A stretch of 64,000 nucleotides of DNA from an uncultured Bacteroidales bacterium (GTDB taxonomy: Bacteria > Bacteroidota > Bacteroidia > Bacteroidales > P3): positions 62,001 to 126,000 of the forward strand of contig CALUMK010000002.1 of the NCBI GenBank assembly GCA_944321735.1. Reading direction: 5' to 3'. Positions 1-64,000 of this stretch are shown piece after piece. The translations under genes and the position numbers were made by a program. The notes beneath the pieces were generated by a model. The model worked only from the letters and a program-made list of their open reading frames with translations, made no database searches and was not told where the DNA came from. The first letter of the stretch is position 1; each line of letters starts with the position of its first letter.

Positions 1-44
1 GTGCCGAACAGGAATCTCAGTTGTTTTATTGTATGCATAGCCCA

Positions 45-52
45 CAAAGTTA
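45..52 (-). promoter_or_regulatory. Possible leftward -7 promoter box
   Basis: Read on the minus strand this is TAACTTTG, an exact match to the Bacteroidetes -7 consensus TAnnTTTG. It would drive a gene lying off the left edge. No convincing -33 box is seen at the usual distance, so the call is weak. Confidence 0.3.
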
Positions 53-102
53 CGTATTTTTTGAAAATATTGTAATTTAGCCTCGAATTAAGTGTTTGCC
101 AT

Positions 103-627
103 ATGGAAGAACTGATAGGATTGCTTCTGGTTTTGCTTTTTGGCGGCATTGAGGCCTGGAATAAAGCCAAGAAGAAAAAGATGAAGGCGGGCTCGAAACA
201 AAGGGCGGAGGCGCACAAGGGGAGCGGATTGCCGGAGGCTTGGCCTGCAGTGCCGATGGAAGTCGCTCCTGTCCCGCAGGAAGTGATGGGCAGTGAGTCC
301 CGGCGAGATGGAGGCGGTGAAGCGGCGCCCTCGTTTGAAGAATTGGACGCGGAACAGCCGGTGTTGTGGGATGTTCCTGTTTCAAGGGATGCCTCATCTG
401 AGGCGCATAAGGCGTCTGCGGCCGGGGACTTGGGCGATTCGACCTCCTTTCTATTGGCAACGCCTGGCTTTGGCAAGGAGTCGCCAATAGGCGGAGCAGG
501 CGTGCAAGAGAAAGTTTCCGAAGATTCTTATGAAGAATCTCGTGATGAGGTTCGGCTTCCCGGTACCGATCTTTCGATGCGGGATGCCGTGATAGCTTCC
601 GTGATAGTGGAACGGAAATATTCGTGA
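103..627 (+). CDS. Hypothetical protein with one N-terminal membrane segment
   Basis: This 174-residue protein starts MEELIGLLLVLLFGGIEAW, a single hydrophobic segment at about residues 4-17, followed by a very basic stretch (KAKKKKMKAG). The rest is rich in Glu, Ser, Gly and Pro with no recognisable domain and is probably disordered. The pattern suggests an inner-membrane anchor with a flexible cytoplasmic tail. I do not recognise a family with a known role. It precedes greA, but a separate promoter at about 656-689 makes shared transcription doubtful. The sense frame stays open for the whole length and begins at the first ATG after the left-edge gap. Confidence 0.6.
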   Translation: MEELIGLLLVLLFGGIEAWNKAKKKKMKAGSKQRAEAHKGSGLPEAWPAVPMEVAPVPQEVMGSESRRDGGGEAAPSFEELDAEQPVLWDVPVSRDASSEAHKASAAGDLGDSTSFLLATPGFGKESPIGGAGVQEKVSEDSYEESRDEVRLPGTDLSMRDAVIASVIVERKYS

Positions 628-655
628 AAGGTTTTGCGGGGTGAATTTGTGCCAG

Positions 656-689
656 TTTGCCGTGCGTATCGTTTTTTTTCGTATCTTTG
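656..689 (+). promoter_or_regulatory. greA promoter (-33 TTTG, -7 TATCTTTG)
   Basis: TTTG at 656-659 and TATCTTTG at 682-689 are separated by 22 bp, close to the Bacteroidetes housekeeping promoter layout. Transcription should start near 695, giving a greA leader of about 130 nt. Confidence 0.7.
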
Positions 690-738
690 CTCCGTGATTT
701 AAAAGGTCACGAATTTTTCATAGATTAATTGTTTTTGA

Positions 739-770
739 AGTTACGGGATGCGAGTCCCGTAACTTTTTTT
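739..770 (+). terminator. Terminator-like hairpin inside the greA leader
   Basis: A perfect 10-bp stem (739-748 pairing with 755-764) closes a 6-nt loop and runs straight into a seven-T tract. This is a textbook intrinsic terminator, yet it lies between the greA promoter and the greA start, about 75 nt after the predicted transcription start. It should release a short leader RNA unless read through. Confidence 0.75.
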
Positions 771-775
771 GCAAC

Positions 776-803
776 AGGCCCGGCTTGTCCGGCCTTTGTT
801 TTT
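776..803 (+). terminator. Second hairpin with T tract in the greA leader
   Basis: GGCC at 777-780 plus GG pair with CC plus GGCC ending at 794, with one bulged C, followed by a T-rich run to 803. It is weaker than the preceding hairpin and ends just before the Shine-Dalgarno AAGGAGG (about 807-813) of greA. Confidence 0.45.
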
Positions 804-822
804 ATAAAGGAGGAACACAGAC

Positions 823-1296
823 ATGGGAGAAATCAAGTATTACAGCAAGGAAGGCTTGCAGAAGCTCAAGGATGAATTGGAATACCTGACCAAGGTGGAA
901 CGTCCCAAGATCTCGCAGCAGATAGCCGAAGCCCGCGACAAGGGCGACTTGTCGGAAAATGCCGAATACGATGCGGCCAAGGAAGCCCAGGGCTTGTGCG
1001 AACTCAAGATTTCCAAGTTGCAGATGGAATTGGCGAATGCTCGGATACTGGATGAGTCGAAGATGGATACCAGCAAGGTGCTGCTGCTTTCGACGGTGAC
1101 CATCAAGAACCTCAAGAACGGGGCCAAAATGAAATACACCTTGGTGCCCGAGAACGAAGCCAACTTGAAAGAAGGCAAGATTTCCATCAGTTCCCCGATA
1201 GCCAAGGGCCTGTTGGGCAAGGAAGTGGGAGATAAAGTGGACGTGACGGTGCCTGCCGGAGTGATTCCTTTTGAAATAACCGAAATAACCCGATAA
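823..1296 (+). CDS. greA: Transcription elongation factor GreA
   Basis: The product is 157 residues, the usual GreA length. GreA enters the RNA polymerase secondary channel and stimulates cleavage of backtracked transcripts. The N-terminal coiled coil (about residues 8-75) carries the tip GDLSENAEYDAAKE, where D42 and E45 match the acidic residues that coordinate the catalytic magnesium. The C-terminal half is the FKBP-like domain (about 80-157). The start at 823 follows a strong Shine-Dalgarno AAGGAGG about 10 nt upstream, unusual in this phylum, where such sites are generally weak. It is followed after 3 nt by the HIT gene, so the two are co-transcribed. The leader holds two terminator-like hairpins. 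Confidence 0.97.
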   Translation: MGEIKYYSKEGLQKLKDELEYLTKVERPKISQQIAEARDKGDLSENAEYDAAKEAQGLCELKISKLQMELANARILDESKMDTSKVLLLSTVTIKNLKNGAKMKYTLVPENEANLKEGKISISSPIAKGLLGKEVGDKVDVTVPAGVIPFEITEITR

Positions 1297-1299
1297 GAA

Positions 1300-1701
1300 A
1301 TGGCAAGTATTTTTTCAAAGATTGTGGCAGGCGAGATACCCTGCTATAAAGCGGCTGAAGACGAAAAGCATCTGGCTTTTTTGGATATTGCCCCTGTGGC
1401 GAAAGGTCATGTCTTGGTGGTGCCTAAAAAAGAAGTCGATTATATCTTCGATATGGAAGATGCCGAGCTTGCCGAATTGATGGTCTTTGCCAAGAAAGTG
1501 GCCAAGGCCTTGATTAAAGTCTGCCCGGCTCCCAAAATAGGGATGTCGGTTATCGGATTGGATGTGCCTCATGCCCATGTGCATCTGATTCCTATTCATG
1601 GAGGTACCGATATTGATTTTGGCAAGGAGAAGCTGAAGTTGCCCGAAGAGGAAATGAAGGGCCTTGCCAGTCGGATTCTGGCAGAGTTCGAAAAGTTGTA
1701 A
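1300..1701 (+). CDS. HIT family nucleotide-binding hydrolase
   Basis: This 133-residue protein carries the histidine triad HAHVHLIPI (H91, H93, H95), the catalytic motif of HIT proteins that hydrolyse nucleoside phosphoramidates or dinucleotides. The N-terminal SIFSKIVAGEIPCYKA is typical of the Hint branch, and the whole length is one HIT domain. The exact physiological substrate is not predictable. It begins 3 nt after the greA stop, so it belongs to the greA operon, a pairing commonly seen in Bacteroidetes. A hairpin terminator follows at 1749-1792. Confidence 0.93.
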   Translation: MASIFSKIVAGEIPCYKAAEDEKHLAFLDIAPVAKGHVLVVPKKEVDYIFDMEDAELAELMVFAKKVAKALIKVCPAPKIGMSVIGLDVPHAHVHLIPIHGGTDIDFGKEKLKLPEEEMKGLASRILAEFEKL

Positions 1702-1748
1702 TTGGTTCCGGTTCTCGAGCAGCGGTGGACTCGGTTTGATACTTGCAT

Positions 1749-1792
1749 AGCGGTGTGCGGCTCTTTTTGACGGCATACCGCTTTTATTTTAT
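1749..1792 (+). terminator. Intrinsic terminator of greA-HIT operon
   Basis: A 10-bp stem (1749-1758 with 1773-1782, one G-U pair) is followed by a T-rich tract. It lies between convergent genes, but the T tract fits only the rightward greA operon. Confidence 0.7.
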
Positions 1793-2392
1793 TCGTTCAG
1801 GATGCGTTGAAAGGAAATCTGTCCATGATGATTTCTTTCGGGGCGTCTTGGCGGCAGTCAGCAGTGCTTTGCCCGTTTTCCCCGCTTTTTCATAGATAGC
1901 ATCGAACCGGCTGTGGATTCCGTGGCAGATGGCTGCAGCCAAGGCGTCAGTGGCATCCAGATGCTTGGGCTGTTCTCCCTGGATGCCGGATAAGCGCATG
2001 GCCATCGCGCAGACTTGTTCCTTGGAAGAACTGCCTTTCCCTGTCAGGGACTGCTTGATTTCCCTTGGAGAGTATTCGTGGACTTTCAGCCCTTTGGACA
2101 TGGAGGCCGCAATGGCGACTCCTTGCGCCCGGCCCAGTTTGAGTAAGGCTTGGACGTTTTTCCCGTAAAAGGGGCTTTCGATGGAAAGGTATTGGGGGTG
2201 GAAGGCATCGATGATATGCAGGACCTCCTCCAGGATGAGTTCCAGCCGTCGTAAAGGATCCGCTTCTTTTCGCAAATCCAAAACCCCCATCTCCAGGCAT
2301 TCAAAATGCTGGCCGTCGCTTTTTATTACGCTGTGGCCCATCAGACGGGTCCCCGGGTCGATGCCAAGGATGATTTTTTCTTGTCTTTCCAT
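1784..2392 (-). CDS. ruvC: Crossover junction endodeoxyribonuclease RuvC
   Basis: This 202-residue protein resolves Holliday junctions together with RuvAB. The RNase H-like fold shows its four acidic catalytic residues: D12 in GIDPGT, E72 in SIESPFYGKN, and D146 and D149 in LDATDALAAAICH. The C-terminal extension (about residues 160-202) is basic and longer than in E. coli. It is the last gene of a leftward operon after queA and ispD, starting 3 nt beyond the ispD stop. The stop codon overlaps the edge of the convergent greA-operon terminator. Confidence 0.95.
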   Translation of the reverse strand: MERQEKIILGIDPGTRLMGHSVIKSDGQHFECLEMGVLDLRKEADPLRRLELILEEVLHIIDAFHPQYLSIESPFYGKNVQALLKLGRAQGVAIAASMSKGLKVHEYSPREIKQSLTGKGSSSKEQVCAMAMRLSGIQGEQPKHLDATDALAAAICHGIHSRFDAIYEKAGKTGKALLTAAKTPRKKSSWTDFLSTHPERIK

Positions 2393-2395
2393 GTT

Positions 2396-3133
2396 TCAGT
2401 AGCCGTTTTCCAGCAAGAACCTGGCTATTTGCAGGTCGAACGGCCGGGTGATTTTGATGTTTTGCGGCAGCCCTTCGCAAAGCCGGATGTCTGTTCCGGA
2501 GGATTCCATCAGTGAAGCTTCGTCGGTAAATGACAGGCTTTCCTGTTTTGCGAAAGCCTTTAGCAAGGCGCTTATCCGGAAGCACTGCGGGGTCTGTATG
2601 CTGCGGATTCTTTGCCGGTCTATGGCGTGGGATGCGGTTTCGTTTGAACGCTCGCTGTCCATATAGCGGAAACTTTCAGGCGGTGTTATGCAAGGAACCG
2701 CGTTCCCGTGTTGCTGGGCGGTCAGCAGGCATTCCTGCAGGAAGTTTCTGTTGACAAAAGGACGGACTCCGTCGTGAATGGCGGCAATGCAATCCGGTTT
2801 CGGGTTCGGAATGGCTTTCAGTCCGTTCAAGACTGATTCGGAACGTGTTCTGCCCCCCGGAGCCAGGATGAATTTTTCTTCGGCTTTCAGGTATTGCTGC
2901 CGGATTTTTTCCCACGAAGCCATTTGTTCCTGGGGCAGGACGATAACGATAGAAGAGAATAGGCCGGATTGTAAAAAACGCCGGAATGTATGGACCAGGA
3001 CGGGCTCCGTACCCAGAAGCAGGAACTGTTTTGGTATATCCGTTCCCATCCGGCTGCCGCTTCCTCCGGCCACGAGAACTGCAACGGCCTGGCTTGGCAA
3101 TCCGGGATTAGAGAATGAGCATGGCATCTCCAA
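2396..3133 (-). CDS. ispD: 2-C-methyl-D-erythritol 4-phosphate cytidylyltransferase
   Basis: IspD transfers CMP from CTP to MEP in the non-mevalonate isoprenoid pathway. The 245-residue product shows the nucleotide-binding loop [12 protein letters not shown] and PKQFLLL near the N terminus, and IHDGVRPFV in the middle, all typical of IspD. The reading frame overlaps the 3' end of queA by 26 nt. An alternative ATG two codons later would shorten the overlap only slightly, so the two genes are translationally linked. Precursors made here feed undecaprenyl phosphate synthesis by UppS, encoded at 39.7 kb. Confidence 0.95.
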
Positions 3134-4163
3134 AAGTCAGAAAACGGTACTTCTTTTCGATGGCCTCTTGATAGGCTTTCATGATTAAATCGTAGCCTCC
3201 AAAGGCGCAGACTGACATGAAAAGCGAGGACAATGGGGCGTGGAAGTTGCTTATCATGCAGTTCGGTATGTTGAATTCGTAAGGAGGAAAGATGAACTTG
3301 TTGGTCCAGCCGTCAAAGGGCTTGAGCTTGCCGGCAAAGGAAACCGAGCTTTCCAGTCCTTTGAGTACCGAAGTCCCCACTGCGCAGATTTTTTTCTTTT
3401 CGTCAATGGCGCGGTTGACGATTTGGGTCGTTTCGTCGGGGATATGAAGCTCTTCGGAATCCACCCTGTGTTTTGTCAGGTCTTCCACATCGATTTCCCT
3501 TACGTTGCCTAAGCCGCAGTGTATGGTCATGAATGCGGTGTCGATGCCTTTGATTTCCATGCGTTTGAGTAGGGAACGACTGAAGTGCAGCCCGGCAGTG
3601 GGCGCCATGACAGCCCCTTCGTTCTTGGCAAAGACGGTCTGGTAGCGTTCTTCGTCTTCGGGTTCTACCTTGCGGACCTCCAGGATATGGTCGGGCAGAG
3701 GGGTCGTGCCTAATTTGTAAATCAAAGCTTTGAAGTTTTCGTACGGCCCGTCGTAAAGGAATCGCAATGTCCGTCCCCGGGAAGTGGTATTGTCGATTAC
3801 TTCTGCCACCAATTCATCGTTTTCACCAAAATAGAGTTTGTTGCCGATGCGGATTTTCCGAGCCGGATCCACATAGACATCCCATAGCAAGGATTCCCGG
3901 TTGAGTTCCCGCAACAGAAAGACGGTGATCATGGCGCCGGTCTTTTCTTTTTCGCCCGAAAGCCGGGCCGGAAAGACACGGGTGTCGTTCATGACCATTA
4001 CGTCCCCTTCGTTGAAGTATTTGATGACGTCTTTGAAGATTTTATGCTCGATTTTCTGTTTTTTCCGGTCAACAACCATCAGTTTGCAGTCATCCCGGTC
4101 GGGAGTCGGGTGGGTGGCAATGAGTTCGGATGGTAAATTGTAGTTGAACTGCGACAGTTTCAT
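3108..4163 (-). CDS. queA: tRNA preQ1 ribosyltransferase-isomerase QueA
   Basis: QueA uses S-adenosylmethionine to convert preQ1 at tRNA position 34 into epoxyqueuosine. The 351-residue length is normal. Recognisable stretches are [19 protein letters not shown] at the N terminus, the [13 protein letters not shown] segment in the middle, and [17 protein letters not shown] near the C terminus. It is the first gene of a leftward operon with ispD and ruvC, driven by the promoter at 4244-4274. Confidence 0.96.
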
Positions 4164-4243
4164 CTATCCAAGATTTTGAGTTTGTGAAGGGCGACCGGAC
4201 TTTACAGAGGATTCAACAGAGCAGACCACCCCCAAAAAGGGCG

Positions 4244-4274
4244 CAAAGATATAAAGAAGCAAATAAAAAATCAA
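4244..4274 (-). promoter_or_regulatory. Promoter of queA-ispD-ruvC
   Basis: On the minus strand the -7 box TATCTTTG (4251-4244) lies 20 bp downstream of a TTG-type -33 element (4274-4272). The predicted start leaves a leader of about 75 nt before queA. Confidence 0.65.
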
Positions 4275-4410
4275 GCTGCGAGGGAATGCCGCTGAAAATC
4301 AAGATGAAAATCGAGAAGGAGGCATCCTTCCGGCAAAATGTGTCCGGATTTGCTGCCGGGAGATATTTTTGAGGGGTGTGAGGCCGCTTTTGCCGGATTG
4401 GATTCCGGGG

Positions 4411-5130
4411 TCAGGAGACCGCCTCTCTGCTGCGTGGGGGAAGGAACTCGTCTATGTTTTGGGCATCTTCTACACGGAACTCTCCGATGCGGGTGCGCCG
4501 CAGAGCTGAAAGGTAGGCCCCGCAACCCAGGTACTCTCCGAAATCCCGGGCCATGGCACGGATGTAGGTTCCTTTGCTGCATACGATCCGGAAGTCCACT
4601 TCGGGCAAGGCGGCCCGGCTTATTTCAAATTCGAGGATTTGAATAGGTTTGGCTTCCAGTTCCAGTTCTTTGGAGGCTCGTGCGTATTGATATGCCCTTT
4701 TGCCTTGCACCTTGACTGCGGAAAAGACCGGCGGGATTTGCTGGATTCGGCCCGTGAAATGGGCTGCAGCCTCCCGGAGACGGGCTTCATCGATACCAGC
4801 CAAAGAGCCGCCTTCCTCCACCTCGCTTTCCAAGTCGTGGCTTTTGGTCGTGGCTCCCAGTACGAAAGTGCCGGTATATTCCTTTACTTGCGCTTGATAG
4901 CTTTCTATTTTCTTGGTGAAGCTGCCGGTGCATACAATCAGCAGTCCCGTGGCCAAAGGGTCGAGCGTGCCGGCATGGCCCGTCTTGACCCTGCGGCCTA
5001 CGATGCGGTGCGCCCAGTTCCTGACACGGCTCACCACATTGAACGAAGTCCAGCCCAGCGGTTTGTCGATCAGGAAAACCTGCCCTTGTTCCAAGGGGTG
5101 CCGGTCTTCAAGTTGCTTGTTCTGTTCCAC
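4411..5130 (-). CDS. truB: tRNA pseudouridine synthase B
   Basis: TruB isomerises U55 in the T arm of tRNAs. The 239-residue product carries the catalytic motif GHAGTLDPLATGLL, with the nucleophilic aspartate at D57, and the KPLGWTSF motif at about residues 23-30. Length is typical for Bacteroidetes TruB, which lack a long PUA tail. It lies 39 nt downstream of lpxD in the same direction and is probably co-transcribed with it. The roughly 250-bp gap before queA holds the queA promoter, so the two are separate units. Confidence 0.95.
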   Translation of the reverse strand: MEQNKQLEDRHPLEQGQVFLIDKPLGWTSFNVVSRVRNWAHRIVGRRVKTGHAGTLDPLATGLLIVCTGSFTKKIESYQAQVKEYTGTFVLGATTKSHDLESEVEEGGSLAGIDEARLREAAAHFTGRIQQIPPVFSAVKVQGKRAYQYARASKELELEAKPIQILEFEISRAALPEVDFRIVCSKGTYIRAMARDFGEYLGCGAYLSALRRTRIGEFRVEDAQNIDEFLPPRSREAVS

Positions 5131-5169
5131 GGATAGAGACTTTACATGTAAAACCGCAAGAAGTCTGCC

Positions 5170-6213
5170 TTATCGCGAAGATTTCAGTTCGGCCAGTTCT
5201 TTTTCCACTTGCGCCAAACGGTCCACAATGGAATCCAGGTTCTTGAAATGCACGCAGGAACGGCGGAAGATGGCCGGATCCAACGGAGGCGCTCCAATCA
5301 GTACCGTGTTTTCCTTGCGGATCGAGCCGGGAACTCCCGTCTGGGCTGCCAGCATGACCCCGTTGGCGATGGTGCTGTGCCCGGCTACGCCGACTTGGCC
5401 GCCGAACATGCAGTTTTCGCCTACTTTGGTGGAGCCGGCGATGCCGACTTGGGAAGCCATCACGGTGTTCTTCCCGATGACGACATTGTGCCCGATCTGA
5501 ATCAGGTTGTCGAGCTTGACCCCTTCTTTGATAACGGTGGACCCCATCGTGGCTTTGTCCACGCAGGTATTGGCACCGATTTCCACATTGTCTTCAAGGA
5601 TCACGTTCCCGATTTGGGGAATCTTTTCGTAGCTGCCGTTGTTGGGCGCGAAGCCGAAACCGTCCGCGCCGATGACGGCTCCTGCCTGAAGGATGCAAGC
5701 CTTTCCGATTTGGGTATGGGGATATACCTTCACTCCGGGGTAAAGGAGGCAGTTCTCTTTCATTTTCACCTGGCTGCCGATATAGCATTGAGGATAAATC
5801 TTGCAGCCGTCCCCGATTTCGGCTCCGGAGGCAATTACTGCGAACTCGCCGATATAGACATCCTTGCCGATTTTGGCATCGGGCGCGATATACGCCAATT
5901 CCGAGATTCCCGGTTTGGGCGTGGTGTATTCGTTGTAGAAAGCCAGCAGCCGGGCGAAGGCTTCGTAGGAGTTCCCTACCCGGATCAGCGCGGCTTGCAC
6001 CGGGTGCTCGGGCTTGAAATCGGCATTGACGATAACCGCCGTGGCTTTGGTGTCATATATATAATGGGTGTATTTCGGGTTCGCCAAAAAGGTAAGTCCT
6101 CCTTCATGGCCTTCTTCTATCTTGCAGAGGGTGTGGACGGAAGCCTCGGGATTGCCGCCTTCTATCGTCCCGCCGAGAATCTCCGCGATTTTGGAGAGGG
6201 TGAATTTGAGCAT
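5170..6213 (-). CDS. lpxD: UDP-3-O-acylglucosamine N-acyltransferase
   Basis: LpxD adds the second hydroxy-acyl chain in lipid A synthesis. The 347-residue protein has an N-terminal uridine-binding region (about residues 1-100), then a long left-handed beta helix of hexapeptide repeats (about 105-310), and a C-terminal helical tail. The [10 protein letters not shown] segment holds the expected catalytic histidine near residue 240. Start M is followed by [14 protein letters not shown], as in other family members. It diverges from rbfA with overlapping promoters. Confidence 0.95.
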
Positions 6214-6303
6214 ACTAAATCATTTTAAGGTGGCGACCGGCCGATTCCAGGACAGGGAGGAACTTCGGTGCCACCGCAAATTTCGTAATGATGAAAATTA
6301 ATA

Positions 6304-6335
6304 CAAAAGTAGCATTTTTTCCATAAGTGAACGAA
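6304..6335 (-). promoter_or_regulatory. lpxD promoter
   Basis: On the minus strand TTCG (6335-6332) and TACTTTTG (6311-6304) are separated by 20 bp, one mismatch from the -33 consensus and an exact -7 match. It interleaves with the divergent rbfA promoter. Confidence 0.6.
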
Positions 6336-6349
6336 AAACATTATCTTCG
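6318..6349 (+). promoter_or_regulatory. rbfA promoter
   Basis: TTTC (6318-6321) and TATCTTCG (6342-6349) are 20 bp apart. Transcription would start near 6355, which excludes the upstream in-frame ATG at 6327 as the rbfA start. Confidence 0.55.
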
Positions 6350-6386
6350 CAATTTGTGCCGTAGTGGCATGAAAACAGATTCGATA

Positions 6387-6725
6387 ATGGATACAAACAG
6401 GCAGCAGAAGATAAACAGACTCTTGCAACGAGAGCTGGGTGAGATATTCCGGGTGGAGATGCAACCTTATTTCCCGGGCATTATGATGACGGTCACCTTT
6501 ATACGGATTACTCCGGATTTATCGGTGGCGCGGGTCAACCTAAGCCTCTTTCCCGACCAGCATAAGGAGGAAACCTTGAAGAAGATCAAGGCGCGGACGG
6601 CCGAAATCCGCGGGATTCTCGGGCAGAGGATTCGGAATCAGTTGAGAATCGTGCCTCGTCTGGAGTTTTTCATCGATGATACGCTGGACAGGGTGGAGCG
6701 GATTGAAGAACTGTTGAAGCAATAG
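6387..6725 (+). CDS. rbfA: Ribosome-binding factor A
   Basis: RbfA is a KH-fold protein that binds the 30S subunit during 16S rRNA maturation. The product is 112 residues from MDTNRQQKINRLLQRELGEI, matching how family members begin. It continues with the VTFIRITPDLSVARVNLSLF strand and a C-terminal LEFFIDDTLDRVERIEELL segment. The frame is open back to 6327, but the predicted promoter (-7 box at 6342-6349) lies inside that extension. I therefore chose 6387, with 6369 as the alternative. The FtsX-type permease gene follows after 68 nt. Confidence 0.93.
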   Translation: MDTNRQQKINRLLQRELGEIFRVEMQPYFPGIMMTVTFIRITPDLSVARVNLSLFPDQHKEETLKKIKARTAEIRGILGQRIRNQLRIVPRLEFFIDDTLDRVERIEELLKQ

Positions 6726-6793
6726 CCCGGAGAAGGGAGAAAATACTGCCCCTGTGACCTTTATGGGGCTTTGATAAGCCAGAGAGAAAGAAC

Positions 6794-8026
6794 GTGAACC
6801 TTCCATTTTTCATAGCAAGACGGTATTTCCGGGCCAAAAAGACCCCTTTGGTGCGCCAGATCGGCCGGGTCGCGGTGCTGAGCATTGCGGTCAGCACCGC
6901 GGCGATGGTGCTGATTCTTTCGGTGATGAACGGGATGAACCGTTTTGTGGCCGAACGCTTCTGGGGGGTGGATCCGGATTTGAAGATAGAAGCGGCAAGC
7001 GGCAAGTTCTTTGATGAAGGCGATTTGTTGGAACGGGTGCGGAAAGTCGAGGGCGTGATGTCGGCTTCGGCGGTCGTTGAAGACCAGGCGCTGTTGGCTT
7101 ACGGGGAACAGACCGCCATGGTCAGGCTCAAAGGCGTCGATACGGTTTTCCCTGCGGTCACGGATATCGTGGCGCAGGTTTATTCCGGGCAATACGACTT
7201 GTCGTCGATGGATAATGCGGCCTTGGTATTGATGGGCGGCGGGGTGTATAACCAAATGCAGATGCCGCCTGTCAACGGGCAGGCTTGCCGCCTGTACACC
7301 GTGGATGCGGACAGGTTGTCCGGGCCGTTTGCCATGCAGCAGGCGGTGTCGTCCTATGCGGTCTATCCTTCGGGCTTGTTCAGTTGCATTCCCGAGTATG
7401 ACAACCAATACCTGTTTAGCGGATTGGGCTTTGCCCGCAAGGTGTTTGATGCGGGGGGGCGTCTTTCTGCCATAGAAATCAAGTTGGTTCCGGGCTTTTC
7501 GGAAAAGGATGTGCAGGAACGGCTTCGCCAGGAAGTGGGGGATGCCTATACCGTTAAAAACCGGATCGAACAGCAGCAGGCCATGTTCCGGAGCATGAAA
7601 GCCGAGAAGCTGATTGTGGTGGCTGTTTTCGCTTTTGTGATGCTGATAGCCACCTTCACGATGGTGGCCAACCAGATGTTGCTGATTTACGAGAAGCGCC
7701 ATGATATAGGAATCCTGTCCAGCATGGGTATGCGGACAGAGCGTTTGCGTTTGCTGTTTTTGCTGCATGGGGGCATGGTCAGTCTGTGGGGGACTTTGGC
7801 CGGTGTCGTTGCGGGGAGTTTGCTTACTTTTGGCCAGCAATATTTTGAATGGGTCAAGTTGGGCGGCGGTTCGGGGAATTATATCACCGATGCCTATCCG
7901 GTCAGCTGGCAGGCGGGCGATGTCCTGGCCGTGGTGGCGATAGGGCTATGTATCGGCATTCTGGCTTCGGTTTTGCCGTTGAAGCAGGTGTCTTCCTTCG
8001 CCGGCAAAATCAAGAGAGACGTGTGA
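6794..8026 (+). CDS. FtsX/LolC-type ABC transporter permease
   Basis: This 410-residue membrane protein has the MacB/FtsX layout: TM1 at about residues 20-45, a large periplasmic domain (about 50-260), then three TMs (about 275-297, 320-350, 370-400). The N-terminal FIARRYFRAKKTP and the conserved ILSSMGM turn after TM2 resemble LolC/LolE, which extract lipoproteins from the inner membrane. No ATPase gene is adjacent, so the partner must be encoded elsewhere. Substrate is inferred from family resemblance only. Two 21-bp direct repeats begin 2 bp after its stop. Confidence 0.85.
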   Translation: MNLPFFIARRYFRAKKTPLVRQIGRVAVLSIAVSTAAMVLILSVMNGMNRFVAERFWGVDPDLKIEAASGKFFDEGDLLERVRKVEGVMSASAVVEDQALLAYGEQTAMVRLKGVDTVFPAVTDIVAQVYSGQYDLSSMDNAALVLMGGGVYNQMQMPPVNGQACRLYTVDADRLSGPFAMQQAVSSYAVYPSGLFSCIPEYDNQYLFSGLGFARKVFDAGGRLSAIEIKLVPGFSEKDVQERLRQEVGDAYTVKNRIEQQQAMFRSMKAEKLIVVAVFAFVMLIATFTMVANQMLLIYEKRHDIGILSSMGMRTERLRLLFLLHGGMVSLWGTLAGVVAGSLLTFGQQYFEWVKLGGGSGNYITDAYPVSWQAGDVLAVVAIGLCIGILASVLPLKQVSSFAGKIKRDV

Positions 8027-8028
8027 TA

Positions 8029-8108
8029 ACGGGATATCGGCGGCCTTGCATCTTACACCTTCTGACACGCCTCCAGAAGGGAAGATGACGGGATATCGGC
8101 GGCCTTGC
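8029..8108. repeat. Pair of 21-bp direct repeats flanking a hairpin
   Basis: The 21-bp sequence beginning ACGGGATATCGG occurs identically at 8029-8049 and 8088-8108, 59 bp apart start to start. Between them CCTTCTG (8058-8064) pairs with CAGAAGG (8074-8080). The block sits immediately after the permease stop and upstream of cysS. Confidence 0.8.
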
Positions 8109-8166
8109 CGTCGGGTCTTTGGGGTGAGCGCGCTTGTTTTGCAATAAAGTTAAAATAAATATAGTG

Positions 8167-9651
8167 ATGAAAGCCAATCATTTGTGTGTGACGAACACCT
8201 TGACACGGAAAAAGGAAGCCTTTGAACCTTTGCATGCACCCTTGGTCGGGATGTATGTCTGCGGGCCGACGGTTTACGGCGACCCGCATTTAGGCCATGC
8301 CCGTTCGGCGGTTACGTTCGATATCATATTCCGCTACCTGAAGCATCTAGGCTACAAGGTTCGTTACGTGCGCAATATCACCGATGTAGGGCATCTGGAA
8401 CACGATGCCGACGAGGGGGAAGACAAGATTGCCAAGAAAGCCCGTCTGGAACAGCTCGAACCGATGGAAGTGGCGCAGCATTACGCCAACCGCTACCACG
8501 AGTTCATGGACAAGATGGGGGTGCTGAGGCCTTCTATCGAACCCTTGGCCTCGGGGCATATCATCGAGCAGATAGAACTGGTGAAGAAGATTCTGGAAGC
8601 CGGTTTCGCTTACGAGGTGAACGGTTCGGTCTATTTCAACGTACCTAAATACAACGAGAAATACCCGTACGGCCAGCTTTCGGGCCGGGTCTTGGACGAG
8701 CTTCTGGCCACGACCCGCGACAATCTGGCTTCGCAGGATGAAAAGCACAATCCGGCGGACTTCGCGCTTTGGAAGAAAGCCATGCCGGAACATATTATGC
8801 GCTGGCCGTCCCCTTGGGGGGATGGTTTCCCCGGTTGGCATACCGAATGCACGGCCATGTCGCACAAGTATCTGGGGCAGCCTTTCGATATCCACGGAGG
8901 AGGCATGGACCTGATGTTCCCGCATCATGAGGCGGAAATCGCGCAGGCGAACGCGGCTTACGGGCATCAGCCCTGCCGTTATTGGTTGCATAACAATATG
9001 ATTACCATCAACGGCAAGAAGATGGGCAAGTCTTTGGGCAACTTCATCACCTTGGACGAGTTCTTCACCGGGAATCATCCGGCATTGACACAGGCTTACG
9101 ACCCGATGACGATTCGTTTCTTCATCTTGCAGGCGCATTACCGCAGCACGCTCGATTTCAGCAATGAAGCTTTGCAGTCGGCCGAGAAGGGATTGCAGCG
9201 CCTGATGCAGATCAAGCCGGCTTTGGACAAGGTGAAGGCCGTGGCCGGGGAGCAGGTTTCTGAGGGCTTGAAGAAGATAGAAGAAGCTTGCTATGCCGCC
9301 ATGGACGATGATTTCAATACGCCGGTGGTCATTGCCAACCTGTTCGAACTGGTCAAACTGGCCAATTCGGCATCTGACAATAAGGCAGTCTTTACTCAGG
9401 CCGATTTGGAACTGGCAAGGAAATTGTACGAGGATTTCGTGGAAGATATATTGGGATTGTCGTCTTCTGTAGCGGAGGGTGGCAAATCGGCCGAGTGCCT
9501 GGAAGGCGTGATGGAAATCCTGTTGGAAATCCGGGCTAAGGCTAAAGCCGATAAGGACTTTGCCACTTCCGATTTGATCCGTGACAAGTTGAAGGCAGTG
9601 GGAATCGCGGTGATGGACGGGAAGGACGGCGCCAGCTGGAAACAAGAGTAA
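8167..9651 (+). CDS. cysS: Cysteine--tRNA ligase
   Basis: CysRS charges tRNA-Cys. The 494-residue enzyme shows the HIGH-type motif HLGH (41-44), zinc-binding C32 in VCGPTVY with later CTAMS and HHEAE ligands, and the KMSKS-type motif KKMGKS (about 284-289). The C-terminal helical and anticodon domains follow. I chose ATG 8167 because it aligns with other family members. The frame is also open from a TTG at 8134. The zinc peptidase gene follows after 21 nt. Confidence 0.96.
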
Positions 9652-9672
9652 TAACGCTAAAAAAGAGAAGAA

Positions 9673-10395
9673 ATGATACTGCAAGTAGTTGCCAATAATC
9701 CGGCCAATACGGGAATTCCGATGATTTGGCTGATTTTCGGGGCGCTGATGATCCTGAGCTTCATTGTCCAGGCGAGCCTTAAACGAAAATTCAACCGCTA
9801 TGCCAAAGTGCCGTTGCCATACGGCATGACCGGCAAGGATGTGGCGGAAAAGATGCTTCATGACCACGGCATCAACGATGTGAGCGTGGTCTGCATTCCG
9901 GGCATGTTGTCCGACCATTACAACCCGGCAACCAAGACGGTGAACCTTAGCCAAGGGGTCTATAGCGGCAACAGCATTGCTGCCGCTGCGGTGGCGGCTC
10001 ATGAATGCGGCCATGCCGTGCAGCATGCCACGGCTTATTCCTGGCTCAAGATGCGTTCGGCCTTGGTGCCTTTCGTCAGCTTCAGCGACCGTATCGTGAT
10101 GTGGATCCTGCTGGCCGGCATCCTGATGGTGCAGTCTTTCCCGCAATTGTTGTTGCTGGGAATCCTGCTTTTCGCTGTCACCACCTTGTTCAGTTTCGTC
10201 ACCTTGCCGGTTGAAATCAACGCCAGCCAGCGAGCGGTGGCCTGGCTCGACAATGCCGGAATCGCCACGGCCGAAACCCGTCCTATGGCCGTCAGCGCAT
10301 TGCGGTCGGCCGCTTATACATATGTGATTGCGGCTTTGACTTCGTTGGCGACGTTGTTGTACTATATTTTAATTTACCTCAACAACCGGGAATAA
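9673..10395 (+). CDS. Membrane zinc metallopeptidase (YugP type)
   Basis: This 240-residue integral membrane protein carries a zincin motif HECGH at residues 110-114, preceded by a region typical of the Zn_peptidase_2 (YugP) family. Hydrophobic segments lie at about residues 12-32, 120-165 and 205-235. The physiological substrate is unknown. The PLPYGMTGKDVAEKML and LSDHYNP stretches are characteristic of the family. It lies 21 nt after cysS and is probably co-transcribed. A 206-bp inverted-repeat element starts directly at its stop codon. Confidence 0.9.
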   Translation: MILQVVANNPANTGIPMIWLIFGALMILSFIVQASLKRKFNRYAKVPLPYGMTGKDVAEKMLHDHGINDVSVVCIPGMLSDHYNPATKTVNLSQGVYSGNSIAAAAVAAHECGHAVQHATAYSWLKMRSALVPFVSFSDRIVMWILLAGILMVQSFPQLLLLGILLFAVTTLFSFVTLPVEINASQRAVAWLDNAGIATAETRPMAVSALRSAAYTYVIAALTSLATLLYYILIYLNNRE

Positions 10396-10599
10396 AAGCA
10401 TTTTGGAGGCGGTCTGCTTCGTTGCGAGCCTTGCGCGGCTTGGTCACGTACAAAGGTACGCTCCCGCGCTTGGCTCAATCGCGTGCCTTGCACTTCATCG
10501 CTCAAAATAAGTTTACTGGGTGCGGGGCGGTGTATAGAAGTACGCTCCCGCGCCGCGCGTCGGCTCGGCGTCTCGCATTCCATCCTCCAAAATGCTTTT
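10394..10599 (+). repeat. Stop-codon-abutting palindromic element 1 (206 bp)
   Basis: A perfect 16-bp inverted repeat, AAAAGCATTTTGGAGG at 10394-10409 and its complement at 10584-10599, bounds this element. The left arm overlaps the last two bases of the zinc peptidase stop codon. Inside is the core hairpin GTCACGTAC-AAAG-GTACGCTCC (10443-10464), preceded by CTTCGTTGCGA, both shared with the element at 52258. The same core occurs in the element at 14167. Short reading frames inside are by-products of the repeat. Confidence 0.85.
10468..10527 (+). repeat. 60-bp direct repeat, copy A
   Basis: This 60-bp unit, starting GCTTGGCTCAATCGCG, recurs at 10620-10679 with one mismatch. Copy A lies inside palindromic element 1. 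In both copies it is soon followed by GTACGCTCC. Confidence 0.85.
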
Positions 10600-10619
10600 A
10601 TTGAAGAACGAGGTGACGG

Positions 10620-10679
10620 GCTTGGCTCAATCGCGTGCCTTGCACTTCATCGCTCAAAATAAGTTTACTGAGTGCGGGG
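10620..10679 (+). repeat. 60-bp direct repeat, copy B
   Basis: This is the second copy, 59 of 60 bases identical to 10468-10527, lying outside element 1 and followed at once by GTACGCTCC (10680-10688). It looks like a partial duplication of the element, lacking its outer arms. Confidence 0.85.
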
Positions 10680-10745
10680 GTACGCTCCGGAGGGGGTGTG
10701 GAATGATTTTGGTTGAAGTGGGGTATCGCCTGCCGATTTATTTTG

Positions 10746-10753
10746 TATCTTCG
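10746..10753 (+). promoter_or_regulatory. -7 box upstream of ilvE
   Basis: TATCTTCG fits the TAnnTTYG -7 pattern and would give a leader of about 65 nt. No clear -33 box is seen. The rest of the gap from 10396 to here is repeat sequence. Confidence 0.45.
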
Positions 10754-10822
10754 CAAGGTTGTAGAAAGACGGTTTGAAGGGAAACGGATTGATTAAGAAT
10801 AAAATCTAAAATTTATATAATT

Positions 10823-11842
10823 ATGAGCCAGATTGATTGGAAAAGTTTGCCTTTCGGTTATTTCAAGACCGATTACAATGTCCGCGCTTACTACAAGGAC
10901 GGCAAATGGAGCGATCTCGAAGTTCGCGACGATGAAATGATTAACCTTCACATGGCTGCCACCTGCCTCCATTACGGTCAGGAAGCCTTCGAAGGGATGA
11001 AAGCTTTCCGGGGCAAGGACGGCAAGATCCGTTTGTTCCGTCCCGATGAAAACGCCAAACGTTTGGTTCTTTCCGCCAACGGTATCCTGATGCAGCCGGT
11101 TCCGACCGACCTCTTCATCGAAGCTTGCAAGAAAGTGGTGAAACTGAACGAAAAATTCGTTCCTCCTTATGGAGAAGGCGCTTCTTTCTACCTCCGTCCG
11201 TTGTTGATCGGTTCGGGTGCCGAAGTAGGGGTTAAGCCGGCCAAGGAATACATGTTCATCGTGTTCGGCGGTCCGGTAGGTCCTTATTTCAAGAGCGGTT
11301 TCAAGCCCGTTCCCATGCAAATCGTAAAGGACTACGACCGTGTGGCTCCGCTGGGTACAGGTCTGTTCAAGGTGGGCGGCAACTACGCTGCTTCCTTGCG
11401 TGCCAGCGAACGTGCTCACGAAGAAGGCTATTCCACCGTGTTATTCCTCGATTCCAAACAACACAAGTACATCGATGAAGCCGGTCCGGCCAACTTCTTC
11501 GCCATCAAGGGTAACAAGTACATCACGCCCGATTCCAATTCGATTCTGCGTTCCATCACCAATATGAGCTTGCAGCAGATTGCCGCCGATATGGGTCTGG
11601 AAGTAGAACGCCGTCCTATCGAAGAAGAAGAATTGGCTACATTCGACGAAATCGGCGCTTGCGGTACGGCTGCCGTTATCTCGCCCATCAGCAAGATTGT
11701 GGATCGTTCTACCGGCAAGGAATACGTGGTAAGCAAGGACGGCCAGCCCGGTCCTATTTCCACCAAGCTGTACCATGCTTTGAAAGCCATCCAGGAAGGG
11801 GAAGCCGAAGACAAGCACGGCTGGAACCTGATTCTGGACTAA
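10823..11842 (+). CDS. ilvE: Branched-chain amino acid aminotransferase
   Basis: IlvE is a PLP fold-type IV enzyme that interconverts branched-chain amino acids and their 2-oxo acids. The 339-residue length and the motif FKVGGNYAASLRA (K183 by analogy the PLP lysine), LNEKFVPPY and EEELATFDEIGACGTAAVIS are those of the eukaryote-like BCAT group. Codon use is highly biased, with few rare codons, suggesting strong expression. It is a single-gene unit with its own -7 box and a very stable terminator at 11919-11958. Confidence 0.96.
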   Translation: MSQIDWKSLPFGYFKTDYNVRAYYKDGKWSDLEVRDDEMINLHMAATCLHYGQEAFEGMKAFRGKDGKIRLFRPDENAKRLVLSANGILMQPVPTDLFIEACKKVVKLNEKFVPPYGEGASFYLRPLLIGSGAEVGVKPAKEYMFIVFGGPVGPYFKSGFKPVPMQIVKDYDRVAPLGTGLFKVGGNYAASLRASERAHEEGYSTVLFLDSKQHKYIDEAGPANFFAIKGNKYITPDSNSILRSITNMSLQQIAADMGLEVERRPIEEEELATFDEIGACGTAAVISPISKIVDRSTGKEYVVSKDGQPGPISTKLYHALKAIQEGEAEDKHGWNLILD

Positions 11843-11918
11843 TCCTGGCTCCCAGCACGGCAATGTTCTCTGCCGTTTGAATCTTGACAAGAGAAGAGGT
11901 TGCCGAGCATTTATTATA

Positions 11919-11958
11919 AAAGAGGCCGCTTCCAGCATTCGTTGGAAGCGGCCTCTTT
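11919..11958 (+). terminator. Terminator after ilvE
   Basis: A perfect 16-bp stem (11919-11934 with 11943-11958) closes an 8-nt loop. The stem ends in AAA/TTT, which supplies a short T run. The same stem could also act on leftward transcripts. Confidence 0.8.
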
Positions 11959-12015
11959 ACGTAAAAATCCTTTCTTCTCTTGTTCTCAATAGCAAACAAA
12001 GCCTAATTCTTCTTA

Positions 12016-12212
12016 AACCCAAATCGGTCATTAGACACGCCGGGGCTGTTTTCGGTTAGGAAAATGAGGCTTTCGGGCATCTTGCCCGCTTCTGTCCGCA
12101 TCCTGTTTCTCGCTACGCCTCGACGTAGCCCGCTACGCCTTCGGCTAGGCGAGAAGCATGCTGCATGACACAAGCGGGCAATCTCCCCAAAGTCTAATGA
12201 CCGATTTGGGTT
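12016..12212. mobile_element. 197-bp MITE-like element, copy 1
   Basis: A 21-bp terminal inverted repeat beginning AACCCAAATCGGTCATT (12016-12036) matches its exact complement at 12192-12212. A second copy of identical length lies at 24765-24961. The interior carries a palindrome around GACGTAGC and CCTTCGGCTAGGCGAG. There is no coding capacity. It lies between convergent ilvE and the leftward lipoprotein gene. Whether it is mobile is inferred from structure and copy number only. Confidence 0.75.
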
Positions 12213-12242
12213 AAAGGATTCTATTTCTTCTCCGTTGTACGT

Positions 12243-13658
12243 TTACTGCAAAGTGATTTGATACAAGAGGAAAGCCCAGATGTCGGACGGCGCGAGTTCA
12301 GGGACTAGGAGGAAAGGTTTCTGCCCGCAGCGTCGACCGGATTGTTCCTGCACGTAGGCCGAGATCGCGTAATATCCGGAATCGCCTTCCGTCAGGATAG
12401 CCGGAATTCGGCCTTTGAGCAGAGAGGGGCTGGAATGATAGTGTTCGGACCGGAAAGAGGTGCTTTCTTTCGGCAAGGCATTGTTGGCGGTATATGGCTC
12501 GATGGCTTCCGAGGTCAGTTCAAGGAGGGACATTGTTCGGGTAGTGGAATCTTCGGTCTGCCTTTGGTTCAATATCGATATTTCCGACAAGGAGGTCTTG
12601 GGAGGATTTTCTCGTAGCCTTTGCCAAAATTCCGTTCGGCAAGAATCCGGTGCCGGATCGATGACGGCTGCTTGGAAAAGGTCTCCCCGCCAAAAGACGG
12701 ATTCTTCAGCCAGTGGATATTCTTGCCCCAAGGCCAGCAAGGCCAGGCGGGAAGGCGTAGAGAAAGAGTTCGCTATAAGATAATTAGCCGAAAAGACGAG
12801 GTCACCCGTATTTAACTTGATCGGCTTTTCAACGGTATATTGCTTTACATGCCGCCGTACTTCATCCGGATTGGATAAAAAACGCCGGTAGGCCCATCTC
12901 CGTTCCTCTATATTGGCTTTTACCGTGTCCCGGTAGATCCGTCGGCGCAAGGAGTCGGCTTTGGCAAAAAAGAGGCTGCTGTCCTGGATACTGACATGCC
13001 GGATTCCTCCTGCCACGGCCAGGATACCTCCTCGATTAAAAAAACTTTCCGGAATCCGGACAGGTTCATGGCTTGTTCGAGGGCAGGGCATCAGTACTAC
13101 GGGATTGTTCCCGTCCTCCCAGAGCACACCTTGATAGAAAAGATACAAAGGAATTCCGTTTGCCGATAAGCTGTCCCGTCTGATTCCATCCGGCAGCGCA
13201 ATGCCGAGAGGAGACAAGTATTCCCAGGAAACCGTCTTTTTCCCATCCTCGGTTTCTTCCCTGTCCTTTTTAAGAACCATTCGTATTCCGCTGAGGTATG
13301 CTTGCGTGGTTTCCTCCTGTTTCCGTATCCAATAGGTTTTATCTTCTTCCAAACTGTCGCTTTGCAGCCAAAGGAAAAGTTCGCAGAATTTCCATTCAGG
13401 CTTGACTTGGAAACGGGAATCCAAAGCATGCGCCAGTATCGAGTAGCTGGGGTAAGGATTCGCTAGACCCGGATGTTTCCATGCCGTTCCGTTTGCCTCC
13501 ATGCTTGTGTCAGGCAGAAACATCTCGGCGAAATATTTCTTTTTGGCGTAGGGGAATTCCAAGTCTTCGATGCTTTGTTCCTGGCAGGAGCAGAGCAGCA
13601 GGAGAGCCAGGACAAATCCGAACCAACGTAGGCGGATATGATGGAAAATGTGCGGCAT
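12243..13658 (-). CDS. Hypothetical lipoprotein
   Basis: This 471-residue protein has a signal peptide ending in the lipobox LLLCSC, with acylated C25 followed by QEQS. That predicts an exported, membrane-anchored lipoprotein. Aromatic-rich segments such as PEWKFCELFLWLQ and YWIRKQEETTQAYLSGIR suggest a folded globular domain, but I recognise no family. It stands alone: the 31 bases after its stop lead to the 197-bp element, and upstream the biotin carrier gene has its own terminator. Confidence 0.7.
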   Translation of the reverse strand: MPHIFHHIRLRWFGFVLALLLLCSCQEQSIEDLEFPYAKKKYFAEMFLPDTSMEANGTAWKHPGLANPYPSYSILAHALDSRFQVKPEWKFCELFLWLQSDSLEEDKTYWIRKQEETTQAYLSGIRMVLKKDREETEDGKKTVSWEYLSPLGIALPDGIRRDSLSANGIPLYLFYQGVLWEDGNNPVVLMPCPRTSHEPVRIPESFFNRGGILAVAGGIRHVSIQDSSLFFAKADSLRRRIYRDTVKANIEERRWAYRRFLSNPDEVRRHVKQYTVEKPIKLNTGDLVFSANYLIANSFSTPSRLALLALGQEYPLAEESVFWRGDLFQAAVIDPAPDSCRTEFWQRLRENPPKTSLSEISILNQRQTEDSTTRTMSLLELTSEAIEPYTANNALPKESTSFRSEHYHSSPSLLKGRIPAILTEGDSGYYAISAYVQEQSGRRCGQKPFLLVPELAPSDIWAFLLYQITLQ

Positions 13659-13703
13659 GTGATTGATTTGAGAATCGGGGAAAGGAACGGTCGGGCAGAC
13701 TTG

Positions 13704-13744
13704 AAAAAAAGAGAGTGTGTCGGGCTTTTCTTCGGCACACTCTC
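13704..13744 (-). terminator. Terminator of biotin carrier gene
   Basis: GAGAGTGTG (13711-13719) pairs with CACACTCTC (13736-13744). On the minus strand the stem is followed by seven Ts, so it ends leftward transcription after the biotin carrier gene. Confidence 0.8.
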
Positions 13745-13776
13745 CAAGCGGTAGTTCGTTTGGCGAAGCCGTTCAG

Positions 13777-14103
13777 TTAGCAGACCGGGCTGAATTCAAT
13801 CAGCAAGGCATGTTTGGGGATGCTGTGGCCTTCTTCCACGCAGATGGACTTGACAATGCCGTCCACAGGGGCCAGCAGCTCGTTGTCCATTTTCATTGCA
13901 TCCAGAATCAGAACCTTGTCGCCCTTTTTCACCTTGTCGCCCACTTTGACGCAAATCTGGCGGACCGTCCCCGGCATGAAGGCCTCCATATTATAAGGAC
14001 TCACATGACGGTAAGGCGTCTTGTTCTTGTATTTGATTGAAAGCTCCGTTTCGTACTGTCCTGTAGGCAAATTCAGGCTTTCCATTTTTTCTGTTGTTTC
14101 CAT
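13777..14103 (-). CDS. Biotin carboxyl carrier subunit
   Basis: This 108-residue protein carries the biotinylation motif DAMKMDNEL with the target lysine K71, in a C-terminal biotinyl-lipoyl domain (about residues 38-108). The first 35 residues are a short linker. It shuttles carboxyl groups for a decarboxylase or carboxylase, most likely with the carboxyltransferase encoded just upstream (14296-15843). In many Bacteroidetes a membrane decarboxylase beta subunit follows. Here a terminator follows instead, so the remaining subunits, or a biotin carboxylase, must lie elsewhere. Confidence 0.9.
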   Translation of the reverse strand: METTEKMESLNLPTGQYETELSIKYKNKTPYRHVSPYNMEAFMPGTVRQICVKVGDKVKKGDKVLILDAMKMDNELLAPVDGIVKSICVEEGHSIPKHALLIEFSPVC

Positions 14104-14166
14104 TTGAAAATCAATGTGAAGTTAAGTCAAATTGAGAGGTCGAACTTTTTTTTGTTCGAATATAGG

Positions 14167-14297
14167 AAGTCAGCGTGTTAGAACGGGCAAGATGCGAAGC
14201 TGCCAAGGAAGAGGAGGCAGGAGCGTACTTCTGTACGTGACTGCCTCCGAACTCCGCAGGCAATGATGCAGATTGCCCGTTATCACGCGCTGATTTT
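14167..14297 (-). repeat. Stop-codon-abutting palindromic element 2 (131 bp)
   Basis: Imperfect inverted arms (TCAGCG...ACGGGCAA at 14170-14190 and ATTGCCCG...GCTGA at 14273-14293) bound this element, whose right edge overlaps the mmdA stop codon. In the centre GGAGGCAG and CTGCCTCC flank the shared core GTCACGTAC-AGAA-GTACGCTCC, here on the minus strand (14241-14220), that is in mmdA sense. It separates mmdA from the biotin carrier gene. Confidence 0.8.
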
Positions 14298-15843
14298 AAA
14301 ATGGGGGAAGGCCATGCTTCCGACAAGGCGCCTCCACATGCTTGTTCTTGCTCAATTCCAGCGCACGAGCCACCGCTTGGCGGGTTTCTTGGGGTTCGAT
14401 GACCGAATCCACATAACCGTAACCCGCAGCCACATACGGGTTGGCGAACTTGGCACTGTATTCGGCTACTTTTTCCTTGCGGGTTTCTTCCGGGTTTTCC
14501 GATTCCTTGATTTCCTTGCGGAAAATGATGTTGGCGGCTCCGGCTGAACCCATCACCGCGATTTCTGCCGTAGGCCAAGCAAACACGAAATCGGCATGCA
14601 AGTGGTTGGAACACATGGCAATGTATCCGCCGCCGTACGCCTTGCGCAAGATAACGGTAATCTTGGGTACAGTGGCTTCCGAATACGCATACAGGATCTT
14701 GGCTCCGTGACGGATTACCCCGGCATGTTCCTGGTCAACCCCCGGCAGGTATCCCGGCAGGTCCACGAAAGTTACCAAAGGAATGTTGAAAGCGTCGCAG
14801 TAACGGATAAAGCGGGCGCATTTGTCGGAGCTGTCCACATCCAGAACCCCGGCCATCACTAACGGCTGGTTGGCCACGAAGCCCACCGTCTGCCCGTCGA
14901 TACGGCCGAAGCCCACCACGATGTTCGGCGCGAAAAGTTCCTGCACTTCGAGAAACTGGGAATCATCGGAGATGGCCTTGATGACATGGCGCACGTCGTA
15001 AGGCTTGCGCACGTCGTCCGGGATTATGTTTTCAATCTTGTAGGTTTTCTGCGGAGCCTTAGGCGCCGTTGCTTCGGCCTTTTCACGGTTGTTGCGCGGG
15101 ATGTAGCTGAGCAGTTCCTTGATTTGCGCAAAGCATTCCTGCTCGGTCTTGGCATAGAAATGCGCGTTCCCTGTGATTTCAGCATGAGTGCGGGCGCCGC
15201 CAAGGTCTTCCTGCGAGATTTCTTCGCCCAATACCGACTTGATGACTTCCGGTCCGGTAATGAACATCTTGGAAACCTGGTCGACCACGAATACGAAGTC
15301 TGTCAATGCCGGGGAATATACAGCACCGCCTGCGCAAGGGCCTAAGATGACCGAAAGCTGCGGAATCACGCCCGAAGCCTTGGTATTGCGGTAGAAAATT
15401 TCCCCGTAACCGGCCAAAGCGCGAACCCCTTCCTGGATACGGGCGCCACCGGAATCGTTGATGCCGATCAGCGGCATCTGCATATTGATGGCGTGATCCA
15501 TGACCTTGCAGATTTTCATGGCGTGCATGAAACCGAGCGATCCTCCGGTTACCGTGAAATCCTGGGCGTAGATGCAGACCGGGCGGCCGTTTACCGAACC
15601 CGTACCGGCAACCACCCCGTCGCCAGCCAAATATTTCTTGTCCATTCCAAAATCCCGTGCCGAATGCTGGATAAAGAGATCCAGCTCCTGAAAAGAACCC
15701 GGGTCTAAGATGCTGTCGATTCGTTCACGAGCAGTGAGTTTCCCACTCTCTTTCTGCTTGGCGATGGCTTTTTCTCCACCACCAGCCATGGCCGTCTGCT
15801 TGCGTTGTTGCAAGTCGGCGCATTTTTCTTGGTTTGTAGACAT
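14296..15843 (-). CDS. mmdA: Methylmalonyl/propionyl-CoA carboxyltransferase subunit
   Basis: This 515-residue protein has the two crotonase-like domains of acyl-CoA carboxyltransferases. In methylmalonyl-CoA decarboxylase (alpha subunit) or propionyl-CoA carboxylase (beta subunit) it moves carboxyl between acyl-CoA and biotin. Typical stretches are INDSGGARIQEGV, GPCAGGAVYSPALTDF and KAYGGGYIAMCS. The paired biotin carrier gene lies downstream, separated by a palindromic element. A propionate-forming succinate pathway is the likely setting, by analogy with other Bacteroidales. The choice between decarboxylase and carboxylase cannot be made from this window. Confidence 0.93.
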   Translation of the reverse strand: MSTNQEKCADLQQRKQTAMAGGGEKAIAKQKESGKLTARERIDSILDPGSFQELDLFIQHSARDFGMDKKYLAGDGVVAGTGSVNGRPVCIYAQDFTVTGGSLGFMHAMKICKVMDHAINMQMPLIGINDSGGARIQEGVRALAGYGEIFYRNTKASGVIPQLSVILGPCAGGAVYSPALTDFVFVVDQVSKMFITGPEVIKSVLGEEISQEDLGGARTHAEITGNAHFYAKTEQECFAQIKELLSYIPRNNREKAEATAPKAPQKTYKIENIIPDDVRKPYDVRHVIKAISDDSQFLEVQELFAPNIVVGFGRIDGQTVGFVANQPLVMAGVLDVDSSDKCARFIRYCDAFNIPLVTFVDLPGYLPGVDQEHAGVIRHGAKILYAYSEATVPKITVILRKAYGGGYIAMCSNHLHADFVFAWPTAEIAVMGSAGAANIIFRKEIKESENPEETRKEKVAEYSAKFANPYVAAGYGYVDSVIEPQETRQAVARALELSKNKHVEAPCRKHGLPPF

Positions 15844-15931
15844 TGTGATGAAATTTAGTTACAACAAAGGAACAGAGGCGGGCAAAGGTTCCATTGCCGA
15901 TGCCGGGCGCTCCGCTTGTCTAATCAACCTA

Positions 15932-15963
15932 CAAAAATAGGTAATCTTGGAATAATATTGAAA
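15932..15963 (-). promoter_or_regulatory. mmdA promoter
   Basis: On the minus strand TTTC (15963-15960) and TATTTTTG (15939-15932) are 20 bp apart. The -7 box matches the consensus exactly. Predicted leader about 85 nt. Confidence 0.5.
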
Positions 15964-16002
15964 CACGGATTTATCGGTGTGAAACCCAAAAAAATACAAG
16001 AC

Positions 16003-17235
16003 ATGGTAACAGTAAAAGTCAAATTTCGCAGTTCCTCGGCTCGGGATGGGATGGGGGCTATTTATTATTCGGTTAGCTGGAAAGACAAGAGGCGGCGGGT
16101 GGTGACGGACATACGCCTTTGTGAATGGCAATGGGATGCTGAGAACGAATGTGTGATTCTGCAAGGTGGTGCTACGGACGCGCTGTTGGTGGAGATACAG
16201 GATCGGATAGACAAAGATGTCTCTTATCTGGGACGTTTGCTCGGGCAGTGGGACGATGAATCGGTCCGGCTTCCTTTGGAGGAAATGTTGCAGGCATTCA
16301 GAAGTCTTTCCCGCCAGAAGACCTTTCTGGATTATTTCCGCTATCAGATTATCCAATTGGAGATCCGTGAGAAATTCGGGACGGCACGGAATTACCAGCG
16401 GACATTGAACAGTTTCCGGCAGTTTTTGGGGGAGAAGGATATTCCGCTTGCGGAATGTACGGACGGCCTGGTGCTGTTGTACGATGATTGGCTTTCTTGC
16501 AGGAATGTGATGCGAAATACCAAATCGTTTTACATGCGGATTCTTCGTTCCGTTTACAATAAGGCGGTGAAACAAGGCTTGACCAAGCAGCAGTTTCCTT
16601 TCAGCGAGGTTTATACGGGAGTGGACCAGACTCGAAAAAGAGCCTTGGAAGAGGAGGCTTTGTTGAGGCTTTCTCGATTGTCTTTGCCTTTTGCTTCTTC
16701 GCTTTGTCTGGCCAGGGATATTTTCCTGTTCAGCTATTATACCAGGGGAATGTCATTTGTGGATATCGCCTATTTGAAAAAAGGCGATATCCAAAACGGG
16801 ATGATACGGTATGTGCGCCGCAAGACGGGACAATCCATGTCGATCCGGATTGAACCGTGTATGCAGGAAATTATCAGTCGCTACGCAGATAGTTGCCGAT
16901 ATACCCCGTATGTGTTTCCTTTTTTGACAGCCGTAGGGGCGGGAGAGGCTTTTCGGCAATACCAATACGCATTGGGTCAGTATAACCGTCATCTGAAGCA
17001 GCTGGGGAAGCAGTTGGGCTTGGATCGTCCCTTGTCTTCGTATATGGCCCGGCATTCTTGGGCTACGGTTGCCCAGCGCCATGCGATTCCTTTGGCTGTA
17101 ATCAGTGCGGGAATGGGGCATGCTTCGGAAAAGACGACACGGATCTATTTGGCGAATCTTGAAAACTCGGTTGTGGATAAGGCAAACAAGGTTTTGTTGG
17201 AGGTCTTTGATGCATCGGGTCCGGCCTGTGTTTGA
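16003..17235 (+). CDS. Tyrosine site-specific recombinase
   Basis: This 410-residue integrase-family protein has the Bacteroidetes layout: N-terminal arm-binding domain (about residues 1-95), SAM-like core-binding domain (about 105-205) and catalytic domain (about 220-400). Catalytic candidates are R248 in YTRGMSF, R350 in ARHSWA, H373 in GMGHAS and Y382 in RIYLA. The usual box II histidine is replaced, as is frequent in this group. The frame is open from 15916, but ATG 16003 matches family starts. No mobile-element genes or obvious attachment repeats surround it. It sits directly upstream of a polysaccharide export locus, where such enzymes often act as DNA invertases in Bacteroides. Confidence 0.9.
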   Translation: MVTVKVKFRSSSARDGMGAIYYSVSWKDKRRRVVTDIRLCEWQWDAENECVILQGGATDALLVEIQDRIDKDVSYLGRLLGQWDDESVRLPLEEMLQAFRSLSRQKTFLDYFRYQIIQLEIREKFGTARNYQRTLNSFRQFLGEKDIPLAECTDGLVLLYDDWLSCRNVMRNTKSFYMRILRSVYNKAVKQGLTKQQFPFSEVYTGVDQTRKRALEEEALLRLSRLSLPFASSLCLARDIFLFSYYTRGMSFVDIAYLKKGDIQNGMIRYVRRKTGQSMSIRIEPCMQEIISRYADSCRYTPYVFPFLTAVGAGEAFRQYQYALGQYNRHLKQLGKQLGLDRPLSSYMARHSWATVAQRHAIPLAVISAGMGHASEKTTRIYLANLENSVVDKANKVLLEVFDASGPACV

Positions 17236-17278
17236 AAACTTGGTATGGCATTATAAGTATATATAGGGGGATTTTTCA

Positions 17279-17286
17279 TATCTTTG
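17279..17286 (+). promoter_or_regulatory. -7 box of polysaccharide export operon
   Basis: TATCTTTG fits the -7 consensus exactly. No -33 box is visible at 19-23 bp. Transcription from here would give a leader of about 155 nt, longer than for most genes in the window. Confidence 0.5.
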
Positions 17287-17446
17287 CCGCTTCTTGTATG
17301 CTTCAAGGCGTGTCTTGGTGCGATTCGCTTGCGTGCGGTTCTTTGCCTCGGCGAAGATGGTGGATGCCAAGGAAAGGTTGTCCTGTTTTTGTGGCAAACG
17401 GAGAGTTCGGGTTGCGGTTTGGAGCGTGCAATTAATGGGGGGAAAT

Positions 17447-18607
17447 ATGGATTTATGGCTGACCAATATAGTGTTGGCAGGGGTGGTGAGCATGGCTTTC
17501 ACATGCTTTCTGCTGCCTAAGATACTATTGGTCTCATTCAAAAAGCGGCTTTTTGATCCGGTGGACAGCCGGAAGGTGCATCAAGGCATTGTCCCGCGTC
17601 TGGGGGGAATCGCCTTCATGCCTGCTTTGTTTTTTGCCCTTTTGTTGTTGCTTGGTGTCGATACGGCTTTTGGACGGTCGTGGTTGTGGTACGATATCCA
17701 GCAAAACATCATCAAGATTTCTTTTGGATGCTGCGCTCTTTTGGTCTTGTATCTGATGGGGATTATTGATGATATGATAGGAGTCCGGTATAAGGTGAAG
17801 TTTCTTGTACAAGCGTTGTGCGGGGTCATGCTGGTATCGGCGGGGATGGAAATGGAAAATTTGTGCGGCTTGTTCGGGATTTACTCGATGTGGATGCCAA
17901 TCAGCGTCATGCTTACCGTGTTAGTGGTGGTTTTCATTGTCAATGCCATTAATTTGATAGACGGTATAGACGGCTTGGCATCGGGATTGAGCATTGTGGC
18001 TTTGTCTTATTACGGTTTCGTGTTTATTGCGATAGGGGAATACGCGTTTTCGCTGGTGGCTTTCGCGGTGGTCGGGACGCTTCTTCCTTTCTTCTATTAC
18101 AATGTATTCGGCAATGTGAACCGTGGCCGGAAAATATTCATGGGGGACACGGGGTCGTTGACGATAGGTTTTATTTTGGCTTTCTGTGCCTTGGATATAT
18201 TGGATGTGGAAGTGAGCCGGTCGATGCCGGAAACCTTTGGGACTTCGCCGGTAGTATTGGCTTTTGCGCCCTTGCTGGTGCCGTGCATGGATGTAGTCAG
18301 GGTGTTTCTTTCCCGAATAAGGAGAGGCGCCAATCCTTTTAAGCCGGACAAGAATCATATACACCACAAACTATTGGCTATAGGATTCAGCCCTCGATGG
18401 TCGTTGATTATCATTCTTGTGCTTTCCGGGGTCTTGGCATTGTCCAATATATTGTTGGGAAGGATGCTGGATATCAACATCCTTCTTTGTGGCGATATAT
18501 TGTTGTACGTGGGTTTTGTCAGTTGGCTTAACTGGAAACGGGGCAGGAAGGAGAAGCAGAAGCGCCAGATCCGTCCGATAGCGGGAGTCGATGCCGGGCA
18601 GGCATGA
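17447..18607 (+). CDS. Undecaprenyl-phosphate sugar-1-phosphate transferase (WecA/TagO type)
   Basis: This 386-residue glycosyltransferase family 4 protein has about 10-11 membrane segments. It would load a sugar-1-phosphate, probably N-acetylhexosamine, onto undecaprenyl phosphate to prime polysaccharide synthesis. Motifs include HQGIVPRLGG in the first cytoplasmic loop, GIIDDMIG, NAINLIDGIDGLA with conserved aspartates, MGDTGS, and the terminal NHIHHKLL with the conserved HH. The frame extends upstream to 17294, but ATG 17447 follows a G-rich ribosome site and begins the first hydrophobic segment (an alternative ATG is at 17435). It is the first gene of the export operon. Confidence 0.9.
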   Translation: MDLWLTNIVLAGVVSMAFTCFLLPKILLVSFKKRLFDPVDSRKVHQGIVPRLGGIAFMPALFFALLLLLGVDTAFGRSWLWYDIQQNIIKISFGCCALLVLYLMGIIDDMIGVRYKVKFLVQALCGVMLVSAGMEMENLCGLFGIYSMWMPISVMLTVLVVVFIVNAINLIDGIDGLASGLSIVALSYYGFVFIAIGEYAFSLVAFAVVGTLLPFFYYNVFGNVNRGRKIFMGDTGSLTIGFILAFCALDILDVEVSRSMPETFGTSPVVLAFAPLLVPCMDVVRVFLSRIRRGANPFKPDKNHIHHKLLAIGFSPRWSLIIILVLSGVLALSNILLGRMLDINILLCGDILLYVGFVSWLNWKRGRKEKQKRQIRPIAGVDAGQA

Positions 18608-18634
18608 GAGAAATTTGATAAACGGAGATTAAAG

Positions 18635-19459
18635 ATGAAAATTCGAATCTTGATTTTATTTGCGCTGGCAGTATTCCTGTCTTCCTGTGCGACAACCCGA
18701 AAAGTGGTTTATTTTCAGGATGTCAGAAATGATACGGTGCAGGAACAGCCGGTTTTGCAGGAAAGCTCGATACGTTTGCAGCCGGATGACAAGGTTTCGA
18801 TTGTCGTGGCCAGCCAGGAACCGATGCTGAATGCGATGTTCAATCTTCCCATAATCCAGCCTCGTATAGGCGCAAGCCTAACGGAGACTGCTGCATCTCA
18901 ATCTCAGAATGAAGCCTCTGTTTATACCATTGATCCGGAAGGGAATATCGATTTCCCGGTTCTGGGAAGTCTGCATGTGGCAGGCTTGCGGCGGGACGAG
19001 CTTTCTTCGATGATCAAGCATCGGTTGGAAAGCCAGAATCTGTTGCAGAAACCGGTTGTGACGGTTGAATACATGAATCTTGGCTATTCGGTGCTGGGTG
19101 AAGTGAATAATCCGGGGCGTTTCCTGATAGACAAAGACCATGTGACGGTGCTGGATGCGTTGAGCATGGCCGGCGATTTGACCATACAGGGGCGGCGTAG
19201 CAATATCACGGTGGTTCGACAGGAAGGAAACGTGCAGAAATTCTATCCGATAGACTTGACCTCGGCCAAGAGCGTGTACGGTTCTCCGGCCTATTACCTT
19301 CGGCAGAACGATATGGTGTATGTGCAGCCTAATGCGGCCAGGGCTCGGCTTTTCCGTGCTTCGGGCAATACCATGTTGCAGCCTTCGTTCTGGATATCGC
19401 TGGCTTCTTTGCTGACGACAGTGGTGTCTTTAGTAGTGATTTCAGCTCCAGCAAATTAA
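18635..19459 (+). CDS. Wza-like polysaccharide export lipoprotein
   Basis: This 274-residue protein begins with a signal peptide and lipobox (AVFLSSC, then ATTRKVVYFQDV), so it is outer-membrane anchored. A Poly_export domain (about residues 40-145) and an SLBB domain (about 150-230) follow, as in Wza. A hydrophobic C-terminal segment (about 250-272) matches the membrane helix seen in this family. It should form the outer-membrane exit for the polymer made by this locus, together with the Wzc-like kinase that starts 6 nt after its stop. Confidence 0.93.
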   Translation: MKIRILILFALAVFLSSCATTRKVVYFQDVRNDTVQEQPVLQESSIRLQPDDKVSIVVASQEPMLNAMFNLPIIQPRIGASLTETAASQSQNEASVYTIDPEGNIDFPVLGSLHVAGLRRDELSSMIKHRLESQNLLQKPVVTVEYMNLGYSVLGEVNNPGRFLIDKDHVTVLDALSMAGDLTIQGRRSNITVVRQEGNVQKFYPIDLTSAKSVYGSPAYYLRQNDMVYVQPNAARARLFRASGNTMLQPSFWISLASLLTTVVSLVVISAPAN

Positions 19460-19465
19460 ATTGAT

Positions 19466-21871
19466 ATGGCAGAAACAAAGTTGACTACGACAACGCATAA
19501 GGATGCAGACAATTTCATCACTTTGAGAGATTGTCTGAACTGGTTTGCAGACCGTTGGTCCTGGTTCGTCATCAGTATGGTGATAGCCATGCTGATTGCT
19601 GTGCTGTATATTATGAGCAAGGAACCTGTCTATCTCAGGACGGCCAAGCTTCTGCTCAAAGAGACATCCGATGGGAAGTCGGCTGTTTCGGATGTGGGGT
19701 CGTTTTCTGATTTGGGGCTTTTCCAAGAAAACACCAATGTCAATAACGAGATAATCGCGTTGCAGTCTCCCTCTTTGATGGAAGAAGTGGTGGAGCGTTT
19801 GGGACTGGAGGTATCGTATGCTACGGAGGGGCGTTTTTACAATCCTACTTTGTACGGGACCAATTTGCCGGTGAGGGTTTCTTTTTTGGATATGAGGCGG
19901 GACGAATACGCTTCTTTCCGATTGGAATTGAAGCCCGATTCGTCATTTGTTATAAGCAAGGTGGATTGCAATGGGGTGGAAATCAAGCAACCGGAGGAGT
20001 TTGCCGCGCGATTGGGCGATACGTTGAACACGCCGATGGGCAGGATTGTCGTGCAGCCAAGCCCGTATAAGAATATGCCGGTCGAAACCTTGCCGTTGGT
20101 GGTGTCCCGTTCTACTTTGCGAGGGGCTGCTTCCCGTTATTCGTCCGCTTTGACGGTGGCATTGAACATGGATGAATCGACGGTTGTAGATTTGACGGTG
20201 AAGGATGTGTCTGTCCAACGGGCTACCGATATCCTCAATATGCTGATTTCCGTTTATAATGCAAACTGGATCAAGGACAAGAATCAGTTGGCCGTGCATA
20301 CGTCCATCTTTATTGATGAAAGGTTGCGGGTGATTGAGCAGGAACTTGGCGTGGTTGACGAGGATATATCGAAATACAAGAGCCAGAACCTATTGCCCGA
20401 TATCCAAGCTACGTATGGGTTATATTTGAGCAAATCGAGCCAGATGGAGGATCAGCTGCTCGCTTTGCAGAACCAGTTGACAATGGCTCGGTATATACAG
20501 GAATACTTGCAGGATGAGACAAAGCAGAACCAGCTTTTGCCGGCGATAGGCGGAGAGAACAGCGAGATAGGCGGTCAGGTGGAGAAGTACAACGAACAGC
20601 TCTTGCAAAGGAACAACCTGATAGCGGGCGGTGCGTCTCAAAATCCATTGGTACAAAGCCTGGATCGTTCGTTGGCCGAAATGAGGACGGGAATTCTGAT
20701 GGGAATCGAGAACTGGATAGAAGGATTGCAGATACAGATGCAGAGCTTGCGCGACTATCAGGCAAAATCGGATACCCATATCGCGGCTAACCCGATTCAA
20801 GCTAAGCATTTGTTGTCGTATGAGCGTCAACAGAAAGTGAAAGAGTCCTTGTATTTGTATCTTTTGCAAAAACGGGAGGAAAATGAGTTGAGCCAGGCTT
20901 TCACTCCATATAATACTCGTGTGATAACGCCTCCCGACGGTGGAGATGTGCCGGAAAGCCCGAACAAGAAGAATATTCTGCTGGTGGCCTTCGTGTTGGG
21001 ACTTGGTCTTCCTGCATGTCTTATTTTTTTGATGCAGACCATGGATACAAAGGTTCGCAGCAAGAAAGATGTGGAAAACATGTCGATACCGTTTTTGGGA
21101 GAGATTCCGGCCGTGGGCGGGAAGAAAAGGCTTTGGCCTTTCGGGCGTCCGAGGAACGCGGCGAATCCCTTGGTGGTGAAAGAGGGATGCCGCGATGCGG
21201 CGAACGAGGCATTCCGTGTGTTGCGGACAAATTTCGAATTCGTAGTGGGCAAGGACAAACCATCGTCGGTTGTCATGTTCACGTCCTTATTGATGGACAG
21301 CGGCAAGACTTTTATGTCGGTTAATTTGGGGATGAGTTTGGCTATCAAGAAGAAAAAGGTTTTGTTGGTGGATTTGGACTTGCGGAAAGCCGCGTTGAGC
21401 GAATTGTTGGATAATCCGAGAATGGGGATTGCCGAATACTTGAACGACTCTAATGTGTCGTTTGAGTCCATTGTCCAAAGAAATGTCCTGCATGATCATC
21501 TGGATATAATTCCCGTGGGCGGCCTGCCTCCGAATCCGGCTGAATTGCTTGGTGGCGGTCGCTTGGCAAGCTTGTTGGAGGAGGTTAAAGGCGAGTATGA
21601 TTTTGTGTTGCTGGACTGCCCTCCGGTTGAAATTGTGGCGGATACAACCATTGTGGCGCCTTTTGCCGATTTGACGCTCTTCGTGGTAAGGGCTGGATTG
21701 CTGGATCGTCGGGCTCTTCCGGATATAGAGAACTTGTACATCGAAGGCAAATACAACAGGATGGCGTTAGTGGTCAATGGAGTGGAGCCTTCAGGTGGTT
21801 ATCATACCTCCCGTTATGGTTACGGCGGTTATGGCTATGGCTATTACGGGTACGAGTCCCGTCCCGACTAA
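19466..21871 (+). CDS. Wzc-like chain-length regulator and tyrosine kinase
   Basis: This 801-residue fusion has a Wzz domain (TM1 about residues 32-53, periplasmic coiled-coil region, TM2 about 504-525) and a cytoplasmic BY-kinase (about 570-775). The Walker A' motif SLLMDSGKTF has K614. Later motifs are LLVDLDLRKAAL and DFVLLDCPP. The C terminus ends in an eight-tyrosine cluster (YGYGGYGYGYYGY), the usual autophosphorylation tail. Cycles of kinase phosphorylation and phosphatase removal control polymer length. The cognate phosphatase is encoded 29 nt downstream. Confidence 0.94.
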   Translation: MAETKLTTTTHKDADNFITLRDCLNWFADRWSWFVISMVIAMLIAVLYIMSKEPVYLRTAKLLLKETSDGKSAVSDVGSFSDLGLFQENTNVNNEIIALQSPSLMEEVVERLGLEVSYATEGRFYNPTLYGTNLPVRVSFLDMRRDEYASFRLELKPDSSFVISKVDCNGVEIKQPEEFAARLGDTLNTPMGRIVVQPSPYKNMPVETLPLVVSRSTLRGAASRYSSALTVALNMDESTVVDLTVKDVSVQRATDILNMLISVYNANWIKDKNQLAVHTSIFIDERLRVIEQELGVVDEDISKYKSQNLLPDIQATYGLYLSKSSQMEDQLLALQNQLTMARYIQEYLQDETKQNQLLPAIGGENSEIGGQVEKYNEQLLQRNNLIAGGASQNPLVQSLDRSLAEMRTGILMGIENWIEGLQIQMQSLRDYQAKSDTHIAANPIQAKHLLSYERQQKVKESLYLYLLQKREENELSQAFTPYNTRVITPPDGGDVPESPNKKNILLVAFVLGLGLPACLIFLMQTMDTKVRSKKDVENMSIPFLGEIPAVGGKKRLWPFGRPRNAANPLVVKEGCRDAANEAFRVLRTNFEFVVGKDKPSSVVMFTSLLMDSGKTFMSVNLGMSLAIKKKKVLLVDLDLRKAALSELLDNPRMGIAEYLNDSNVSFESIVQRNVLHDHLDIIPVGGLPPNPAELLGGGRLASLLEEVKGEYDFVLLDCPPVEIVADTTIVAPFADLTLFVVRAGLLDRRALPDIENLYIEGKYNRMALVVNGVEPSGGYHTSRYGYGGYGYGYYGYESRPD

Positions 21872-21900
21872 GATAGGGGCAGATGTAAAGACAAACTCAG

Positions 21901-22629
21901 ATGTGGCCGTTTGGAAAACGCTCGACTGGAAGTACGGTGGAATTGTGGAAGGGTTTCACGGATATCCATTCCCATTTATTGCCGGGAGTGGACGATGGGG
22001 CGGCTTCTATGCCTGTCACGCTTGCTTTGTTGGAGCAGTATGCGCAAGCGGAAGTAGAGGCCGTGTGCATGACGCCGCATGTCATGGAAGATATTCCGAA
22101 CACGACGGAGCGTTTGCGTTCTGTGTTCCAAAATGTGTGCGGACAATACCATGGTGGCCTGAAATTGCTTTTGGCTGCGGAATATATGCTGGATTCCTTA
22201 CTGGAAGAACGCTTGGAATCGCAGGACTTGCTGGCTTTGGGAAGTAATCATTTGCTGGTGGAGTGTTCCGTTTTCCAAGCGCCAAGGAATTTGGAAGCCT
22301 TGCTGGATGGGGTTTGCAGGGCTGGGTATTTCCCGGTTCTGGCTCATCCTGAGCGATACATGTATATGGATATGGCGATGTATGGCTGTTTGAAGAAGAA
22401 CCGGATTCAGTTCCAGTTGAACCTGCCTTCCGTCATCGGTCTGTATGGTACAAAGGTGAGGAAGCGGGCGTTGCGTTTGCTTCGTGAAGGGATGTACGAT
22501 TACGTGGGAACGGATGTGCATTCGCGGAAGATGTGGGATTTCCTGACGCGGACGGATGAGTTGGGACGAATGGCAGCCCGGTTGCTGCCTTTGATGGAGA
22601 ACAATAAGAAACTAATGGGATTGAAATAA
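21901..22629 (+). CDS. CpsB/Wzb-type PHP tyrosine-protein phosphatase
   Basis: This 242-residue PHP-family metallophosphatase probably removes phosphate from the tyrosine tail of the preceding kinase. Metal ligands are visible in TDIHSHLLPGVDDGA (D21, H23, H25, D31), later AHPERYMYM, and near the end GTDVHSRKMWDF. Length and order are those of CpsB/YwqE. There is no signal peptide, so it acts in the cytoplasm, where the kinase domain is. Confidence 0.92.
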   Translation: MWPFGKRSTGSTVELWKGFTDIHSHLLPGVDDGAASMPVTLALLEQYAQAEVEAVCMTPHVMEDIPNTTERLRSVFQNVCGQYHGGLKLLLAAEYMLDSLLEERLESQDLLALGSNHLLVECSVFQAPRNLEALLDGVCRAGYFPVLAHPERYMYMDMAMYGCLKKNRIQFQLNLPSVIGLYGTKVRKRALRLLREGMYDYVGTDVHSRKMWDFLTRTDELGRMAARLLPLMENNKKLMGLK

Positions 22630-22648
22630 TTAGAATTTGATAGAACGT

Positions 22649-24607
22649 ATGAGACGGTTTTGTATCAATGTAATGAAAGCAATGGGGCAGAAATCTGCTG
22701 TCGTTGCGCTTTCTTGCTTGTTGTGCTTTCCGGCTATGGCACAGCAGGATTCTTCTCGGGTGACTGTAGATAAGAATTCCGCGAAAGCGGAAAACCGGGA
22801 TGCGGAAGGCAAATTCCTGCGAGGCCCGTATTCGGTAGGGAAGGCTTCCGACAATTTCTTTATTTCTGTATCGGGAGGGATTAATATCCTGGAAGGCCCT
22901 GCTGATAACGAATCGGGAAAAGGGCGTATCGCTCCGGCTTTGGATGTGAGCTTCGGGAAATGGTTCACGCCTTCGGTCGGCTTGCGGTTAGGGTACTCCG
23001 GCTTGTCAGCCAAAGGCTGGTCTGATGTACAGACTCCGTATGCGCCTTCGACAGCGGACGGGCAAAGCCTGTATCCGGAAAAATTCGGTCTGGCCTATGT
23101 TCATGGGGATGTGCTTTGGAATATTTCCAATACGATTGGAGGGTACAAGGCTAAGCGTTTTTGGGATTTTGTTCCTTTTGTGAATGCCGGCTGGCTGTAC
23201 TCTTATGGTTTGAAAGGAGTTGACGCTCACAGCAATGAATTGGGCTTTGGCGTGGGCTTGCTGAATATCATTCGTTTGACAGACCGGGTGGATCTTACTT
23301 TGGAAGCCGAGCAGTTGTTCATGCGAAATGAAATAGGCATGATTTCCAATTCCACCAAGAAACTGACGGGTTTGACATCGGTCACCTTGGGGGTATCTGT
23401 CAATCTTGGCAAGCTTGGGTTTGAACGGAAACCCGCAGATGCTTTGTTGCTGGAATCCGGGTTGCCGTTGGATGCTTGGGTCGCGCCTGCTGCAAACCGG
23501 GATTCCTTGGGTTCGATAGTGCGAGGACCCTATGCGACCAATCGCTTTTGGGATAATACATTTATTGGCGTAGGCGGCGGCATTCATATTTTGGAAAGCG
23601 ATGGCGATGGGGCAGGTTCTGCCGGAGGACGTGTTTCGCCTGCCTTGGATGTATATGTCGGCAAATGGCTGACACCTTCGTTGGGCTTGCGTTTGGGTTA
23701 TACCGGACTTAGCGCCCGGGGTTGGTCTATGAGTCCCTCCCCTTACACGGTTTCCGATGCGCAGCCTTATCGTGAACGCTTCGGTCTTTCTTACCTGCAC
23801 GGGGATATCCTTTGGAATATTTCGAATACTATTGGAGGTTATAAGGAAGATCGTCTTTGGGATTTCATTCCCTATCTTAGTGCAGGCTGGTTGCACTCGT
23901 ATTCGTTGGAAGGGGCTAAGGCGCATGAAGACGAAGTGGCTGTGGCAGCTGGTTTGATCAACAATATCCGTTTGAGCAAGCGGGTGGATTTGAATTTGGA
24001 GATTTCCCAGTTGTTTACCCAGGAGTCTATTGCAAGACCGAATGCGACTGGTTTGCTGGGGATGACTTCCGTTACTTTGGGGGTATCGGTCAACCTTGGC
24101 AAGACTTCGTTCGACCGAGTACGGGATTTGCCTGATTTGCCGTTGCCCAAGAAGCCGGTCAAGGAAGAGGAAGTTCCGGCAGGAGGCGTGTTGGCAGAGG
24201 ATTCGTCCGATACGGCTCCGTGGATTCCGACCAAGGGTTGCACCGATACGGTTGAGATTGTCAAAGAAGTTGAAGTTTTTGCAGGAACCGTTTCCCCGGG
24301 CGCTGTCTTCTTTGAAATAGGCCAGACGACCTTGAGTTCACGGGAACTGTTCCATTTGGATTTCTATGTTCGCAATGTCATTGCCTTGGATAAGGACAAG
24401 GTGTTCACGCTGACAGGATGCGCTGACAAGGAAACCGGGTATCCGGCACGGAACTACCAGTTGAGCAAGATGCGTGTGGATTACGTGTACAACTTGTTGA
24501 AGACCAAATATAATATTCCGGAAAGCCGGTTGATTATCAAGGCGGTTGGAGCAGAGAACAATCGTTTCGACGAGCCGGAGTTGAACCGGGCGGTTATTTT
24601 GGAATAA
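22649..24607 (+). CDS. OmpA-family protein with duplicated beta-barrel domain
   Basis: This 652-residue outer-membrane protein has a signal peptide ending AMAQQ, two related domains and a C-terminal OmpA-like peptidoglycan-binding domain (about residues 550-652, with NYQLSKMRVDYVYNLL). The duplicated units (about 55-275 and 290-500) share FLRGPYS/IVRGPYA, PALDV, GLRLGYSGLSA/GLRLGYTGLSA, HGDVLWNISNTIGGYK/HGDILWNISNTIGGYK and TSVTLGVSVNLGK. Each resembles an eight-stranded barrel. Start ATG 22649 is preferred over the in-frame TTG at 22637. It begins 19 nt after the phosphatase gene, so it probably belongs to the polysaccharide locus. A role for two barrels is not known to me. Confidence 0.85.
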   Translation: MRRFCINVMKAMGQKSAVVALSCLLCFPAMAQQDSSRVTVDKNSAKAENRDAEGKFLRGPYSVGKASDNFFISVSGGINILEGPADNESGKGRIAPALDVSFGKWFTPSVGLRLGYSGLSAKGWSDVQTPYAPSTADGQSLYPEKFGLAYVHGDVLWNISNTIGGYKAKRFWDFVPFVNAGWLYSYGLKGVDAHSNELGFGVGLLNIIRLTDRVDLTLEAEQLFMRNEIGMISNSTKKLTGLTSVTLGVSVNLGKLGFERKPADALLLESGLPLDAWVAPAANRDSLGSIVRGPYATNRFWDNTFIGVGGGIHILESDGDGAGSAGGRVSPALDVYVGKWLTPSLGLRLGYTGLSARGWSMSPSPYTVSDAQPYRERFGLSYLHGDILWNISNTIGGYKEDRLWDFIPYLSAGWLHSYSLEGAKAHEDEVAVAAGLINNIRLSKRVDLNLEISQLFTQESIARPNATGLLGMTSVTLGVSVNLGKTSFDRVRDLPDLPLPKKPVKEEEVPAGGVLAEDSSDTAPWIPTKGCTDTVEIVKEVEVFAGTVSPGAVFFEIGQTTLSSRELFHLDFYVRNVIALDKDKVFTLTGCADKETGYPARNYQLSKMRVDYVYNLLKTKYNIPESRLIIKAVGAENNRFDEPELNRAVILE

Positions 24608-24686
24608 ATAGGGTCGCGGGTCGGCAATATTGTCCGGTCGGCTAAGGAATGAGAGGATGCCCAAATAGGAATTTGTATCATTCCCG

Positions 24687-24751
24687 GGCGGTGTGTCAGA
24701 GTGAGTAAGATGCAAGGCCAGATTGCTCCTTATGGCACACCGCCTTTTTTT
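24687..24751 (+). terminator. Terminator of polysaccharide export operon
   Basis: GGCGGTGTG (24687-24695) pairs with CACACCGCC (24736-24744), followed by seven Ts. The 40-nt loop is long for a terminator. It separates the OmpA gene from the second 197-bp element. Confidence 0.7.
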
Positions 24752-24764
24752 GAGGGGGAGAATA

Positions 24765-24961
24765 AACCCAAATCGGTCATTAGACGCGCCGAGTCCGTTT
24801 TTGATTGGGAAAGTGAGGCTTTCGGGCATCTTGCCCGCCTCTGTCCGCAGCATGCTCCTCGCTACGCCTCGACGTAGCCCGCTACGCCTTCGGCTAGGCG
24901 AGAAGCATGCTGCATGACATAAGCGGACAATCTACCCAAAGTCTAATGACCGATTTGGGAT
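24765..24961. mobile_element. 197-bp MITE-like element, copy 2
   Basis: This is the same length and mostly the same sequence as the element at 12016-12212. The terminal inverted repeats are at 24765-24785 and 24941-24961, here with one mismatch at the outer edge. This copy also has an internal inverted pair GCAGCATGCT (24847-24856) and AGCATGCTGC that the other copy has partly lost, so the whole element can fold back on itself. It lies between an operon terminator and the VanZ-like gene. Confidence 0.75.
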
Positions 24962-25044
24962 AAAGCATGTGCGATGCTGGGGAGAGGCGGTTTTGCGTGC
25001 GTCTTGGCGGAAACCGAGTATATTTACAAGCTTTAACAGGAAGG

Positions 25045-25476
25045 ATGTTTCAAAAGCTGTTTTGGATAATTAAGTATTTTATAACGACTTATCCATTGTC
25101 GTTGGTCATCGTTGCATTGGTTTCCTATCTGTCTTTGGCCAAAGTGCCAGAAACAGGGGTCGTGTTTAGTATTCCGTATGCGGACAAGCTGGTGCATTTC
25201 GTGATGTATTTTCTTTTGTCTGGGATGCTTTGGCTGGAATTCCTCCGGGTTTCATGCAAGAAGCATACTCCGGTGTGGCATGCTTGGGTAGGGGCTTGTT
25301 TGTTTCCGATTTTGTTCAGCGGGCTGATGGAATTGATGCAGTCGTGGTTTACGATGAACCGGGTGGCCAGTTGGAGTGATTTTGGCGCTAATGCTCTGGG
25401 GGTGGGACTTGCTTCTTTGGCAGGATGGCGGTTTTATCATTGGATGGAGTCTGTCCAGAAGGAGAAGAGAGGGTGA
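25045..25476 (+). CDS. VanZ-like membrane protein
   Basis: This 143-residue protein has four predicted membrane segments and the VanZ-family pattern (PYADKLVHFVMYFLLSG, then MELMQSW and DFGANALGV with conserved acidic residues near membrane edges). VanZ proteins are linked to teicoplanin resistance in enterococci. The role in Bacteroidetes is unknown and resistance should not be assumed. ATG 25045 follows AGGAAGG, a good ribosome site. The frame is open back to 24967, right beside the 197-bp element. A weak promoter (TTTG 24992-24995, TATATTTA 25019-25026) lies in that stretch. Confidence 0.85.
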   Translation: MFQKLFWIIKYFITTYPLSLVIVALVSYLSLAKVPETGVVFSIPYADKLVHFVMYFLLSGMLWLEFLRVSCKKHTPVWHAWVGACLFPILFSGLMELMQSWFTMNRVASWSDFGANALGVGLASLAGWRFYHWMESVQKEKRG

Positions 25477-25821
25477 AATCGGATTGGATGGGAGGAGGAT
25501 TTTGTCCAGTGATTATCACGTCTGTTTGTTAATCTATTGGTAGTCAGTATTTGTTTTTCTGTTTGACATAACAGGGGCTGTAATGCCGACTTTTGTTGGC
25601 AGGCATTTTGCTTGCAGGATAGGGTCTGTTGCCGGTCGGGAATGAATCCGAGGGGGACGTTATGGGGCATGGCGAAGGATTCCTACGTTTTTTTTGATTT
25701 GTCTGTCTTTGTAATTGGTTTGAAATCATTTTTTTGCTTGTTGTGAATGCTACGTGTGCAATAGCGCGGGCATGTGATGATTCTATGGGCTTCTTTTTTA
25801 GTCCGTCTTTACGGTGACTTT
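25477..25821. other. Intergenic stretch without a gene
   Basis: No coding frame of convincing composition is present. AATGCC (25582-25587) can pair with GGCATT (25602-25607) before a short T run, a weak candidate terminator for the VanZ-like gene. AT-rich sequence leads into the promoter at 25822. Nothing else is recognised. Confidence 0.4.
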
Positions 25822-25829
25822 TATTTTTG
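25822..25829 (+). promoter_or_regulatory. -7 box of the T9SS cargo cluster
   Basis: TATTTTTG matches the -7 consensus exactly and would place the transcript start near 25836, about 75 nt before the first cargo gene. It also excludes the in-frame upstream start at 25827. The -33 region (TTTAG near 25798) is poor. Confidence 0.45.
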
Positions 25830-25910
25830 TTATACCGGGCAGGCTTGTTCAAGGAGTTTCTTGGGCGATGGATAAGTCCGGGAACGAGTAATAACCAAAA
25901 TCCATGTATT

Positions 25911-28571
25911 ATGAAAACGAGGAGCTTTAATGCAATCAAAGGCTTTTTGGCCTGTTTGTTCTTTCTGCCGGCCGTAGCTTGGTCGCAAGGAGAACTGTAT
26001 GAAAATTTTAACCGGTCAAGTCTTGTGGACAATTTCCCGCCTTATGGATGGAGGCAAATCGATGCCGATGGGGATGGAGCCGGATGGCTTATTTCGACCG
26101 ACGGGGTCGATGGCACTATGGCGATGACCTCTTATATATCGACATTCGGGCAACAGTATAAGCCGGATAACTGGATGATAACATCGGCGCTTTCGGTCAA
26201 AAGCGAACAGGATACATTCTCTTATTGGGTCGGGTCTTATCTGGCGAGATCCAATTATTTGGAAATTTGGGTTTCGAGAGGCGAGCCTGTTTTGGAGGAT
26301 TTTACGGAAAGGATTGATTCGGTGACTTTTGACGGGACGGGAGAGACGGATAACCGAGGCTATCAGTCTTATGTCCGTTCTATCGGCCTGAAAGAGTTTG
26401 TCGGCGATACGATTTGGGTCGCATTCCGTTATTTGTACAAGCCTGAGCTCCCTAATATAGACAATACTATCGGTATTGCAGTCGATAATGTTTCCGGGCC
26501 GGAAGTGGTCCCGATGCAGACGGAAATCGGCGTGGAAGGCGTGTTGGTATCGGATGGGGTTTCGGAGCCTTGCGATATTACCGATCAGCCGGTAACGGTG
26601 ATCGTAGGGAATTATGGCACGAATGCGGTGTCTTCCTTTACGGTTTCCTGCCAGTCGTACGGATTGATGACCGATACGACGGCTTCGATGTCACCGATCA
26701 TTACCGAAAGGGTGGAGCGGACTTTGGCGCCGGGCGATACCTTGCATTATACTTTTGAAGAGTCTTTGCCGTTTGGGGATTATTTGAACGGGGTACGTTC
26801 CGAGGTCATGGTCCGGGCTTTTATCGGCTTGGAATCTGATGAATATCCGGTCAACGACACGGCTATCATTTCTTTCTATAAGCAGAATTCGTTTAAGCTG
26901 CCGATGCAGGTGGGCTTCGAGTCTGATCGGGATGCCGATCCCGATTACCAGTACTGGGACATATCGTATAGGCCCGAAAGCCAAAGCATGGCTCCATTCA
27001 GCGTAGGACAGAATCCCAAGTTCGCGTATGAAGGGAACAATTACCTGACTTGCGGGATTTATCCTCCGAGTTCCGGAGCGCCTACCAACGGGGAGGATTG
27101 CTTTGCCGCTACCCGTTGTTTATTGCTGGAAGAAGGGATGGACTACAGGGTCGATATGTTTTACGGGTTCAGGAAACTGGCAGAAGATTGGCCGCAGGGG
27201 CTGCATTTCCGCTTGATTTTAGGCAAGGATCAGGCCGATTTGATAAATCAGCCTTATACGGTGGTGCTGGATACCTTCTTGCAAAAAAACGGAGAACTGA
27301 TTACTCCGGAACTGGCAAATTATTCCTTTTTCTCGAGTTCGGATTTTTCAGTTGAGAAGACGGGCACTTATTATATGGGGCTTGTGTTCTACGGGGATTC
27401 CTTGGTAAAGGATTACACGGATAGCTGGATGATTTTCGTGGACAATTTTTCGTTGGTGGGCAGCGAGCAGGTTCTGCCTGTCGATTTGAGCTTGGAACAG
27501 ATGGTGCTCCCCTATGATTGCAATTTGACGGATGCCGAGCCGGTCCAATTCGTAATCCGGAACACTTCGGGCACTGCGGTATCGGATATAAGCGTGTCGT
27601 ACACGATTAATAACGGGGATGCGGTGCGTGAAACCGTCAAGGATACCGTGCATCCTAATGAATCGTTCGTGTACACGTTTGAACAGCTGGCTGATGTGTC
27701 GGATTTCGGCCGTTACCGGGTGGACGGCAATATATCTCACCCCCTGGATTCCAGCCTGGCCAACAATACCTTGACTTCGGTAGCCGTGAATTCGGAACCT
27801 CAATCCTTGCCTTATGCGGACGATTTTGAAGAGTATTCCACGCTGCTGGTGTTCGAGGATGAATGGCGGTCTGTGTATCAAACAGGGTACTATACTTGGA
27901 TGGCCGCATTCGACTATACGGAAGATACGGCTTATGCTTACAACGGGGTCGGTTTCATGGCCGATGCCAATGCCAACGAGCAGTATGTCGGGCAGAACGA
28001 TTGGGTGCTGAGCAAGTGTTTCAATTTCCAGAAAGATTCTGTTTACGAGATATCTTTCATGTATAGGATCGAGCAGGAAGGAACGGCAAAAGCTTCATTG
28101 CATGCATATATCATGGCCGCTTACGATACGGTTTCCAAGCTGATGGATGTGGCTCATTTGCAGGATGTGAGAAATGTGGATTACCAGGAGTGCACGATGC
28201 AATTCACAGCCGAAGAGGATTTTGTGGGGCACTTAGGCTTGCATTCGCAGGGCGAGGTGGGTGCTCCCATCCTGATGCTGGATGCTGTCCGGATTGCCAG
28301 TCCCAAGGAAGATGCGGCTAATGAATGCTTGGATAATGCGGAATTATCGGTTTATCCCAATCCGGCCAGCGATGTGTTCCATGTCCGAGCTTCTTTCCCT
28401 ATGTCTTCGGTTTCGGTTTATTCGATTTCCGGTGTCTTGCAGAAGAAGGTGGCGTGTGCTTCGGAAGAATGCACCCTGAATGTGTCGGGATGGGATGACG
28501 GAGTCTATCTGGTGGCGGTGGAAGACACCTATGGGAGGATTCATGTTTCGAAATTGGTAATTGGTTTGTAA
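25911..28571 (+). CDS. T9SS-secreted multidomain adhesin-like protein
   Basis: This 886-residue protein starts with a signal peptide (MKTRSFNAIKGFLACLFF, cleaved near AWSQG) and ends with a type A T9SS sorting domain (about residues 805-886, NAELSVYPNPASDVFHV to SKLVIGL). Between them are three cleaved-adhesin/choice-of-anchor-J type jelly-roll domains (about 25-200, 326-515, 631-800). They alternate with two Ig-like CARDB-type segments (about 203-322 and 520-628), which share CDITDQPV/CNLTDAEPV and GTAVS-like stretches. It should be exported and anchored at the cell surface. ATG 25911 is chosen because it begins the signal peptide. Ligand unknown. Confidence 0.85.
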   Translation: MKTRSFNAIKGFLACLFFLPAVAWSQGELYENFNRSSLVDNFPPYGWRQIDADGDGAGWLISTDGVDGTMAMTSYISTFGQQYKPDNWMITSALSVKSEQDTFSYWVGSYLARSNYLEIWVSRGEPVLEDFTERIDSVTFDGTGETDNRGYQSYVRSIGLKEFVGDTIWVAFRYLYKPELPNIDNTIGIAVDNVSGPEVVPMQTEIGVEGVLVSDGVSEPCDITDQPVTVIVGNYGTNAVSSFTVSCQSYGLMTDTTASMSPIITERVERTLAPGDTLHYTFEESLPFGDYLNGVRSEVMVRAFIGLESDEYPVNDTAIISFYKQNSFKLPMQVGFESDRDADPDYQYWDISYRPESQSMAPFSVGQNPKFAYEGNNYLTCGIYPPSSGAPTNGEDCFAATRCLLLEEGMDYRVDMFYGFRKLAEDWPQGLHFRLILGKDQADLINQPYTVVLDTFLQKNGELITPELANYSFFSSSDFSVEKTGTYYMGLVFYGDSLVKDYTDSWMIFVDNFSLVGSEQVLPVDLSLEQMVLPYDCNLTDAEPVQFVIRNTSGTAVSDISVSYTINNGDAVRETVKDTVHPNESFVYTFEQLADVSDFGRYRVDGNISHPLDSSLANNTLTSVAVNSEPQSLPYADDFEEYSTLLVFEDEWRSVYQTGYYTWMAAFDYTEDTAYAYNGVGFMADANANEQYVGQNDWVLSKCFNFQKDSVYEISFMYRIEQEGTAKASLHAYIMAAYDTVSKLMDVAHLQDVRNVDYQECTMQFTAEEDFVGHLGLHSQGEVGAPILMLDAVRIASPKEDAANECLDNAELSVYPNPASDVFHVRASFPMSSVSVYSISGVLQKKVACASEECTLNVSGWDDGVYLVAVEDTYGRIHVSKLVIGL

Positions 28572-28596
28572 TAATGGTTTGGTTTTAGTTGGGAGC

Positions 28597-28626
28597 TGCC
28601 CCGGATTTATTCCGGGGCAAGCTTTT
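28597..28626 (+). terminator. Hairpin between first and second cargo genes
   Basis: TGCCCCGGA (28597-28605) pairs with TCCGGGGCA (28611-28619) around a 5-nt loop, followed by AGCTTTTA. The T run is short and delayed, so it may only partly terminate. Confidence 0.55.
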
Positions 28627-28648
28627 ACATCGTGCAAATCGAAGTGTC

Positions 28649-30550
28649 ATGTGGTTTGATGAAAAGACAATCGGAATAGCAGCCATGCTTTTTCTGTCGG
28701 GAGGAATGCTGGCGGCACAGACTTATTTTGAGGAGGATTTCGAGCAGGTTCGATTTGATGGCAAGGCTGGCGATATTCCGGATTCATGGGTTCTCTATAA
28801 TGATGGGAACCGGGTGGATCAAACGTTTTATTATTGCGATGATGCGTGGAATGTGGTATCCGACAATGGGAATCAAGTGGCTGTATCCCCTTCTTGGTTC
28901 ACTCATGCCAACGCTTATGCGGATCGCTGGATGGTAAGTCCGGAAGTGGCCTTGCCCGATGGGGCTGAGGCGGTCTTGACCTTTTCTGCCCGTTCCTTTG
29001 ACAAAGGAGAGAAGGAATCCTATTATGTGTTGTTGTCTTTGCAAGGTGTTGATAAAGATGATTTTATTGATACTTTGCTTTATGTGGATGGCGAAGATGG
29101 CAATTGGACAAGAAGGGTGATTGATTTGTCGGCTTATTCGGGAAAGAAGATACGGTTGGCTTTTGTTCAACGTTCGCTGAATCGCTATGCCTTGTATGTG
29201 GATGATATCAAGGTGGCGGATTTGCAAAGACCGCAAATCTTGCTGCGGAATCTGTTGTATCCCGATATGGTGGAACCGGGGGCTCCCTTTTCCATTTCCG
29301 TACTGGCTGAAGCCGTGATGACCGAAGAAATGCATTCCTGCGTCTTGTCTTATACGATGGATACAGGGATAGCGACGGTGGCAGAGGTTGTTCCGTACGC
29401 TAAAGGATACGGCGAGGCTGCTTGGCGGTCGATGACGGTAACTACGGATACTTTGCGTATGGAAAAAATCGGGACAATGCCTTTCCGGGTCTGGGTGTCA
29501 TCGGTGAACGGGCGGGAAGATATTTTCTCGGACACTTTGTCCGGGTATGTGGAAGTATCGAGCCAAGGTTATTACCCGCGACGGACTTTGCTTGAGGTGT
29601 TCTCCAGCTCTACTTGCGGTCCGTGCGCCCAGGCGAATCCGTATCTGAGGGAGGCTTACGAGGCGGTCTTTGCCGGAGCATCGGCTGCCAAGCTTTCCGT
29701 CTTGAAATACCAGATGGATATTCCGGCTTCGGGAGATCCTTGCGTGATAACAGAGGGCTTGTACCGGAAGGAACTGTATTCCATATCCGGGATTCCGGCG
29801 GTTTTTCTTAATGGGGAGCGCTGTTCGTCTGCATCGGGCTGGACGGATTTTTCTTCGGTCTTGTCCAGTCGGGTGGAATCTGAGTGGAATCGGTTGTCTC
29901 CTTTTGAAATCGAGGCTGAAGGCATCCGGGAGGGAAGCTTTTTCCAAGTGGATGTCTCTTTGACCAATGCCGTGGCGTGCGATCCGGTCAAGCTGTACGT
30001 GGTCTTGGCAGAGGATTCCATTTGGCATGAAGCCCAAAGCAATGGAGAGACGGAATTTTTCCATGTGGCACGCAAGGTTCTGCCTTCGGCGTATGGGGAG
30101 GAGCTGGCTTTGACCAGTTCGGGTACAAGGCAGTTCTCCTATTCGGTGGATCTGGGTTCGGGCAATCCTCGGATTTTCGGCCCGTGGGAAGGCTTGTCCG
30201 CGGTGATTTTTGTTCAAGATGCCAATACCTTGGAAATCTTGCAATCCAGAACCATCCGCTTTGAACAGGAAAGTTCCAATGAGGGTGGTTCGGAATCGGT
30301 TTTCAATTTCAGGATTGCCCCGAATCCTTGCCGGGATGTTTGCCGGGTGGAATTCAGCATGGCAGAAGCTGCCTGTGTTTCCATGGCAATCGTGGATTTG
30401 CAAGGCAGGATTTGTTACCATGAGTCCGGACGGTATGGCGCAGGGACTCATGTCCTGGAACTGCCGGCGGAAAACTTGCGGCAAGGTGTTTATTTGCTGA
30501 GATTCAGCATGAATGGAAGGTCGTACATGAAAAAAGTAATAATATGTTAA
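28649..30550 (+). CDS. T9SS-secreted protein with Omp28/thioredoxin-like domain
   Basis: This 633-residue protein has an N-terminal signal peptide (MWFDEKTIGIAAMLFLSGG, cleaved near LAAQT), a choice-of-anchor-J jelly-roll domain (about residues 22-192) and an Ig-like segment (about 195-305). An Omp28/thioredoxin-like domain follows (about 307-430) with FSSSTCGPCAQANPYL, a CxxC redox motif. The C terminus (about 551-633, FNFRIAPNPCRDV to MKKVIIC) is a T9SS type A sorting domain. The role may be surface disulfide chemistry or binding, by inference from the CxxC. Start ATG 28649 begins the signal peptide. The frame is open back to 28589. Confidence 0.83.
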   Translation: MWFDEKTIGIAAMLFLSGGMLAAQTYFEEDFEQVRFDGKAGDIPDSWVLYNDGNRVDQTFYYCDDAWNVVSDNGNQVAVSPSWFTHANAYADRWMVSPEVALPDGAEAVLTFSARSFDKGEKESYYVLLSLQGVDKDDFIDTLLYVDGEDGNWTRRVIDLSAYSGKKIRLAFVQRSLNRYALYVDDIKVADLQRPQILLRNLLYPDMVEPGAPFSISVLAEAVMTEEMHSCVLSYTMDTGIATVAEVVPYAKGYGEAAWRSMTVTTDTLRMEKIGTMPFRVWVSSVNGREDIFSDTLSGYVEVSSQGYYPRRTLLEVFSSSTCGPCAQANPYLREAYEAVFAGASAAKLSVLKYQMDIPASGDPCVITEGLYRKELYSISGIPAVFLNGERCSSASGWTDFSSVLSSRVESEWNRLSPFEIEAEGIREGSFFQVDVSLTNAVACDPVKLYVVLAEDSIWHEAQSNGETEFFHVARKVLPSAYGEELALTSSGTRQFSYSVDLGSGNPRIFGPWEGLSAVIFVQDANTLEILQSRTIRFEQESSNEGGSESVFNFRIAPNPCRDVCRVEFSMAEAACVSMAIVDLQGRICYHESGRYGAGTHVLELPAENLRQGVYLLRFSMNGRSYMKKVIIC

Positions 30551-32481
30551 GCAAAAGGATATTGAGAAATTCCGTATGCCGAAAATGCAGGTCTGTCTAT
30601 GTGGCATCGGGAATGTTTTTCGCTTTGCTGATGCCTGTTTCGGTATCGCAGGCACAGGAAATGATTTCGGAAGAGGACGCTTATGTTCCAGGGGCATTGT
30701 ATGTGAAGTTTGCAGACAATGTGGTGAATTACGCCAAGTCTGCCCGGCGGGAGTGTTCGACATCGGTTTTGTTCCCAGTTAAAGCCGATGTGGCGCAATA
30801 CGGGCTGAAACCAATGGCTTATAGTATGCATATGTTTGATAATGAGTTTCTCGACAATGTGTTCCGTTTGGAGTTCGATAGCGTGTCTCGAACCGAGGCT
30901 TTGATACAGGCATTGAAAGCGGATCCCAGGGTGGTGTTTGTGGAGCGTGTCCCTATGCAGCAGTTGCGATGGACGGCTCCTGCTGTCAAATCTGGAGATG
31001 GACCGGATGATTATTTTTTTGGCAATATTGATAATATACCGACCTCTTGGCATTGGGATATGATTGGTTTTGATGAAATCTACGGGTATTATCAAGGAGA
31101 CGAATCGGTGAAAGTGGCCGTGGTGGACAATGCTGTATGGGGAGACCATGAGGACTTGCAGCTGGAGTCATCCAATTTGTATGATGCCGTGATGGGGATT
31201 CCGGGTGATGCGAATCCGCCTTCTTATGTGTCGCAGGATCAGCAAGGTTCAGCTATGGCTACCAGTGCGGCTTACGGGTGGTCGCATGGCACGCATTGTG
31301 CCGGGGTAGTAGGGGCATTGACGGACAATGGCATAGGTGTGGCTTCTTTGGCCTCAGGGGTCACGGTGATGGGGGTAAAGACGGCCGATGACAATGCCCA
31401 GGATATGGTTCGGGCTGTGCAGGGTGTGATATGGGCTGTGGAAAACGGAGCGGATATTGTCAGCATGTCGTATGGCTCGTCTAACTACAGTTCTGTTGAA
31501 GAGGCTGTCTATGCGGCCTGTTCGGAAAAAGGCGTGGTGATGATAGCCGCGGCAGGAAACGATGGCAAGGAGCAGTCCAATTACCCGGCATCGTATCCGG
31601 GTGTTATTTCCGTGGGGGCGCTGAATAGTGATGGAAGCCGGGCCTCCTTTTCCAATTACGGGCCGGACGTAGATGTGTGGGCGCCTGGGGGATATTTCGT
31701 GCAAGGCGATAGTCTTTTTGCTGATGTGATGATATTCAGCACGACTTATTGCATTTCTCAGTACTATGGGGACAAGGAGGCATTTTCTGGCAAGTATTAC
31801 GATATGATGGCAGGGACTTCGATGGCGACACCGGTCGTTTCTTCGATAGCAGCCTTGGTTTTATCGGTTCATCCGGGTTTGAATGGATACCAGATGGTGG
31901 AACTTTTGCGTCCGGCTTCGGGACAGTCTTGCGTTTATGTGCCGGATGTCTTGCGGAAATTGGAAACGGGCGAGGCTTTGCGTGTCAGAAACCTGCAAGC
32001 ACGCTGGAAAGAGGAGGATTCTATCCTGGAAATGCGTTGGGACGAGCCGGAACAGGCTGGTGTGGTTCGTTATTCCGTTTACAGGAACGGGGAATGGATA
32101 GGTACGGCTGGAAGTGCGACCCGTTTTAAGGCCGTATTGGCTGATACGGCCGGTTTTGTCGGGATACGCGCGGTCTATGAGGAAGATTCTTCATTCACGG
32201 TTTATGCCAAATTCAGTACTTGGGGTGATGGGGAGGACGAAACGCAAGTGGAATTCCGGGAGGTGGGAAGAGAGATTCGTGTGGATGGAAGTGTGGGTGT
32301 GCTTTATGTCCCGGACGGCTTGCCGTTTGACCGGATGGAACTGTTTTCTGTGGATGGGCGTTGCTGCCTGGCAGATAAAGGCAGGACGCAGTATGATGTA
32401 TCGAGTTTGCCCCACGGCATGTACATAGGTCGGTTGTGGCAAGGGAATGTGTTGTGCGGAGTGTTCAAAGTGGTGTTGTGA
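30544..32481 (+). CDS. T9SS-secreted subtilisin-like serine protease (S8)
   Basis: This 645-residue protease starts with a signal peptide (cleaved near SQAQEM, residue about 38), then a prodomain-like stretch (about 40-150) and the S8 catalytic domain (about 165-460). The triad is D195 in VVDNAVWGDHED, H248 in SHGTHCAG and S426 in AGTSMATP, with N339 in AAGND as the oxyanion residue. The aspartate is followed by NA rather than the usual [ST]G. A fibronectin-like segment and a shortened T9SS sorting domain (about 575-645) lacking the common YPNP motif follow. Its ATG overlaps the previous gene's stop by 7 nt, so the two are translationally coupled. Confidence 0.9.
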   Translation: MLSKRILRNSVCRKCRSVYVASGMFFALLMPVSVSQAQEMISEEDAYVPGALYVKFADNVVNYAKSARRECSTSVLFPVKADVAQYGLKPMAYSMHMFDNEFLDNVFRLEFDSVSRTEALIQALKADPRVVFVERVPMQQLRWTAPAVKSGDGPDDYFFGNIDNIPTSWHWDMIGFDEIYGYYQGDESVKVAVVDNAVWGDHEDLQLESSNLYDAVMGIPGDANPPSYVSQDQQGSAMATSAAYGWSHGTHCAGVVGALTDNGIGVASLASGVTVMGVKTADDNAQDMVRAVQGVIWAVENGADIVSMSYGSSNYSSVEEAVYAACSEKGVVMIAAAGNDGKEQSNYPASYPGVISVGALNSDGSRASFSNYGPDVDVWAPGGYFVQGDSLFADVMIFSTTYCISQYYGDKEAFSGKYYDMMAGTSMATPVVSSIAALVLSVHPGLNGYQMVELLRPASGQSCVYVPDVLRKLETGEALRVRNLQARWKEEDSILEMRWDEPEQAGVVRYSVYRNGEWIGTAGSATRFKAVLADTAGFVGIRAVYEEDSSFTVYAKFSTWGDGEDETQVEFREVGREIRVDGSVGVLYVPDGLPFDRMELFSVDGRCCLADKGRTQYDVSSLPHGMYIGRLWQGNVLCGVFKVVL

Positions 32482-32485
32482 CAGT

Positions 32486-34246
32486 TCAGACCTGTTTCAA
32501 TGCCTCGATGAACTCTTGGTCGGATTCGACTTTCATTTTGCGTTTGATGCGTGTCTTGGCCATGCTGATGGATTGCAGGGAGCGATCCATCAGTATGGCT
32601 ATTTCTTTGTTGGAAAGATTCAGGCTGAACAAGGCGCAGATGCGTTTCTCGTAAGGGGAGAGCGCGGGGAAGCTTAAAGACAGGCGTGAAAAGAAATCAC
32701 CGGCTGTTTGCTGGAAGTACAATTCAAATTCCTCCCAATTCCGGTTCATGTCCAGTTCTTCCACCATGTGTTCGGTTTCGTACAGCAGGAGCTTGTCTTT
32801 GGCTTGCAAGTTGCCGCTTTTCTTCAGTTGCTGCAGGTTTTCCAGGATGTTGGTGGCAATGTTGCTGATGCGTAGGAACAGCAATGAGTTGGATAGCAGG
32901 GTTTGGTTTTTGCTTCCGATTTCCGAGTTGAGGTGCTTTTCAAGCGTAGTGGCTCTTTCCCGGTTTTGGCGGTTGTTTTCTTCCATTTTCTTCAACGTGG
33001 CGCGATTGGTCTTTTTGAATCGGAAGAAGCGGCGGTAAAGGATGATGAACCCTGTCGCCGAACCGGCGGATAAAAGGCAGAGCATTCCAATCCATAGGTT
33101 ACGGTAGCGTACTTTGGCCTGCGCTAGCTCTATTTCTTGTGCTTTTTGCTGGAGCCTGTAGTCTTCCAGGCTGGCTTCCATTTTCTTGAAGTTTTTGGCT
33201 TGCTCTTCTTGCCAGAACTCCTTGATAAGGGAATTGTACATGTCGTAATATACGAAAGCCACTTTGTAATCTCCTTGTTCCTTGGCTATTTCGGCAAGCA
33301 GCCGGAGGGTCTCGGATTTCATTTGGGTCAATTCATTCTCTTCGAAATACTGCAAGGCGACCTTGGCTTCTTTTTCTGCTTGGTGGAATTGCCGGGCTTG
33401 GAACAGGTCGAGTGCATAGTTGTATTGGGAAAAACAGAGGATCCTTTTTTGGTTCTGTTCTGTGGCCAGTCGGATGGCTTCTTTGTAAAACTGGCTGGCT
33501 AACTGATGGTTGTTCAGTGCTGAATAGCCTTGTGCCATGTAGTGGAATGAGAGAATCTGCTTTTCTCCGGCATAGGCTTGTTCCATGGCAATCTGGTGGC
33601 ATTGGGCAAAGTAGGATATGGCCTCTTGGTATTGGTGCAAGTTGAGTTTGACAAGTCCCATGTTGGCTTTGGCTTTGAATAGGTTTTCTGTGTCTCGGGC
33701 TTGTTCGAAATACCGGGCGCTGTGCTTGAAATGGGCAAATGCGTCTTCGTAAGCGTTTTTGTGGGCGGCCATGATGCCTCGGCATAGATGTTGTTTGCCT
33801 TGGGCGTAAGCGTTGGGGTACAGGCTGTTCATTTTCCGCAGGAGCTCGCTGCAACTGGTGTAGTCGTTGGCCATGATGCTGTAGATGCAACGGTTCGCAA
33901 GAGCGTCCGTGTGCAGTTTCTGATAGGCGGCTTTTTCGTCGGGCGGGCAATGTTCGATTCCTTGTTCTGTTTGGAGGAGTATTTCGTTGGTGAGATCGTC
34001 CAATTCGTATTGTGCCAGAGAGAAAAGACAGTTGACCTGCCTGTTTTTGAAGAAAATCTCGTGATAGATATCCTTTTGCCGTTGGCAGAAACAGATAGCT
34101 TTTTCTATATAGGAGAGTCGTTTGTCAGGGTCGGGCGTTTTGTCTTCGTGGGTCAGGGAAACGAACAGGCTTATGGAATCCGTGGCGGGCAATGCAAGAG
34201 GGTGCAGGCAAAAAGATAGAAGGAGAATGCAGGCGAAGCGTTTCAT
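32486..34246 (-). CDS. Membrane TPR protein with LuxR-type DNA-binding domain
   Basis: This 586-residue regulator has a signal peptide (residues 1-20), a periplasmic helical repeat region of TPR type (about 55-330), a coiled coil (about 335-378) and one membrane helix (about 380-402). A cytoplasmic coiled coil follows, then a C-terminal helix-turn-helix (about 520-582, SPYEKRICALFSLNLSNKEI and QSISMAKTRIKRKM). Such proteins in Bacteroidetes are thought to sense periplasmic signals and bind DNA while membrane-bound. It converges on the T9SS protease with only 4 bp between stops, so regulation of that cluster is plausible but unproven. No clear promoter is seen upstream. Confidence 0.85.
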   Translation of the reverse strand: MKRFACILLLSFCLHPLALPATDSISLFVSLTHEDKTPDPDKRLSYIEKAICFCQRQKDIYHEIFFKNRQVNCLFSLAQYELDDLTNEILLQTEQGIEHCPPDEKAAYQKLHTDALANRCIYSIMANDYTSCSELLRKMNSLYPNAYAQGKQHLCRGIMAAHKNAYEDAFAHFKHSARYFEQARDTENLFKAKANMGLVKLNLHQYQEAISYFAQCHQIAMEQAYAGEKQILSFHYMAQGYSALNNHQLASQFYKEAIRLATEQNQKRILCFSQYNYALDLFQARQFHQAEKEAKVALQYFEENELTQMKSETLRLLAEIAKEQGDYKVAFVYYDMYNSLIKEFWQEEQAKNFKKMEASLEDYRLQQKAQEIELAQAKVRYRNLWIGMLCLLSAGSATGFIILYRRFFRFKKTNRATLKKMEENNRQNRERATTLEKHLNSEIGSKNQTLLSNSLLFLRISNIATNILENLQQLKKSGNLQAKDKLLLYETEHMVEELDMNRNWEEFELYFQQTAGDFFSRLSLSFPALSPYEKRICALFSLNLSNKEIAILMDRSLQSISMAKTRIKRKMKVESDQEFIEALKQV

Positions 34247-34355
34247 CTGATGCCAATGGCTTTGTAATGAGGTTGTAAGCAGTAAAATGTTTCAATGAGG
34301 CAAGCGGTAAGTACAAATTTTGTATCTACTTGAAGGATTTCGGAGGTTTGGGAAA

Positions 34356-34406
34356 CAGGAAGCATCCCGGGATTTTCCCGTAAAGGGATATTCGGGATGC
34401 TTCCTG
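34356..34406. terminator. Long hairpin after the C69 peptidase gene
   Basis: A perfect 14-bp stem (34356-34369 with 34393-34406) encloses a 23-nt loop that can itself pair CCC with GGG. No strong T tract follows on either strand. It lies 41 nt beyond the leftward peptidase stop and probably ends or protects that transcript. Confidence 0.6.
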
Positions 34407-34446
34407 TTCGATTTTGATGCCGAGTTTGTTTTCCGGCAGCCTTGGG

Positions 34447-36192
34447 TTATTCCACCACCTTGATGTTTTCGCCGCAGTCTTCCACGATTTTCTTGTACCA
34501 GAATTCGGGATAGGGCGGCATGTCGGGCATCTCGATGCGGTCAGGACCGTAAGGGGTGGTCTTGAAGTTGCCGTTGGCATCGGTCTTCTTGACATTGCCA
34601 TCGATGTATTTCACCAAGAGGTATTCGCTCAGTTTCTTCCAATCGTTGAACATGCGTTCGGCTTGGGCATTGGAGAACTGGTTGGCAAAGGCGATCAGCT
34701 TGGCAGGATCGGTTTCGTCCTTCATTTTGGCATCGTTCTTGGCCACTTCGGCTTGGAATGAAGTTTCCAGTTCGGATTGCACTTTCTGGATATCGACAAT
34801 CATGTCGCTGTACCGGCTGTAGGCAAAGTTGGTCACTTGGTTGAACAGCCAGAAAGCGGAAGTGGGCGAATATTGGGCCATGTGGCCGTTGCCTACGCGG
34901 AAGCAGAGAGGAATCTCGGTGATGCCGCAGTACATGGGCGCGTAGCAGGTGGAATAGGTGTCGTCCACGCCGAACCAGAGGATGCCGCCGATGGCATCGG
35001 GCAGCCAGGAACGGGACTGGGCTACGAACGAGAATCCGGTCTGCTGGGTCGAAGTGGCTCTTTCGTGGATGTATTTCTTACCGTCCACTTCAAAGTCCAT
35101 GGGACGCCAGCGGTAAGGGCAGGCGAACGGGCCGGCACCGAGGTCTTTGGTCATGTCCATCGAGGTGCCTTCGTAATGGTCGCGCATGAAGGAGAACATG
35201 TCGTTGAGCGTGAGCTTGCGGTCGGGCTTGATCCAGAGCGGCATCCGGTTGTCGGGATTTTCGCCCCGTGCGTAATCTTCGTATTGGGCCATTTCGGCGG
35301 GGTTGGCTTTCATGAAGCCGGCCCACACGCGGGCTTCGCATCCGCGCAATCCGCTGAAAGTGAGCGGGCAGTAGGTGTCGGCAAAGCTGAAGTCTTCAAA
35401 CTTGCCTTCATACAGCCCGATGGCCTTGGCGTAGTCCACCACATCGGCCGAGTACATGCATTCCACGGTAGGCAGGTTGTATTTCTTGGCCAGGTCTTTG
35501 CTGCTGATAGAGGTCTTGCCGTCGGCAGGCTTGATTTTGGTGATGCGGGCCTGGTTGGCATGGCCGGAGATGTAACCGTCGGGAATCCGGTAGGCTACCC
35601 ATACGGCACCGGTGTTGCGTTTGGGGTCGATTTTGCCGTTCTTGCCCACGATCTTCTGGCCTTTCCCTACCATTTCCATGATCCAGACTTCGTTGGGGTC
35701 TTGGATAGAGAACGATTCCCCGGCGGAGGCATATCCGTAGGTGCTGGTCAGCTCGTGCATGATTTTGATGGCTTCACGCGCGGTCTTGGCACGCTGCAGA
35801 GTGATGTAAATCAGGCTTCCATAGTCGATGATGCCGGTGGTGTCAACCAACTGGGGAAGTCCGCCGAAGGTGGTTTCTCCAATGGCAACCTGGTGTTCGT
35901 TGATGTTCCCTACCACCGAATAGGTGTGCAGGGCTTGTTTTATTTGGCCTAATTTGCGGCCGGTATCCCATTCGTAAATATCCATCATCGTGCCTTCGGG
36001 ATAGTCGGCGGCCGGGCGGTAGTACAGCTCGCCATAGAGCACATGGGAGTCGGCGGCGTAACTGATCATGGTTGAGCCGTCTTTTGAGGCTCCCTTGGTA
36101 ATGAGGAAGTTGGTGCAAGCATGCACGCTTCCGCCGCCTATCAGGGCTGCAAGGCCCAAGGCGAGGAAGGACTTTCTGAACGTGTGTTTCAT
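34447..36192 (-). CDS. Secreted C69-family dipeptidase
   Basis: This 581-residue Ntn-hydrolase has a signal peptide that ends just before the catalytic nucleophile C26 in VHACTNFLITKGAS. Export and processing would therefore expose the active N-terminal cysteine. Typical peptidase C69 stretches are STMISYAADSH, VVGNINEHQVAIGETTFGG and NEVWIMEMVG. The family cleaves dipeptides, and the mature enzyme is expected in the periplasm or outside. It is a single-gene unit with a promoter at 36299-36329 and a hairpin downstream. Codon use is strongly biased, suggesting high expression. Confidence 0.93.
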   Translation of the reverse strand: MKHTFRKSFLALGLAALIGGGSVHACTNFLITKGASKDGSTMISYAADSHVLYGELYYRPAADYPEGTMMDIYEWDTGRKLGQIKQALHTYSVVGNINEHQVAIGETTFGGLPQLVDTTGIIDYGSLIYITLQRAKTAREAIKIMHELTSTYGYASAGESFSIQDPNEVWIMEMVGKGQKIVGKNGKIDPKRNTGAVWVAYRIPDGYISGHANQARITKIKPADGKTSISSKDLAKKYNLPTVECMYSADVVDYAKAIGLYEGKFEDFSFADTYCPLTFSGLRGCEARVWAGFMKANPAEMAQYEDYARGENPDNRMPLWIKPDRKLTLNDMFSFMRDHYEGTSMDMTKDLGAGPFACPYRWRPMDFEVDGKKYIHERATSTQQTGFSFVAQSRSWLPDAIGGILWFGVDDTYSTCYAPMYCGITEIPLCFRVGNGHMAQYSPTSAFWLFNQVTNFAYSRYSDMIVDIQKVQSELETSFQAEVAKNDAKMKDETDPAKLIAFANQFSNAQAERMFNDWKKLSEYLLVKYIDGNVKKTDANGNFKTTPYGPDRIEMPDMPPYPEFWYKKIVEDCGENIKVVE

Positions 36193-36298
36193 TGTATGAT
36201 GATTTGAGTTTTTGATTTGCTTTTTTTGTTATCGGTCAGCTTTGCATCAAAGCCTGCCAGAGAGGGGCAATGACCGTTTGCTTTTCCCCTAAAGGGAT

Positions 36299-36329
36299 AA
36301 AAGTAGGCATATTCTATGATTTGGCAAAA
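36299..36329 (-). promoter_or_regulatory. Promoter of C69 dipeptidase gene
   Basis: On the minus strand TTTG (36329-36326) and TACTTTTT (36306-36299) are 19 bp apart, one mismatch from the -7 consensus. Predicted leader about 100 nt. Confidence 0.55.
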
Positions 36330-36502
36330 TTTGATTTTGGAAACTTACCACGAAAATACCCCTGGCAGGTTTGTTTTCTTGAAGAGGGGTCTTTTGGTAA
36401 TGGTGTGTAAAATAGTTGTTTGTGTTTTGTTTTGCTTTTGTTTGGCTGGCGCGTATCGACCGGGAAGGGGAGGTGGACTGGTAGCGAAATCTTTTTTTGT
36501 TG

Positions 36503-36510
36503 TACATTTG
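36503..36510 (+). promoter_or_regulatory. -7 box of IPExxxVDY gene
   Basis: TACATTTG matches TAnnTTTG exactly and would start transcription near 36516, about 18 nt before the ATG at 36534. No strong -33 box is present. It excludes the longer frame from 36420. Confidence 0.5.
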
Positions 36511-36533
36511 GAACGGCTTACAGTGCATTTGGG

Positions 36534-37031
36534 ATGAAAGAATTCAAACTCGATTTTTCGGATTCGGATTATGTGACAGAAAATGATATCAAGGTGGTCT
36601 CCATCCAGGCGCCGGACGTGCCGTCCTATACCTTGGCTCATTTTTTGAACAAGCAACTTTCATGGGAACTTTGTCATACAGGCAAGAATTATTGTCCGGC
36701 CACCAATCCGGCTTTTGCCGGGGACTTGTTCAATTATGTCATGGAGGTTGAGCATGTGCAATGCATGTTGTTGTCGAACAAGGATGGTCGGAATTACTGG
36801 ATAGAGGAAGCCTCGGATGTGGATTACTGGTTGATTCTGATAGGTGCGGGACTTGGCGTGTTTGATGTGGAGGCAGTGGTGGATGCCATTTTGTCGTTAC
36901 CTTTTGTGTTTTATGCGGGGACTTATGGTTTCCAGCCAAAGAAAAGAGGAAAGAAAACGCAGGTTTTCGGACACTTTCAGGCGTTTTATATGGATATGGA
37001 CGACCAGAATATGCTTCATTGTTTCGATTGA
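36534..37031 (+). CDS. IPExxxVDY family protein
   Basis: This 165-residue protein matches a small conserved Bacteroidetes family named for a motif seen here as IEEASDVDYWLILIG. It has no signal peptide and no enzymatic motif, and its function is unknown. The start M is followed by KEFKLDFSDSDYV, as in relatives. The longer frame upstream is excluded by the -7 box at 36503. In many Bacteroidetes it lies near housekeeping genes. Here it precedes a DUF3109 gene after 81 nt. Confidence 0.75.
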   Translation: MKEFKLDFSDSDYVTENDIKVVSIQAPDVPSYTLAHFLNKQLSWELCHTGKNYCPATNPAFAGDLFNYVMEVEHVQCMLLSNKDGRNYWIEEASDVDYWLILIGAGLGVFDVEAVVDAILSLPFVFYAGTYGFQPKKRGKKTQVFGHFQAFYMDMDDQNMLHCFD

Positions 37032-37100
37032 CGGTTTGTTTTGCCGGATTGATGGCGGCGGGGGCTAGCGGCGGATTGGATTTGGGATTGTATTCTTGTT

Positions 37101-37108
37101 TATTTTTG
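37101..37108 (+). promoter_or_regulatory. -7 box abutting the DUF3109 start codon
   Basis: TATTTTTG is an exact -7 match ending only 4 nt before the ATG at 37113. TTG at 37076-37078 could be the -33 element (22-bp spacing). A transcript from here would start at or next to the ATG, with essentially no leader. Confidence 0.45.
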
Positions 37109-37112
37109 CGAT

Positions 37113-37760
37113 ATGGTTGCTATTCAGAATACCTTGGTTTCGGATGAGGTTTTTACCGAATGTTTTTGTTGCGATTTGCAGAAATGCAAGGGCTGTTGCT
37201 GCATAGAGGGGGATGCCGGTGCTCCATTGGAGAAGGAGGAAGTTGCTTTGCTGGCGAAGTATTACCCTTTATATAAGGATTATATGACGCAGGAAGGAAG
37301 GGAGGTGGTTGAACGTCCATTGGTATCGGGGAGCATTTTGCCGGATTGGGTGGATGCGAGGGATGCGGCAAATAAGACTTTCTATGAAGTGTTTCCTTTG
37401 GATAACAGTCTGTTGACTCCATTGGTCAATCAACGGGATTGTGCCTATCTGACGCCGCCGGATGAGGACGGGATTGTCTATTGCGCGATAGAAAAGGCCT
37501 ACAGGGATGGGAAAATTCCGTTCCGCAAGCCTGTTTCCTGCGCCTTGTATCCAATCCGGGTCCAGCATTATCCGGAATACGATGCCCTGAATTATTCGCG
37601 ATGGGATATTTGCCGGGCGGCTGAACGCTTGGGCAAGCGGAAGGGCATCCCCGTTTTCCGTTTTTTGGAAGGCCCGTTGACGGAAGTCTATGGGAAGGAA
37701 TGGTTTCAAGAGGCGGAAGCGGCGTACAAGGCGATTTTTTCATTACATTTGCAAAAATAA
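37113..37760 (+). CDS. DUF3109 cysteine-rich protein
   Basis: This 215-residue protein of unknown function belongs to the DUF3109 family. Conserved cysteines lie in CFCCDLQKCKGCCCIEGDAG (about residues 17-37), then QRDCAYL, VYCAIEKAY, PVSCALYP and DICRAAERLG. The arrangement suggests a metal or iron-sulfur centre, as in related UPF0153-type proteins. It has no signal peptide. The start aligns with the family. It precedes nadK by 46 nt and may be co-transcribed with it. Confidence 0.88.
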   Translation: MVAIQNTLVSDEVFTECFCCDLQKCKGCCCIEGDAGAPLEKEEVALLAKYYPLYKDYMTQEGREVVERPLVSGSILPDWVDARDAANKTFYEVFPLDNSLLTPLVNQRDCAYLTPPDEDGIVYCAIEKAYRDGKIPFRKPVSCALYPIRVQHYPEYDALNYSRWDICRAAERLGKRKGIPVFRFLEGPLTEVYGKEWFQEAEAAYKAIFSLHLQK

Positions 37761-37806
37761 AAAGTAAGAATTTCTTAACAAGGAGTCACGGTTTAAGAAG
37801 CAAGGC

Positions 37807-38742
37807 ATGAAAATAGTCGCTTTTTATGGCAAGGCTACCCGTTTGGTGAAGCAAGCGCAATTCGAGGAATTGCTGGATGCGGTGGGAGCTGCGTGGAGTG
37901 GACCGGTAAAGGCCGGTTTTTTCTTTGCCAAGGATTTGGCAGAACGCTTGCGGAGGGATTTTCCCGAGTTGGCCGCCCGCTATTTGAAGGGAGATGAAAA
38001 TGTCTTCGGAGATATTCTTCCTTCGGAAACGGATCTTCTTGTATGTCTTGGCGGAGATGGAACCATGCTGGATACCCTTCCGTTGGTTCAGGATTCCGGG
38101 ATTCCGGTGTTGGGCATTAACTTCGGCCGTCTGGGTTTTTTGAATGCTATCAATGCGGATCGGATCCAGAGCCTGTTGCAGCCGGGTTTTATCGAACGTT
38201 TCCATAAGGAAAGGCGTTTGCTTTTGGAAGTCGGTGATTTTGAATTCCTGAGTCGGGATACAATAACAGTGCCCTCTCAGATGCCGTATGCCTTGAACGA
38301 AGCAGCGGTTGTCAAGAGCGAGAACGAATCCTTGGTGTTGCTGGACGTGTTGGTCGATGGGCAGTTCATGAATACTTATTACGGGGATGGCGTGCTGTTT
38401 TCTACCCCGACAGGCTCTACCGCTTATTCGTTGAGTTGCGGAGGCCCGATTCTGACGCCTTCGGCTGACAATATACTGATTACGCCAATGGCATCGCATA
38501 CGTTGACTGTGAGGCCGTTGATTATAGAAGGGTATCAGGAGATAACGGTGAAGGCCAAGGGGACGGAGCATTGTCGATTGCTGCTCGATTCAAAGGTTTA
38601 CGAGCTGGCCGGACCTTTTTCTTTCAAGATACGCAAGGCGGGTTTCAAGTTCATTACGGTGTATCCGCCGGAGCGGAATTTCTTTGATGCGATACGGGAG
38701 AAATTGATGTGGGGGCTTGATATTCGGCATAGGCGTCAATAG
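37807..38742 (+). CDS. nadK: NAD kinase
   Basis: NadK phosphorylates NAD to NADP. The 311-residue protein has the diagnostic GGDGT at 82-86 (CLGGDGTMLDT), the NE-containing ALNEAAVVKS, and the glycine-rich FSTPTGSTAYSLSCGGP that binds NAD. Length is normal. It begins the conserved Bacteroidetes order nadK, porG, uppS, bamA, skp. Confidence 0.96.
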   Translation: MKIVAFYGKATRLVKQAQFEELLDAVGAAWSGPVKAGFFFAKDLAERLRRDFPELAARYLKGDENVFGDILPSETDLLVCLGGDGTMLDTLPLVQDSGIPVLGINFGRLGFLNAINADRIQSLLQPGFIERFHKERRLLLEVGDFEFLSRDTITVPSQMPYALNEAAVVKSENESLVLLDVLVDGQFMNTYYGDGVLFSTPTGSTAYSLSCGGPILTPSADNILITPMASHTLTVRPLIIEGYQEITVKAKGTEHCRLLLDSKVYELAGPFSFKIRKAGFKFITVYPPERNFFDAIREKLMWGLDIRHRRQ

Positions 38743-38777
38743 AATCACGCCTCGGCCATGCAAAAAGAGCGAGCTCA

Positions 38778-38809
38778 TTTGCATGGCTCTCGGCTTCTGC
38801 GTATATTTG
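38778..38809 (+). promoter_or_regulatory. Promoter of porG-uppS-bamA
   Basis: TTTG (38778-38781) and TATATTTG (38802-38809) are 20 bp apart, a perfect match to the Bacteroidetes consensus in both boxes and spacing. Transcription should start near 38815, so in-frame starts before this cannot be used from this promoter. Confidence 0.75.
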
Positions 38810-38850
38810 CCCGTTTTTGCATGAGTGAACGCATGGACACGCTTGATCGG

Positions 38851-39702
38851 ATGAGACGATTTGGGTTCTTTTTTCTGTTTTTGATGGCGGGGTGGCTTGT
38901 TTGCCAGCCTGTCCAGGCTCAACGGTCGGAGATCGGGTTTGGGGTCGGAGGGTCGTTCTATATGGGAGACATTAATCCCAAGAGGGTTTTTTACAAGACC
39001 CAGTGGGCGGGTAGCTTGTTCTATCGCTATAATTTCGATACGCGTTTGGCTTTGCGTGCGGGGGTGTCTTACGGGCGTGTCATGGGGGCGGATGCGGATT
39101 TTGGAAATATCCGGAATCTTAATTTCAGGAATGATTTGTGGGAGGTGGCGGCCTTGGTTGAGGTCAATTTCTTGGATTTCTTTACGGGAAGTTACCAGCA
39201 TCGGATCAGTCCCTATCTGGTTCTTGGGGTCGGCATGGTCTATTCGAATCCGCAGGGCCTCTTTGCGGATGGGACTGAGGGGGAACGTTGGGTCGATTTG
39301 CGTCCATTGCATACCGAAGGCCAAGGGCTGGAAGGGTATGGGTTGAAGCAATACTCCAGGTTGCATTGCGTGGTGCCAATGGGCTTGGGTTTAAAGGTCA
39401 GTGTGTTCCCGTTCATGTCGGTAGGTGTGGAGTGGACTATGCGTTTGGCGTTCACCGATTATTTGGATGATGTGGGGGGAACATACGCCGATCCTGTCGT
39501 TTTGGGAGAAAAATATGGGCAGGAATCTGCTTACTTTGCAGATCCATCCGGTCATACCCATCAGGTGGGATCCAGGAGAGGCGACGCCGGAACGTATGAT
39601 TGGTATTCCTTTGCAATGTTTACCGTTTCATTCCGTTTGCCGGGCAAAGACAGGCTGTGCCCTGCCTATGCTGGTATTGGATTGAAAAAAAAGAGGAGAT
39701 AA
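38851..39702 (+). CDS. porG: PorG-like T9SS outer-membrane protein
   Basis: This protein of about 283 residues (DUF6089) has a signal peptide (MRRFGFFFLFLMAGWL, cleaved near VQAQR) and an outer-membrane barrel with alternating strands such as ISPYLVLGVGMVYSNP and VPMGLGLKVSVF. In Porphyromonas gingivalis the homologue before uppS and bamA, PorG, is needed for type IX secretion. The same position here supports the call. The longest frame starts at 38758, but the promoter at 38778-38809 excludes it. ATGs at 38821 and 38833 are alternatives to 38851. The T9SS cargo cluster at 25.9-32.5 kb fits this role. Confidence 0.8.
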   Translation: MRRFGFFFLFLMAGWLVCQPVQAQRSEIGFGVGGSFYMGDINPKRVFYKTQWAGSLFYRYNFDTRLALRAGVSYGRVMGADADFGNIRNLNFRNDLWEVAALVEVNFLDFFTGSYQHRISPYLVLGVGMVYSNPQGLFADGTEGERWVDLRPLHTEGQGLEGYGLKQYSRLHCVVPMGLGLKVSVFPFMSVGVEWTMRLAFTDYLDDVGGTYADPVVLGEKYGQESAYFADPSGHTHQVGSRRGDAGTYDWYSFAMFTVSFRLPGKDRLCPAYAGIGLKKKRR

Positions 39703-39708
39703 TATATA

Positions 39709-40470
39709 ATGAACAGTGCTGTTACCACGTTGCCTGATTCGCTTGAGCCTGGTAAAATTCCAGCTCATGTGGCCATTATTATGGATGGGAACGGCCGTTG
39801 GGCTCAGCAGCGGGGACTGCCGCGTCAGCAAGGGCATATGGCCGGGGTCAAATCCGTGCGAAAGATAACGGAGGCTGCTTGTAGGATTGGGATACGGTAT
39901 TTGACGTTGTATGCGTTTTCCACGGAAAACTGGGGGCGGCCCAAGGAGGAAGTGTCTGCGCTGATGGCTTTGCTGGTGTCTTGCCTTCATGACGAAATGC
40001 CTTTGTTCATGGACAATGGGATTCGTCTGCGTGTCATAGGTCAGTCGGATGTATTCCTGCCAGAGGTGCGTTCTGCATTGGATGCGGCATTGGAAAAGAC
40101 GGCCGGCAATACGCGGATGGATTTGGTGCTGGCGCTTAGCTACAGTTCCCGATGGGAGTTGGTGGAGGCGATAAAATCGATAGCTCGCGAAGCCAAGTCC
40201 GGGAGGCTTGATCCGGAATTTGTCGATGCTTCGGTTGTGAACCGGTTTCTGGCCACATCCTTCATGCCGGATCCGGATTTGCTGATACGGACTAGCGGGG
40301 AATGCAGAATCAGTAATTTCCTGCTGTGGCAAATGGCCTATTCGGAATTGTATTTTTCTCCGGTATTGTGGCCGGATTTCACGGAGGATATGTTTTATGC
40401 GGCGATTTCCGATTTCCAGAAGAGGGATCGACGGTTCGGAAAAGTGTCCAGTTCAAATCAGTCTAAGTAG
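39709..40470 (+). CDS. uppS: Isoprenyl transferase (undecaprenyl diphosphate synthase)
   Basis: UppS extends farnesyl diphosphate to undecaprenyl diphosphate, the lipid carrier for peptidoglycan and polysaccharide units. The 253-residue enzyme has the catalytic D26 in IIMDGNGRWAQ, the YAFSTENWGRP motif, and the C-terminal LIRTSGECRISNFLLWQ. It starts 6 nt after porG and ends 9 nt before bamA, so it lies in the same operon. Confidence 0.97.
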   Translation: MNSAVTTLPDSLEPGKIPAHVAIIMDGNGRWAQQRGLPRQQGHMAGVKSVRKITEAACRIGIRYLTLYAFSTENWGRPKEEVSALMALLVSCLHDEMPLFMDNGIRLRVIGQSDVFLPEVRSALDAALEKTAGNTRMDLVLALSYSSRWELVEAIKSIAREAKSGRLDPEFVDASVVNRFLATSFMPDPDLLIRTSGECRISNFLLWQMAYSELYFSPVLWPDFTEDMFYAAISDFQKRDRRFGKVSSSNQSK

Positions 40471-40479
40471 AATCAAGGG

Positions 40480-43050
40480 GTGAGAAGTTTTTTTGTCAAA
40501 TATAAGTTTATATGGCTTGTAATCCTGTGCGGATGGTTGGGAGGCATGGATACATCGGTCTCCCAGGAAGCCATTTCGTATGATGGAGTCCGGGAATATC
40601 AGATTGCGGGCATCACGGTGACGGGTATTAGCTATTTGGATGATAATGCGTTGATTCGATTGTCGGGTCTGGCAGTGGGGCAACGGATGCGGATTCCAGG
40701 GGATGCAACGGCCAAGGCAATAGATAATTTGTGGAAGCAGGGTCTTTTTGAAAATATTGCCATCCAGGCGACACGAATCGAAGGCGATAGGATTTATCTT
40801 AATATCGCGTTGAAAGAACGTCCGCGCCTTTCGTTGATTACTTATGAAGGTCTGCCAAAAAGCGTCATCACGAAGGTGGACGATGAGCTTAAGCTGAAGA
40901 CGGGTGATATCTTGACCGATTACAAGATAGGCCAGCTTGAGGAATTGGTCAAGAAGGAATTGCTTGATAAGGCATATCTAAATGCTACTGTGGAGGTTAT
41001 AAAGAAGGCCGACACCTTGGTGGAAAGCGGGATCAACCTGTTGGTCCGGGTTGACAAGAAGGAAAAGGTGAAGATAGCCGAAATTACTTTTGAAGGGAAT
41101 GATGCGGTGGCGCCGGAATCGGCTAATCTGGATTTTTGGCAAAAAGTCGGCAAGTCTTTTCGCAAAGTCGGCAACAAAGAGAACCTGGCTTTTTCGGACA
41201 AGCGTTTGCGCCGGGTAATGAAGAATACAAAGCAAAAAGCGGCTTTGCGGTTTTGGAAGCGTTCCAAGTATGTGCCATCGGCTTTTCAAGAGGATTTGAA
41301 ATCATTGTCCGAAGCATATAACAAGGAGGGCTTCCGTGATTTCCGGGTGCTTGGGGATTCGTTATATACGATAGACGAGAAGACGATAGGCTTGAAAGTG
41401 AAGGTGTACGAGGGAGACCCCTATTATTTTGGCAATATCGATTTTGTGGGAAACGAGAAGTATTCTTCTGCCCAGCTGGCATCGGTCATGAATATCCGGA
41501 AAGGGGAGCTGTATAACGAAGAAAAATTCACGACCAATCTGATGATGAATCCGAACGGGGCGGATATCCATTCGCTTTATATGGACAACGGGTATCTGAT
41601 GTTCCAAGGCGTCCCGGTGGAAACGCGGATTTACGATGATACGGTGGATATCGAGATCCGGATTATGGAAGGGCCTCAGGTTCGATTCAACGAGATTCGG
41701 CTGGCGGGAAATACCCGGACGAACGATTATGTGATATTGAGGGAGTTGAGGACGGTGCCCGGGCAATTGTTCAGCCGCACCGAAATCATCAATTCTGTCA
41801 ATACGATGCGGCAGCTTCGGTATTTCAATGACGAGACGATCAATCCGGTCCCGTTGATCAATTCCGATATGACGACGACCGATTTGGAATACCAGTTCGA
41901 GGAAATCGGTTCTGACCAGCTGGAGCTTTCCGGAGGATTCGGCGGTGGAATGGTAGTAGGAACAGTCGGGCTTTCTTTCAACAATTTCTCGTTACGTAAC
42001 CTGTTCAAGCTGGATCGATGGAAACCTTTGCCTTCGGGCGACGGGCAGCAGCTGAGCATCCGGGCTCAATCGAACGGTACATACTATTGGTCTGTGGCGA
42101 CTTCTTTCACCGAGCCTTGGTTGGGCGGGAAAAAGCCTTTGGCTTTCAGTCTGTCGTATAATCACTCCATGCAATCCAACGGTTTGTCCAAGAGCGATTC
42201 CCGTTACGGGCGTCTGGTTGTGGATGGAGCATCGGTCGGCTTGGGGCAGCGCCTTAAATGGCCTGACGACTTTTTCACGATTTTCCAGTCTCTGACCTAC
42301 GAGCGTTACCGGATGAAGAACTACGACATGGATAACGGGGTGACGGACGGGGTCAGCAACAATATCCGGTATAATTTCACAATACAGCGGCAGAATCTGG
42401 ATGCGGCCATGTTCCCGACATCGGGTTCTTCTTTATCTTTGGGTTTCGAATTGACTCCGCCGTACACGGCATTGGGTAGCAAGTTGTATGCAAGTTCCAA
42501 CCCGGAAGACCATTACCGCTGGCTGGAGTATTATAAGATATCGCTCAAGGCGGGATGGTATTTCAATCCTATTGCCAAGCTGGTGGTTCATGCACGAATC
42601 CGTTTGGGATATTTGAGCTATTATACTTCCAAGACAGGATATCCCATTTTTGAACGCTTTTATTTGGGTGGGGATGGTTTGACAGGCTTTGGGCTGGATG
42701 GCCGTGAATTGATAGGGATGCGCGGTTATGCCAATAATTCGTTGTCGCCCTCATCCGGCTCTACAGCTTATGACAAGATTACGTTCGAGTTGCGTTACCC
42801 GTTCTCGAATTCGCCGGTGGCAACGGTGTATGTGCTGGCTTTCTTCGAGGCTGGTAACAGTTGGGCGCATGCTTCGGACATCAACCCTTTCCAGGTGTAC
42901 AAGTCGGCTGGTGTCGGGGTTCGGCTTTTCTTGTCGGCGATGGGAATGTTCGGGCTTGATTGGGGCTACGGTTTTGATGAAGTGCCGGGAGACCCGTCGG
43001 CAAACGGAAGCCATTTCCACTTTTCAATCAACCAGTCGCTGGACTGGTAG
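40480..43050 (+). CDS. bamA: Outer-membrane protein assembly factor BamA
   Basis: BamA inserts beta-barrel proteins into the outer membrane. The 856-residue protein has a signal peptide (RSFFVKYKFIWLVILCGW), POTRA domains over about residues 38-470 (ITVTGISYLDDNALIRLSG opens the first), and a C-terminal 16-strand barrel (about 480-856). The barrel includes the lid-loop region GGDGLTGFGLDGRELIGMRGY and ends in INQSLDW. The best start is GTG at 40480, preceded at very short distance by AAGGG. No ATG lies nearby in frame upstream of the signal peptide. skp paralogues follow, as in other Bacteroidetes. Confidence 0.95.
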   Translation: MRSFFVKYKFIWLVILCGWLGGMDTSVSQEAISYDGVREYQIAGITVTGISYLDDNALIRLSGLAVGQRMRIPGDATAKAIDNLWKQGLFENIAIQATRIEGDRIYLNIALKERPRLSLITYEGLPKSVITKVDDELKLKTGDILTDYKIGQLEELVKKELLDKAYLNATVEVIKKADTLVESGINLLVRVDKKEKVKIAEITFEGNDAVAPESANLDFWQKVGKSFRKVGNKENLAFSDKRLRRVMKNTKQKAALRFWKRSKYVPSAFQEDLKSLSEAYNKEGFRDFRVLGDSLYTIDEKTIGLKVKVYEGDPYYFGNIDFVGNEKYSSAQLASVMNIRKGELYNEEKFTTNLMMNPNGADIHSLYMDNGYLMFQGVPVETRIYDDTVDIEIRIMEGPQVRFNEIRLAGNTRTNDYVILRELRTVPGQLFSRTEIINSVNTMRQLRYFNDETINPVPLINSDMTTTDLEYQFEEIGSDQLELSGGFGGGMVVGTVGLSFNNFSLRNLFKLDRWKPLPSGDGQQLSIRAQSNGTYYWSVATSFTEPWLGGKKPLAFSLSYNHSMQSNGLSKSDSRYGRLVVDGASVGLGQRLKWPDDFFTIFQSLTYERYRMKNYDMDNGVTDGVSNNIRYNFTIQRQNLDAAMFPTSGSSLSLGFELTPPYTALGSKLYASSNPEDHYRWLEYYKISLKAGWYFNPIAKLVVHARIRLGYLSYYTSKTGYPIFERFYLGGDGLTGFGLDGRELIGMRGYANNSLSPSSGSTAYDKITFELRYPFSNSPVATVYVLAFFEAGNSWAHASDINPFQVYKSAGVGVRLFLSAMGMFGLDWGYGFDEVPGDPSANGSHFHFSINQSLDW

Positions 43051-43110
43051 CGATGGCATCGGTTGAGTGAATCTGCCTGAGTTGTTCGGCACGGTATTTG
43101 CATGGAAACG

Positions 43111-43146
43111 GCATCTGGGTTTTGGCCTATGTCAGAACCCAGATGC
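43111..43146 (+). other. Stable hairpin between bamA and first skp
   Basis: GCATCTGGGTT (43111-43121) pairs perfectly with its complement (43136-43146) around a 14-nt loop. No T tract follows, so it is not a classical terminator. It lies in the leader of the first skp gene and may be an RNA processing or stability site. Confidence 0.6.
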
Positions 43147-43170
43147 GTAAAACCTGAAAAAACGATATAT

Positions 43171-43710
43171 ATGAAAAAACTTTTGTTGTCAGCCGTTTTG
43201 GCTTTGATGCTTGCTTTTTGTGCCCAGGCACAGAAATATGCCTACGTTAACACGGAATACATCTTGCAGAATATTCCGGAATTTGTCAAGGCGCAAGAAG
43301 AGATAGACCAGTTGTCTATTGAGTGGCAGACCGAGATTGAGAATCTTTTTGCCGAAATCGATGCTTTGTACAAACAGTTTCAGAATGATGCCCCGCTTTT
43401 GACACAGGACATGAAAAATCGTCGGGAAAATGAGATTATCACGAAGGAAAAGGCAGCCAAGGATTTGCAGAAGAAACGTTTCGGGGTGGACGGGGATTTG
43501 TTCAAACGCCGCCAGGAGCTGATCCGGCCAATCCAGGACAAGATTTATACAGCTATCGAAAAGCGGGCCAAACAGAAGCAATATACTTTTGTCTTTGACC
43601 GTTCGGACAATTCCAATATCATGTATGCCGATCCGCGGAACGATATCAGCAATGATGTTTTGAAGGATATGGGGTACGAGCCTGCGGATTTGGATGATTT
43701 GGACAAGTAA
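43171..43710 (+). CDS. Skp/OmpH-like periplasmic chaperone, paralogue 1
   Basis: This 179-residue protein has a signal peptide (MKKLLLSAVLALMLAFCAQA) and the OmpH pattern YAYVNTEYILQNIPEFVKAQ, then a long coiled coil (about residues 38-110) and a C-terminal body strand with YTFVFDRSDNSNIMYADP. Skp-type trimers hold unfolded outer-membrane proteins in the periplasm for BamA, encoded just upstream. Start ATG 43171 begins the signal peptide. The frame is open from 43102. It ends with an acidic tail unlike the two later paralogues, and a strong terminator follows. Confidence 0.92.
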   Translation: MKKLLLSAVLALMLAFCAQAQKYAYVNTEYILQNIPEFVKAQEEIDQLSIEWQTEIENLFAEIDALYKQFQNDAPLLTQDMKNRRENEIITKEKAAKDLQKKRFGVDGDLFKRRQELIRPIQDKIYTAIEKRAKQKQYTFVFDRSDNSNIMYADPRNDISNDVLKDMGYEPADLDDLDK

Positions 43711-43730
43711 GATTTTGTGCTGTACAAGGG

Positions 43731-43769
43731 AGACCGGTCTGGTACATCGATGCCAGCCGGTCTTTTTTT
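43731..43769 (+). terminator. Terminator after first skp gene
   Basis: AGACCGG (43731-43737) pairs with CCGGTCT (43757-43763), with a further CTGG/CCAG inner helix, followed by seven Ts. It ends the bamA-skp transcript, so the next two skp genes need their own promoter. Confidence 0.8.
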
Positions 43770-43875
43770 ATTGCTTCCGGTTCGTCCATGCCGGGGCATT
43801 GGGGGTATGGGGATTTCGATGGTATTGCTTTGGATGTTCCGGCAAGCCTTATCCGGATTCCTTCGGGGATTCGAG

Positions 43876-43907
43876 GTTGTGAAACAAGGATTATTTATGT
43901 AATTTTG
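43876..43907 (+). promoter_or_regulatory. Promoter of second skp gene
   Basis: GTTG (43876-43879) and TAATTTTG (43900-43907) are 20 bp apart, an exact -7 match. Transcription should start near 43913, giving a leader of about 38 nt. Confidence 0.65.
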
Positions 43908-43950
43908 CCCGTTTGTGTGAATTTTAACCGCGATTTAAATTCTCTTAAAA

Positions 43951-44523
43951 ATGAAAAAGATTTTTGCATCAGTATTGGCAGTGGCTTTGTCCTGCTGCGT
44001 TTTCCAGTCCGTACAAGCCCAAGGCATGAAGGTGGGGTTTGTCAACACGGCGGATTTGTTGATGAGGATGCCGGCTTCGGATTCGGCGCAACAGGTTTTG
44101 CAGGCATATAGCGCGGAAATAGAGGAAAGCTATATGATGATGATGACCGAGTATCAAAACAAGGCCGCGGAATATCAGAATAACCAGAGCCAATGGTCGG
44201 ATTTGATCAGGCAGACCAAGCAGCAGGAATTGCAGGATATGGGGAGGCGCATCGAGGAATTCGGTCAGCAGAGCCAGGAGGATATGCAACGTAAAACGCA
44301 GGAATTGTATGCGCCAATCATTGCAGAAATCACAAAGGTTGTTGAAAAAGTCGCCATCGAAGAAAAGCTGCTTTGCGTTTTTGACAAAGGGGATGTGTCT
44401 CTGAGTCTGGTGGGGGCAGGGTTGAATGTCCCTTCTGTTTTTTTCGGGGAAAACGCTGTGGATGTGACTTCTTTGGTGGAGAAGAAATTGGGGTTGCCGA
44501 GCGTTCCGGCTCCGCTGAATTAA
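43951..44523 (+). CDS. Skp/OmpH-like periplasmic chaperone, paralogue 2
   Basis: This 190-residue protein has a signal peptide (MKKIFASVLAVALSCCVFQS, cleaved near VQAQG), the OmpH opening KVGFVNTADLLMRMP, and a Met- and Gln-rich coiled coil (about residues 45-125). A body strand LLCVFDKGDVSLSLV follows. It ends with AVDVTSLVEKKLGLPSVP, a tail shared with paralogue 3 but absent from paralogue 1. It has its own promoter after the terminator that follows paralogue 1. Confidence 0.92.
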   Translation: MKKIFASVLAVALSCCVFQSVQAQGMKVGFVNTADLLMRMPASDSAQQVLQAYSAEIEESYMMMMTEYQNKAAEYQNNQSQWSDLIRQTKQQELQDMGRRIEEFGQQSQEDMQRKTQELYAPIIAEITKVVEKVAIEEKLLCVFDKGDVSLSLVGAGLNVPSVFFGENAVDVTSLVEKKLGLPSVPAPLN

Positions 44524-44538
44524 ACGGTTTTCGGAAAG

Positions 44539-45261
44539 ATGAATCGCGCGTTTTGCGTAGGGTTGGCGATGACCCTTTGTATGGCAGGCGGTGGCGTTTT
44601 GGATCAGGCAGTGGAAGCAAGGACAAGCGTGGCTGATTCTATCCCGAATCTGTCGGTCAGCAGGCTTGGTTCGGACTCTACAGCCGGGCACTTCCCGCTC
44701 ATCGACTCTTTGGGTCGAAAGGATTCCATTCAAACGTCTGTTCCTGTAAGGCCGGCATTCAAAATCGGCCATGTGCGGACGATGGAGCTCGCTAACCGTT
44801 TGCCGCAAATGGATTCTGTGATTCGTGTCCTTCAGGATTACGGACGAGAGTTGGCAGGCAATCTTAAAGCCATGACGCTTGAGTATAATAAGAAGTATGC
44901 CGAATTCCAGGCTGGGGAGGCAAGCTGGTCCGAATTGGTCAAGGAAAACAAGGAACGGGAACTGGAAGAGTTGTGGAAGCGGTTGCAAGACTTTGAGCGG
45001 CAGAGCAAGGCGGATTATGCCAAACGGAGCGAAGCCTTGATCAAGCCTTTGACGGAGAAGGTTAAATCTGCCATTGATTCTGTGGCTGCAGAAGGAGGCT
45101 TCGCTTATATTCTGGATGCCAGCAACGGTATGTTGTTCCTCGGCCCGGCGGCTGTAGATGTGACCTCTCTTGTGGAGGTCAAGTTGGGCTTGCCCGTACT
45201 TCCCTTACCGGCCAAGTCTGTATCTGATGAGAAAAAGACATATTTGAAGACCCAGAAATGA
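44539..45261 (+). CDS. Skp/OmpH-like periplasmic protein, paralogue 3
   Basis: This 240-residue protein is longer than usual. A signal-like N terminus (MNRAFCVGLAMTLCMAGGG) is followed by a Ser/Asp-rich insert of about 45 residues before the OmpH opening KIGHVRTMELANRLPQMDSV (about residue 75). A coiled coil (about 100-165) and the tail AVDVTSLVEVKLGLPVLP, shared with paralogue 2, follow. The shared tail points to tandem duplication with later divergence. It begins 15 nt after paralogue 2, and its stop overlaps the galE start (ATGA). Confidence 0.85.
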   Translation: MNRAFCVGLAMTLCMAGGGVLDQAVEARTSVADSIPNLSVSRLGSDSTAGHFPLIDSLGRKDSIQTSVPVRPAFKIGHVRTMELANRLPQMDSVIRVLQDYGRELAGNLKAMTLEYNKKYAEFQAGEASWSELVKENKERELEELWKRLQDFERQSKADYAKRSEALIKPLTEKVKSAIDSVAAEGGFAYILDASNGMLFLGPAAVDVTSLVEVKLGLPVLPLPAKSVSDEKKTYLKTQK

Positions 45262-46319
45262 AAAAAGTCATAGTTACAGGAGGTACGGGTTTCATCGGCT
45301 CCCATACGGTAGTGGAATTGTTGCAACGAGGCTACGATGTGATAGTGGCTGATGATTTGTCCAATTCCAAGGCTTCCGTAATAGACCGGATTGCCGATAT
45401 TACCGGGGAGAGGCCGATTCTGGAAGTGGTGGATTTGAGCGACCGGACGGCCTGCCTGCGTTTTTTCAAGATGCATTCCGATGCCGATGCCGTGATTCAT
45501 TTCGCGGCGGCCAAGGCAGTCGGCGAATCGGTGCTCAATCCCCTGCATTATTACAGGAACAATCTGGATTCGTTGCTCTATGTGCTGGAAGGCATGGAGA
45601 AGGCGGGATGCCGTAAATTGGTGTATTCGTCCTCTTGCACGGTCTATGGACAACCGGAACATCTTCCGGTAACAGAGGATACGCCCCGCCAGCCGGCTAC
45701 TTGCCCTTATGCCAATACCAAGCGGGTCAGCGAGGATATCCTGGCCGATATGGTCCGCGGTTATGAGGTGGGCAAGCAGAAAGGTACGCTTGAGGCGGAT
45801 TACAAGCCTTGGAAAATTCTGGCTTTGCGTTACTTCAACCCGATTGGCGCGCATCCGTCGGCGCTGATAGGGGAACTGCCCAATGGCGTTCCTAACAACC
45901 TGATGCCTTACATTACGCAGACCGCGGCAGGTTTGCGGCCATGCCTGCAGGTATTCGGCGATGATTACAATACGCCCGACGGGACTCCGATTCGGGATTA
46001 CATCCATGTCTGCGACTTGGCCGATGCCCATGTGGCCGCGATGGAATATATGGACAAGAACGGTTTCGAGGGGATGGATTATTTCAACCTCGGGGCGGGG
46101 CACGGCTACTCGGTCTTGGAGGTGATTCAAAGTTTTGAACGTTCCACCGGGCAAAAGCTCAATTACAAGATTGCCGCTCGTCGTGAAGGCGATATCGAGC
46201 AGATATGGGCCGATGCCGGCAAGGCGAACCGGCTTCTGGGCTGGGAAGCCAAGCGTACTTTGGATGAAATGACCTTGAGCGCCTGGAAATGGCAGGAAAA
46301 TTTGTCCAAGAAGATATAG
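45258..46319 (+). CDS. galE: UDP-glucose 4-epimerase
   Basis: GalE interconverts UDP-glucose and UDP-galactose, supplying sugars for polysaccharide and lipopolysaccharide. The 353-residue enzyme has the NAD-binding TGGTGFIGSHT, the catalytic pair Y151 and K155 in CPYANTKRV, the serine-rich YSSSCTVYG, and ALRYFNPIGAHPSALIGE. It overlaps the upstream skp-like gene by 4 nt (ATGA) and the downstream helicase gene by 31 nt, so the three are likely one operon. Confidence 0.94.
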   Translation: MKKVIVTGGTGFIGSHTVVELLQRGYDVIVADDLSNSKASVIDRIADITGERPILEVVDLSDRTACLRFFKMHSDADAVIHFAAAKAVGESVLNPLHYYRNNLDSLLYVLEGMEKAGCRKLVYSSSCTVYGQPEHLPVTEDTPRQPATCPYANTKRVSEDILADMVRGYEVGKQKGTLEADYKPWKILALRYFNPIGAHPSALIGELPNGVPNNLMPYITQTAAGLRPCLQVFGDDYNTPDGTPIRDYIHVCDLADAHVAAMEYMDKNGFEGMDYFNLGAGHGYSVLEVIQSFERSTGQKLNYKIAARREGDIEQIWADAGKANRLLGWEAKRTLDEMTLSAWKWQENLSKKI

Positions 46320-47710
46320 AAAGGCTGATTGCCTCGTATTTGCCTTTTGTGCCGACCCACGGACAGGCGGAGCTGATCGGGGAGCTTGCTTCCTTTATCC
46401 TTCAGTTCCGTTCGGACGTGGGTTTTGTATTGAAGGGCTATGCAGGGACGGGGAAGACCTCCGTCATCAGTGCTTTGGTCAAGGCTTTGCCGACCTTGAA
46501 CATCACGCCGGTCCTGTTGGCGCCCACCGGGCGGGCAGCCAAGGTCCTGTCCAATTATTCCGGGCATCCCGCCTATACGATTCACAAGCAGATTTATTAT
46601 TCGGAGCCGGACGAGGAGGGCCGGGTCAGTCTCAGCCTGCGGCAGAACAAGGCTCGCAATACCTTGTATATAGTGGATGAGGCTTCGATGCTGGGCGAGG
46701 ACGATTCATTGCTATTCGATTTCTTCAATTATGTGAAAAGCGGTTATCGTTGCCGGGTCTTGCTTTCGGGCGACGATGCCCAGCTGCCGCCAGTGGGTTC
46801 GCCATATAGTCCGGCATTGGATTTGGAATACCTGGCTTCCTGTTTCCCGACGCATTTTTATTCCTATTGCCTGGAAGAAGTGGTGCGTCAGGGGGAAGGC
46901 TCGCTGGTTCTGGAGAATGCGACCGCCTTGCGGCAGAAGATTGCGGAGGAGGATGCGTCCTTGCCTTTGTTTGCTATGGATTTCCCGCAGGGCAGAGCGG
47001 ACTTGGCGCGTTTGCCGGGCGAGGATTTGGAGGATGTGCTGCAAAAGGAGTATGGCAGGAGGGAACGGGAAGATGTGGTGTTTGTCACTCGGTCCAACAA
47101 GAGGGCCAATCTGTTCAATAACGAATTGAGGGGACGGATATTCGGGCTGGAGAACGAGTTGGCGGCCGGGGAACTGCTGATGATAGTCAGGAACAATTAC
47201 TTTTGGTTGCCGCAGGATTCCAAAGCGGGCTTCCTGGCCAACGGGGATATGATAGAGGTCTTGAAAGTGAAACGGAAAGAGGAGGTCTATGGTTTCCATT
47301 TTGCCGATATAGAGGTCCGGTTGGTGGATTATCCGGATGAACCGGCTTTGGAATTGAAAGTGTGGATGGAATCCTTGCATGTGGATGCGGCTTCTTTGCC
47401 TTACGAGCAGGTGCGGCAGCTGTTCGGGGCGGTGATGGAGGATTACCAGTATCTGCCCACCAAGGCTCAGCGTTTGCAGGCGGTGCGTCAGGACCCCTAT
47501 TTCAATGCCTTGCAGGTGAAGTATTCCTACGCGCTCACCTGCCATAAGACGCAAGGCGGACAGTGGCCCTGCGTGTTCGTGGATGCCGGCTATCTGAGCG
47601 AGGACATGCTGGATTTGGAATATCTGCGTTGGTTATATACGGCTTTGACCCGGACGGTGGAAAGGGCGTATCTGTTGAATTTTCCGGAGCGTTTCTTTTG
47701 CGGCGAGTGA
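46289..47710 (+). CDS. RecD-like DNA helicase
   Basis: This 473-residue SF1 helicase has Walker A GYAGTGKTS (50-58), Walker B YIVDEASMLGEDD, the motif SGDDAQLPPVGSPY, and a C-terminal 2B-like region with SYALTCHKTQGGQWPCVFVD and WLYTALTRTVERAYL. It is shorter than RecD and lacks the RecBCD-binding N-terminal domain, resembling stand-alone RecD2-like or Dda-like helicases. The exact role in repair is not predictable. Its start overlaps galE by 31 nt. No ATG closer to the galE stop preserves the N terminus. Confidence 0.9.
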   Translation: MAGKFVQEDIERLIASYLPFVPTHGQAELIGELASFILQFRSDVGFVLKGYAGTGKTSVISALVKALPTLNITPVLLAPTGRAAKVLSNYSGHPAYTIHKQIYYSEPDEEGRVSLSLRQNKARNTLYIVDEASMLGEDDSLLFDFFNYVKSGYRCRVLLSGDDAQLPPVGSPYSPALDLEYLASCFPTHFYSYCLEEVVRQGEGSLVLENATALRQKIAEEDASLPLFAMDFPQGRADLARLPGEDLEDVLQKEYGRREREDVVFVTRSNKRANLFNNELRGRIFGLENELAAGELLMIVRNNYFWLPQDSKAGFLANGDMIEVLKVKRKEEVYGFHFADIEVRLVDYPDEPALELKVWMESLHVDAASLPYEQVRQLFGAVMEDYQYLPTKAQRLQAVRQDPYFNALQVKYSYALTCHKTQGGQWPCVFVDAGYLSEDMLDLEYLRWLYTALTRTVERAYLLNFPERFFCGE

Positions 47711-47822
47711 TAACGAATAATCTGCTTCAGGCACGCCGCCTTGAGCTGGCTTGCTGTTGGGAAGCGCGCTGTCGTGGTGTTTTTCCGCGAGTTGTTGGTG
47801 TATCGGGTTCGAGCGATTTTTC

Positions 47823-47830
47823 TAATTTTG
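47823..47830 (+). promoter_or_regulatory. -7 box of nspC
   Basis: TAATTTTG matches the -7 consensus exactly, 43 nt before the nspC ATG. The nearest TTG (47795-47797) is 25 bp upstream, wider than usual. Confidence 0.45.
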
Positions 47831-47872
47831 TGAGGCTTCTGCTGAATGTCAGGAGTGTTGATTTAATTGATA

Positions 47873-49117
47873 ATGAATATGGAAACTATGCAAGCTGTAT
47901 TGCCGCTTTCGGAAACATTGCTGGAAAAGCTGCCCGATCCGACGTATGTGATTGACCGTTCGCGGATGAAACGGAATTTCGCGGTAATCCGGAATGTGAT
48001 GGACGAGACCGGGGTGGAAATCATCCTGGCTTTGAAGGGATTCTCGATGTGGAGCACATTCCCATTCTTCAAGGAGTCGGGCTTTGTGCAGTCCACGGCC
48101 AGTTCGCTTTGCGAGGCGCGTCTGGCTTACGAGGAATTAGGCTGTCCGGCTTATACCTATTCGGCAGCGTATGACGAGAACGAGATGGAAGAGGTGGCAC
48201 GGATGAGTTCGCATGTGACTTTCAATTCGTTGAACCAGTTCCATCGTTACGAGGCGATGGCTCGTGCGGCCAATCCCTGTATTTCTTTCGGCTTGCGGGT
48301 CAATCCGGAATTGCATTCGCATGTGCAGGCTATCTATAACCCTTGTTCGGCCGGTTCCCGTCTGGGGATCATGGCTTGCTACCTGCCCCGGCCGGAGGAT
48401 ATGCCCGAAGGGCTGGAGGGTTTCCATTGCCATGCCTTGTGCGAATCCGATGCCGAAGATACCTGTCATTTGATAGATGCTTTCGAGGCGCATTTTTCTG
48501 CCTATCTGCCGAGTCTGAAATGGGTCAATTTCGGCGGTGGCCATTTGATGACCCGCAAGGGCTATGATTTGGAAAAACTCAAGGCCCGTTTGAAGGTGTT
48601 CCGCCAGAAATGGCCGCATCTGAAGGTCATTCTTGAACCGGGGGCGGCTTTTGTCTGGGAAACCGGCTTCCTGCTGGGACGGGTGGAGGATATCGTGGAC
48701 AATGGCGATGTCAGGACGGCGGTCATGAATGTTTCTTTTACCGCCCACATGCCCGATTGCCTGGAGCTGCCTTACATGCCGAAGGTGTACGGGGCTATCC
48801 ATGCTTCTGCCGAAGGAGCGGAACTGGCTACCGATCCGGCCGAAGGGGAAAAGCGGCTTGGCGATTACACGCACCGCTACCGTCTTGGCGGCAACAGCTG
48901 CTTGGCCGGGGACTTCATGGGCGACTGGCTTTTCAAGGACGAGCTTAAGCCGGGGCATCTGCTGCTGTTCAACGACATGGCGCATTATACCTTTGTGAAG
49001 ACCTGTACTTTCAATGGCTTGCGGCATCCCAGCCTCTGCTTTGTAGACACGGATACGGACGAGGTGTTGTACCGGCGGGATTTCGGCTATGAGGATTTCA
49101 AGCGCAAGCTGTCTTAG
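47873..49117 (+). CDS. nspC: Carboxynorspermidine decarboxylase
   Basis: NspC is a PLP enzyme that makes norspermidine or spermidine from the carboxy form. The 414-residue protein has the PLP lysine K55 in ILALKGFSMW, the VNFGGGHLMTRKGYD loop, EPGAAFVWETG, and the C-terminal SCLAGDFMGDW with the active-site cysteine. Start ATG 47873 is preceded in frame by a TTG at 47867. The usual partner, carboxy(nor)spermidine dehydrogenase, is not in the window. A strong terminator follows at 49181-49226. Confidence 0.94.
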   Translation: MNMETMQAVLPLSETLLEKLPDPTYVIDRSRMKRNFAVIRNVMDETGVEIILALKGFSMWSTFPFFKESGFVQSTASSLCEARLAYEELGCPAYTYSAAYDENEMEEVARMSSHVTFNSLNQFHRYEAMARAANPCISFGLRVNPELHSHVQAIYNPCSAGSRLGIMACYLPRPEDMPEGLEGFHCHALCESDAEDTCHLIDAFEAHFSAYLPSLKWVNFGGGHLMTRKGYDLEKLKARLKVFRQKWPHLKVILEPGAAFVWETGFLLGRVEDIVDNGDVRTAVMNVSFTAHMPDCLELPYMPKVYGAIHASAEGAELATDPAEGEKRLGDYTHRYRLGGNSCLAGDFMGDWLFKDELKPGHLLLFNDMAHYTFVKTCTFNGLRHPSLCFVDTDTDEVLYRRDFGYEDFKRKLS

Positions 49118-49431
49118 TCGGCCTGTTGCGTCTTGTCCGTTCTGACGGGTGGCTTCGGCGGCTGGAAGGGCGAGAGGATTTCCCGGAAAGGGTGGCTGAA
49201 AAGCTGCTGTTTCCGGGATTTTTTTTGAGGAATTGTCAGGGATGGAGGCTTGGCGGCCCGACTTTCTGTCGGGAGGGGCAGGCTGGCCAGGTTCGGATGT
49301 TGAAATCTTGTTGGATAAGTATTTGAATGCACAGTGTTTTGTATTGAAATACATTATTTTATGTTGCTCTTTGATGGGCTGTTGTTTATAATATTCGTGT
49401 TGTCCACAAGGCTATCCGAGGCAAAAAAATC
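49118..49431. other. Intergenic region before nrdJ
   Basis: Besides the nspC terminator, CCCGAC (49258-49263) pairs with GTCGGG (49269-49274) around a 5-nt loop. No cobalamin riboswitch (B12 box) is recognisable upstream of this B12-dependent enzyme gene. Confidence 0.5.
49181..49226 (+). terminator. Terminator of nspC
   Basis: TCCCGGAAA (49181-49189) pairs with TTTCCGGGA (49210-49218), followed by eight Ts. Confidence 0.8.
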
Positions 49432-49439
49432 TAATTTTG
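49432..49439 (+). promoter_or_regulatory. -7 box of nrdJ
   Basis: TAATTTTG matches the -7 consensus exactly and gives a leader of about 68 nt. No -33 box is found at standard spacing. Confidence 0.45.
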
Positions 49440-49512
49440 CTGTTCCAATCCCAGCGAAAGGGCTGATAGGGGAAGTTAAGTGTGGGGTGTTGTCTAACTA
49501 TTTAAAAAAGAA

Positions 49513-52257
49513 ATGGATATGCAACAGGACTTATTCTCTGAAGTACAAACTGCAGAACAGACTGCCGCCACTTCTTACGTCAGCCCGTATGATATAATAA
49601 AGGAAGAGAGGAACAAAGTGGAAAAGATCCAAGAGGAAAGCTTGTTCGGGTCGCAACCGGCATCTCCCGTGGACAACGGAACGGTATCTGCAACGGCCCG
49701 GGTGGAAGAAAAAGTTGAAAAAGAAGAGGAACGGCCTTTGACGGAATATGCTTCGGAAGAGATTCTGGAGGCGGCTACCGAGTATTTCGGCGGCGATGCG
49801 CTGGCTGCTACGGTCTGGATGAACAAATACGCGCTCAAGGACAGCGAGGGCCGTGTCTATGAAAAGACGCCGGACGATATGCACCACCGGATTGCCCGGG
49901 AACTGCATCGCATCGAAAGCCGTTACCCTAATCCGGTATCGGAAGAGGAAGCTTTCTCCTTGATGCAGCATTTCCGCTATATCATCCCGCAGGGGAGCCC
50001 GATGGCCGGGATTGGGAACAAGTTCCAGATTTCGTCCTTGTCCAACTGTTTCGTAGTGGGCAACCGGGGCAATTCCGATTCCTACGGCGGCATCATGAAG
50101 ATCGACGAGGAGCAGGTGCAGCTGATGAAGCGCCGCGGCGGCGTGGGGCATGACCTCTCGCATATACGTCCGGCAGGCAGCCCGGTCAAGAACAGCGCGC
50201 TGACAAGCACCGGTATCGTGCCTTTCATGGAACGTTACTCCAATTCCACGCGCGAGGTGGCGCAGGACGGCCGCCGCGGCGCGTTGATGTTGAGCATCAG
50301 TATCAAGCATCCGGATTCGGAAAAGTTCATCGATGCCAAGATGGAGGAAGGCAAGGTGACGGGAGCCAACGTTTCGGTGAAGCTGACCGATGAATTCATG
50401 AAGGCAGTGGTCGAAAACAAGCCTTTCGTGCAGCAATACCCTATCGATTCCGACAAGCCTTGGTTTACTAAGGAAATCGATGCCCGCAAGCTGTGGAACA
50501 AGATTATCCACAATGCTTGGAAGTCGGCCGAACCCGGTGTGCTTTTTTGGGATACGATTATCCGCGAGTCGGTGCCGGATTGCTATGCCGACCTGGGATT
50601 CCGGACGGTTTCGACCAATCCTTGCGGGGAGATTCCTTTGTGTCCTTACGACAGCTGCCGTTTGCTGGCGCTGAACCTGTATAGTTATGTGGAAAACCCG
50701 TTCACGCCTCAGGCTCATTTCAATATGGAACTGTTCCGCAAGCATGTGCGTATTGCCCAGCGGTTCATGGACGATATCATCGACTTGGAACTGGAGCATG
50801 TGGATCGGATTCTGGCCAAGGTGGAACAGGATCCCGAGACCGGGGATGTGAAGCGGACCGAAAAGGAACTCTGGCTCAAGATCAAGAACCGGAGTTCGGA
50901 AGGTCGTCGTACCGGTTTGGGCATCACGGCCGAAGGGGATATGATGGCGGCGCTCGGCTTGCGTTACGGCAGCGAGGAAGCCATTGCCTTCTCGGTGGAA
51001 GTCCACAAGAATCTTGCTTTGGCGGCTTACGCTTCGTCGGTGGAAATGGCGCGCGAGCGTGGGGCTTTCCCGGTGTACGATACGGCTCGCGAGATGCGGA
51101 ATCCGTTCATCAATCGCTTGAAAGAGGCTGATCCGCAGCTTTATGAAGACATGTCCAAGTACGGTCGTCGGAATATCGCTTTGCTGACGATTGCTCCTAC
51201 CGGGAGCGTAAGTATCTGTACCCAGACCACTTCGGGTATCGAACCGGCATTCTTGGTGGCTTACAAGCGTCGCCGCAAGGTGAACCCGGGCGACAAGAAC
51301 GTCAAGGTGTCGTTTGTGGACGAGGTAGGGGATTCTTACGAGGAATACACGGTTTTCCATCCCAAGTTCCTGGATTGGATGCGGATCAACGGCTACAACG
51401 TGGAGGATGTGAAGAATTATACCGATCAGCAGTTGCAGGAACTGGTGGCCAAGTCGCCTTATTACAAGAGCACTTCGAACGATATCGACTGGGTGAGCAA
51501 GGTGAAGTTGCAGGGCGCGGTGCAGAAATGGGTGGATCACTCCATCAGCGTGACGGTCAATGTGCCCAATAACACCAAGGAGGAACTGGTCAGCAAGATT
51601 TACCAGACGGCTTGGGAATGCGGTTGCAAAGGCATGACGATTTACCGCGACGGTTCGCGTGCCGGGGTGCTGGTCTCGACCAAGAAGAAAGAGGAAGCCG
51701 GCATTGTGGAACATAAGGCGCCTTCCCGGCCTAAGATTCTGGAAGCGGATGTGGTGCGTTTCCAGAACGACCATGAAAAATGGATTGCCGTAGTGGGCTT
51801 GTACGAGGGGCGTCCTTACGAGATTTTCACCGGCTATGCGGAAGATTTCCCGCTTCCGGCTTCGGTTACCAAGGGTTGGGTGGTCCGGGTCAAGGAAGAC
51901 GAGAACACGCCGGCGCGTTACGACTTCGAGTTCAAGGACAAGGATGGCTACAAGGTGCATTGGGAAGGTCTTTCCCGGACGTTCAATGCGATGTACTGGG
52001 ATTACGCGATTCTGATTTCGAGCATGTTGCGTTACGGGGCCCCGCTGCCGATGATTATCGATATCATCAGCGGGCTGAAAGTGGGTTCCGACCAGATCAA
52101 TACTTGGAAGAACGGGGTGGTCCGGGCTTTGAAGAAATATATTCCTGACGGGACGATTGCCGAAAAGACCAAGTGCCCTGAATGCGGGGAACCGGGATTG
52201 GTGTACAAGGAGGGGTGTTTGGTGTGTCCGTCTTGCGGTTACTCGAAATGCGGGTGA
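49513..52257 (+). CDS. nrdJ: Adenosylcobalamin-dependent ribonucleotide reductase (class II)
   Basis: NrdJ reduces ribonucleotides to deoxyribonucleotides with a B12-generated thiyl radical and works with or without oxygen. The 914-residue protein shows SNCFVVGNRGNSDSYGG, GRRGALMLSISI, the active-site loop NPCGEIPLCPYDSC, and ITIAPTGS-type substrate-site residues (LLTIAPTGSVSICTQ). The C terminus has a zinc-ribbon-like CPECG and CPSCGYSKCG. The first 60 residues are a low-complexity acidic extension. The gene lacks TTA, CTA and TCA codons to such an extent that its antisense strand is open over its full length. A palindromic element begins at its stop. Confidence 0.95.
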   Translation: MDMQQDLFSEVQTAEQTAATSYVSPYDIIKEERNKVEKIQEESLFGSQPASPVDNGTVSATARVEEKVEKEEERPLTEYASEEILEAATEYFGGDALAATVWMNKYALKDSEGRVYEKTPDDMHHRIARELHRIESRYPNPVSEEEAFSLMQHFRYIIPQGSPMAGIGNKFQISSLSNCFVVGNRGNSDSYGGIMKIDEEQVQLMKRRGGVGHDLSHIRPAGSPVKNSALTSTGIVPFMERYSNSTREVAQDGRRGALMLSISIKHPDSEKFIDAKMEEGKVTGANVSVKLTDEFMKAVVENKPFVQQYPIDSDKPWFTKEIDARKLWNKIIHNAWKSAEPGVLFWDTIIRESVPDCYADLGFRTVSTNPCGEIPLCPYDSCRLLALNLYSYVENPFTPQAHFNMELFRKHVRIAQRFMDDIIDLELEHVDRILAKVEQDPETGDVKRTEKELWLKIKNRSSEGRRTGLGITAEGDMMAALGLRYGSEEAIAFSVEVHKNLALAAYASSVEMARERGAFPVYDTAREMRNPFINRLKEADPQLYEDMSKYGRRNIALLTIAPTGSVSICTQTTSGIEPAFLVAYKRRRKVNPGDKNVKVSFVDEVGDSYEEYTVFHPKFLDWMRINGYNVEDVKNYTDQQLQELVAKSPYYKSTSNDIDWVSKVKLQGAVQKWVDHSISVTVNVPNNTKEELVSKIYQTAWECGCKGMTIYRDGSRAGVLVSTKKKEEAGIVEHKAPSRPKILEADVVRFQNDHEKWIAVVGLYEGRPYEIFTGYAEDFPLPASVTKGWVVRVKEDENTPARYDFEFKDKDGYKVHWEGLSRTFNAMYWDYAILISSMLRYGAPLPMIIDIISGLKVGSDQINTWKNGVVRALKKYIPDGTIAEKTKCPECGEPGLVYKEGCLVCPSCGYSKCG

Positions 52258-52379
52258 TTTGTGTTTTCTGGCGGCATCTACTTCGTTGCGAAAGGTTCTC
52301 CGCTCGGTCACGTACAAAAGTACGCTCCTTCGCGTTTCACCTTTCGGCGCCTTGTATCTGCTCGCCATAAAAGCACAAA
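52258..52379 (+). repeat. Stop-codon-abutting palindromic element 3 (122 bp)
   Basis: Imperfect inverted arms TTTGTG-TTTTCTGGCG and CGCCATAAAAGCACAAA bound this element, whose left edge is the base right after the nrdJ stop. It contains CTTCGTTGCGA and the core GTCACGTAC-AAAA-GTACGCTCC (52307-52328) in nrdJ sense. The arms differ in sequence from the other two elements, while core and position are shared. Confidence 0.85.
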
Positions 52380-52410
52380 TAGGAGAGGTGGGACTGATTT
52401 GAATATTTTG

Positions 52411-52455
52411 AAGACGAACAGTTTTGGAGGGAATCTGAAGCTGTTCGTCTTTTTT
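52411..52455 (+). terminator. Terminator downstream of nrdJ
   Basis: A perfect 11-bp stem (52411-52421 with 52441-52451) is followed by Ts to 52455. It lies 154 nt beyond the nrdJ stop, on the far side of palindromic element 3, as if the element had been inserted between the gene and its terminator. Confidence 0.8.
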
Positions 52456-52770
52456 ACGAGGCCGTCCGGGTACGGTTAGTACGATGGCCGTTCTATTTTT
52501 CGCTTGCCGATTAGTTTGTTTCTTCGTGTCGGTCGATTTATTTCTCCTCGGCTAGGTCGGTGCAAGATGCTTCGTGGATGTTTAGGACGGGGCGGTTGAT
52601 GGAAAGGCTGCCGGCTGAGGCTGTCTGGCTGGCAAGAATGCAAGAATCGTTTTTGTGCTGGCTGTTTCAAGAAAAAATGTAAATTTGCAAGTTTGGAGGC
52701 GGGTGGTTGGCGTTTGAATGAGAGGATGGGAGAACCGCCGGGAGATTGCAAATTCTAAAAAAGAGACAAT
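52456..52770. other. Intergenic region before glyA
   Basis: No convincing coding frame is present. The stretch ends in the glyA promoter. Antisense frames that enter glyA are shadows of its biased codon use. Confidence 0.5.
52652..52687 (+). promoter_or_regulatory. glyA promoter
   Basis: TTTG (52652-52655) and TAAATTTG (52680-52687) are 24 bp apart, slightly wide, with an exact -7 box. Predicted leader about 78 nt. Confidence 0.55.
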
Positions 52771-54051
52771 ATGCAAAGAGACACGCAGATTTTCGACCTG
52801 ATTCAGCAGGAACGGAAACGTCAGACATCGGGTCTGGAACTGATTGCATCCGAAAACTTCGTATCGGATCAAGTGATGGAAGCCATGGGTTCGGTCATGA
52901 CCAACAAATATGCCGAAGGTTATCCTGGACACCGCTACTATGGCGGTTGCCAGATTGTCGACCAGAGCGAACAGTTGGCTATTGACCGTTTGAAGAAGCT
53001 TTTCGGGGCTGAATACGCCAACGTGCAGCCGCATTCCGGCGCTCAGGCCAACATGGCGGTGTTCATCGCTTGCTTGAAGCCGGGTGATACTTTCATGGGC
53101 TTGGATTTGGCCCACGGCGGTCACCTTTCCCACGGTTCTCCCGTGAACTTCTCGGGGATGACCTATCGTCAGGTGGCTTACCGCGTGAGCGAAGAAACCG
53201 GTACCATCGACTACGACCAGATGGAAAAGACGGCCTTGGAAGAACGTCCCAAGCTGATTGTGGGCGGTGCTTCGGCTTACTCCCGCGACTGGGATTGGAA
53301 ACGCATGCGTGAAATCGCCGACAAGATCGGGGCTATCCTGATGGCCGATATCGCGCATCCGGCTGGTCTGATTGCCTGCGGTTTGTTGAACAATCCTTTG
53401 GAATATTGCCATATCGTGACCAGTACGACGCACAAGACCTTGCGTGGGCCTCGCGGCGGTATCATCATGATGGGCAAGGACTTTGAAAATCCTTGGGGCT
53501 TGAAGACTCCTAAAGGTGTTACCAAGATGATGTCCCAGGTATTGGATTCGGCCGTGTTCCCCGGCGTTCAGGGCGGTCCTCTGGAACATGTCATCGCCGC
53601 CAAGGCCGTGGCTTTCGGCGAATGCTTGACCGATGATTACAAGCGTTATATCCAGCAGGTGAAGAAGAATGCCGCTGTGATGAGCCAGGAATTCATGAAC
53701 CGTGGATACAAGGTGATTAGCGGTGGTACTGACAACCACTTGATGCTGATTGACTTGCGTCCTAAGTTCCCCGAATTGACCGGTAAGGTGGCCGAAAATA
53801 CCTTGGTTCGCGCCGACATCACGATCAACAAGAACATGGTTCCGTTCGACAGCCGTTCGGCTTTCTCTACCAGCGGTATCCGCGTAGGGGCTCCTGCCGT
53901 TACCACCCGTGGCCTGAAGGAAGACGATATGAAGGTGGTTGTTGACTTGATCGACCAGGTTCTCTGCGATGTGAACAACGAAGCCGTTATCGAAAAGGTA
54001 AGGAAGACGGTGAACGAGATGATGAGCAACCGTCCTTTGTTCGCTTGGTAA
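52771..54051 (+). CDS. glyA: Serine hydroxymethyltransferase
   Basis: GlyA interconverts serine and glycine with tetrahydrofolate, the main one-carbon source. The 426-residue enzyme shows [20 protein letters not shown], the PLP lysine K222 in [15 protein letters not shown], and [12 protein letters not shown]. Length is normal. It is a single-gene unit with its own promoter and a strong terminator, and its codon use suggests high expression. Confidence 0.97.
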
Positions 54052-54166
54052 TCGGAAATTTTAAAAGGCGGGTTCTGCCAGTCGGCTCGTCTGGTTTCCC
54101 CTCGGGCGAACCAGGTTTGCCTTGAAGGGTGGGCTTCAGGCTTGGTTTATGAATGCGCCTTATGCA

Positions 54167-54201
54167 AAAGAGCCGCTTTGCGTCATGCAAGGCGGCTCTT
54201 T
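54167..54201 (+). terminator. Terminator after glyA
   Basis: AAAGAGCCGC (54167-54176) pairs with GCGGCTCTTT (54192-54201), extended inward to a 15-bp stem with one G-U pair and a 5-nt loop. It lies between convergent genes and could work on both strands. Confidence 0.75.
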
Positions 54202-54261
54202 CTCGTATTGGATTGCGCTTGCAAAGTCACGTTAAATTTCAAGTCGGGATTCGTAGTCGGT

Positions 54262-55620
54262 TCATTTTTGTGCTTTTGTAGTTGTTCGATTGGGGAGGTG
54301 CAAATCAATATATACGGGCAGGTGGTCGCTGTAGCCGCCCAGGTGCTTGGCCCCGTAGAAAGTGCGGAAGGGTTTGATGCCCATGTAACGTTCGTCGTTT
54401 TGGATCAGGAATCCTCGGGCGAACACGAAGGCTCCTCCGTCTTTAATCCACGGCAGGACATGCCGGTTGAGGATGATATGGTCTATCGTGCTCCATTCCT
54501 CGCGGAACTTATGGCTGCCGATGGCGTGGCGGGCGAAGCGGGCTTGCCAGGCAGGGGATGCCATCAGGTTCAGGTAAGGCGGGGAGCGGAGCGGGGCAAG
54601 GACGCTGTCTTCGGCGGTGGTGTTGAGGTCTCCCATGGCTAGGATGAAAGCGGTGCTGTCTTTGCTGTACAGGCTGTCCATGTGCCGTCGCAAGAGGCGG
54701 GCGGCGGCAGCCCGTTTGTGGTTGGTTTCGAGGACACCGCCGTATTTGGACGGAAAGTGGCAGATGAAGAAGTGCAGCGTGATTTTCCTGGGATGGGTAG
54801 TTCCCCGGGGCTGGGTTTGGTTTGTTTCAAGGAAAAGGTTTTTGTCTTGCCGGAGTTCCGGTCTTTCCTTGGCCATATGGGCTTGTTGGGCCAAGAGGTC
54901 TTCTTTGGCCGGGTATGCCAATGATGGGTTTGCCAATGGTGGGTTCCTCGTTTGGATGTTTCCTGCGATTAATATAGCCCGGACATAAAGGATATCCCTC
55001 GTCCGTGCCACGCTGTCCGGAGGAATGACCAAGGCAATCGGGTAGGCGGTGTCAATTCTCAGCAGGTCTTTCCGGTAGAGCAGTGCCACGTCGATTCCTC
55101 TTGGATCCGGGCTTTCGAAGTGCACGAAGTCGAAGCCTTTGTAGCGCAAGGGCGTTCCCCGGCAGAGTTCCCTGAGGACACGGGCGTTCTCCACTTCGGC
55201 CAGGCCTGTCGCGGCCAACGGGCATTCGGCATCCAACGCGGCAATCACTTTGAAGAGGCGGTTTCTTTTGTTGGCATACTTGGCATGACCCCAGCCTTTG
55301 ATGCCGGACGGGGTGAAATCCTGGTCGTTCTTGGCCGAATCGTGCCAGCAGTCGAAGAAATTCTCCATATTGTAAAAGGCGATGCGGAAAGCGGAGGTGT
55401 CGTCCCTTGCTAGGGTATCAGGGGGTTGTGAGGAACGGCTTGCCGCAGCGGGAGCCGTTGCTTGAGGATGGTGTGGAATGGCATGGCGCGCGTCCTGGAT
55501 GCCAGGATGGATTTCGGCAGGCTCGCCGGAAGAGAAGTCCGGAATCGCTCCGTAGGGAAGAGCGGCTTGTCCTAAGATGAAAAGCCAGAGGATGAAGCAG
55601 AACAGGTACAGCGTTTTCAT
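54262..55620 (-). CDS. Secreted endonuclease/exonuclease/phosphatase-family protein
   Basis: This 452-residue protein has a signal peptide (MKTLYLFCFILWLFILGQA) and a low-complexity linker (about residues 25-75), then a DNase I-like domain starting FRIAFYNMENFFD. Metal and catalytic motifs are GLAEVENA, GIDVALLYR, AMGDLNTTAEDS and YSDHLPVYIDL. It could cleave nucleic acids or phosphoesters outside the cytoplasm, with substrate unknown. A 60-residue insertion (about 225-285) with a near-repeat NPPLANPSLA precedes the FFICHFPSKYGG strand and is unusual for the family. Confidence 0.87.
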   Translation of the reverse strand: MKTLYLFCFILWLFILGQAALPYGAIPDFSSGEPAEIHPGIQDARHAIPHHPQATAPAAASRSSQPPDTLARDDTSAFRIAFYNMENFFDCWHDSAKNDQDFTPSGIKGWGHAKYANKRNRLFKVIAALDAECPLAATGLAEVENARVLRELCRGTPLRYKGFDFVHFESPDPRGIDVALLYRKDLLRIDTAYPIALVIPPDSVARTRDILYVRAILIAGNIQTRNPPLANPSLAYPAKEDLLAQQAHMAKERPELRQDKNLFLETNQTQPRGTTHPRKITLHFFICHFPSKYGGVLETNHKRAAAARLLRRHMDSLYSKDSTAFILAMGDLNTTAEDSVLAPLRSPPYLNLMASPAWQARFARHAIGSHKFREEWSTIDHIILNRHVLPWIKDGGAFVFARGFLIQNDERYMGIKPFRTFYGAKHLGGYSDHLPVYIDLHLPNRTTTKAQK

Positions 55621-55919
55621 GCAATATTTTTTGGATTATTGGTTTATTTTCAAAAGGAATGCCCGCAAGGGATAAACCCTTTTGCTTGGGCAAAGTACTA
55701 TGCTTTTGATTCGAAAAGCCAGCGGATTAACATAAAAAACTTTAAAATTTCGATTTCTTAACATGGGAAATCCGCTGCTTGGATTTTCGATCCGGTTTGC
55801 CAAACTTGTCTTTCGGCTGGGATACTTCATTTTGGCCGGGAAAGATTCGGGTTTCCGGCTTTTCCTCATTTTTTCATCGCTTTCGGAGAGGAAATAGCTG
55901 GGCAAGCCGTGTTTTTTGC
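55621..55919. other. Divergent intergenic region
   Basis: No coding frame is supported. GTACTTTG on the minus strand (near 55690) resembles a -7 box for the secreted nuclease but is one base short of the consensus spacing. The rest is AT-rich and featureless. Confidence 0.4.
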
Positions 55920-55927
55920 TAACTTCG
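55920..55927 (+). promoter_or_regulatory. -7 box of small lipoprotein gene
   Basis: TAACTTCG fits TAnnTTCG. The transcript would start near 55933, about 95 nt before the lipoprotein ATG, excluding the upstream in-frame start at 55909. Confidence 0.4.
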
Positions 55928-56028
55928 CGCTTCCTTTCGGGACGAGGCAGGGAAAAGTCCCGGGTTTCATGACGCAGAGGAACTTGCCTCATCGTTTTTC
56001 CCTGATTGGTACAAAAAAACTAATTGTT

Positions 56029-56550
56029 ATGCGTTTGATTTTGTCGGTTCTGATTCCGCTTTTCCTTTTGGCTTCCTGCGAGAAGGAAAAGGAAAACATC
56101 CAGCTTCCGTTGAATGACCTCTCCGGTGAATATACATTGGTGTATGTGGGCTCGCAAAGCGATGGGAGAGATAGCAATCTGACACAGTATTGCGGTGGGA
56201 AATACGAGTTGTGCGTTGCATCCCAGGTGCTACCGGGGCAGTATTCTCCTTATGGTTTAGTGAGCTGTTCGGCGAAGGCGGATAGCTTGCTGCTCGATTT
56301 CCAATATCAGCGGCCTATTGTGTTGGACGAGGAGGGGCTGGATACGGTTCTCTGTTACCGGGGCAGCCGGAGGGTGCAGTACGATCCGGCTTGTCATGCG
56401 CTTGCCGATTCCTTGCTGGTAGGTATCGGGAATACGGTAAACTGGACCCTGTTTGCGCATAAGGACCATCTGCTCTTGCAGACCGATCGCGGTCCGCGGG
56501 GCGATTACCGCTATTTCCGTTTCGAGCCTTCGGGGCGAAGCCGGGATTGA
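56029..56550 (+). CDS. Small hypothetical lipoprotein
   Basis: This 173-residue protein has a signal peptide and lipobox (RLILSVLIPLFLLASC, then EKEKENIQ), predicting an outer-membrane or periplasmic lipoprotein. The mature part (GEYTLVYVGSQSDGRD onward) looks like a small beta-rich domain of the lipocalin-like type seen in Bacteroidetes, but no family is certain. ATG 56029 begins the signal peptide. A hairpin terminator follows at 56581-56611. Confidence 0.7.
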   Translation: MRLILSVLIPLFLLASCEKEKENIQLPLNDLSGEYTLVYVGSQSDGRDSNLTQYCGGKYELCVASQVLPGQYSPYGLVSCSAKADSLLLDFQYQRPIVLDEEGLDTVLCYRGSRRVQYDPACHALADSLLVGIGNTVNWTLFAHKDHLLLQTDRGPRGDYRYFRFEPSGRSRD

Positions 56551-56580
56551 GGAAGGAAGCGACCGTTTCTGAGGACGGCC

Positions 56581-56611
56581 TTTCCAGTGAGGCTCGCTGG
56601 AAATGATTTTT
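56581..56611 (+). terminator. Terminator after small lipoprotein gene
   Basis: TTTCCAG (56581-56587) pairs with CTGGAAA (56597-56603), extendable to 10 bp with a 3-nt loop, then TGATTTTTA. Confidence 0.65.
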
Positions 56612-56634
56612 AGGATTTATTAAAATTCAAGAAT

Positions 56635-57093
56635 ATGTACGAAGAAAGAGTTGCCTTGGCAGCGGAACTGCATAAGCAGGGTCATAACTGCTGCCAGTCG
56701 GTCGTGGCCGCTTTCGGCGACCTCTATGGTTTTACTCGTGAACAGTGCCTCAAGATGTCGGCGGCTTACGGTGGCGGCATCGGCCGTATGAAAGAGACTT
56801 GCGGTGCGGCTTTGGGCCTGTTCATGCTGGCCGGTTTGGAAACCGGTTCTGTTCTGCCCCACGATCCGGAGGGACAGAAGAAGACCTATGCTTTGGTGCA
56901 GGAATTGGCCAAGGAGTTCATCAAGCGGAACGGGGCTTTGCGTTGCGCCGACTTGCTCGATTTGCCCAAGGCTCCCACGCCGGAAAGCCCGAATCCGGAT
57001 GCCGACGGCCGGTATTATTTTCTGCCCTGCAACCGCAAGGTGCAGATAGCCGCTGAAATCTGGTGTGAATACTTGGATAAGCTGCGGGCCTGA
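56635..57093 (+). CDS. C_GCAxxG_C_C family protein
   Basis: This 152-residue protein belongs to a family named for its cysteine motif, seen here as ETCGAALGLFMLAG. Further cysteines are at NCCQSVV (C19, C20), LRCADLL and LPCNRK. Such proteins are suspected redox or metal-binding proteins, often encoded beside transporters or radical enzymes, but the function is unknown. It has no signal peptide. The LysO-type exporter gene starts 11 nt downstream, so the two are likely co-transcribed. Confidence 0.87.
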   Translation: MYEERVALAAELHKQGHNCCQSVVAAFGDLYGFTREQCLKMSAAYGGGIGRMKETCGAALGLFMLAGLETGSVLPHDPEGQKKTYALVQELAKEFIKRNGALRCADLLDLPKAPTPESPNPDADGRYYFLPCNRKVQIAAEIWCEYLDKLRA

Positions 57094-57104
57094 GAGGATA
57101 GCGG

Positions 57105-58106
57105 ATGTTCAGTTTGAAAGTTATCGGGGTGATGGCGACAGGGGTTCTGCTCGGCTGGATCGGCCGGAATCTCTGTCGCTTCGCTTTTTTAGGGAAGACT
57201 ATTTTCTGCACGGTACTGCTTCTGCTGTTCTGGATGGGCGTGGAAGTGGGGAGCAATCCGTATATCACGCAGAATATAGTCCGTTTGGGTGGGCAATCCT
57301 TGCTGCTGTCGGCTGCCGGTACGTTGGGGAGCATTCTATTGGCCAAATGGGTTTATTCCCGTTTCTTTTCCGGTTCTCTCGGAAAGAGGCTCGTCGAAGA
57401 AGGCGAATCCGCAGAGGCGCGGAGGAATGGTTCAGTTCCGGAGACAGATGTTAGGAATGATTCCCAAGAGGGCTCGTCTTGGAAGAGCACGCTTCTGACC
57501 CTGGGTGCCTTTGTCCTTGGGTGTTTCATCGGCTACGGCGTATCGCTGCCCGAGGGCTTCAAAGAATGGGATATCAGTCTTTATATCCTCTATGCCTTGA
57601 TGTTTCAGGTGGGATTGAACATAGGAAGCGACCCGAAGATCAAGGAGACTTTGCGGCAGGTTCGGCCTCGTCTGCTGCTGGTGCCCGTGGCTACGTGGAC
57701 GGGTACTCTGCTTTTCTGTGCCTTGGCCTCTTTCCTGCTCGTTCGATGGAGTCTTTGGGACTGCCTGGCCGTGGGCAGCGGTTTTGCGTATTATTCCTTG
57801 TCCTCGATTCTGATTACCGAGCTCAAGAGCGCGAGCCTGGGATTGACCGCCGCCACGGAATTGGGTGTCATCGCCTTGATGGCCAATATCCTTAGGGAAA
57901 TCATCACGATTGTGGGCGCGCCTTTTTTTGTTAAGTATTTTGGAAAGCTGGCACCGATCTGCGCCGGAGGCGCTACTACAATGGACACCACTTTGCCGGC
58001 TGTCACGCAGGCTTGCGGCAAGGAATGGGTGTTCGTTTCGATGTTCCATGCCGTCTTGGTGGATTTGAGCGTGCCCTTTCTGGTTTCGTTCTTTTGTTCT
58101 TTGTGA
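57105..58106 (+). CDS. LysO-type (DUF340) membrane exporter
   Basis: This 333-residue integral membrane protein has two parts. The N-terminal module (about residues 1-95, with FWMGVEVGSNPYI) and the C-terminal module (about 125-333, with MFQVGLNIGSDPKIK, GSGFAYYSLSSILITEL and GGATTMDTTLPAVTQACG) repeat the 'VGxxIGS/VGSN' signature. A polar linker (about 96-124) separates them. In E. coli LysO exports lysine. Substrate here is inferred. It forms a probable operon with the C_GCAxxG_C_C gene. Confidence 0.88.
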   Translation: MFSLKVIGVMATGVLLGWIGRNLCRFAFLGKTIFCTVLLLLFWMGVEVGSNPYITQNIVRLGGQSLLLSAAGTLGSILLAKWVYSRFFSGSLGKRLVEEGESAEARRNGSVPETDVRNDSQEGSSWKSTLLTLGAFVLGCFIGYGVSLPEGFKEWDISLYILYALMFQVGLNIGSDPKIKETLRQVRPRLLLVPVATWTGTLLFCALASFLLVRWSLWDCLAVGSGFAYYSLSSILITELKSASLGLTAATELGVIALMANILREIITIVGAPFFVKYFGKLAPICAGGATTMDTTLPAVTQACGKEWVFVSMFHAVLVDLSVPFLVSFFCSL

Positions 58107-58215
58107 CCGTTGGCGGGATTCGGACTCTGGCGGATGCGTTGGCCGAAGCGGATGTTTCACCGGTAAGATGATTGCGATGCGGGTCGGGAAAGATGGGGCG
58201 GAAGGGGAAGCCCGC

Positions 58216-58875
58216 TTATTCGGCTTCCTCAAGAAGGATCCTTTCCTCTTCAAACCGTTTTTGGCATCGGGGTACATCCGATAGGCGTACCGAAAGCCAA
58301 AGTCGGCATTCCATGTCGGCTTCCTGCCGCAACACTTGCAGTTGCAATTCCTTGACAAGTCGCATGGCTAGGTTCATCTGTTCGTAGGGAAAACGTGTCA
58401 GGAACTGCTTCGTCACGATTTTTTCCGTTTTCTCGGCTTGTTGCAAGGCGTCGGCCGTGGCGGTCTTGTAGGCATTGATCAAGCCGGAAGTGCCTAATTT
58501 GATGCCGCCGAAATAACGCACGACCACGACCAATACATTGGTGAGCCCCGCCGAAAGAATCTGCCCGTGGATAGGACGGCCTGCCGTGCCGGAAGGCTCC
58601 CCGTCGTCGTTGGCTCGGTATGACTCCTGCCGCGCCCCCAGGATATAGGCGTAGCAATGATGCCGGGCATCGAAATACTCCTTGTGCAAGGCTTCTAGAT
58701 GGTTTTTGATCTGGTCTTCGTTTTCAACCGGGTAGGCGAAAGCCAGGAATTTGCTGCCCTTTTCCTTGTATAGCCCCTGGGCGGGCGAAGCCAAGGTCAG
58801 ATAGGTGTCCCGGCAGATTTCTGTTTCGGCCGGTTCTTGGCCTTTTTTCCCCGTGTTCGCCTTTTTTGCCGCCAT
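58216..58875 (-). CDS. YigZ/IMPACT family protein
   Basis: This 219-residue protein has the UPF0029 N-terminal domain (about residues 25-135, with KGSKFLAFAYPV, DARHHCYAYILG, DDGEPSGTAGRPI and VVRYFGGIKLGTSGL) and a DUF1949-type C-terminal domain. The family is widespread, with proposed links to translation or proline metabolism but no settled reaction. A Lys- and Gly-rich tail of about 15 residues opens the protein. It lies 18 nt downstream of ribD and is probably in its operon. Confidence 0.92.
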   Translation of the reverse strand: MAAKKANTGKKGQEPAETEICRDTYLTLASPAQGLYKEKGSKFLAFAYPVENEDQIKNHLEALHKEYFDARHHCYAYILGARQESYRANDDGEPSGTAGRPIHGQILSAGLTNVLVVVVRYFGGIKLGTSGLINAYKTATADALQQAEKTEKIVTKQFLTRFPYEQMNLAMRLVKELQLQVLRQEADMECRLWLSVRLSDVPRCQKRFEEERILLEEAE

Positions 58876-58893
58876 GCTTTGGTAAATGCCGTA

Positions 58894-60117
58894 TTAAATG
58901 AGCCTGTCGGATGCCTTATTCCTATACACGTGTACCCATTCGCTGCCGTATTGGGCGAAGCTGTAGGGCTTGGAAGGCGGGATACGGGGCGCGGCATAGC
59001 CACCGCCCAGATCCTTGTCGGAGATGAAGACCCGGATTTCGTCCCAGTGGTCGCCCACGATGAAAGATTGCAGCAATGCCGCGCCTCCTTCCACGATCAG
59101 CGAGCCGATTCTTTCCTTCTGCAGTCCCCGCAAGTAGGCGGCTGCCATTTCCGGCCAGGCCGTGGTGACTTTGACGGGAACGATTTTAAGGCTTTCGTTG
59201 CCTAATCCCGGCCAGTCGGCCAGGAAACGGTATTCGTCGAAACGGGTGCCGTCCACGAACAGCAGTGTCCGCTGGGTCCGGTCGAAGAAACGCAGCGGCA
59301 GTTTGCCGGCCAGTTCGGGTGAAGGCTTGTCGGGCAGGCCGTTTTCCGTCAGATAAGTATGGATGTATTTCAGGATTTTCCCATGCAGGTCGGTGCTGAC
59401 CCTCAATGGCTGTTTGCCCCGGAACATGCGGGCGTTGAGCCTTGGGTTGTCGGCCAGGATGGTGCCTGTTCCCACCATGATGGCATCTTCTTCGACACGG
59501 TAGGCATGGTTGAGCACTTGCAGGCTCTTTCCGGTAATCAGGCAGGGTTTGCCTTGGGAACGGGACAGGTATCCATCGGACGATTGGGCCCATTTGAGGA
59601 TTACGTACGGGCGGTTTTTGGTGACGTGAGTAAAGAAACGGCGGAAAGTTTCCATGCCTTCCTGTTCCAGGAAATGTTCGTGGACTTCCACCCCGGCTTC
59701 GCGCAGCATCTGGATTCCTTTTCCGTTCACTTCCGGATTGGGGTCTCCGCAGCTGACCACGACGCGGGGAATGCCCGTTTCGATGATTTTCTTGGCGCAA
59801 GGAGGGGTCTTGCCGTAGTGGGCGCAAGGTTCCAGCGACACGTACAAGGTGCTTTGGCGCAGCAAATCTTCCGGCTTCAGCCCGGTCTGCCTGCATAAGA
59901 CAGCGACGGTGGCGTTAGGTGTCAGGACCGAGTTTATCGCATTGACTTCGGCATGGGCTTCGCCGTACTGATGATGGAATCCCTCGCCGATAATCCTGTC
60001 TTGGTAAACAATGACGCAGCCCACCATGGGATTGGGGCTGACGTAGCCTCTTCCTAAGGCTGCCAGTTCAAACGCCCGGCGCATGAACGTTTCTTGGGGT
60101 TGAAAACTTGTCTGCAT
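58894..60117 (-). CDS. ribD: Bifunctional riboflavin biosynthesis protein RibD
   Basis: RibD deaminates and then reduces the pyrimidine intermediate of riboflavin synthesis. The 407-residue enzyme has the deaminase domain (about residues 8-150) with zinc ligands H55-A-E57 in GEAHAEVNAI and PCAHYGKTPPC, and a C-terminal reductase domain (about 155-390). The reductase part contains a longer insert than E. coli RibD around NGLPDKPSPELAGKLPL. The frame opens at a GTG (60135), but the -7 box at 60141-60148 would put the transcript start there, so ATG 60117 is preferred. Confidence 0.94.
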   Translation of the reverse strand: MQTSFQPQETFMRRAFELAALGRGYVSPNPMVGCVIVYQDRIIGEGFHHQYGEAHAEVNAINSVLTPNATVAVLCRQTGLKPEDLLRQSTLYVSLEPCAHYGKTPPCAKKIIETGIPRVVVSCGDPNPEVNGKGIQMLREAGVEVHEHFLEQEGMETFRRFFTHVTKNRPYVILKWAQSSDGYLSRSQGKPCLITGKSLQVLNHAYRVEEDAIMVGTGTILADNPRLNARMFRGKQPLRVSTDLHGKILKYIHTYLTENGLPDKPSPELAGKLPLRFFDRTQRTLLFVDGTRFDEYRFLADWPGLGNESLKIVPVKVTTAWPEMAAAYLRGLQKERIGSLIVEGGAALLQSFIVGDHWDEIRVFISDKDLGGGYAAPRIPPSKPYSFAQYGSEWVHVYRNKASDRLI

Positions 60118-60140
60118 GAAGCCGATATTTTGCACGGGGG

Positions 60141-60148
60141 CAAATGTA
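60141..60148 (-). promoter_or_regulatory. -7 box of ribD
   Basis: On the minus strand this reads TACATTTG, an exact consensus match. Transcription would begin near 60134. The leader is too short for an FMN riboswitch, and no such element is recognisable. Confidence 0.45.
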
Positions 60149-60363
60149 CTGCATTCTATTGATATTTTGTCGGGCTGCGTTCTGTAAAACGTTTTTTTTT
60201 ATTTGTTTGGATTTTGTCCTGTTTTGTCGTTCAAATAAAATGGATTGTCTGGATGTACGGTTTGAAGAGGAGCGTTGTTGGCGCAATGCAGGGCGAACGC
60301 CCGACGGCGTTGTCGAAGATGTACGGCTTGGGCGGATGGATTTTCCATGCTAAGATAGAGTGC
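60149..60363. other. Divergent intergenic region
   Basis: This stretch between the ribD -7 box and the efflux promoters holds no convincing coding frame. A short GGGCGAACGCCC palindrome lies near 60291-60302. Nothing else is recognised. Confidence 0.45.
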
Positions 60364-60394
60364 TTGCGTTTTATACAATAATTTCATAATTTTG
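60364..60394 (+). promoter_or_regulatory. Distal promoter P1 of efflux operon
   Basis: TTG (60364-60366) and TAATTTTG (60387-60394) are 20 bp apart, both in good agreement with the consensus. Transcription start predicted near 60400. Confidence 0.6.
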
Positions 60395-60434
60395 TCGTGG
60401 AAGGGTGGATGGTTGTCGAAAAGGAACGGAGGCA

Positions 60435-60468
60435 ATTGTTCCCCGATAAAAAAAATCACATACATTTG
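60435..60468 (+). promoter_or_regulatory. Proximal promoter P2 of efflux operon
   Basis: ATTG (60435-60438) and TACATTTG (60461-60468) are 22 bp apart. Together with P1 this makes tandem promoters about 74 bp apart. P2 places the TolC start codon at 60548 or 60551. Confidence 0.6.
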
Positions 60469-60547
60469 CAATGCCGGCAGGCAAGGTCGCAGAATCGTAT
60501 TGTTTTTTAGGTCGATTTTCCCGAAGAACTTTGATTGCTGGAAGCAA

Positions 60548-62131
60548 ATGATGAAAAGCAGGTACACAGGCGGTTCACTCCGTTTTTTTATTTCTTTTTT
60601 CATAGCCGTTCTCTTGGCGAATTTAACCCTCTGTTTTCCTCGGGTGGCCGCCTGTTTTTTCTTTGATGAAACGGGGAACATTTCCTATGGTTCTATGCTT
60701 TCTGAAGCACGTTTGAATGCCGGGTCGATGCCTTCCGTCTCAAGAGGCTGTTGGGTAGATTCTCTTTCGGGTCTATCCGTCAGGACATCTGCCCCTGATA
60801 CGGTTTTGCCGGGAACCCAGAGGAAAACTTCTTCCATTGAGGGAGCCGCGCTGGCAGAAGGATCGTCGGATGAGACATTCTCCGTTCGAGTATGGAGTCT
60901 TCAGGATTGCATTGATTATGCCCGGGAGAACAATCTGCAGGTTCTTTCCGCGCGGCTTGACTTGCAGAGTTCCGAAGTCCAGTTGAAGAGTGCCAAGGCT
61001 TCCCGTTGGCCATCGCTCAGTTTCAGTTCTTCGCAGGGTTTTACGAGTGGAAACAAGTATAACGACAACGGGGAGTTTGTTACCGAATCCCAATATACCG
61101 GTACTTATTCGCTTAGCACGAATATGACATTGTACAATGGAGGCCGGATTCATAACACCATCAAGCAGCAAGAGGTCTTGACCCAGGCTAACAGCCTGTT
61201 GGTAGAGAAGGCACGCAACGATATCGAGCTTTCTGTCACGGCGGCGTTTTTGGAGGTCTTGTATGCGATGGAGAGCCTTCAGGCCGATTCGGCAGTGCTG
61301 GAAAGTTCCATGGCTCAGCTAAGGCAAGCGGAGGCTCGTTATCGGGCAGGGGCGGTTAGCCAAAGCGAATACGCCCAGATTGCAGCTCAGTATGAAACAG
61401 ACAATTACAATTATGTGGTATCGGAAGCCAATGTGGAGACCCGCTTGTTGGAGCTGAAGCAGCTGTTGGAACTGGGCTTGGATGAACGGCTGGAAGTGGA
61501 AACTCCCGATACGGAGTCCTTTGATCTTTTGCAGGAATTGCCCGGGGTGGGAATCGTTTATGAGGCTGCTTTGTCTTTGATGCCTGAAATCAAGGCGTCC
61601 GAGTTGCAGATACAGGCATCAGGTTATGCTGAAAAGGTAGCCAGAGCCGAGATGATCCCCTCCTTGTCGTTCAGCGCGGCGGTGGGAACCGGGTACTATA
61701 CTTCGGCTCAGTTCGCTTTTTTGAACCAATTGGGGCGAAACCTGAACGAGAACATCAACGTGGGCATTAGCATCCCGATTTATCAAAGGCGGCAGGCAAA
61801 GTCCTCGATAGAAACGGCCAAACTCAATACTCGGCAGGCGCAGATTGATTTGCAAAGCACGCAAAAATCCTTGTTGAAGGAGGTGGAGCAGGCTTGGCAG
61901 GATGCACGTTCGGCCCAGTCCCGGTATATGGCGGCGGTTCGGAATCATGAAGCTTCCAAGTTGAGTTACGATTTGGCATTGAAAGAGTACGAAGTCGGGG
62001 AAAATACGTTTGTGGATGTGTTGAGCGAGAAATCCACTTACTTGGCGGCGGTAGAGGAGATGCTGAAGGCCAAATACCAGACCGTGCTGGCCTTGCGTTT
62101 GTTGGCATTCTATATGGGGAGCGAGGCTTGA
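60548..62131 (+). CDS. TolC-family outer-membrane efflux protein
   Basis: This 527-residue protein has a signal peptide (FFISFFIAVLLANLTLCF) and a Ser-rich segment of about 85 residues. TolC repeats begin at VWSLQDCIDYARENNLQVLS (about residue 117), then two coiled-coil halves with internal homology. It forms the outer-membrane channel of a tripartite pump with the adaptor and ABC proteins encoded downstream. The frame is open from 60392, but the two promoters lie within that stretch. ATG 60548 (or 60551) begins the signal peptide. Substrates are unknown. Confidence 0.9.
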   Translation: MMKSRYTGGSLRFFISFFIAVLLANLTLCFPRVAACFFFDETGNISYGSMLSEARLNAGSMPSVSRGCWVDSLSGLSVRTSAPDTVLPGTQRKTSSIEGAALAEGSSDETFSVRVWSLQDCIDYARENNLQVLSARLDLQSSEVQLKSAKASRWPSLSFSSSQGFTSGNKYNDNGEFVTESQYTGTYSLSTNMTLYNGGRIHNTIKQQEVLTQANSLLVEKARNDIELSVTAAFLEVLYAMESLQADSAVLESSMAQLRQAEARYRAGAVSQSEYAQIAAQYETDNYNYVVSEANVETRLLELKQLLELGLDERLEVETPDTESFDLLQELPGVGIVYEAALSLMPEIKASELQIQASGYAEKVARAEMIPSLSFSAAVGTGYYTSAQFAFLNQLGRNLNENINVGISIPIYQRRQAKSSIETAKLNTRQAQIDLQSTQKSLLKEVEQAWQDARSAQSRYMAAVRNHEASKLSYDLALKEYEVGENTFVDVLSEKSTYLAAVEEMLKAKYQTVLALRLLAFYMGSEA

Positions 62132-62178
62132 GTTGTTGGAACGGGAAATCTGCGCATAAGCTTTGAAAAAATAAAATC

Positions 62179-63516
62179 ATGACAAGGAAAAAGAAAACCA
62201 TATTATGGGTTCTGCTGGCCTTTGCCGTATTGGCTGTGGCGGCTTGGCTTCTTGTTCGTTTTACGGCCGCCAAGCCCGAGGCAGGTATCCTGACCGAGAC
62301 CCTTTCCCGGGGCGATATGGAGAACAGCGTGACCGCAACGGGAACAGTAGAACCTTTGGAACAGGTGGAAGTGGGAACTCAGGTGTCGGGCATCATTGCC
62401 AAGATTTACGTGGATTATAATTCGCAAGTCAAAGAGGGGCAGATTATTGCGGAACTGGACAAGGATGTGCTGGAAACCGAGCTGGCTTCGGCCAAACTTT
62501 CAGTGGAGTCGAACAAGAACGAATACGAGTACCAGCAGAAGAACTACAACCGTACCAAGAGCCTGTACGAACAGTCTTTGGTCAGCGAGAGCGAGTACGA
62601 GACTGCCGAGTACAACTACAACAAGGCGAAGATAGCCTACCAGCAGGCAGTGGCGCAGGAGGACAAGGCGCGGACAAACTTAGGGTATGCCACGATTTAT
62701 TCGCCGATTGACGGCGTGGTGATTTCACGCGCCGTAGAGGAAGGGCAGACCGTGGCTTCGAGCTATAGCACGCCGACCTTGTTCACGATTGCCAACGATT
62801 TGCGGAAGGTGCAGGTAGTGGCCGATGTGGACGAGGCGGACATAGGCTCGGTGCACGAGGGAGCCGAAGTGTCATTTTCGGTGGATGCCTATCCGGGCGA
62901 AATTTTCGAAGGGGAGGTGAACCAGGTGAGGATGGAAGCCATCACGACAAACAATGTGGTGACGTACGAGGTGGTAATCCATGCCGATAACCCGGATTTG
63001 AAATTGAAGCCGGGTCTGACGGCCAATATCAGCATCTATTCGATGAGGCGCAGCGGGGTGCTTCGTCTGCCGGTCAAGGCGGTGCGCTTCAAGCCGGAGG
63101 GCGATGCCGTTCCGGGAATGAAACCGGAGGGTGCCGGGATTGAAGGGAACATGCCGCCGAAGCCTTCGATGCCGGAGGGTGATTTTCCGGGGTCGATGCC
63201 GGATGGACCGATGCCGGAAGGTATCGAATTTCCGAAGCCGGGAGTTGTAGGGAGCAATGTCTCTTTGTCCGGCGAGGAGCAGGAGGTGTTGGTATTCGTA
63301 TGGAAGAAGGACAGTTCCGGACAAGGAAGACCTGTGCCGCGCAAGGTGAAGATCGGGGTTACCGACCGGATTTATTATGAAGTGATAGAGGGGCTTTCGG
63401 AAGGGGATGAAGTTTGCGTGGGAGTGGCTTCGGGAGCAGAGGAAATCATGATGCCGTCTGGAGAAAGGAGTCCGTTCATGCCGGGGCCTCCGGGGCGGAA
63501 TAACAAAAAGAAGTAG
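62179..63516 (+). CDS. Periplasmic adaptor (membrane fusion) protein, MacA type
   Basis: This 445-residue protein has an N-terminal membrane anchor (ILWVLLAFAVLAVAAWLLV), a lipoyl-like half motif (ATGTVEPLEQVEVGTQVSG), an alpha-helical hairpin (about residues 95-160), a second lipoyl half (YATIYSPIDGVVISRAVEEG) and beta-barrel domains. It links the ABC permease to TolC. Odd is an insertion at about 315-355 rich in Pro, Gly, Met and acidic residues (KPSMPEGDFPGSMPDG), with a similar Pro/Gly tail at the C terminus. It starts 47 nt after the TolC gene. Confidence 0.92.
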   Translation: MTRKKKTILWVLLAFAVLAVAAWLLVRFTAAKPEAGILTETLSRGDMENSVTATGTVEPLEQVEVGTQVSGIIAKIYVDYNSQVKEGQIIAELDKDVLETELASAKLSVESNKNEYEYQQKNYNRTKSLYEQSLVSESEYETAEYNYNKAKIAYQQAVAQEDKARTNLGYATIYSPIDGVVISRAVEEGQTVASSYSTPTLFTIANDLRKVQVVADVDEADIGSVHEGAEVSFSVDAYPGEIFEGEVNQVRMEAITTNNVVTYEVVIHADNPDLKLKPGLTANISIYSMRRSGVLRLPVKAVRFKPEGDAVPGMKPEGAGIEGNMPPKPSMPEGDFPGSMPDGPMPEGIEFPKPGVVGSNVSLSGEEQEVLVFVWKKDSSGQGRPVPRKVKIGVTDRIYYEVIEGLSEGDEVCVGVASGAEEIMMPSGERSPFMPGPPGRNNKKK

Positions 63517-63521
63517 GAGCG

Positions 63522-64000
63522 ATGGAAACGGGCGAGATGAAGTCGGCCTTGCCGGATTTCGGGGCGATTCGGGGCGATTCGGCGGCATTGGGTCGGAAAA
63601 TTCCGGATTCGGCAAAGAAAATCATCGAGGTAGAGGAATTGCGCCGGGACTTCCAGGTGGGAGACGAGACGGTTCATGCCTTGCGGGGTATCAGTTTCGA
63701 TATACGGGAAGGGGAGTTTGTGACCATCATGGGAACCAGCGGTTCGGGAAAGAGTACCTTGCTGAATATTTTGGGATGCTTGGATACGCCTACTTCGGGC
63801 GAATACCGTTTGGACGGGATTCCGGTCCGCAGCATGGACAAGAACCGCCGGGCGGAGATACGCAACCGGAAGATAGGTTTTGTGTTTCAGTCTTATAATC
63901 TGTTGCCAAAGACTACGGCTTTGGAAAATGTGGAACTGCCTTTGCTGTACAATCCGGCGGTGGGTGCCGAAGAACGCAGGCTTCGTTCGTTGGAGGCTTT
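63522..64000 (+). CDS. ABC transporter ATP-binding protein (MacB/LolD type), partial
   Basis: The gene runs off the right edge after 159 codons. ATG 63522 follows TAGGAG and begins 5 nt after the adaptor stop. The frame is open to the end. The Walker A motif GTSGSGKST spans residues 71-79, followed by the Q-loop region FVFQSYNLLPKTTALENV. The signature motif lies beyond the window. About 33 residues precede the ABC domain (which begins IIEVEELRRDF). This extension includes a tandem GGGGCGATTC repeat in the DNA. It should energise the efflux pump with a permease encoded further right. Confidence 0.88.
   Translation, partial: METGEMKSALPDFGAIRGDSAALGRKIPDSAKKIIEVEELRRDFQVGDETVHALRGISFDIREGEFVTIMGTSGSGKSTLLNILGCLDTPTSGEYRLDGIPVRSMDKNRRAEIRNRKIGFVFQSYNLLPKTTALENVELPLLYNPAVGAEERRLRSLEA

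Follow-up and report, generated by a model that had tools for sequence, protein, structure and literature searches.

Judged by their sequence, the palindromic repeats found in the 64-kb stretch of DNA analysed here (the window) are ERIC-like repeats and not a private family. This classification is drawn from a covariance model trained only on copies from this genome, which matches the ERIC of E. coli over positions 1-128 of 128 (33.6 bits, E 1.4e-8; the comparison covers a single ERIC locus, which two strains share) and also 26 of the 27 core-bearing genomes, including Listeria, Scalindua, Rickettsia and Porphyromonas. As to their origin, they probably represent a non-autonomous ERIC-like palindromic repeat which is read as a hairpin, placed in one direction after stop codons and provided with its arms by fold-back writing. 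The ERIC-like nature of the elements had not been recognised in the initial annotation.

ERIC were described around 1990 and have long been used to fingerprint E. coli. ERIC (IRU, RU-1) and the repeats described here have in common a length of about 127 nt, the form of one long imperfect hairpin, the intergenic location and the tip; the model match to E. coli ERIC includes the ERIC tip, GTCAC-K-TAC N4 GTA-M-GCTCC within one long hairpin, and the core is also present in the Salmonella copy printed in an excerpt of PMC2759123. The tip reads TTAC/GTAA in ERIC, whereas most copies here have GTAC/GTAC, and unlike in ERIC the outer arms differ strongly among loci. In an excerpt of PMC10969869 ERIC is given for Enterobacteriaceae and Vibrionaceae; because the present host, which is no gammaproteobacterium, lies outside these groups, the repeats are filed as ERIC-like and not as ERIC proper.

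The nearest named copies are from Bacteroidales, and within the genus of the present host the number per genome falls from 89 to 0. Model matches amount to about 60 to 127 copies per genome in Listeria, Scalindua, Fulvivirga and Porphyromonas, vary in Rickettsia (53 in genome G062, 5 in G061 and 6 in G063) and are 103 nt long in Mesorhizobium and Asticcacaulis. A tentative extension, which we hold to be possible but doubtful, is that ERIC belongs, as a single twig, to an old cross-phylum hairpin family sharing two boxes of conserved unpaired bases, installed by fold-back in one direction at gene 3' ends with no Y1 or IS630 transposase. Matching as it does both E. coli ERIC and copies in many phyla, the model makes ERIC, an enterobacterial repeat, part of a wider family, whose mover is searchable by comparing rich and poor relatives. 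A phage vehicle was considered and rejected (2.9 million viral contigs contain the exact core in 5 stretches). In the part checked of the literature containing the core letters, no title dealt with this repeat.

The tip of the repeat is TCACGTAC-N4-GTACGCTCC. A second conserved box, CnnCGTT/GCCTnG, is kept in an alignment of 78 matches in whose selection it played no part. The core of 22 nt is flanked by a left arm of 51-54 nt in 34 of 52 elements and by a right arm of similar length; conserved unpaired boxes are carried at near-fixed length. The stems are free in sequence between copies and keep their complementarity. The shared core, noted before for the three elements of the window, is confirmed by three exact matches where 0.01 are expected by chance (Table 1), and the 2.7 Mb genome contains 90 copies (up to 3 mismatches allowed) versus none in the reversed control. 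The hairpins of elements 1, 2 and 3 fold better than shuffled sequences (z -7.3, -7.7 and -3.6, respectively), and Rfam gave no match at gathering score within the window.

Table 1. Elements, remnants and associated repeats in the window
Feature	Position	Strand	Description
Element 1	10391..10602	+	composite of two elements; core 10443-10464
Element 1, outer arms	10391-10409 with 10584-10602	+	19-nt inverted repeat, 100%
Downstream repeat of the second element's right half, a remnant	10617..10692	+	63-nt direct repeat, 97%
Element 2	14168..14295	-	adjoins carboxyl transferase stop; core 14220-14241; model 110.3 bits, positions 1-128
Element 3	52256..52381	+	at ribonucleotide reductase stop; core 52307-52328; model 97.7 bits, positions 1-128
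Centre-deleted remnant	8014..8075	+	model 24.1 bits, E 3.4e-4
Centre-deleted remnant	about 24687..24744	-	from motif scan and sequence; left and right outer arms kept, middle gone
Terminator-like inverted repeat followed by T-run, 3' of element 3	52411-52424 with 52438-52451	+	14 nt, 93%

The genes upstream of elements 1, 2 and 3 encode a Zn_peptidase_2 protein, a carboxyl transferase (mmdA-like) and a ribonucleotide reductase, and all three cores are indeed oriented alike with respect to them. Genome wide, the stop codon of the left gene is found at the left end of the element, 35-62 nt before the core, in 64 of the 88 copies with a called left gene, versus 2 copies in the mirror arrangement, and the element starts within 8 nt of the stop in 51 of 74 cases, versus 10.7 expected for uniform placement in the same gaps. 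The strands of the neighbouring genes, given in core orientation for the 84 copies with both neighbours called, are ++ in 43, +- in 31, -- in 10 and -+ in none. Scatter in distance and orientation, named in the initial annotation as the mark of a chance pattern, is thus not what the genome contains, and the proposed link to stop codons stands. No supporting point was found for chance palindromes in chance positions, a reading which the counts of core copies, polarity, arm-partner fit and nearness to stop refute and which we regard as virtually impossible. Integron attC sites were considered as a possible kind of repeat; the genes upstream of the present repeats are dispersed across the genome.

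Stop-side polarity is present in further taxa beyond this genome. An orientation bias at stop codons is reportedly a trait of the Yersinia ERICs; it is clear here and absent in Klebsiella indica (2 vs 2, of 30), where placement is far less regular. Gene orientation is unbiased overall in Listeria (++ 6, -- 10) and in the mixed set outside this genome (++ 24, -- 26). TA at both ends together with a TA target duplication is typical of ERIC. In the present genome TA..TA ends occur in 23 of 88 copies, AA giving 39 and CG 31, so that TA is not distinct, and the terminal TA of the element is the TA of the stop codon in 15 of 63. That the repeats insert into the stop-codon TA was rejected as unsupported, the stop-codon mix being the same as that of other genes. 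Between arm length and stop-codon position there is at most a weak correlation (r = 0.13, with 890 of 5000 shuffles as high; 287 of 5000 for nearness to the stop), and with arm length nearly fixed an origin of the arms as copies of host sequence around the stop codon is likewise unsupported.

It had been noted that the outer arms differ between copies while remaining self-complementary, and this holds well beyond the window. At 112 cross-phylum loci the arms pair with their own partner and not with that of another locus (median 16.5 vs 0.5), the fit exceeding the 95th percentile of the control at 93 of them, and covariation of arms is seen between loci. Orthologous arms of sister species present another picture, with 15 mismatches, 3 G-U pairs and 1 compensated change, in a small count which excludes two rearranged loci and includes four elements of this genome twice, once for each relative. 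For the outer arms of A1 the figures are 43 G-U pairs versus 199 mismatches, making G-U about as rare as by chance. Internal deletions and recombination between copies are also seen at orthologous sites.

These data bear on the two readings left by the initial annotation, i.e. a function in the mRNA 3' end or an insertion guided by gene ends. As a 3'-UTR RNA device the hairpin, starting a few nucleotides past the stop codon within the footprint of the terminating ribosome, would have its outer arm melted at termination and would couple ribosome traffic to processing or stability of the mRNA, with selection keeping placement and orientation. The tight, one-orientation positioning at stops agrees with this, as does the case of Yersinia, in which ERIC is reported to destabilise upstream transcripts depending on its orientation, a ribosome-exposed RNase E site being involved (excerpts of PMC2229807 and PMC10969869). 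Co-transcription with an effect on mRNA is a trait of ERIC; by analogy, the present repeats may affect mRNA. The loss of pairs without compensation in orthologous copies and the near-chance rarity of G-U speak against a strongly selected device and for arms complementary at birth. We therefore consider the device rather unlikely; of the two readings insertion fits better, the conserved mRNA device being further disfavoured by the terminator data that follow.

That the repeats are intrinsic terminators alike by coincidence is very improbable. They are long hairpins 3' of stop codons, and a run of T5 is found at the right arm in 15 of 86 versus 7 in the neighbouring stretch, but 71 of the 86 have no such run, the unpaired boxes are conserved, the length is fixed, and element 3 is followed by a separate terminator-like repeat. 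The latter corresponds to the terminator previously placed after element 3; it is absent from the list of the consensus terminator scan because its loop exceeds the length which the scan allows. Downstream terminator-like hairpins show no strand preference, with 8 of 58 on the correct strand and 8 on the wrong one. No more credible is it that a Y1 or DDE_3 transposase moves the repeats as REP-type or IS630-type elements, even if they are similar to other bacterial MITEs in size and hairpin form and RUP is tied to IS630-Spn1 (excerpt of PMC2229807). The mover search, covering these two families, found neither Y1 (PF01797; control matches in 5 of 14) nor DDE_3 (PF13358; control matches in 3 of 14) in 13 genomes of the same genus, which are 76-98% complete.

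According to the fold-back origin favoured here, a DNA process would read the folded hairpin via its conserved unpaired bases, and copies would land directly 3' of stop codons in a single orientation. One arm would be written as a fold-back copy of the other, giving new copies with matching arms, resident copies would afterwards decay, and certain genes would use a stop codon supplied by the element as their end. Copy number with polarity, the model match to E. coli ERIC, the conserved second box, arms fitting their own partner, covariation between loci, one-sided decay, and deletions and recombination at orthologous sites support this origin, while the lack of distinct TA ends, the lack of polarity in Klebsiella indica, the unbiased gene orientation outside this genome and the lack of a clean empty site count against it; none of four candidate empty sites was decisive, and no movement was observed. 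The mechanism by which ERIC moves is given as not elucidated in an excerpt of PMC2759123, and the stop-codon polarity offers a direct handle on it. Orphan right halves outnumber left halves in own loci (33 vs 6, chance motifs included) and in 851 kb of G001, G011 and the window (36 vs 9; reversed-sequence control 10 vs 2). This excess was dropped as evidence, most of the orphans listed in the 851 kb resembling chance motifs.

Among other repeats, the Rickettsia palindromic elements (RPEs) are known within coding frames, unlike the intergenic repeats described here; compared by description alone, they are similarly palindromic, and Rickettsia genomes carry model matches. Excerpts of PMC2229807 give a size of 105-146 bp for the palindromic RPE. 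By description alone, the alphaproteobacterial repeats Bru-RS, of 103-105 bp, and CIR, of about 110 bp, resemble in size the 103-nt matches of Mesorhizobium and Asticcacaulis, but CIR has two stem-loops (same excerpts). YPAL/RU-2 of Yersinia is palindromic and has target sites spanning or adjoining dyad symmetry (same excerpts), and is set apart by its description, at about 168 bp. REP/BIME also form numerous intergenic palindromic copies; they differ in their 20-40 bp and GTAG or CGTC tags (excerpt of PMC3733652) and in the Y1 transposase, absent here.

Element 1, previously taken as one palindrome, has a real core and real outer arms but is a rearranged composite: lodged in the first element is a second element's right half (to about 10517), after which the first resumes with its own right half at about 10531; the model matches 10391-10517 and 10531-10569. 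Orthologues are found in G011, in intact form, and in G001. The two centre-deleted remnants had been missed in the earlier reading. The model scan of the window left the one at about 24687 unmatched. The site of the other holds a full element in G011, and the upstream FtsX-like gene terminates on a TGA (8024-8026) of this remnant.

The core GTCACGTAC-N4-GTACGCTCC, which we take to be the ERIC core, occurs three times in the window against 0.01 occurrences expected in a pattern scan, and the three shared cores of the initial annotation are thereby found where it had placed them. The hairpin of each folds better than shuffled sequence, and the genes upstream encode a Zn_peptidase_2 protein, a carboxyl transferase and a ribonucleotide reductase. 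The whole genome (G000; 2.71 Mb in 39 contigs) holds 90 copies at up to three mismatches; the reversed core pattern, as a control, gave no match in it. Genes around all 90 copies were called from codon usage, by a script whose training set was 30 long frames of the window. In core orientation the strands of the left and right neighbours are ++ in 43 copies, +- in 31, -- in 10 and -+ in none, with six copies lacking one neighbour (++ versus --, p = 6e-6). The left gene heads towards the element in 78 of 88 copies, and its stop lies 35-62 nt before the core in 64 of the 88 (45 of these at 48-54 nt); the mirror window on the right side is occupied in only two. The element starts within 8 nt of the stop in 51 of 74 copies; if placement within these gaps were uniform, 10.7 would do so. 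Placement at stop codons thus holds genome-wide, and the random scatter that would have spoken against it is not seen. The stops at elements are TAA 35, TAG 16 and TGA 13, and other genes at these loci end with TAA in 40 cases, TAG in 16 and TGA in 17; in five copies the gene enters the left arm and stops on a TGA where the conserved GTGTGATAA stands.

In copies whose stop falls at the end of the arm, the left arm is 51-54 nt long in 34 of 52, and arm length shows at best a weak relation to the stop (r = 0.13). For alignment, 79 of the 90 copies passed a script requiring paired arms and enough flank, and five more (tandem, chimeric or odd) were excluded by hand, leaving 74. At 25 pairs, chosen by us with partial use of the RNAalifold consensus for this alignment, 88.7% of cells are paired against 69.6% in shuffles, a share flattered by the selection of copies for paired arms and by hand. 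The covariation score is 0.494 (shuffled 0.169), and two-sided changes occur at 19 of the 25 pairs (shuffles 16.8; 19 reached by 9 of 500), including all eight pairs of the outermost helix. Conservation extends to the unpaired positions ATC/ATC, TTC/CTC and TCA/CTC. Two types of outer arm are seen, one with GTGTGATAA and an AT-rich one with TAAAACG, and some arms are intermediate between them. Four copies (L014, L021, L037, L051) share an extra stretch (~GAGATTTATTCCAAATCCC) just past the right arm, as if forming a longer subfamily.

The elements at the ribonucleotide reductase and carboxyl transferase genes are common to G000 and its sister genomes G011 and G001; other congeners with sequence beyond these stops carry no intact element in the stretch read, and at the carboxyl transferase gene of G009 the element has lost its centre. 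The peptidase gene has two elements, arranged differently in each of the three sisters, and at locus L042 the same stop carries different elements in G000 and G011. At an FtsX-like gene the element is full in G011, centre-deleted in G000 and barely more than a left arm in G001. In 20 orthologous comparisons, a small sample with four G000 elements counted against both relatives, pairs of G000 copies were unchanged 610 times; the changed ones comprised 31 one-sided mismatches, 9 G-U, one change of both sides to a pair and two to another state. If L011 and L042 are set aside (there the relative carries another or a rearranged element), these numbers are 15, 3, 1 and 0. By our reasoning one in six one-sided changes would give G-U by chance at equal rates, and more if transitions prevail. 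As one-sided mismatches dominate and G-U is near this expectation, the pairs decay without visible selection, and this decay, together with whole complementary arms that differ between loci, suggests that complementarity arises when the copy is made.

Several rearranged copies were seen (see table). Right halves are also stacked downstream of a full element at L042, L045, L057, L064 and L076 of G000; some begin at the tip of the core, and at L042, L064 and L076 a full element X is followed by the right half of another element Y and then by the right half of X. In the longer composites ~220 bases separate the left half from the right half, and this interval contains a further repeated insert. 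In the chimeric element of L046 the arm at the first gene is an inverted right half. Where G001 has an element and the other two genomes a hairpin with a T-run, either the element was inserted into a terminator or the deletion of an element left a terminator behind.

Positions of remnant, composite and rearranged elements in the three sister genomes
Genome	Contig	Position	Observation
G000	window	8014-8075	TGA stop of FtsX-like gene within element remnant; in G001 element almost lost, stop kept
G001	C2	~130490-130713, minus strand of joined stretches	longer composite
G001	C1	~124540-124763, minus strand of joined stretches	longer composite
G001	C2	143571	element; hairpin then T-run at same place in G011 and at L012 of G000
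G011	C80	2551	two convergent genes, one element each; same genes joined by chimeric element at L046 of G000
G011	C122	near 25498	stacked right halves downstream of full element

An 86-nt piece of the ERIC consensus is present in 5375 of 5426 E. coli genomes. R1, a covariance model built from G000 alone, scores 33.6 bits against an E. coli ERIC, matching over positions 1-128 of 128 (E 1.4e-8 within its locus, 8e-6 in 753 kb), in a comparison of one ERIC place in two strains. The elements are a real, strongly ordered ERIC-like family. ERIC is described as 127 bp long, with TA termini and target duplication, in PMC2229807 and PMC2759123; the Salmonella copy printed in the latter has the core found here, but with T/A for G/C. 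The host range given in PMC10969869 is Enterobacteriaceae and Vibrionaceae, and the present family falls outside it. Literature joining ERIC with repeats of other phyla was not found in a search of open-licence papers.

An exact search for the core across 84,980 species genomes gave at least 116 stretches. By title, the matches listed include Bacillota, Alpha-, Beta- and Gammaproteobacteria, Desulfobacterales, Rickettsia, Scalindua, Verrucomicrobia, Myxococcales, Coriobacteriales, Nitrospirae, Bacteroidota and others, and the named copies nearest to ours among them are from uncultured Bacteroidales and Candidatus Pullibacteroides, which makes a Bacteroidales the probable host. By our own estimate ~15 matches are expected by chance, so that single weak loci may be chance; the arms, a feature outside the scan's selection, were therefore tested in 112 of the 116 loci, four lacking enough flank. 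The median fit of an arm to its own partner is 16.5 against 0.5 to the arm of another locus, lying above the control's 95th percentile in 93 loci and not in 19, and the left arm has a median of 53 nt. A cross-phylum alignment was made of 78 hand-picked matches; its 71 sources are E. coli and 70 of the 116 loci, with most Bacteroidota and many weak matches omitted. This alignment, which is also fitted to the model, has 89.2% paired cells (shuffles 58.4%) and a covariation of 0.656 (0.136), with no excess of pair types (80 versus 82.1 in shuffles); the second box CnnCGTT/GCCTnG is kept.

R1 has matches at E <= 0.001 in 26 of 27 core-bearing genomes, one Mesorhizobium genome having none. With at most 128 candidates scored per genome, the counts are 127 in Scalindua, 101 in an uncultured Bacteroidales, 89 in Fulvivirga, 71 and 62 in Listeria, 68 in Porphyromonas somerae, 56 in Clostridiaceae M8S5, 53 in a Rickettsia endosymbiont, 33 in Klebsiella indica and 27 in Pseudomonas viridiflava. 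Among 148 evenly drawn Bacteroidota genomes, at least 15, G000 included, and at least 3 of 83 genera have matches, a lower bound because of stricter filters and 23 scored candidates per genome. The distribution is patchy: with a looser pattern, the 13 genomes of the genus range from 89 copies in G000 to none in two. One family of the phylum (f40: G097, G102, G107, G208 and ten others, two genera only) has 1 to 19 weaker full-length matches at 28-51 bits.

Of the scan loci 95 were usable for polarity, 83 of them non-Bacteroidota, and in these 83 the stop stands at the left end in 26 and at the right in 6 (p = 5e-4), the core falling within a called frame in 20; overall gene orientation is even (++ 24, -- 26), which counts against polarity. 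Frames in all these other taxa were called by length only. Left against right, Scalindua gives 8 v 2 (n=15) and Porphyromonas 5 v 1 (n=19), three Scalindua and some Porphyromonas loci overlapping with the scan set. Among the best 30 matches each, Listeria has 9 v 0, Clostridiaceae M8S5 7 v 1 and Klebsiella indica, without polarity, 2 v 2. Taken singly, Listeria reaches p = 0.004 and the other sets p = 0.07 to 1; overall orientation in Listeria (++ 6, -- 10) lacks a matching bias and again counts against polarity. The plain core motif is on the stated strand in 28/30 (Klebsiella), 19/30 (Listeria) and 4/30 (Clostridiaceae), so these strand calls lean on the model. The stop-codon rule has a reported precedent in Yersinia ERICs, which De Gregorio et al. 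2005 reportedly found to favour one orientation at stop codons.

Homology, structure and copy number are observed, as are polar placement, internal deletion and recombination; beyond these, the copies would be mobile, their arms would be written by fold-back and some factor would read the conserved unpaired bases. Neither a Y1_Tnp nor a DDE_3 domain was found in 13 congeners. Judging from PMC2229807, an RNA effect may account for which insertions persist.

Tandem arrays spaced ~119-135 bases occur at L004 and L073 of G000 and in Rouxiella aceris (L110, up to five exact cores), Alteribacillus (L105), Lysinibacillus (L108), Sporosarcina (L152) and Coriobacteriales (L098). At L120, L134, L136, L163, L176 and L181, most of them alphaproteobacterial, the match to the model is 103 nt long, a size within the 103-105 bp given for the Bru-RS of Brucella in PMC2267715.
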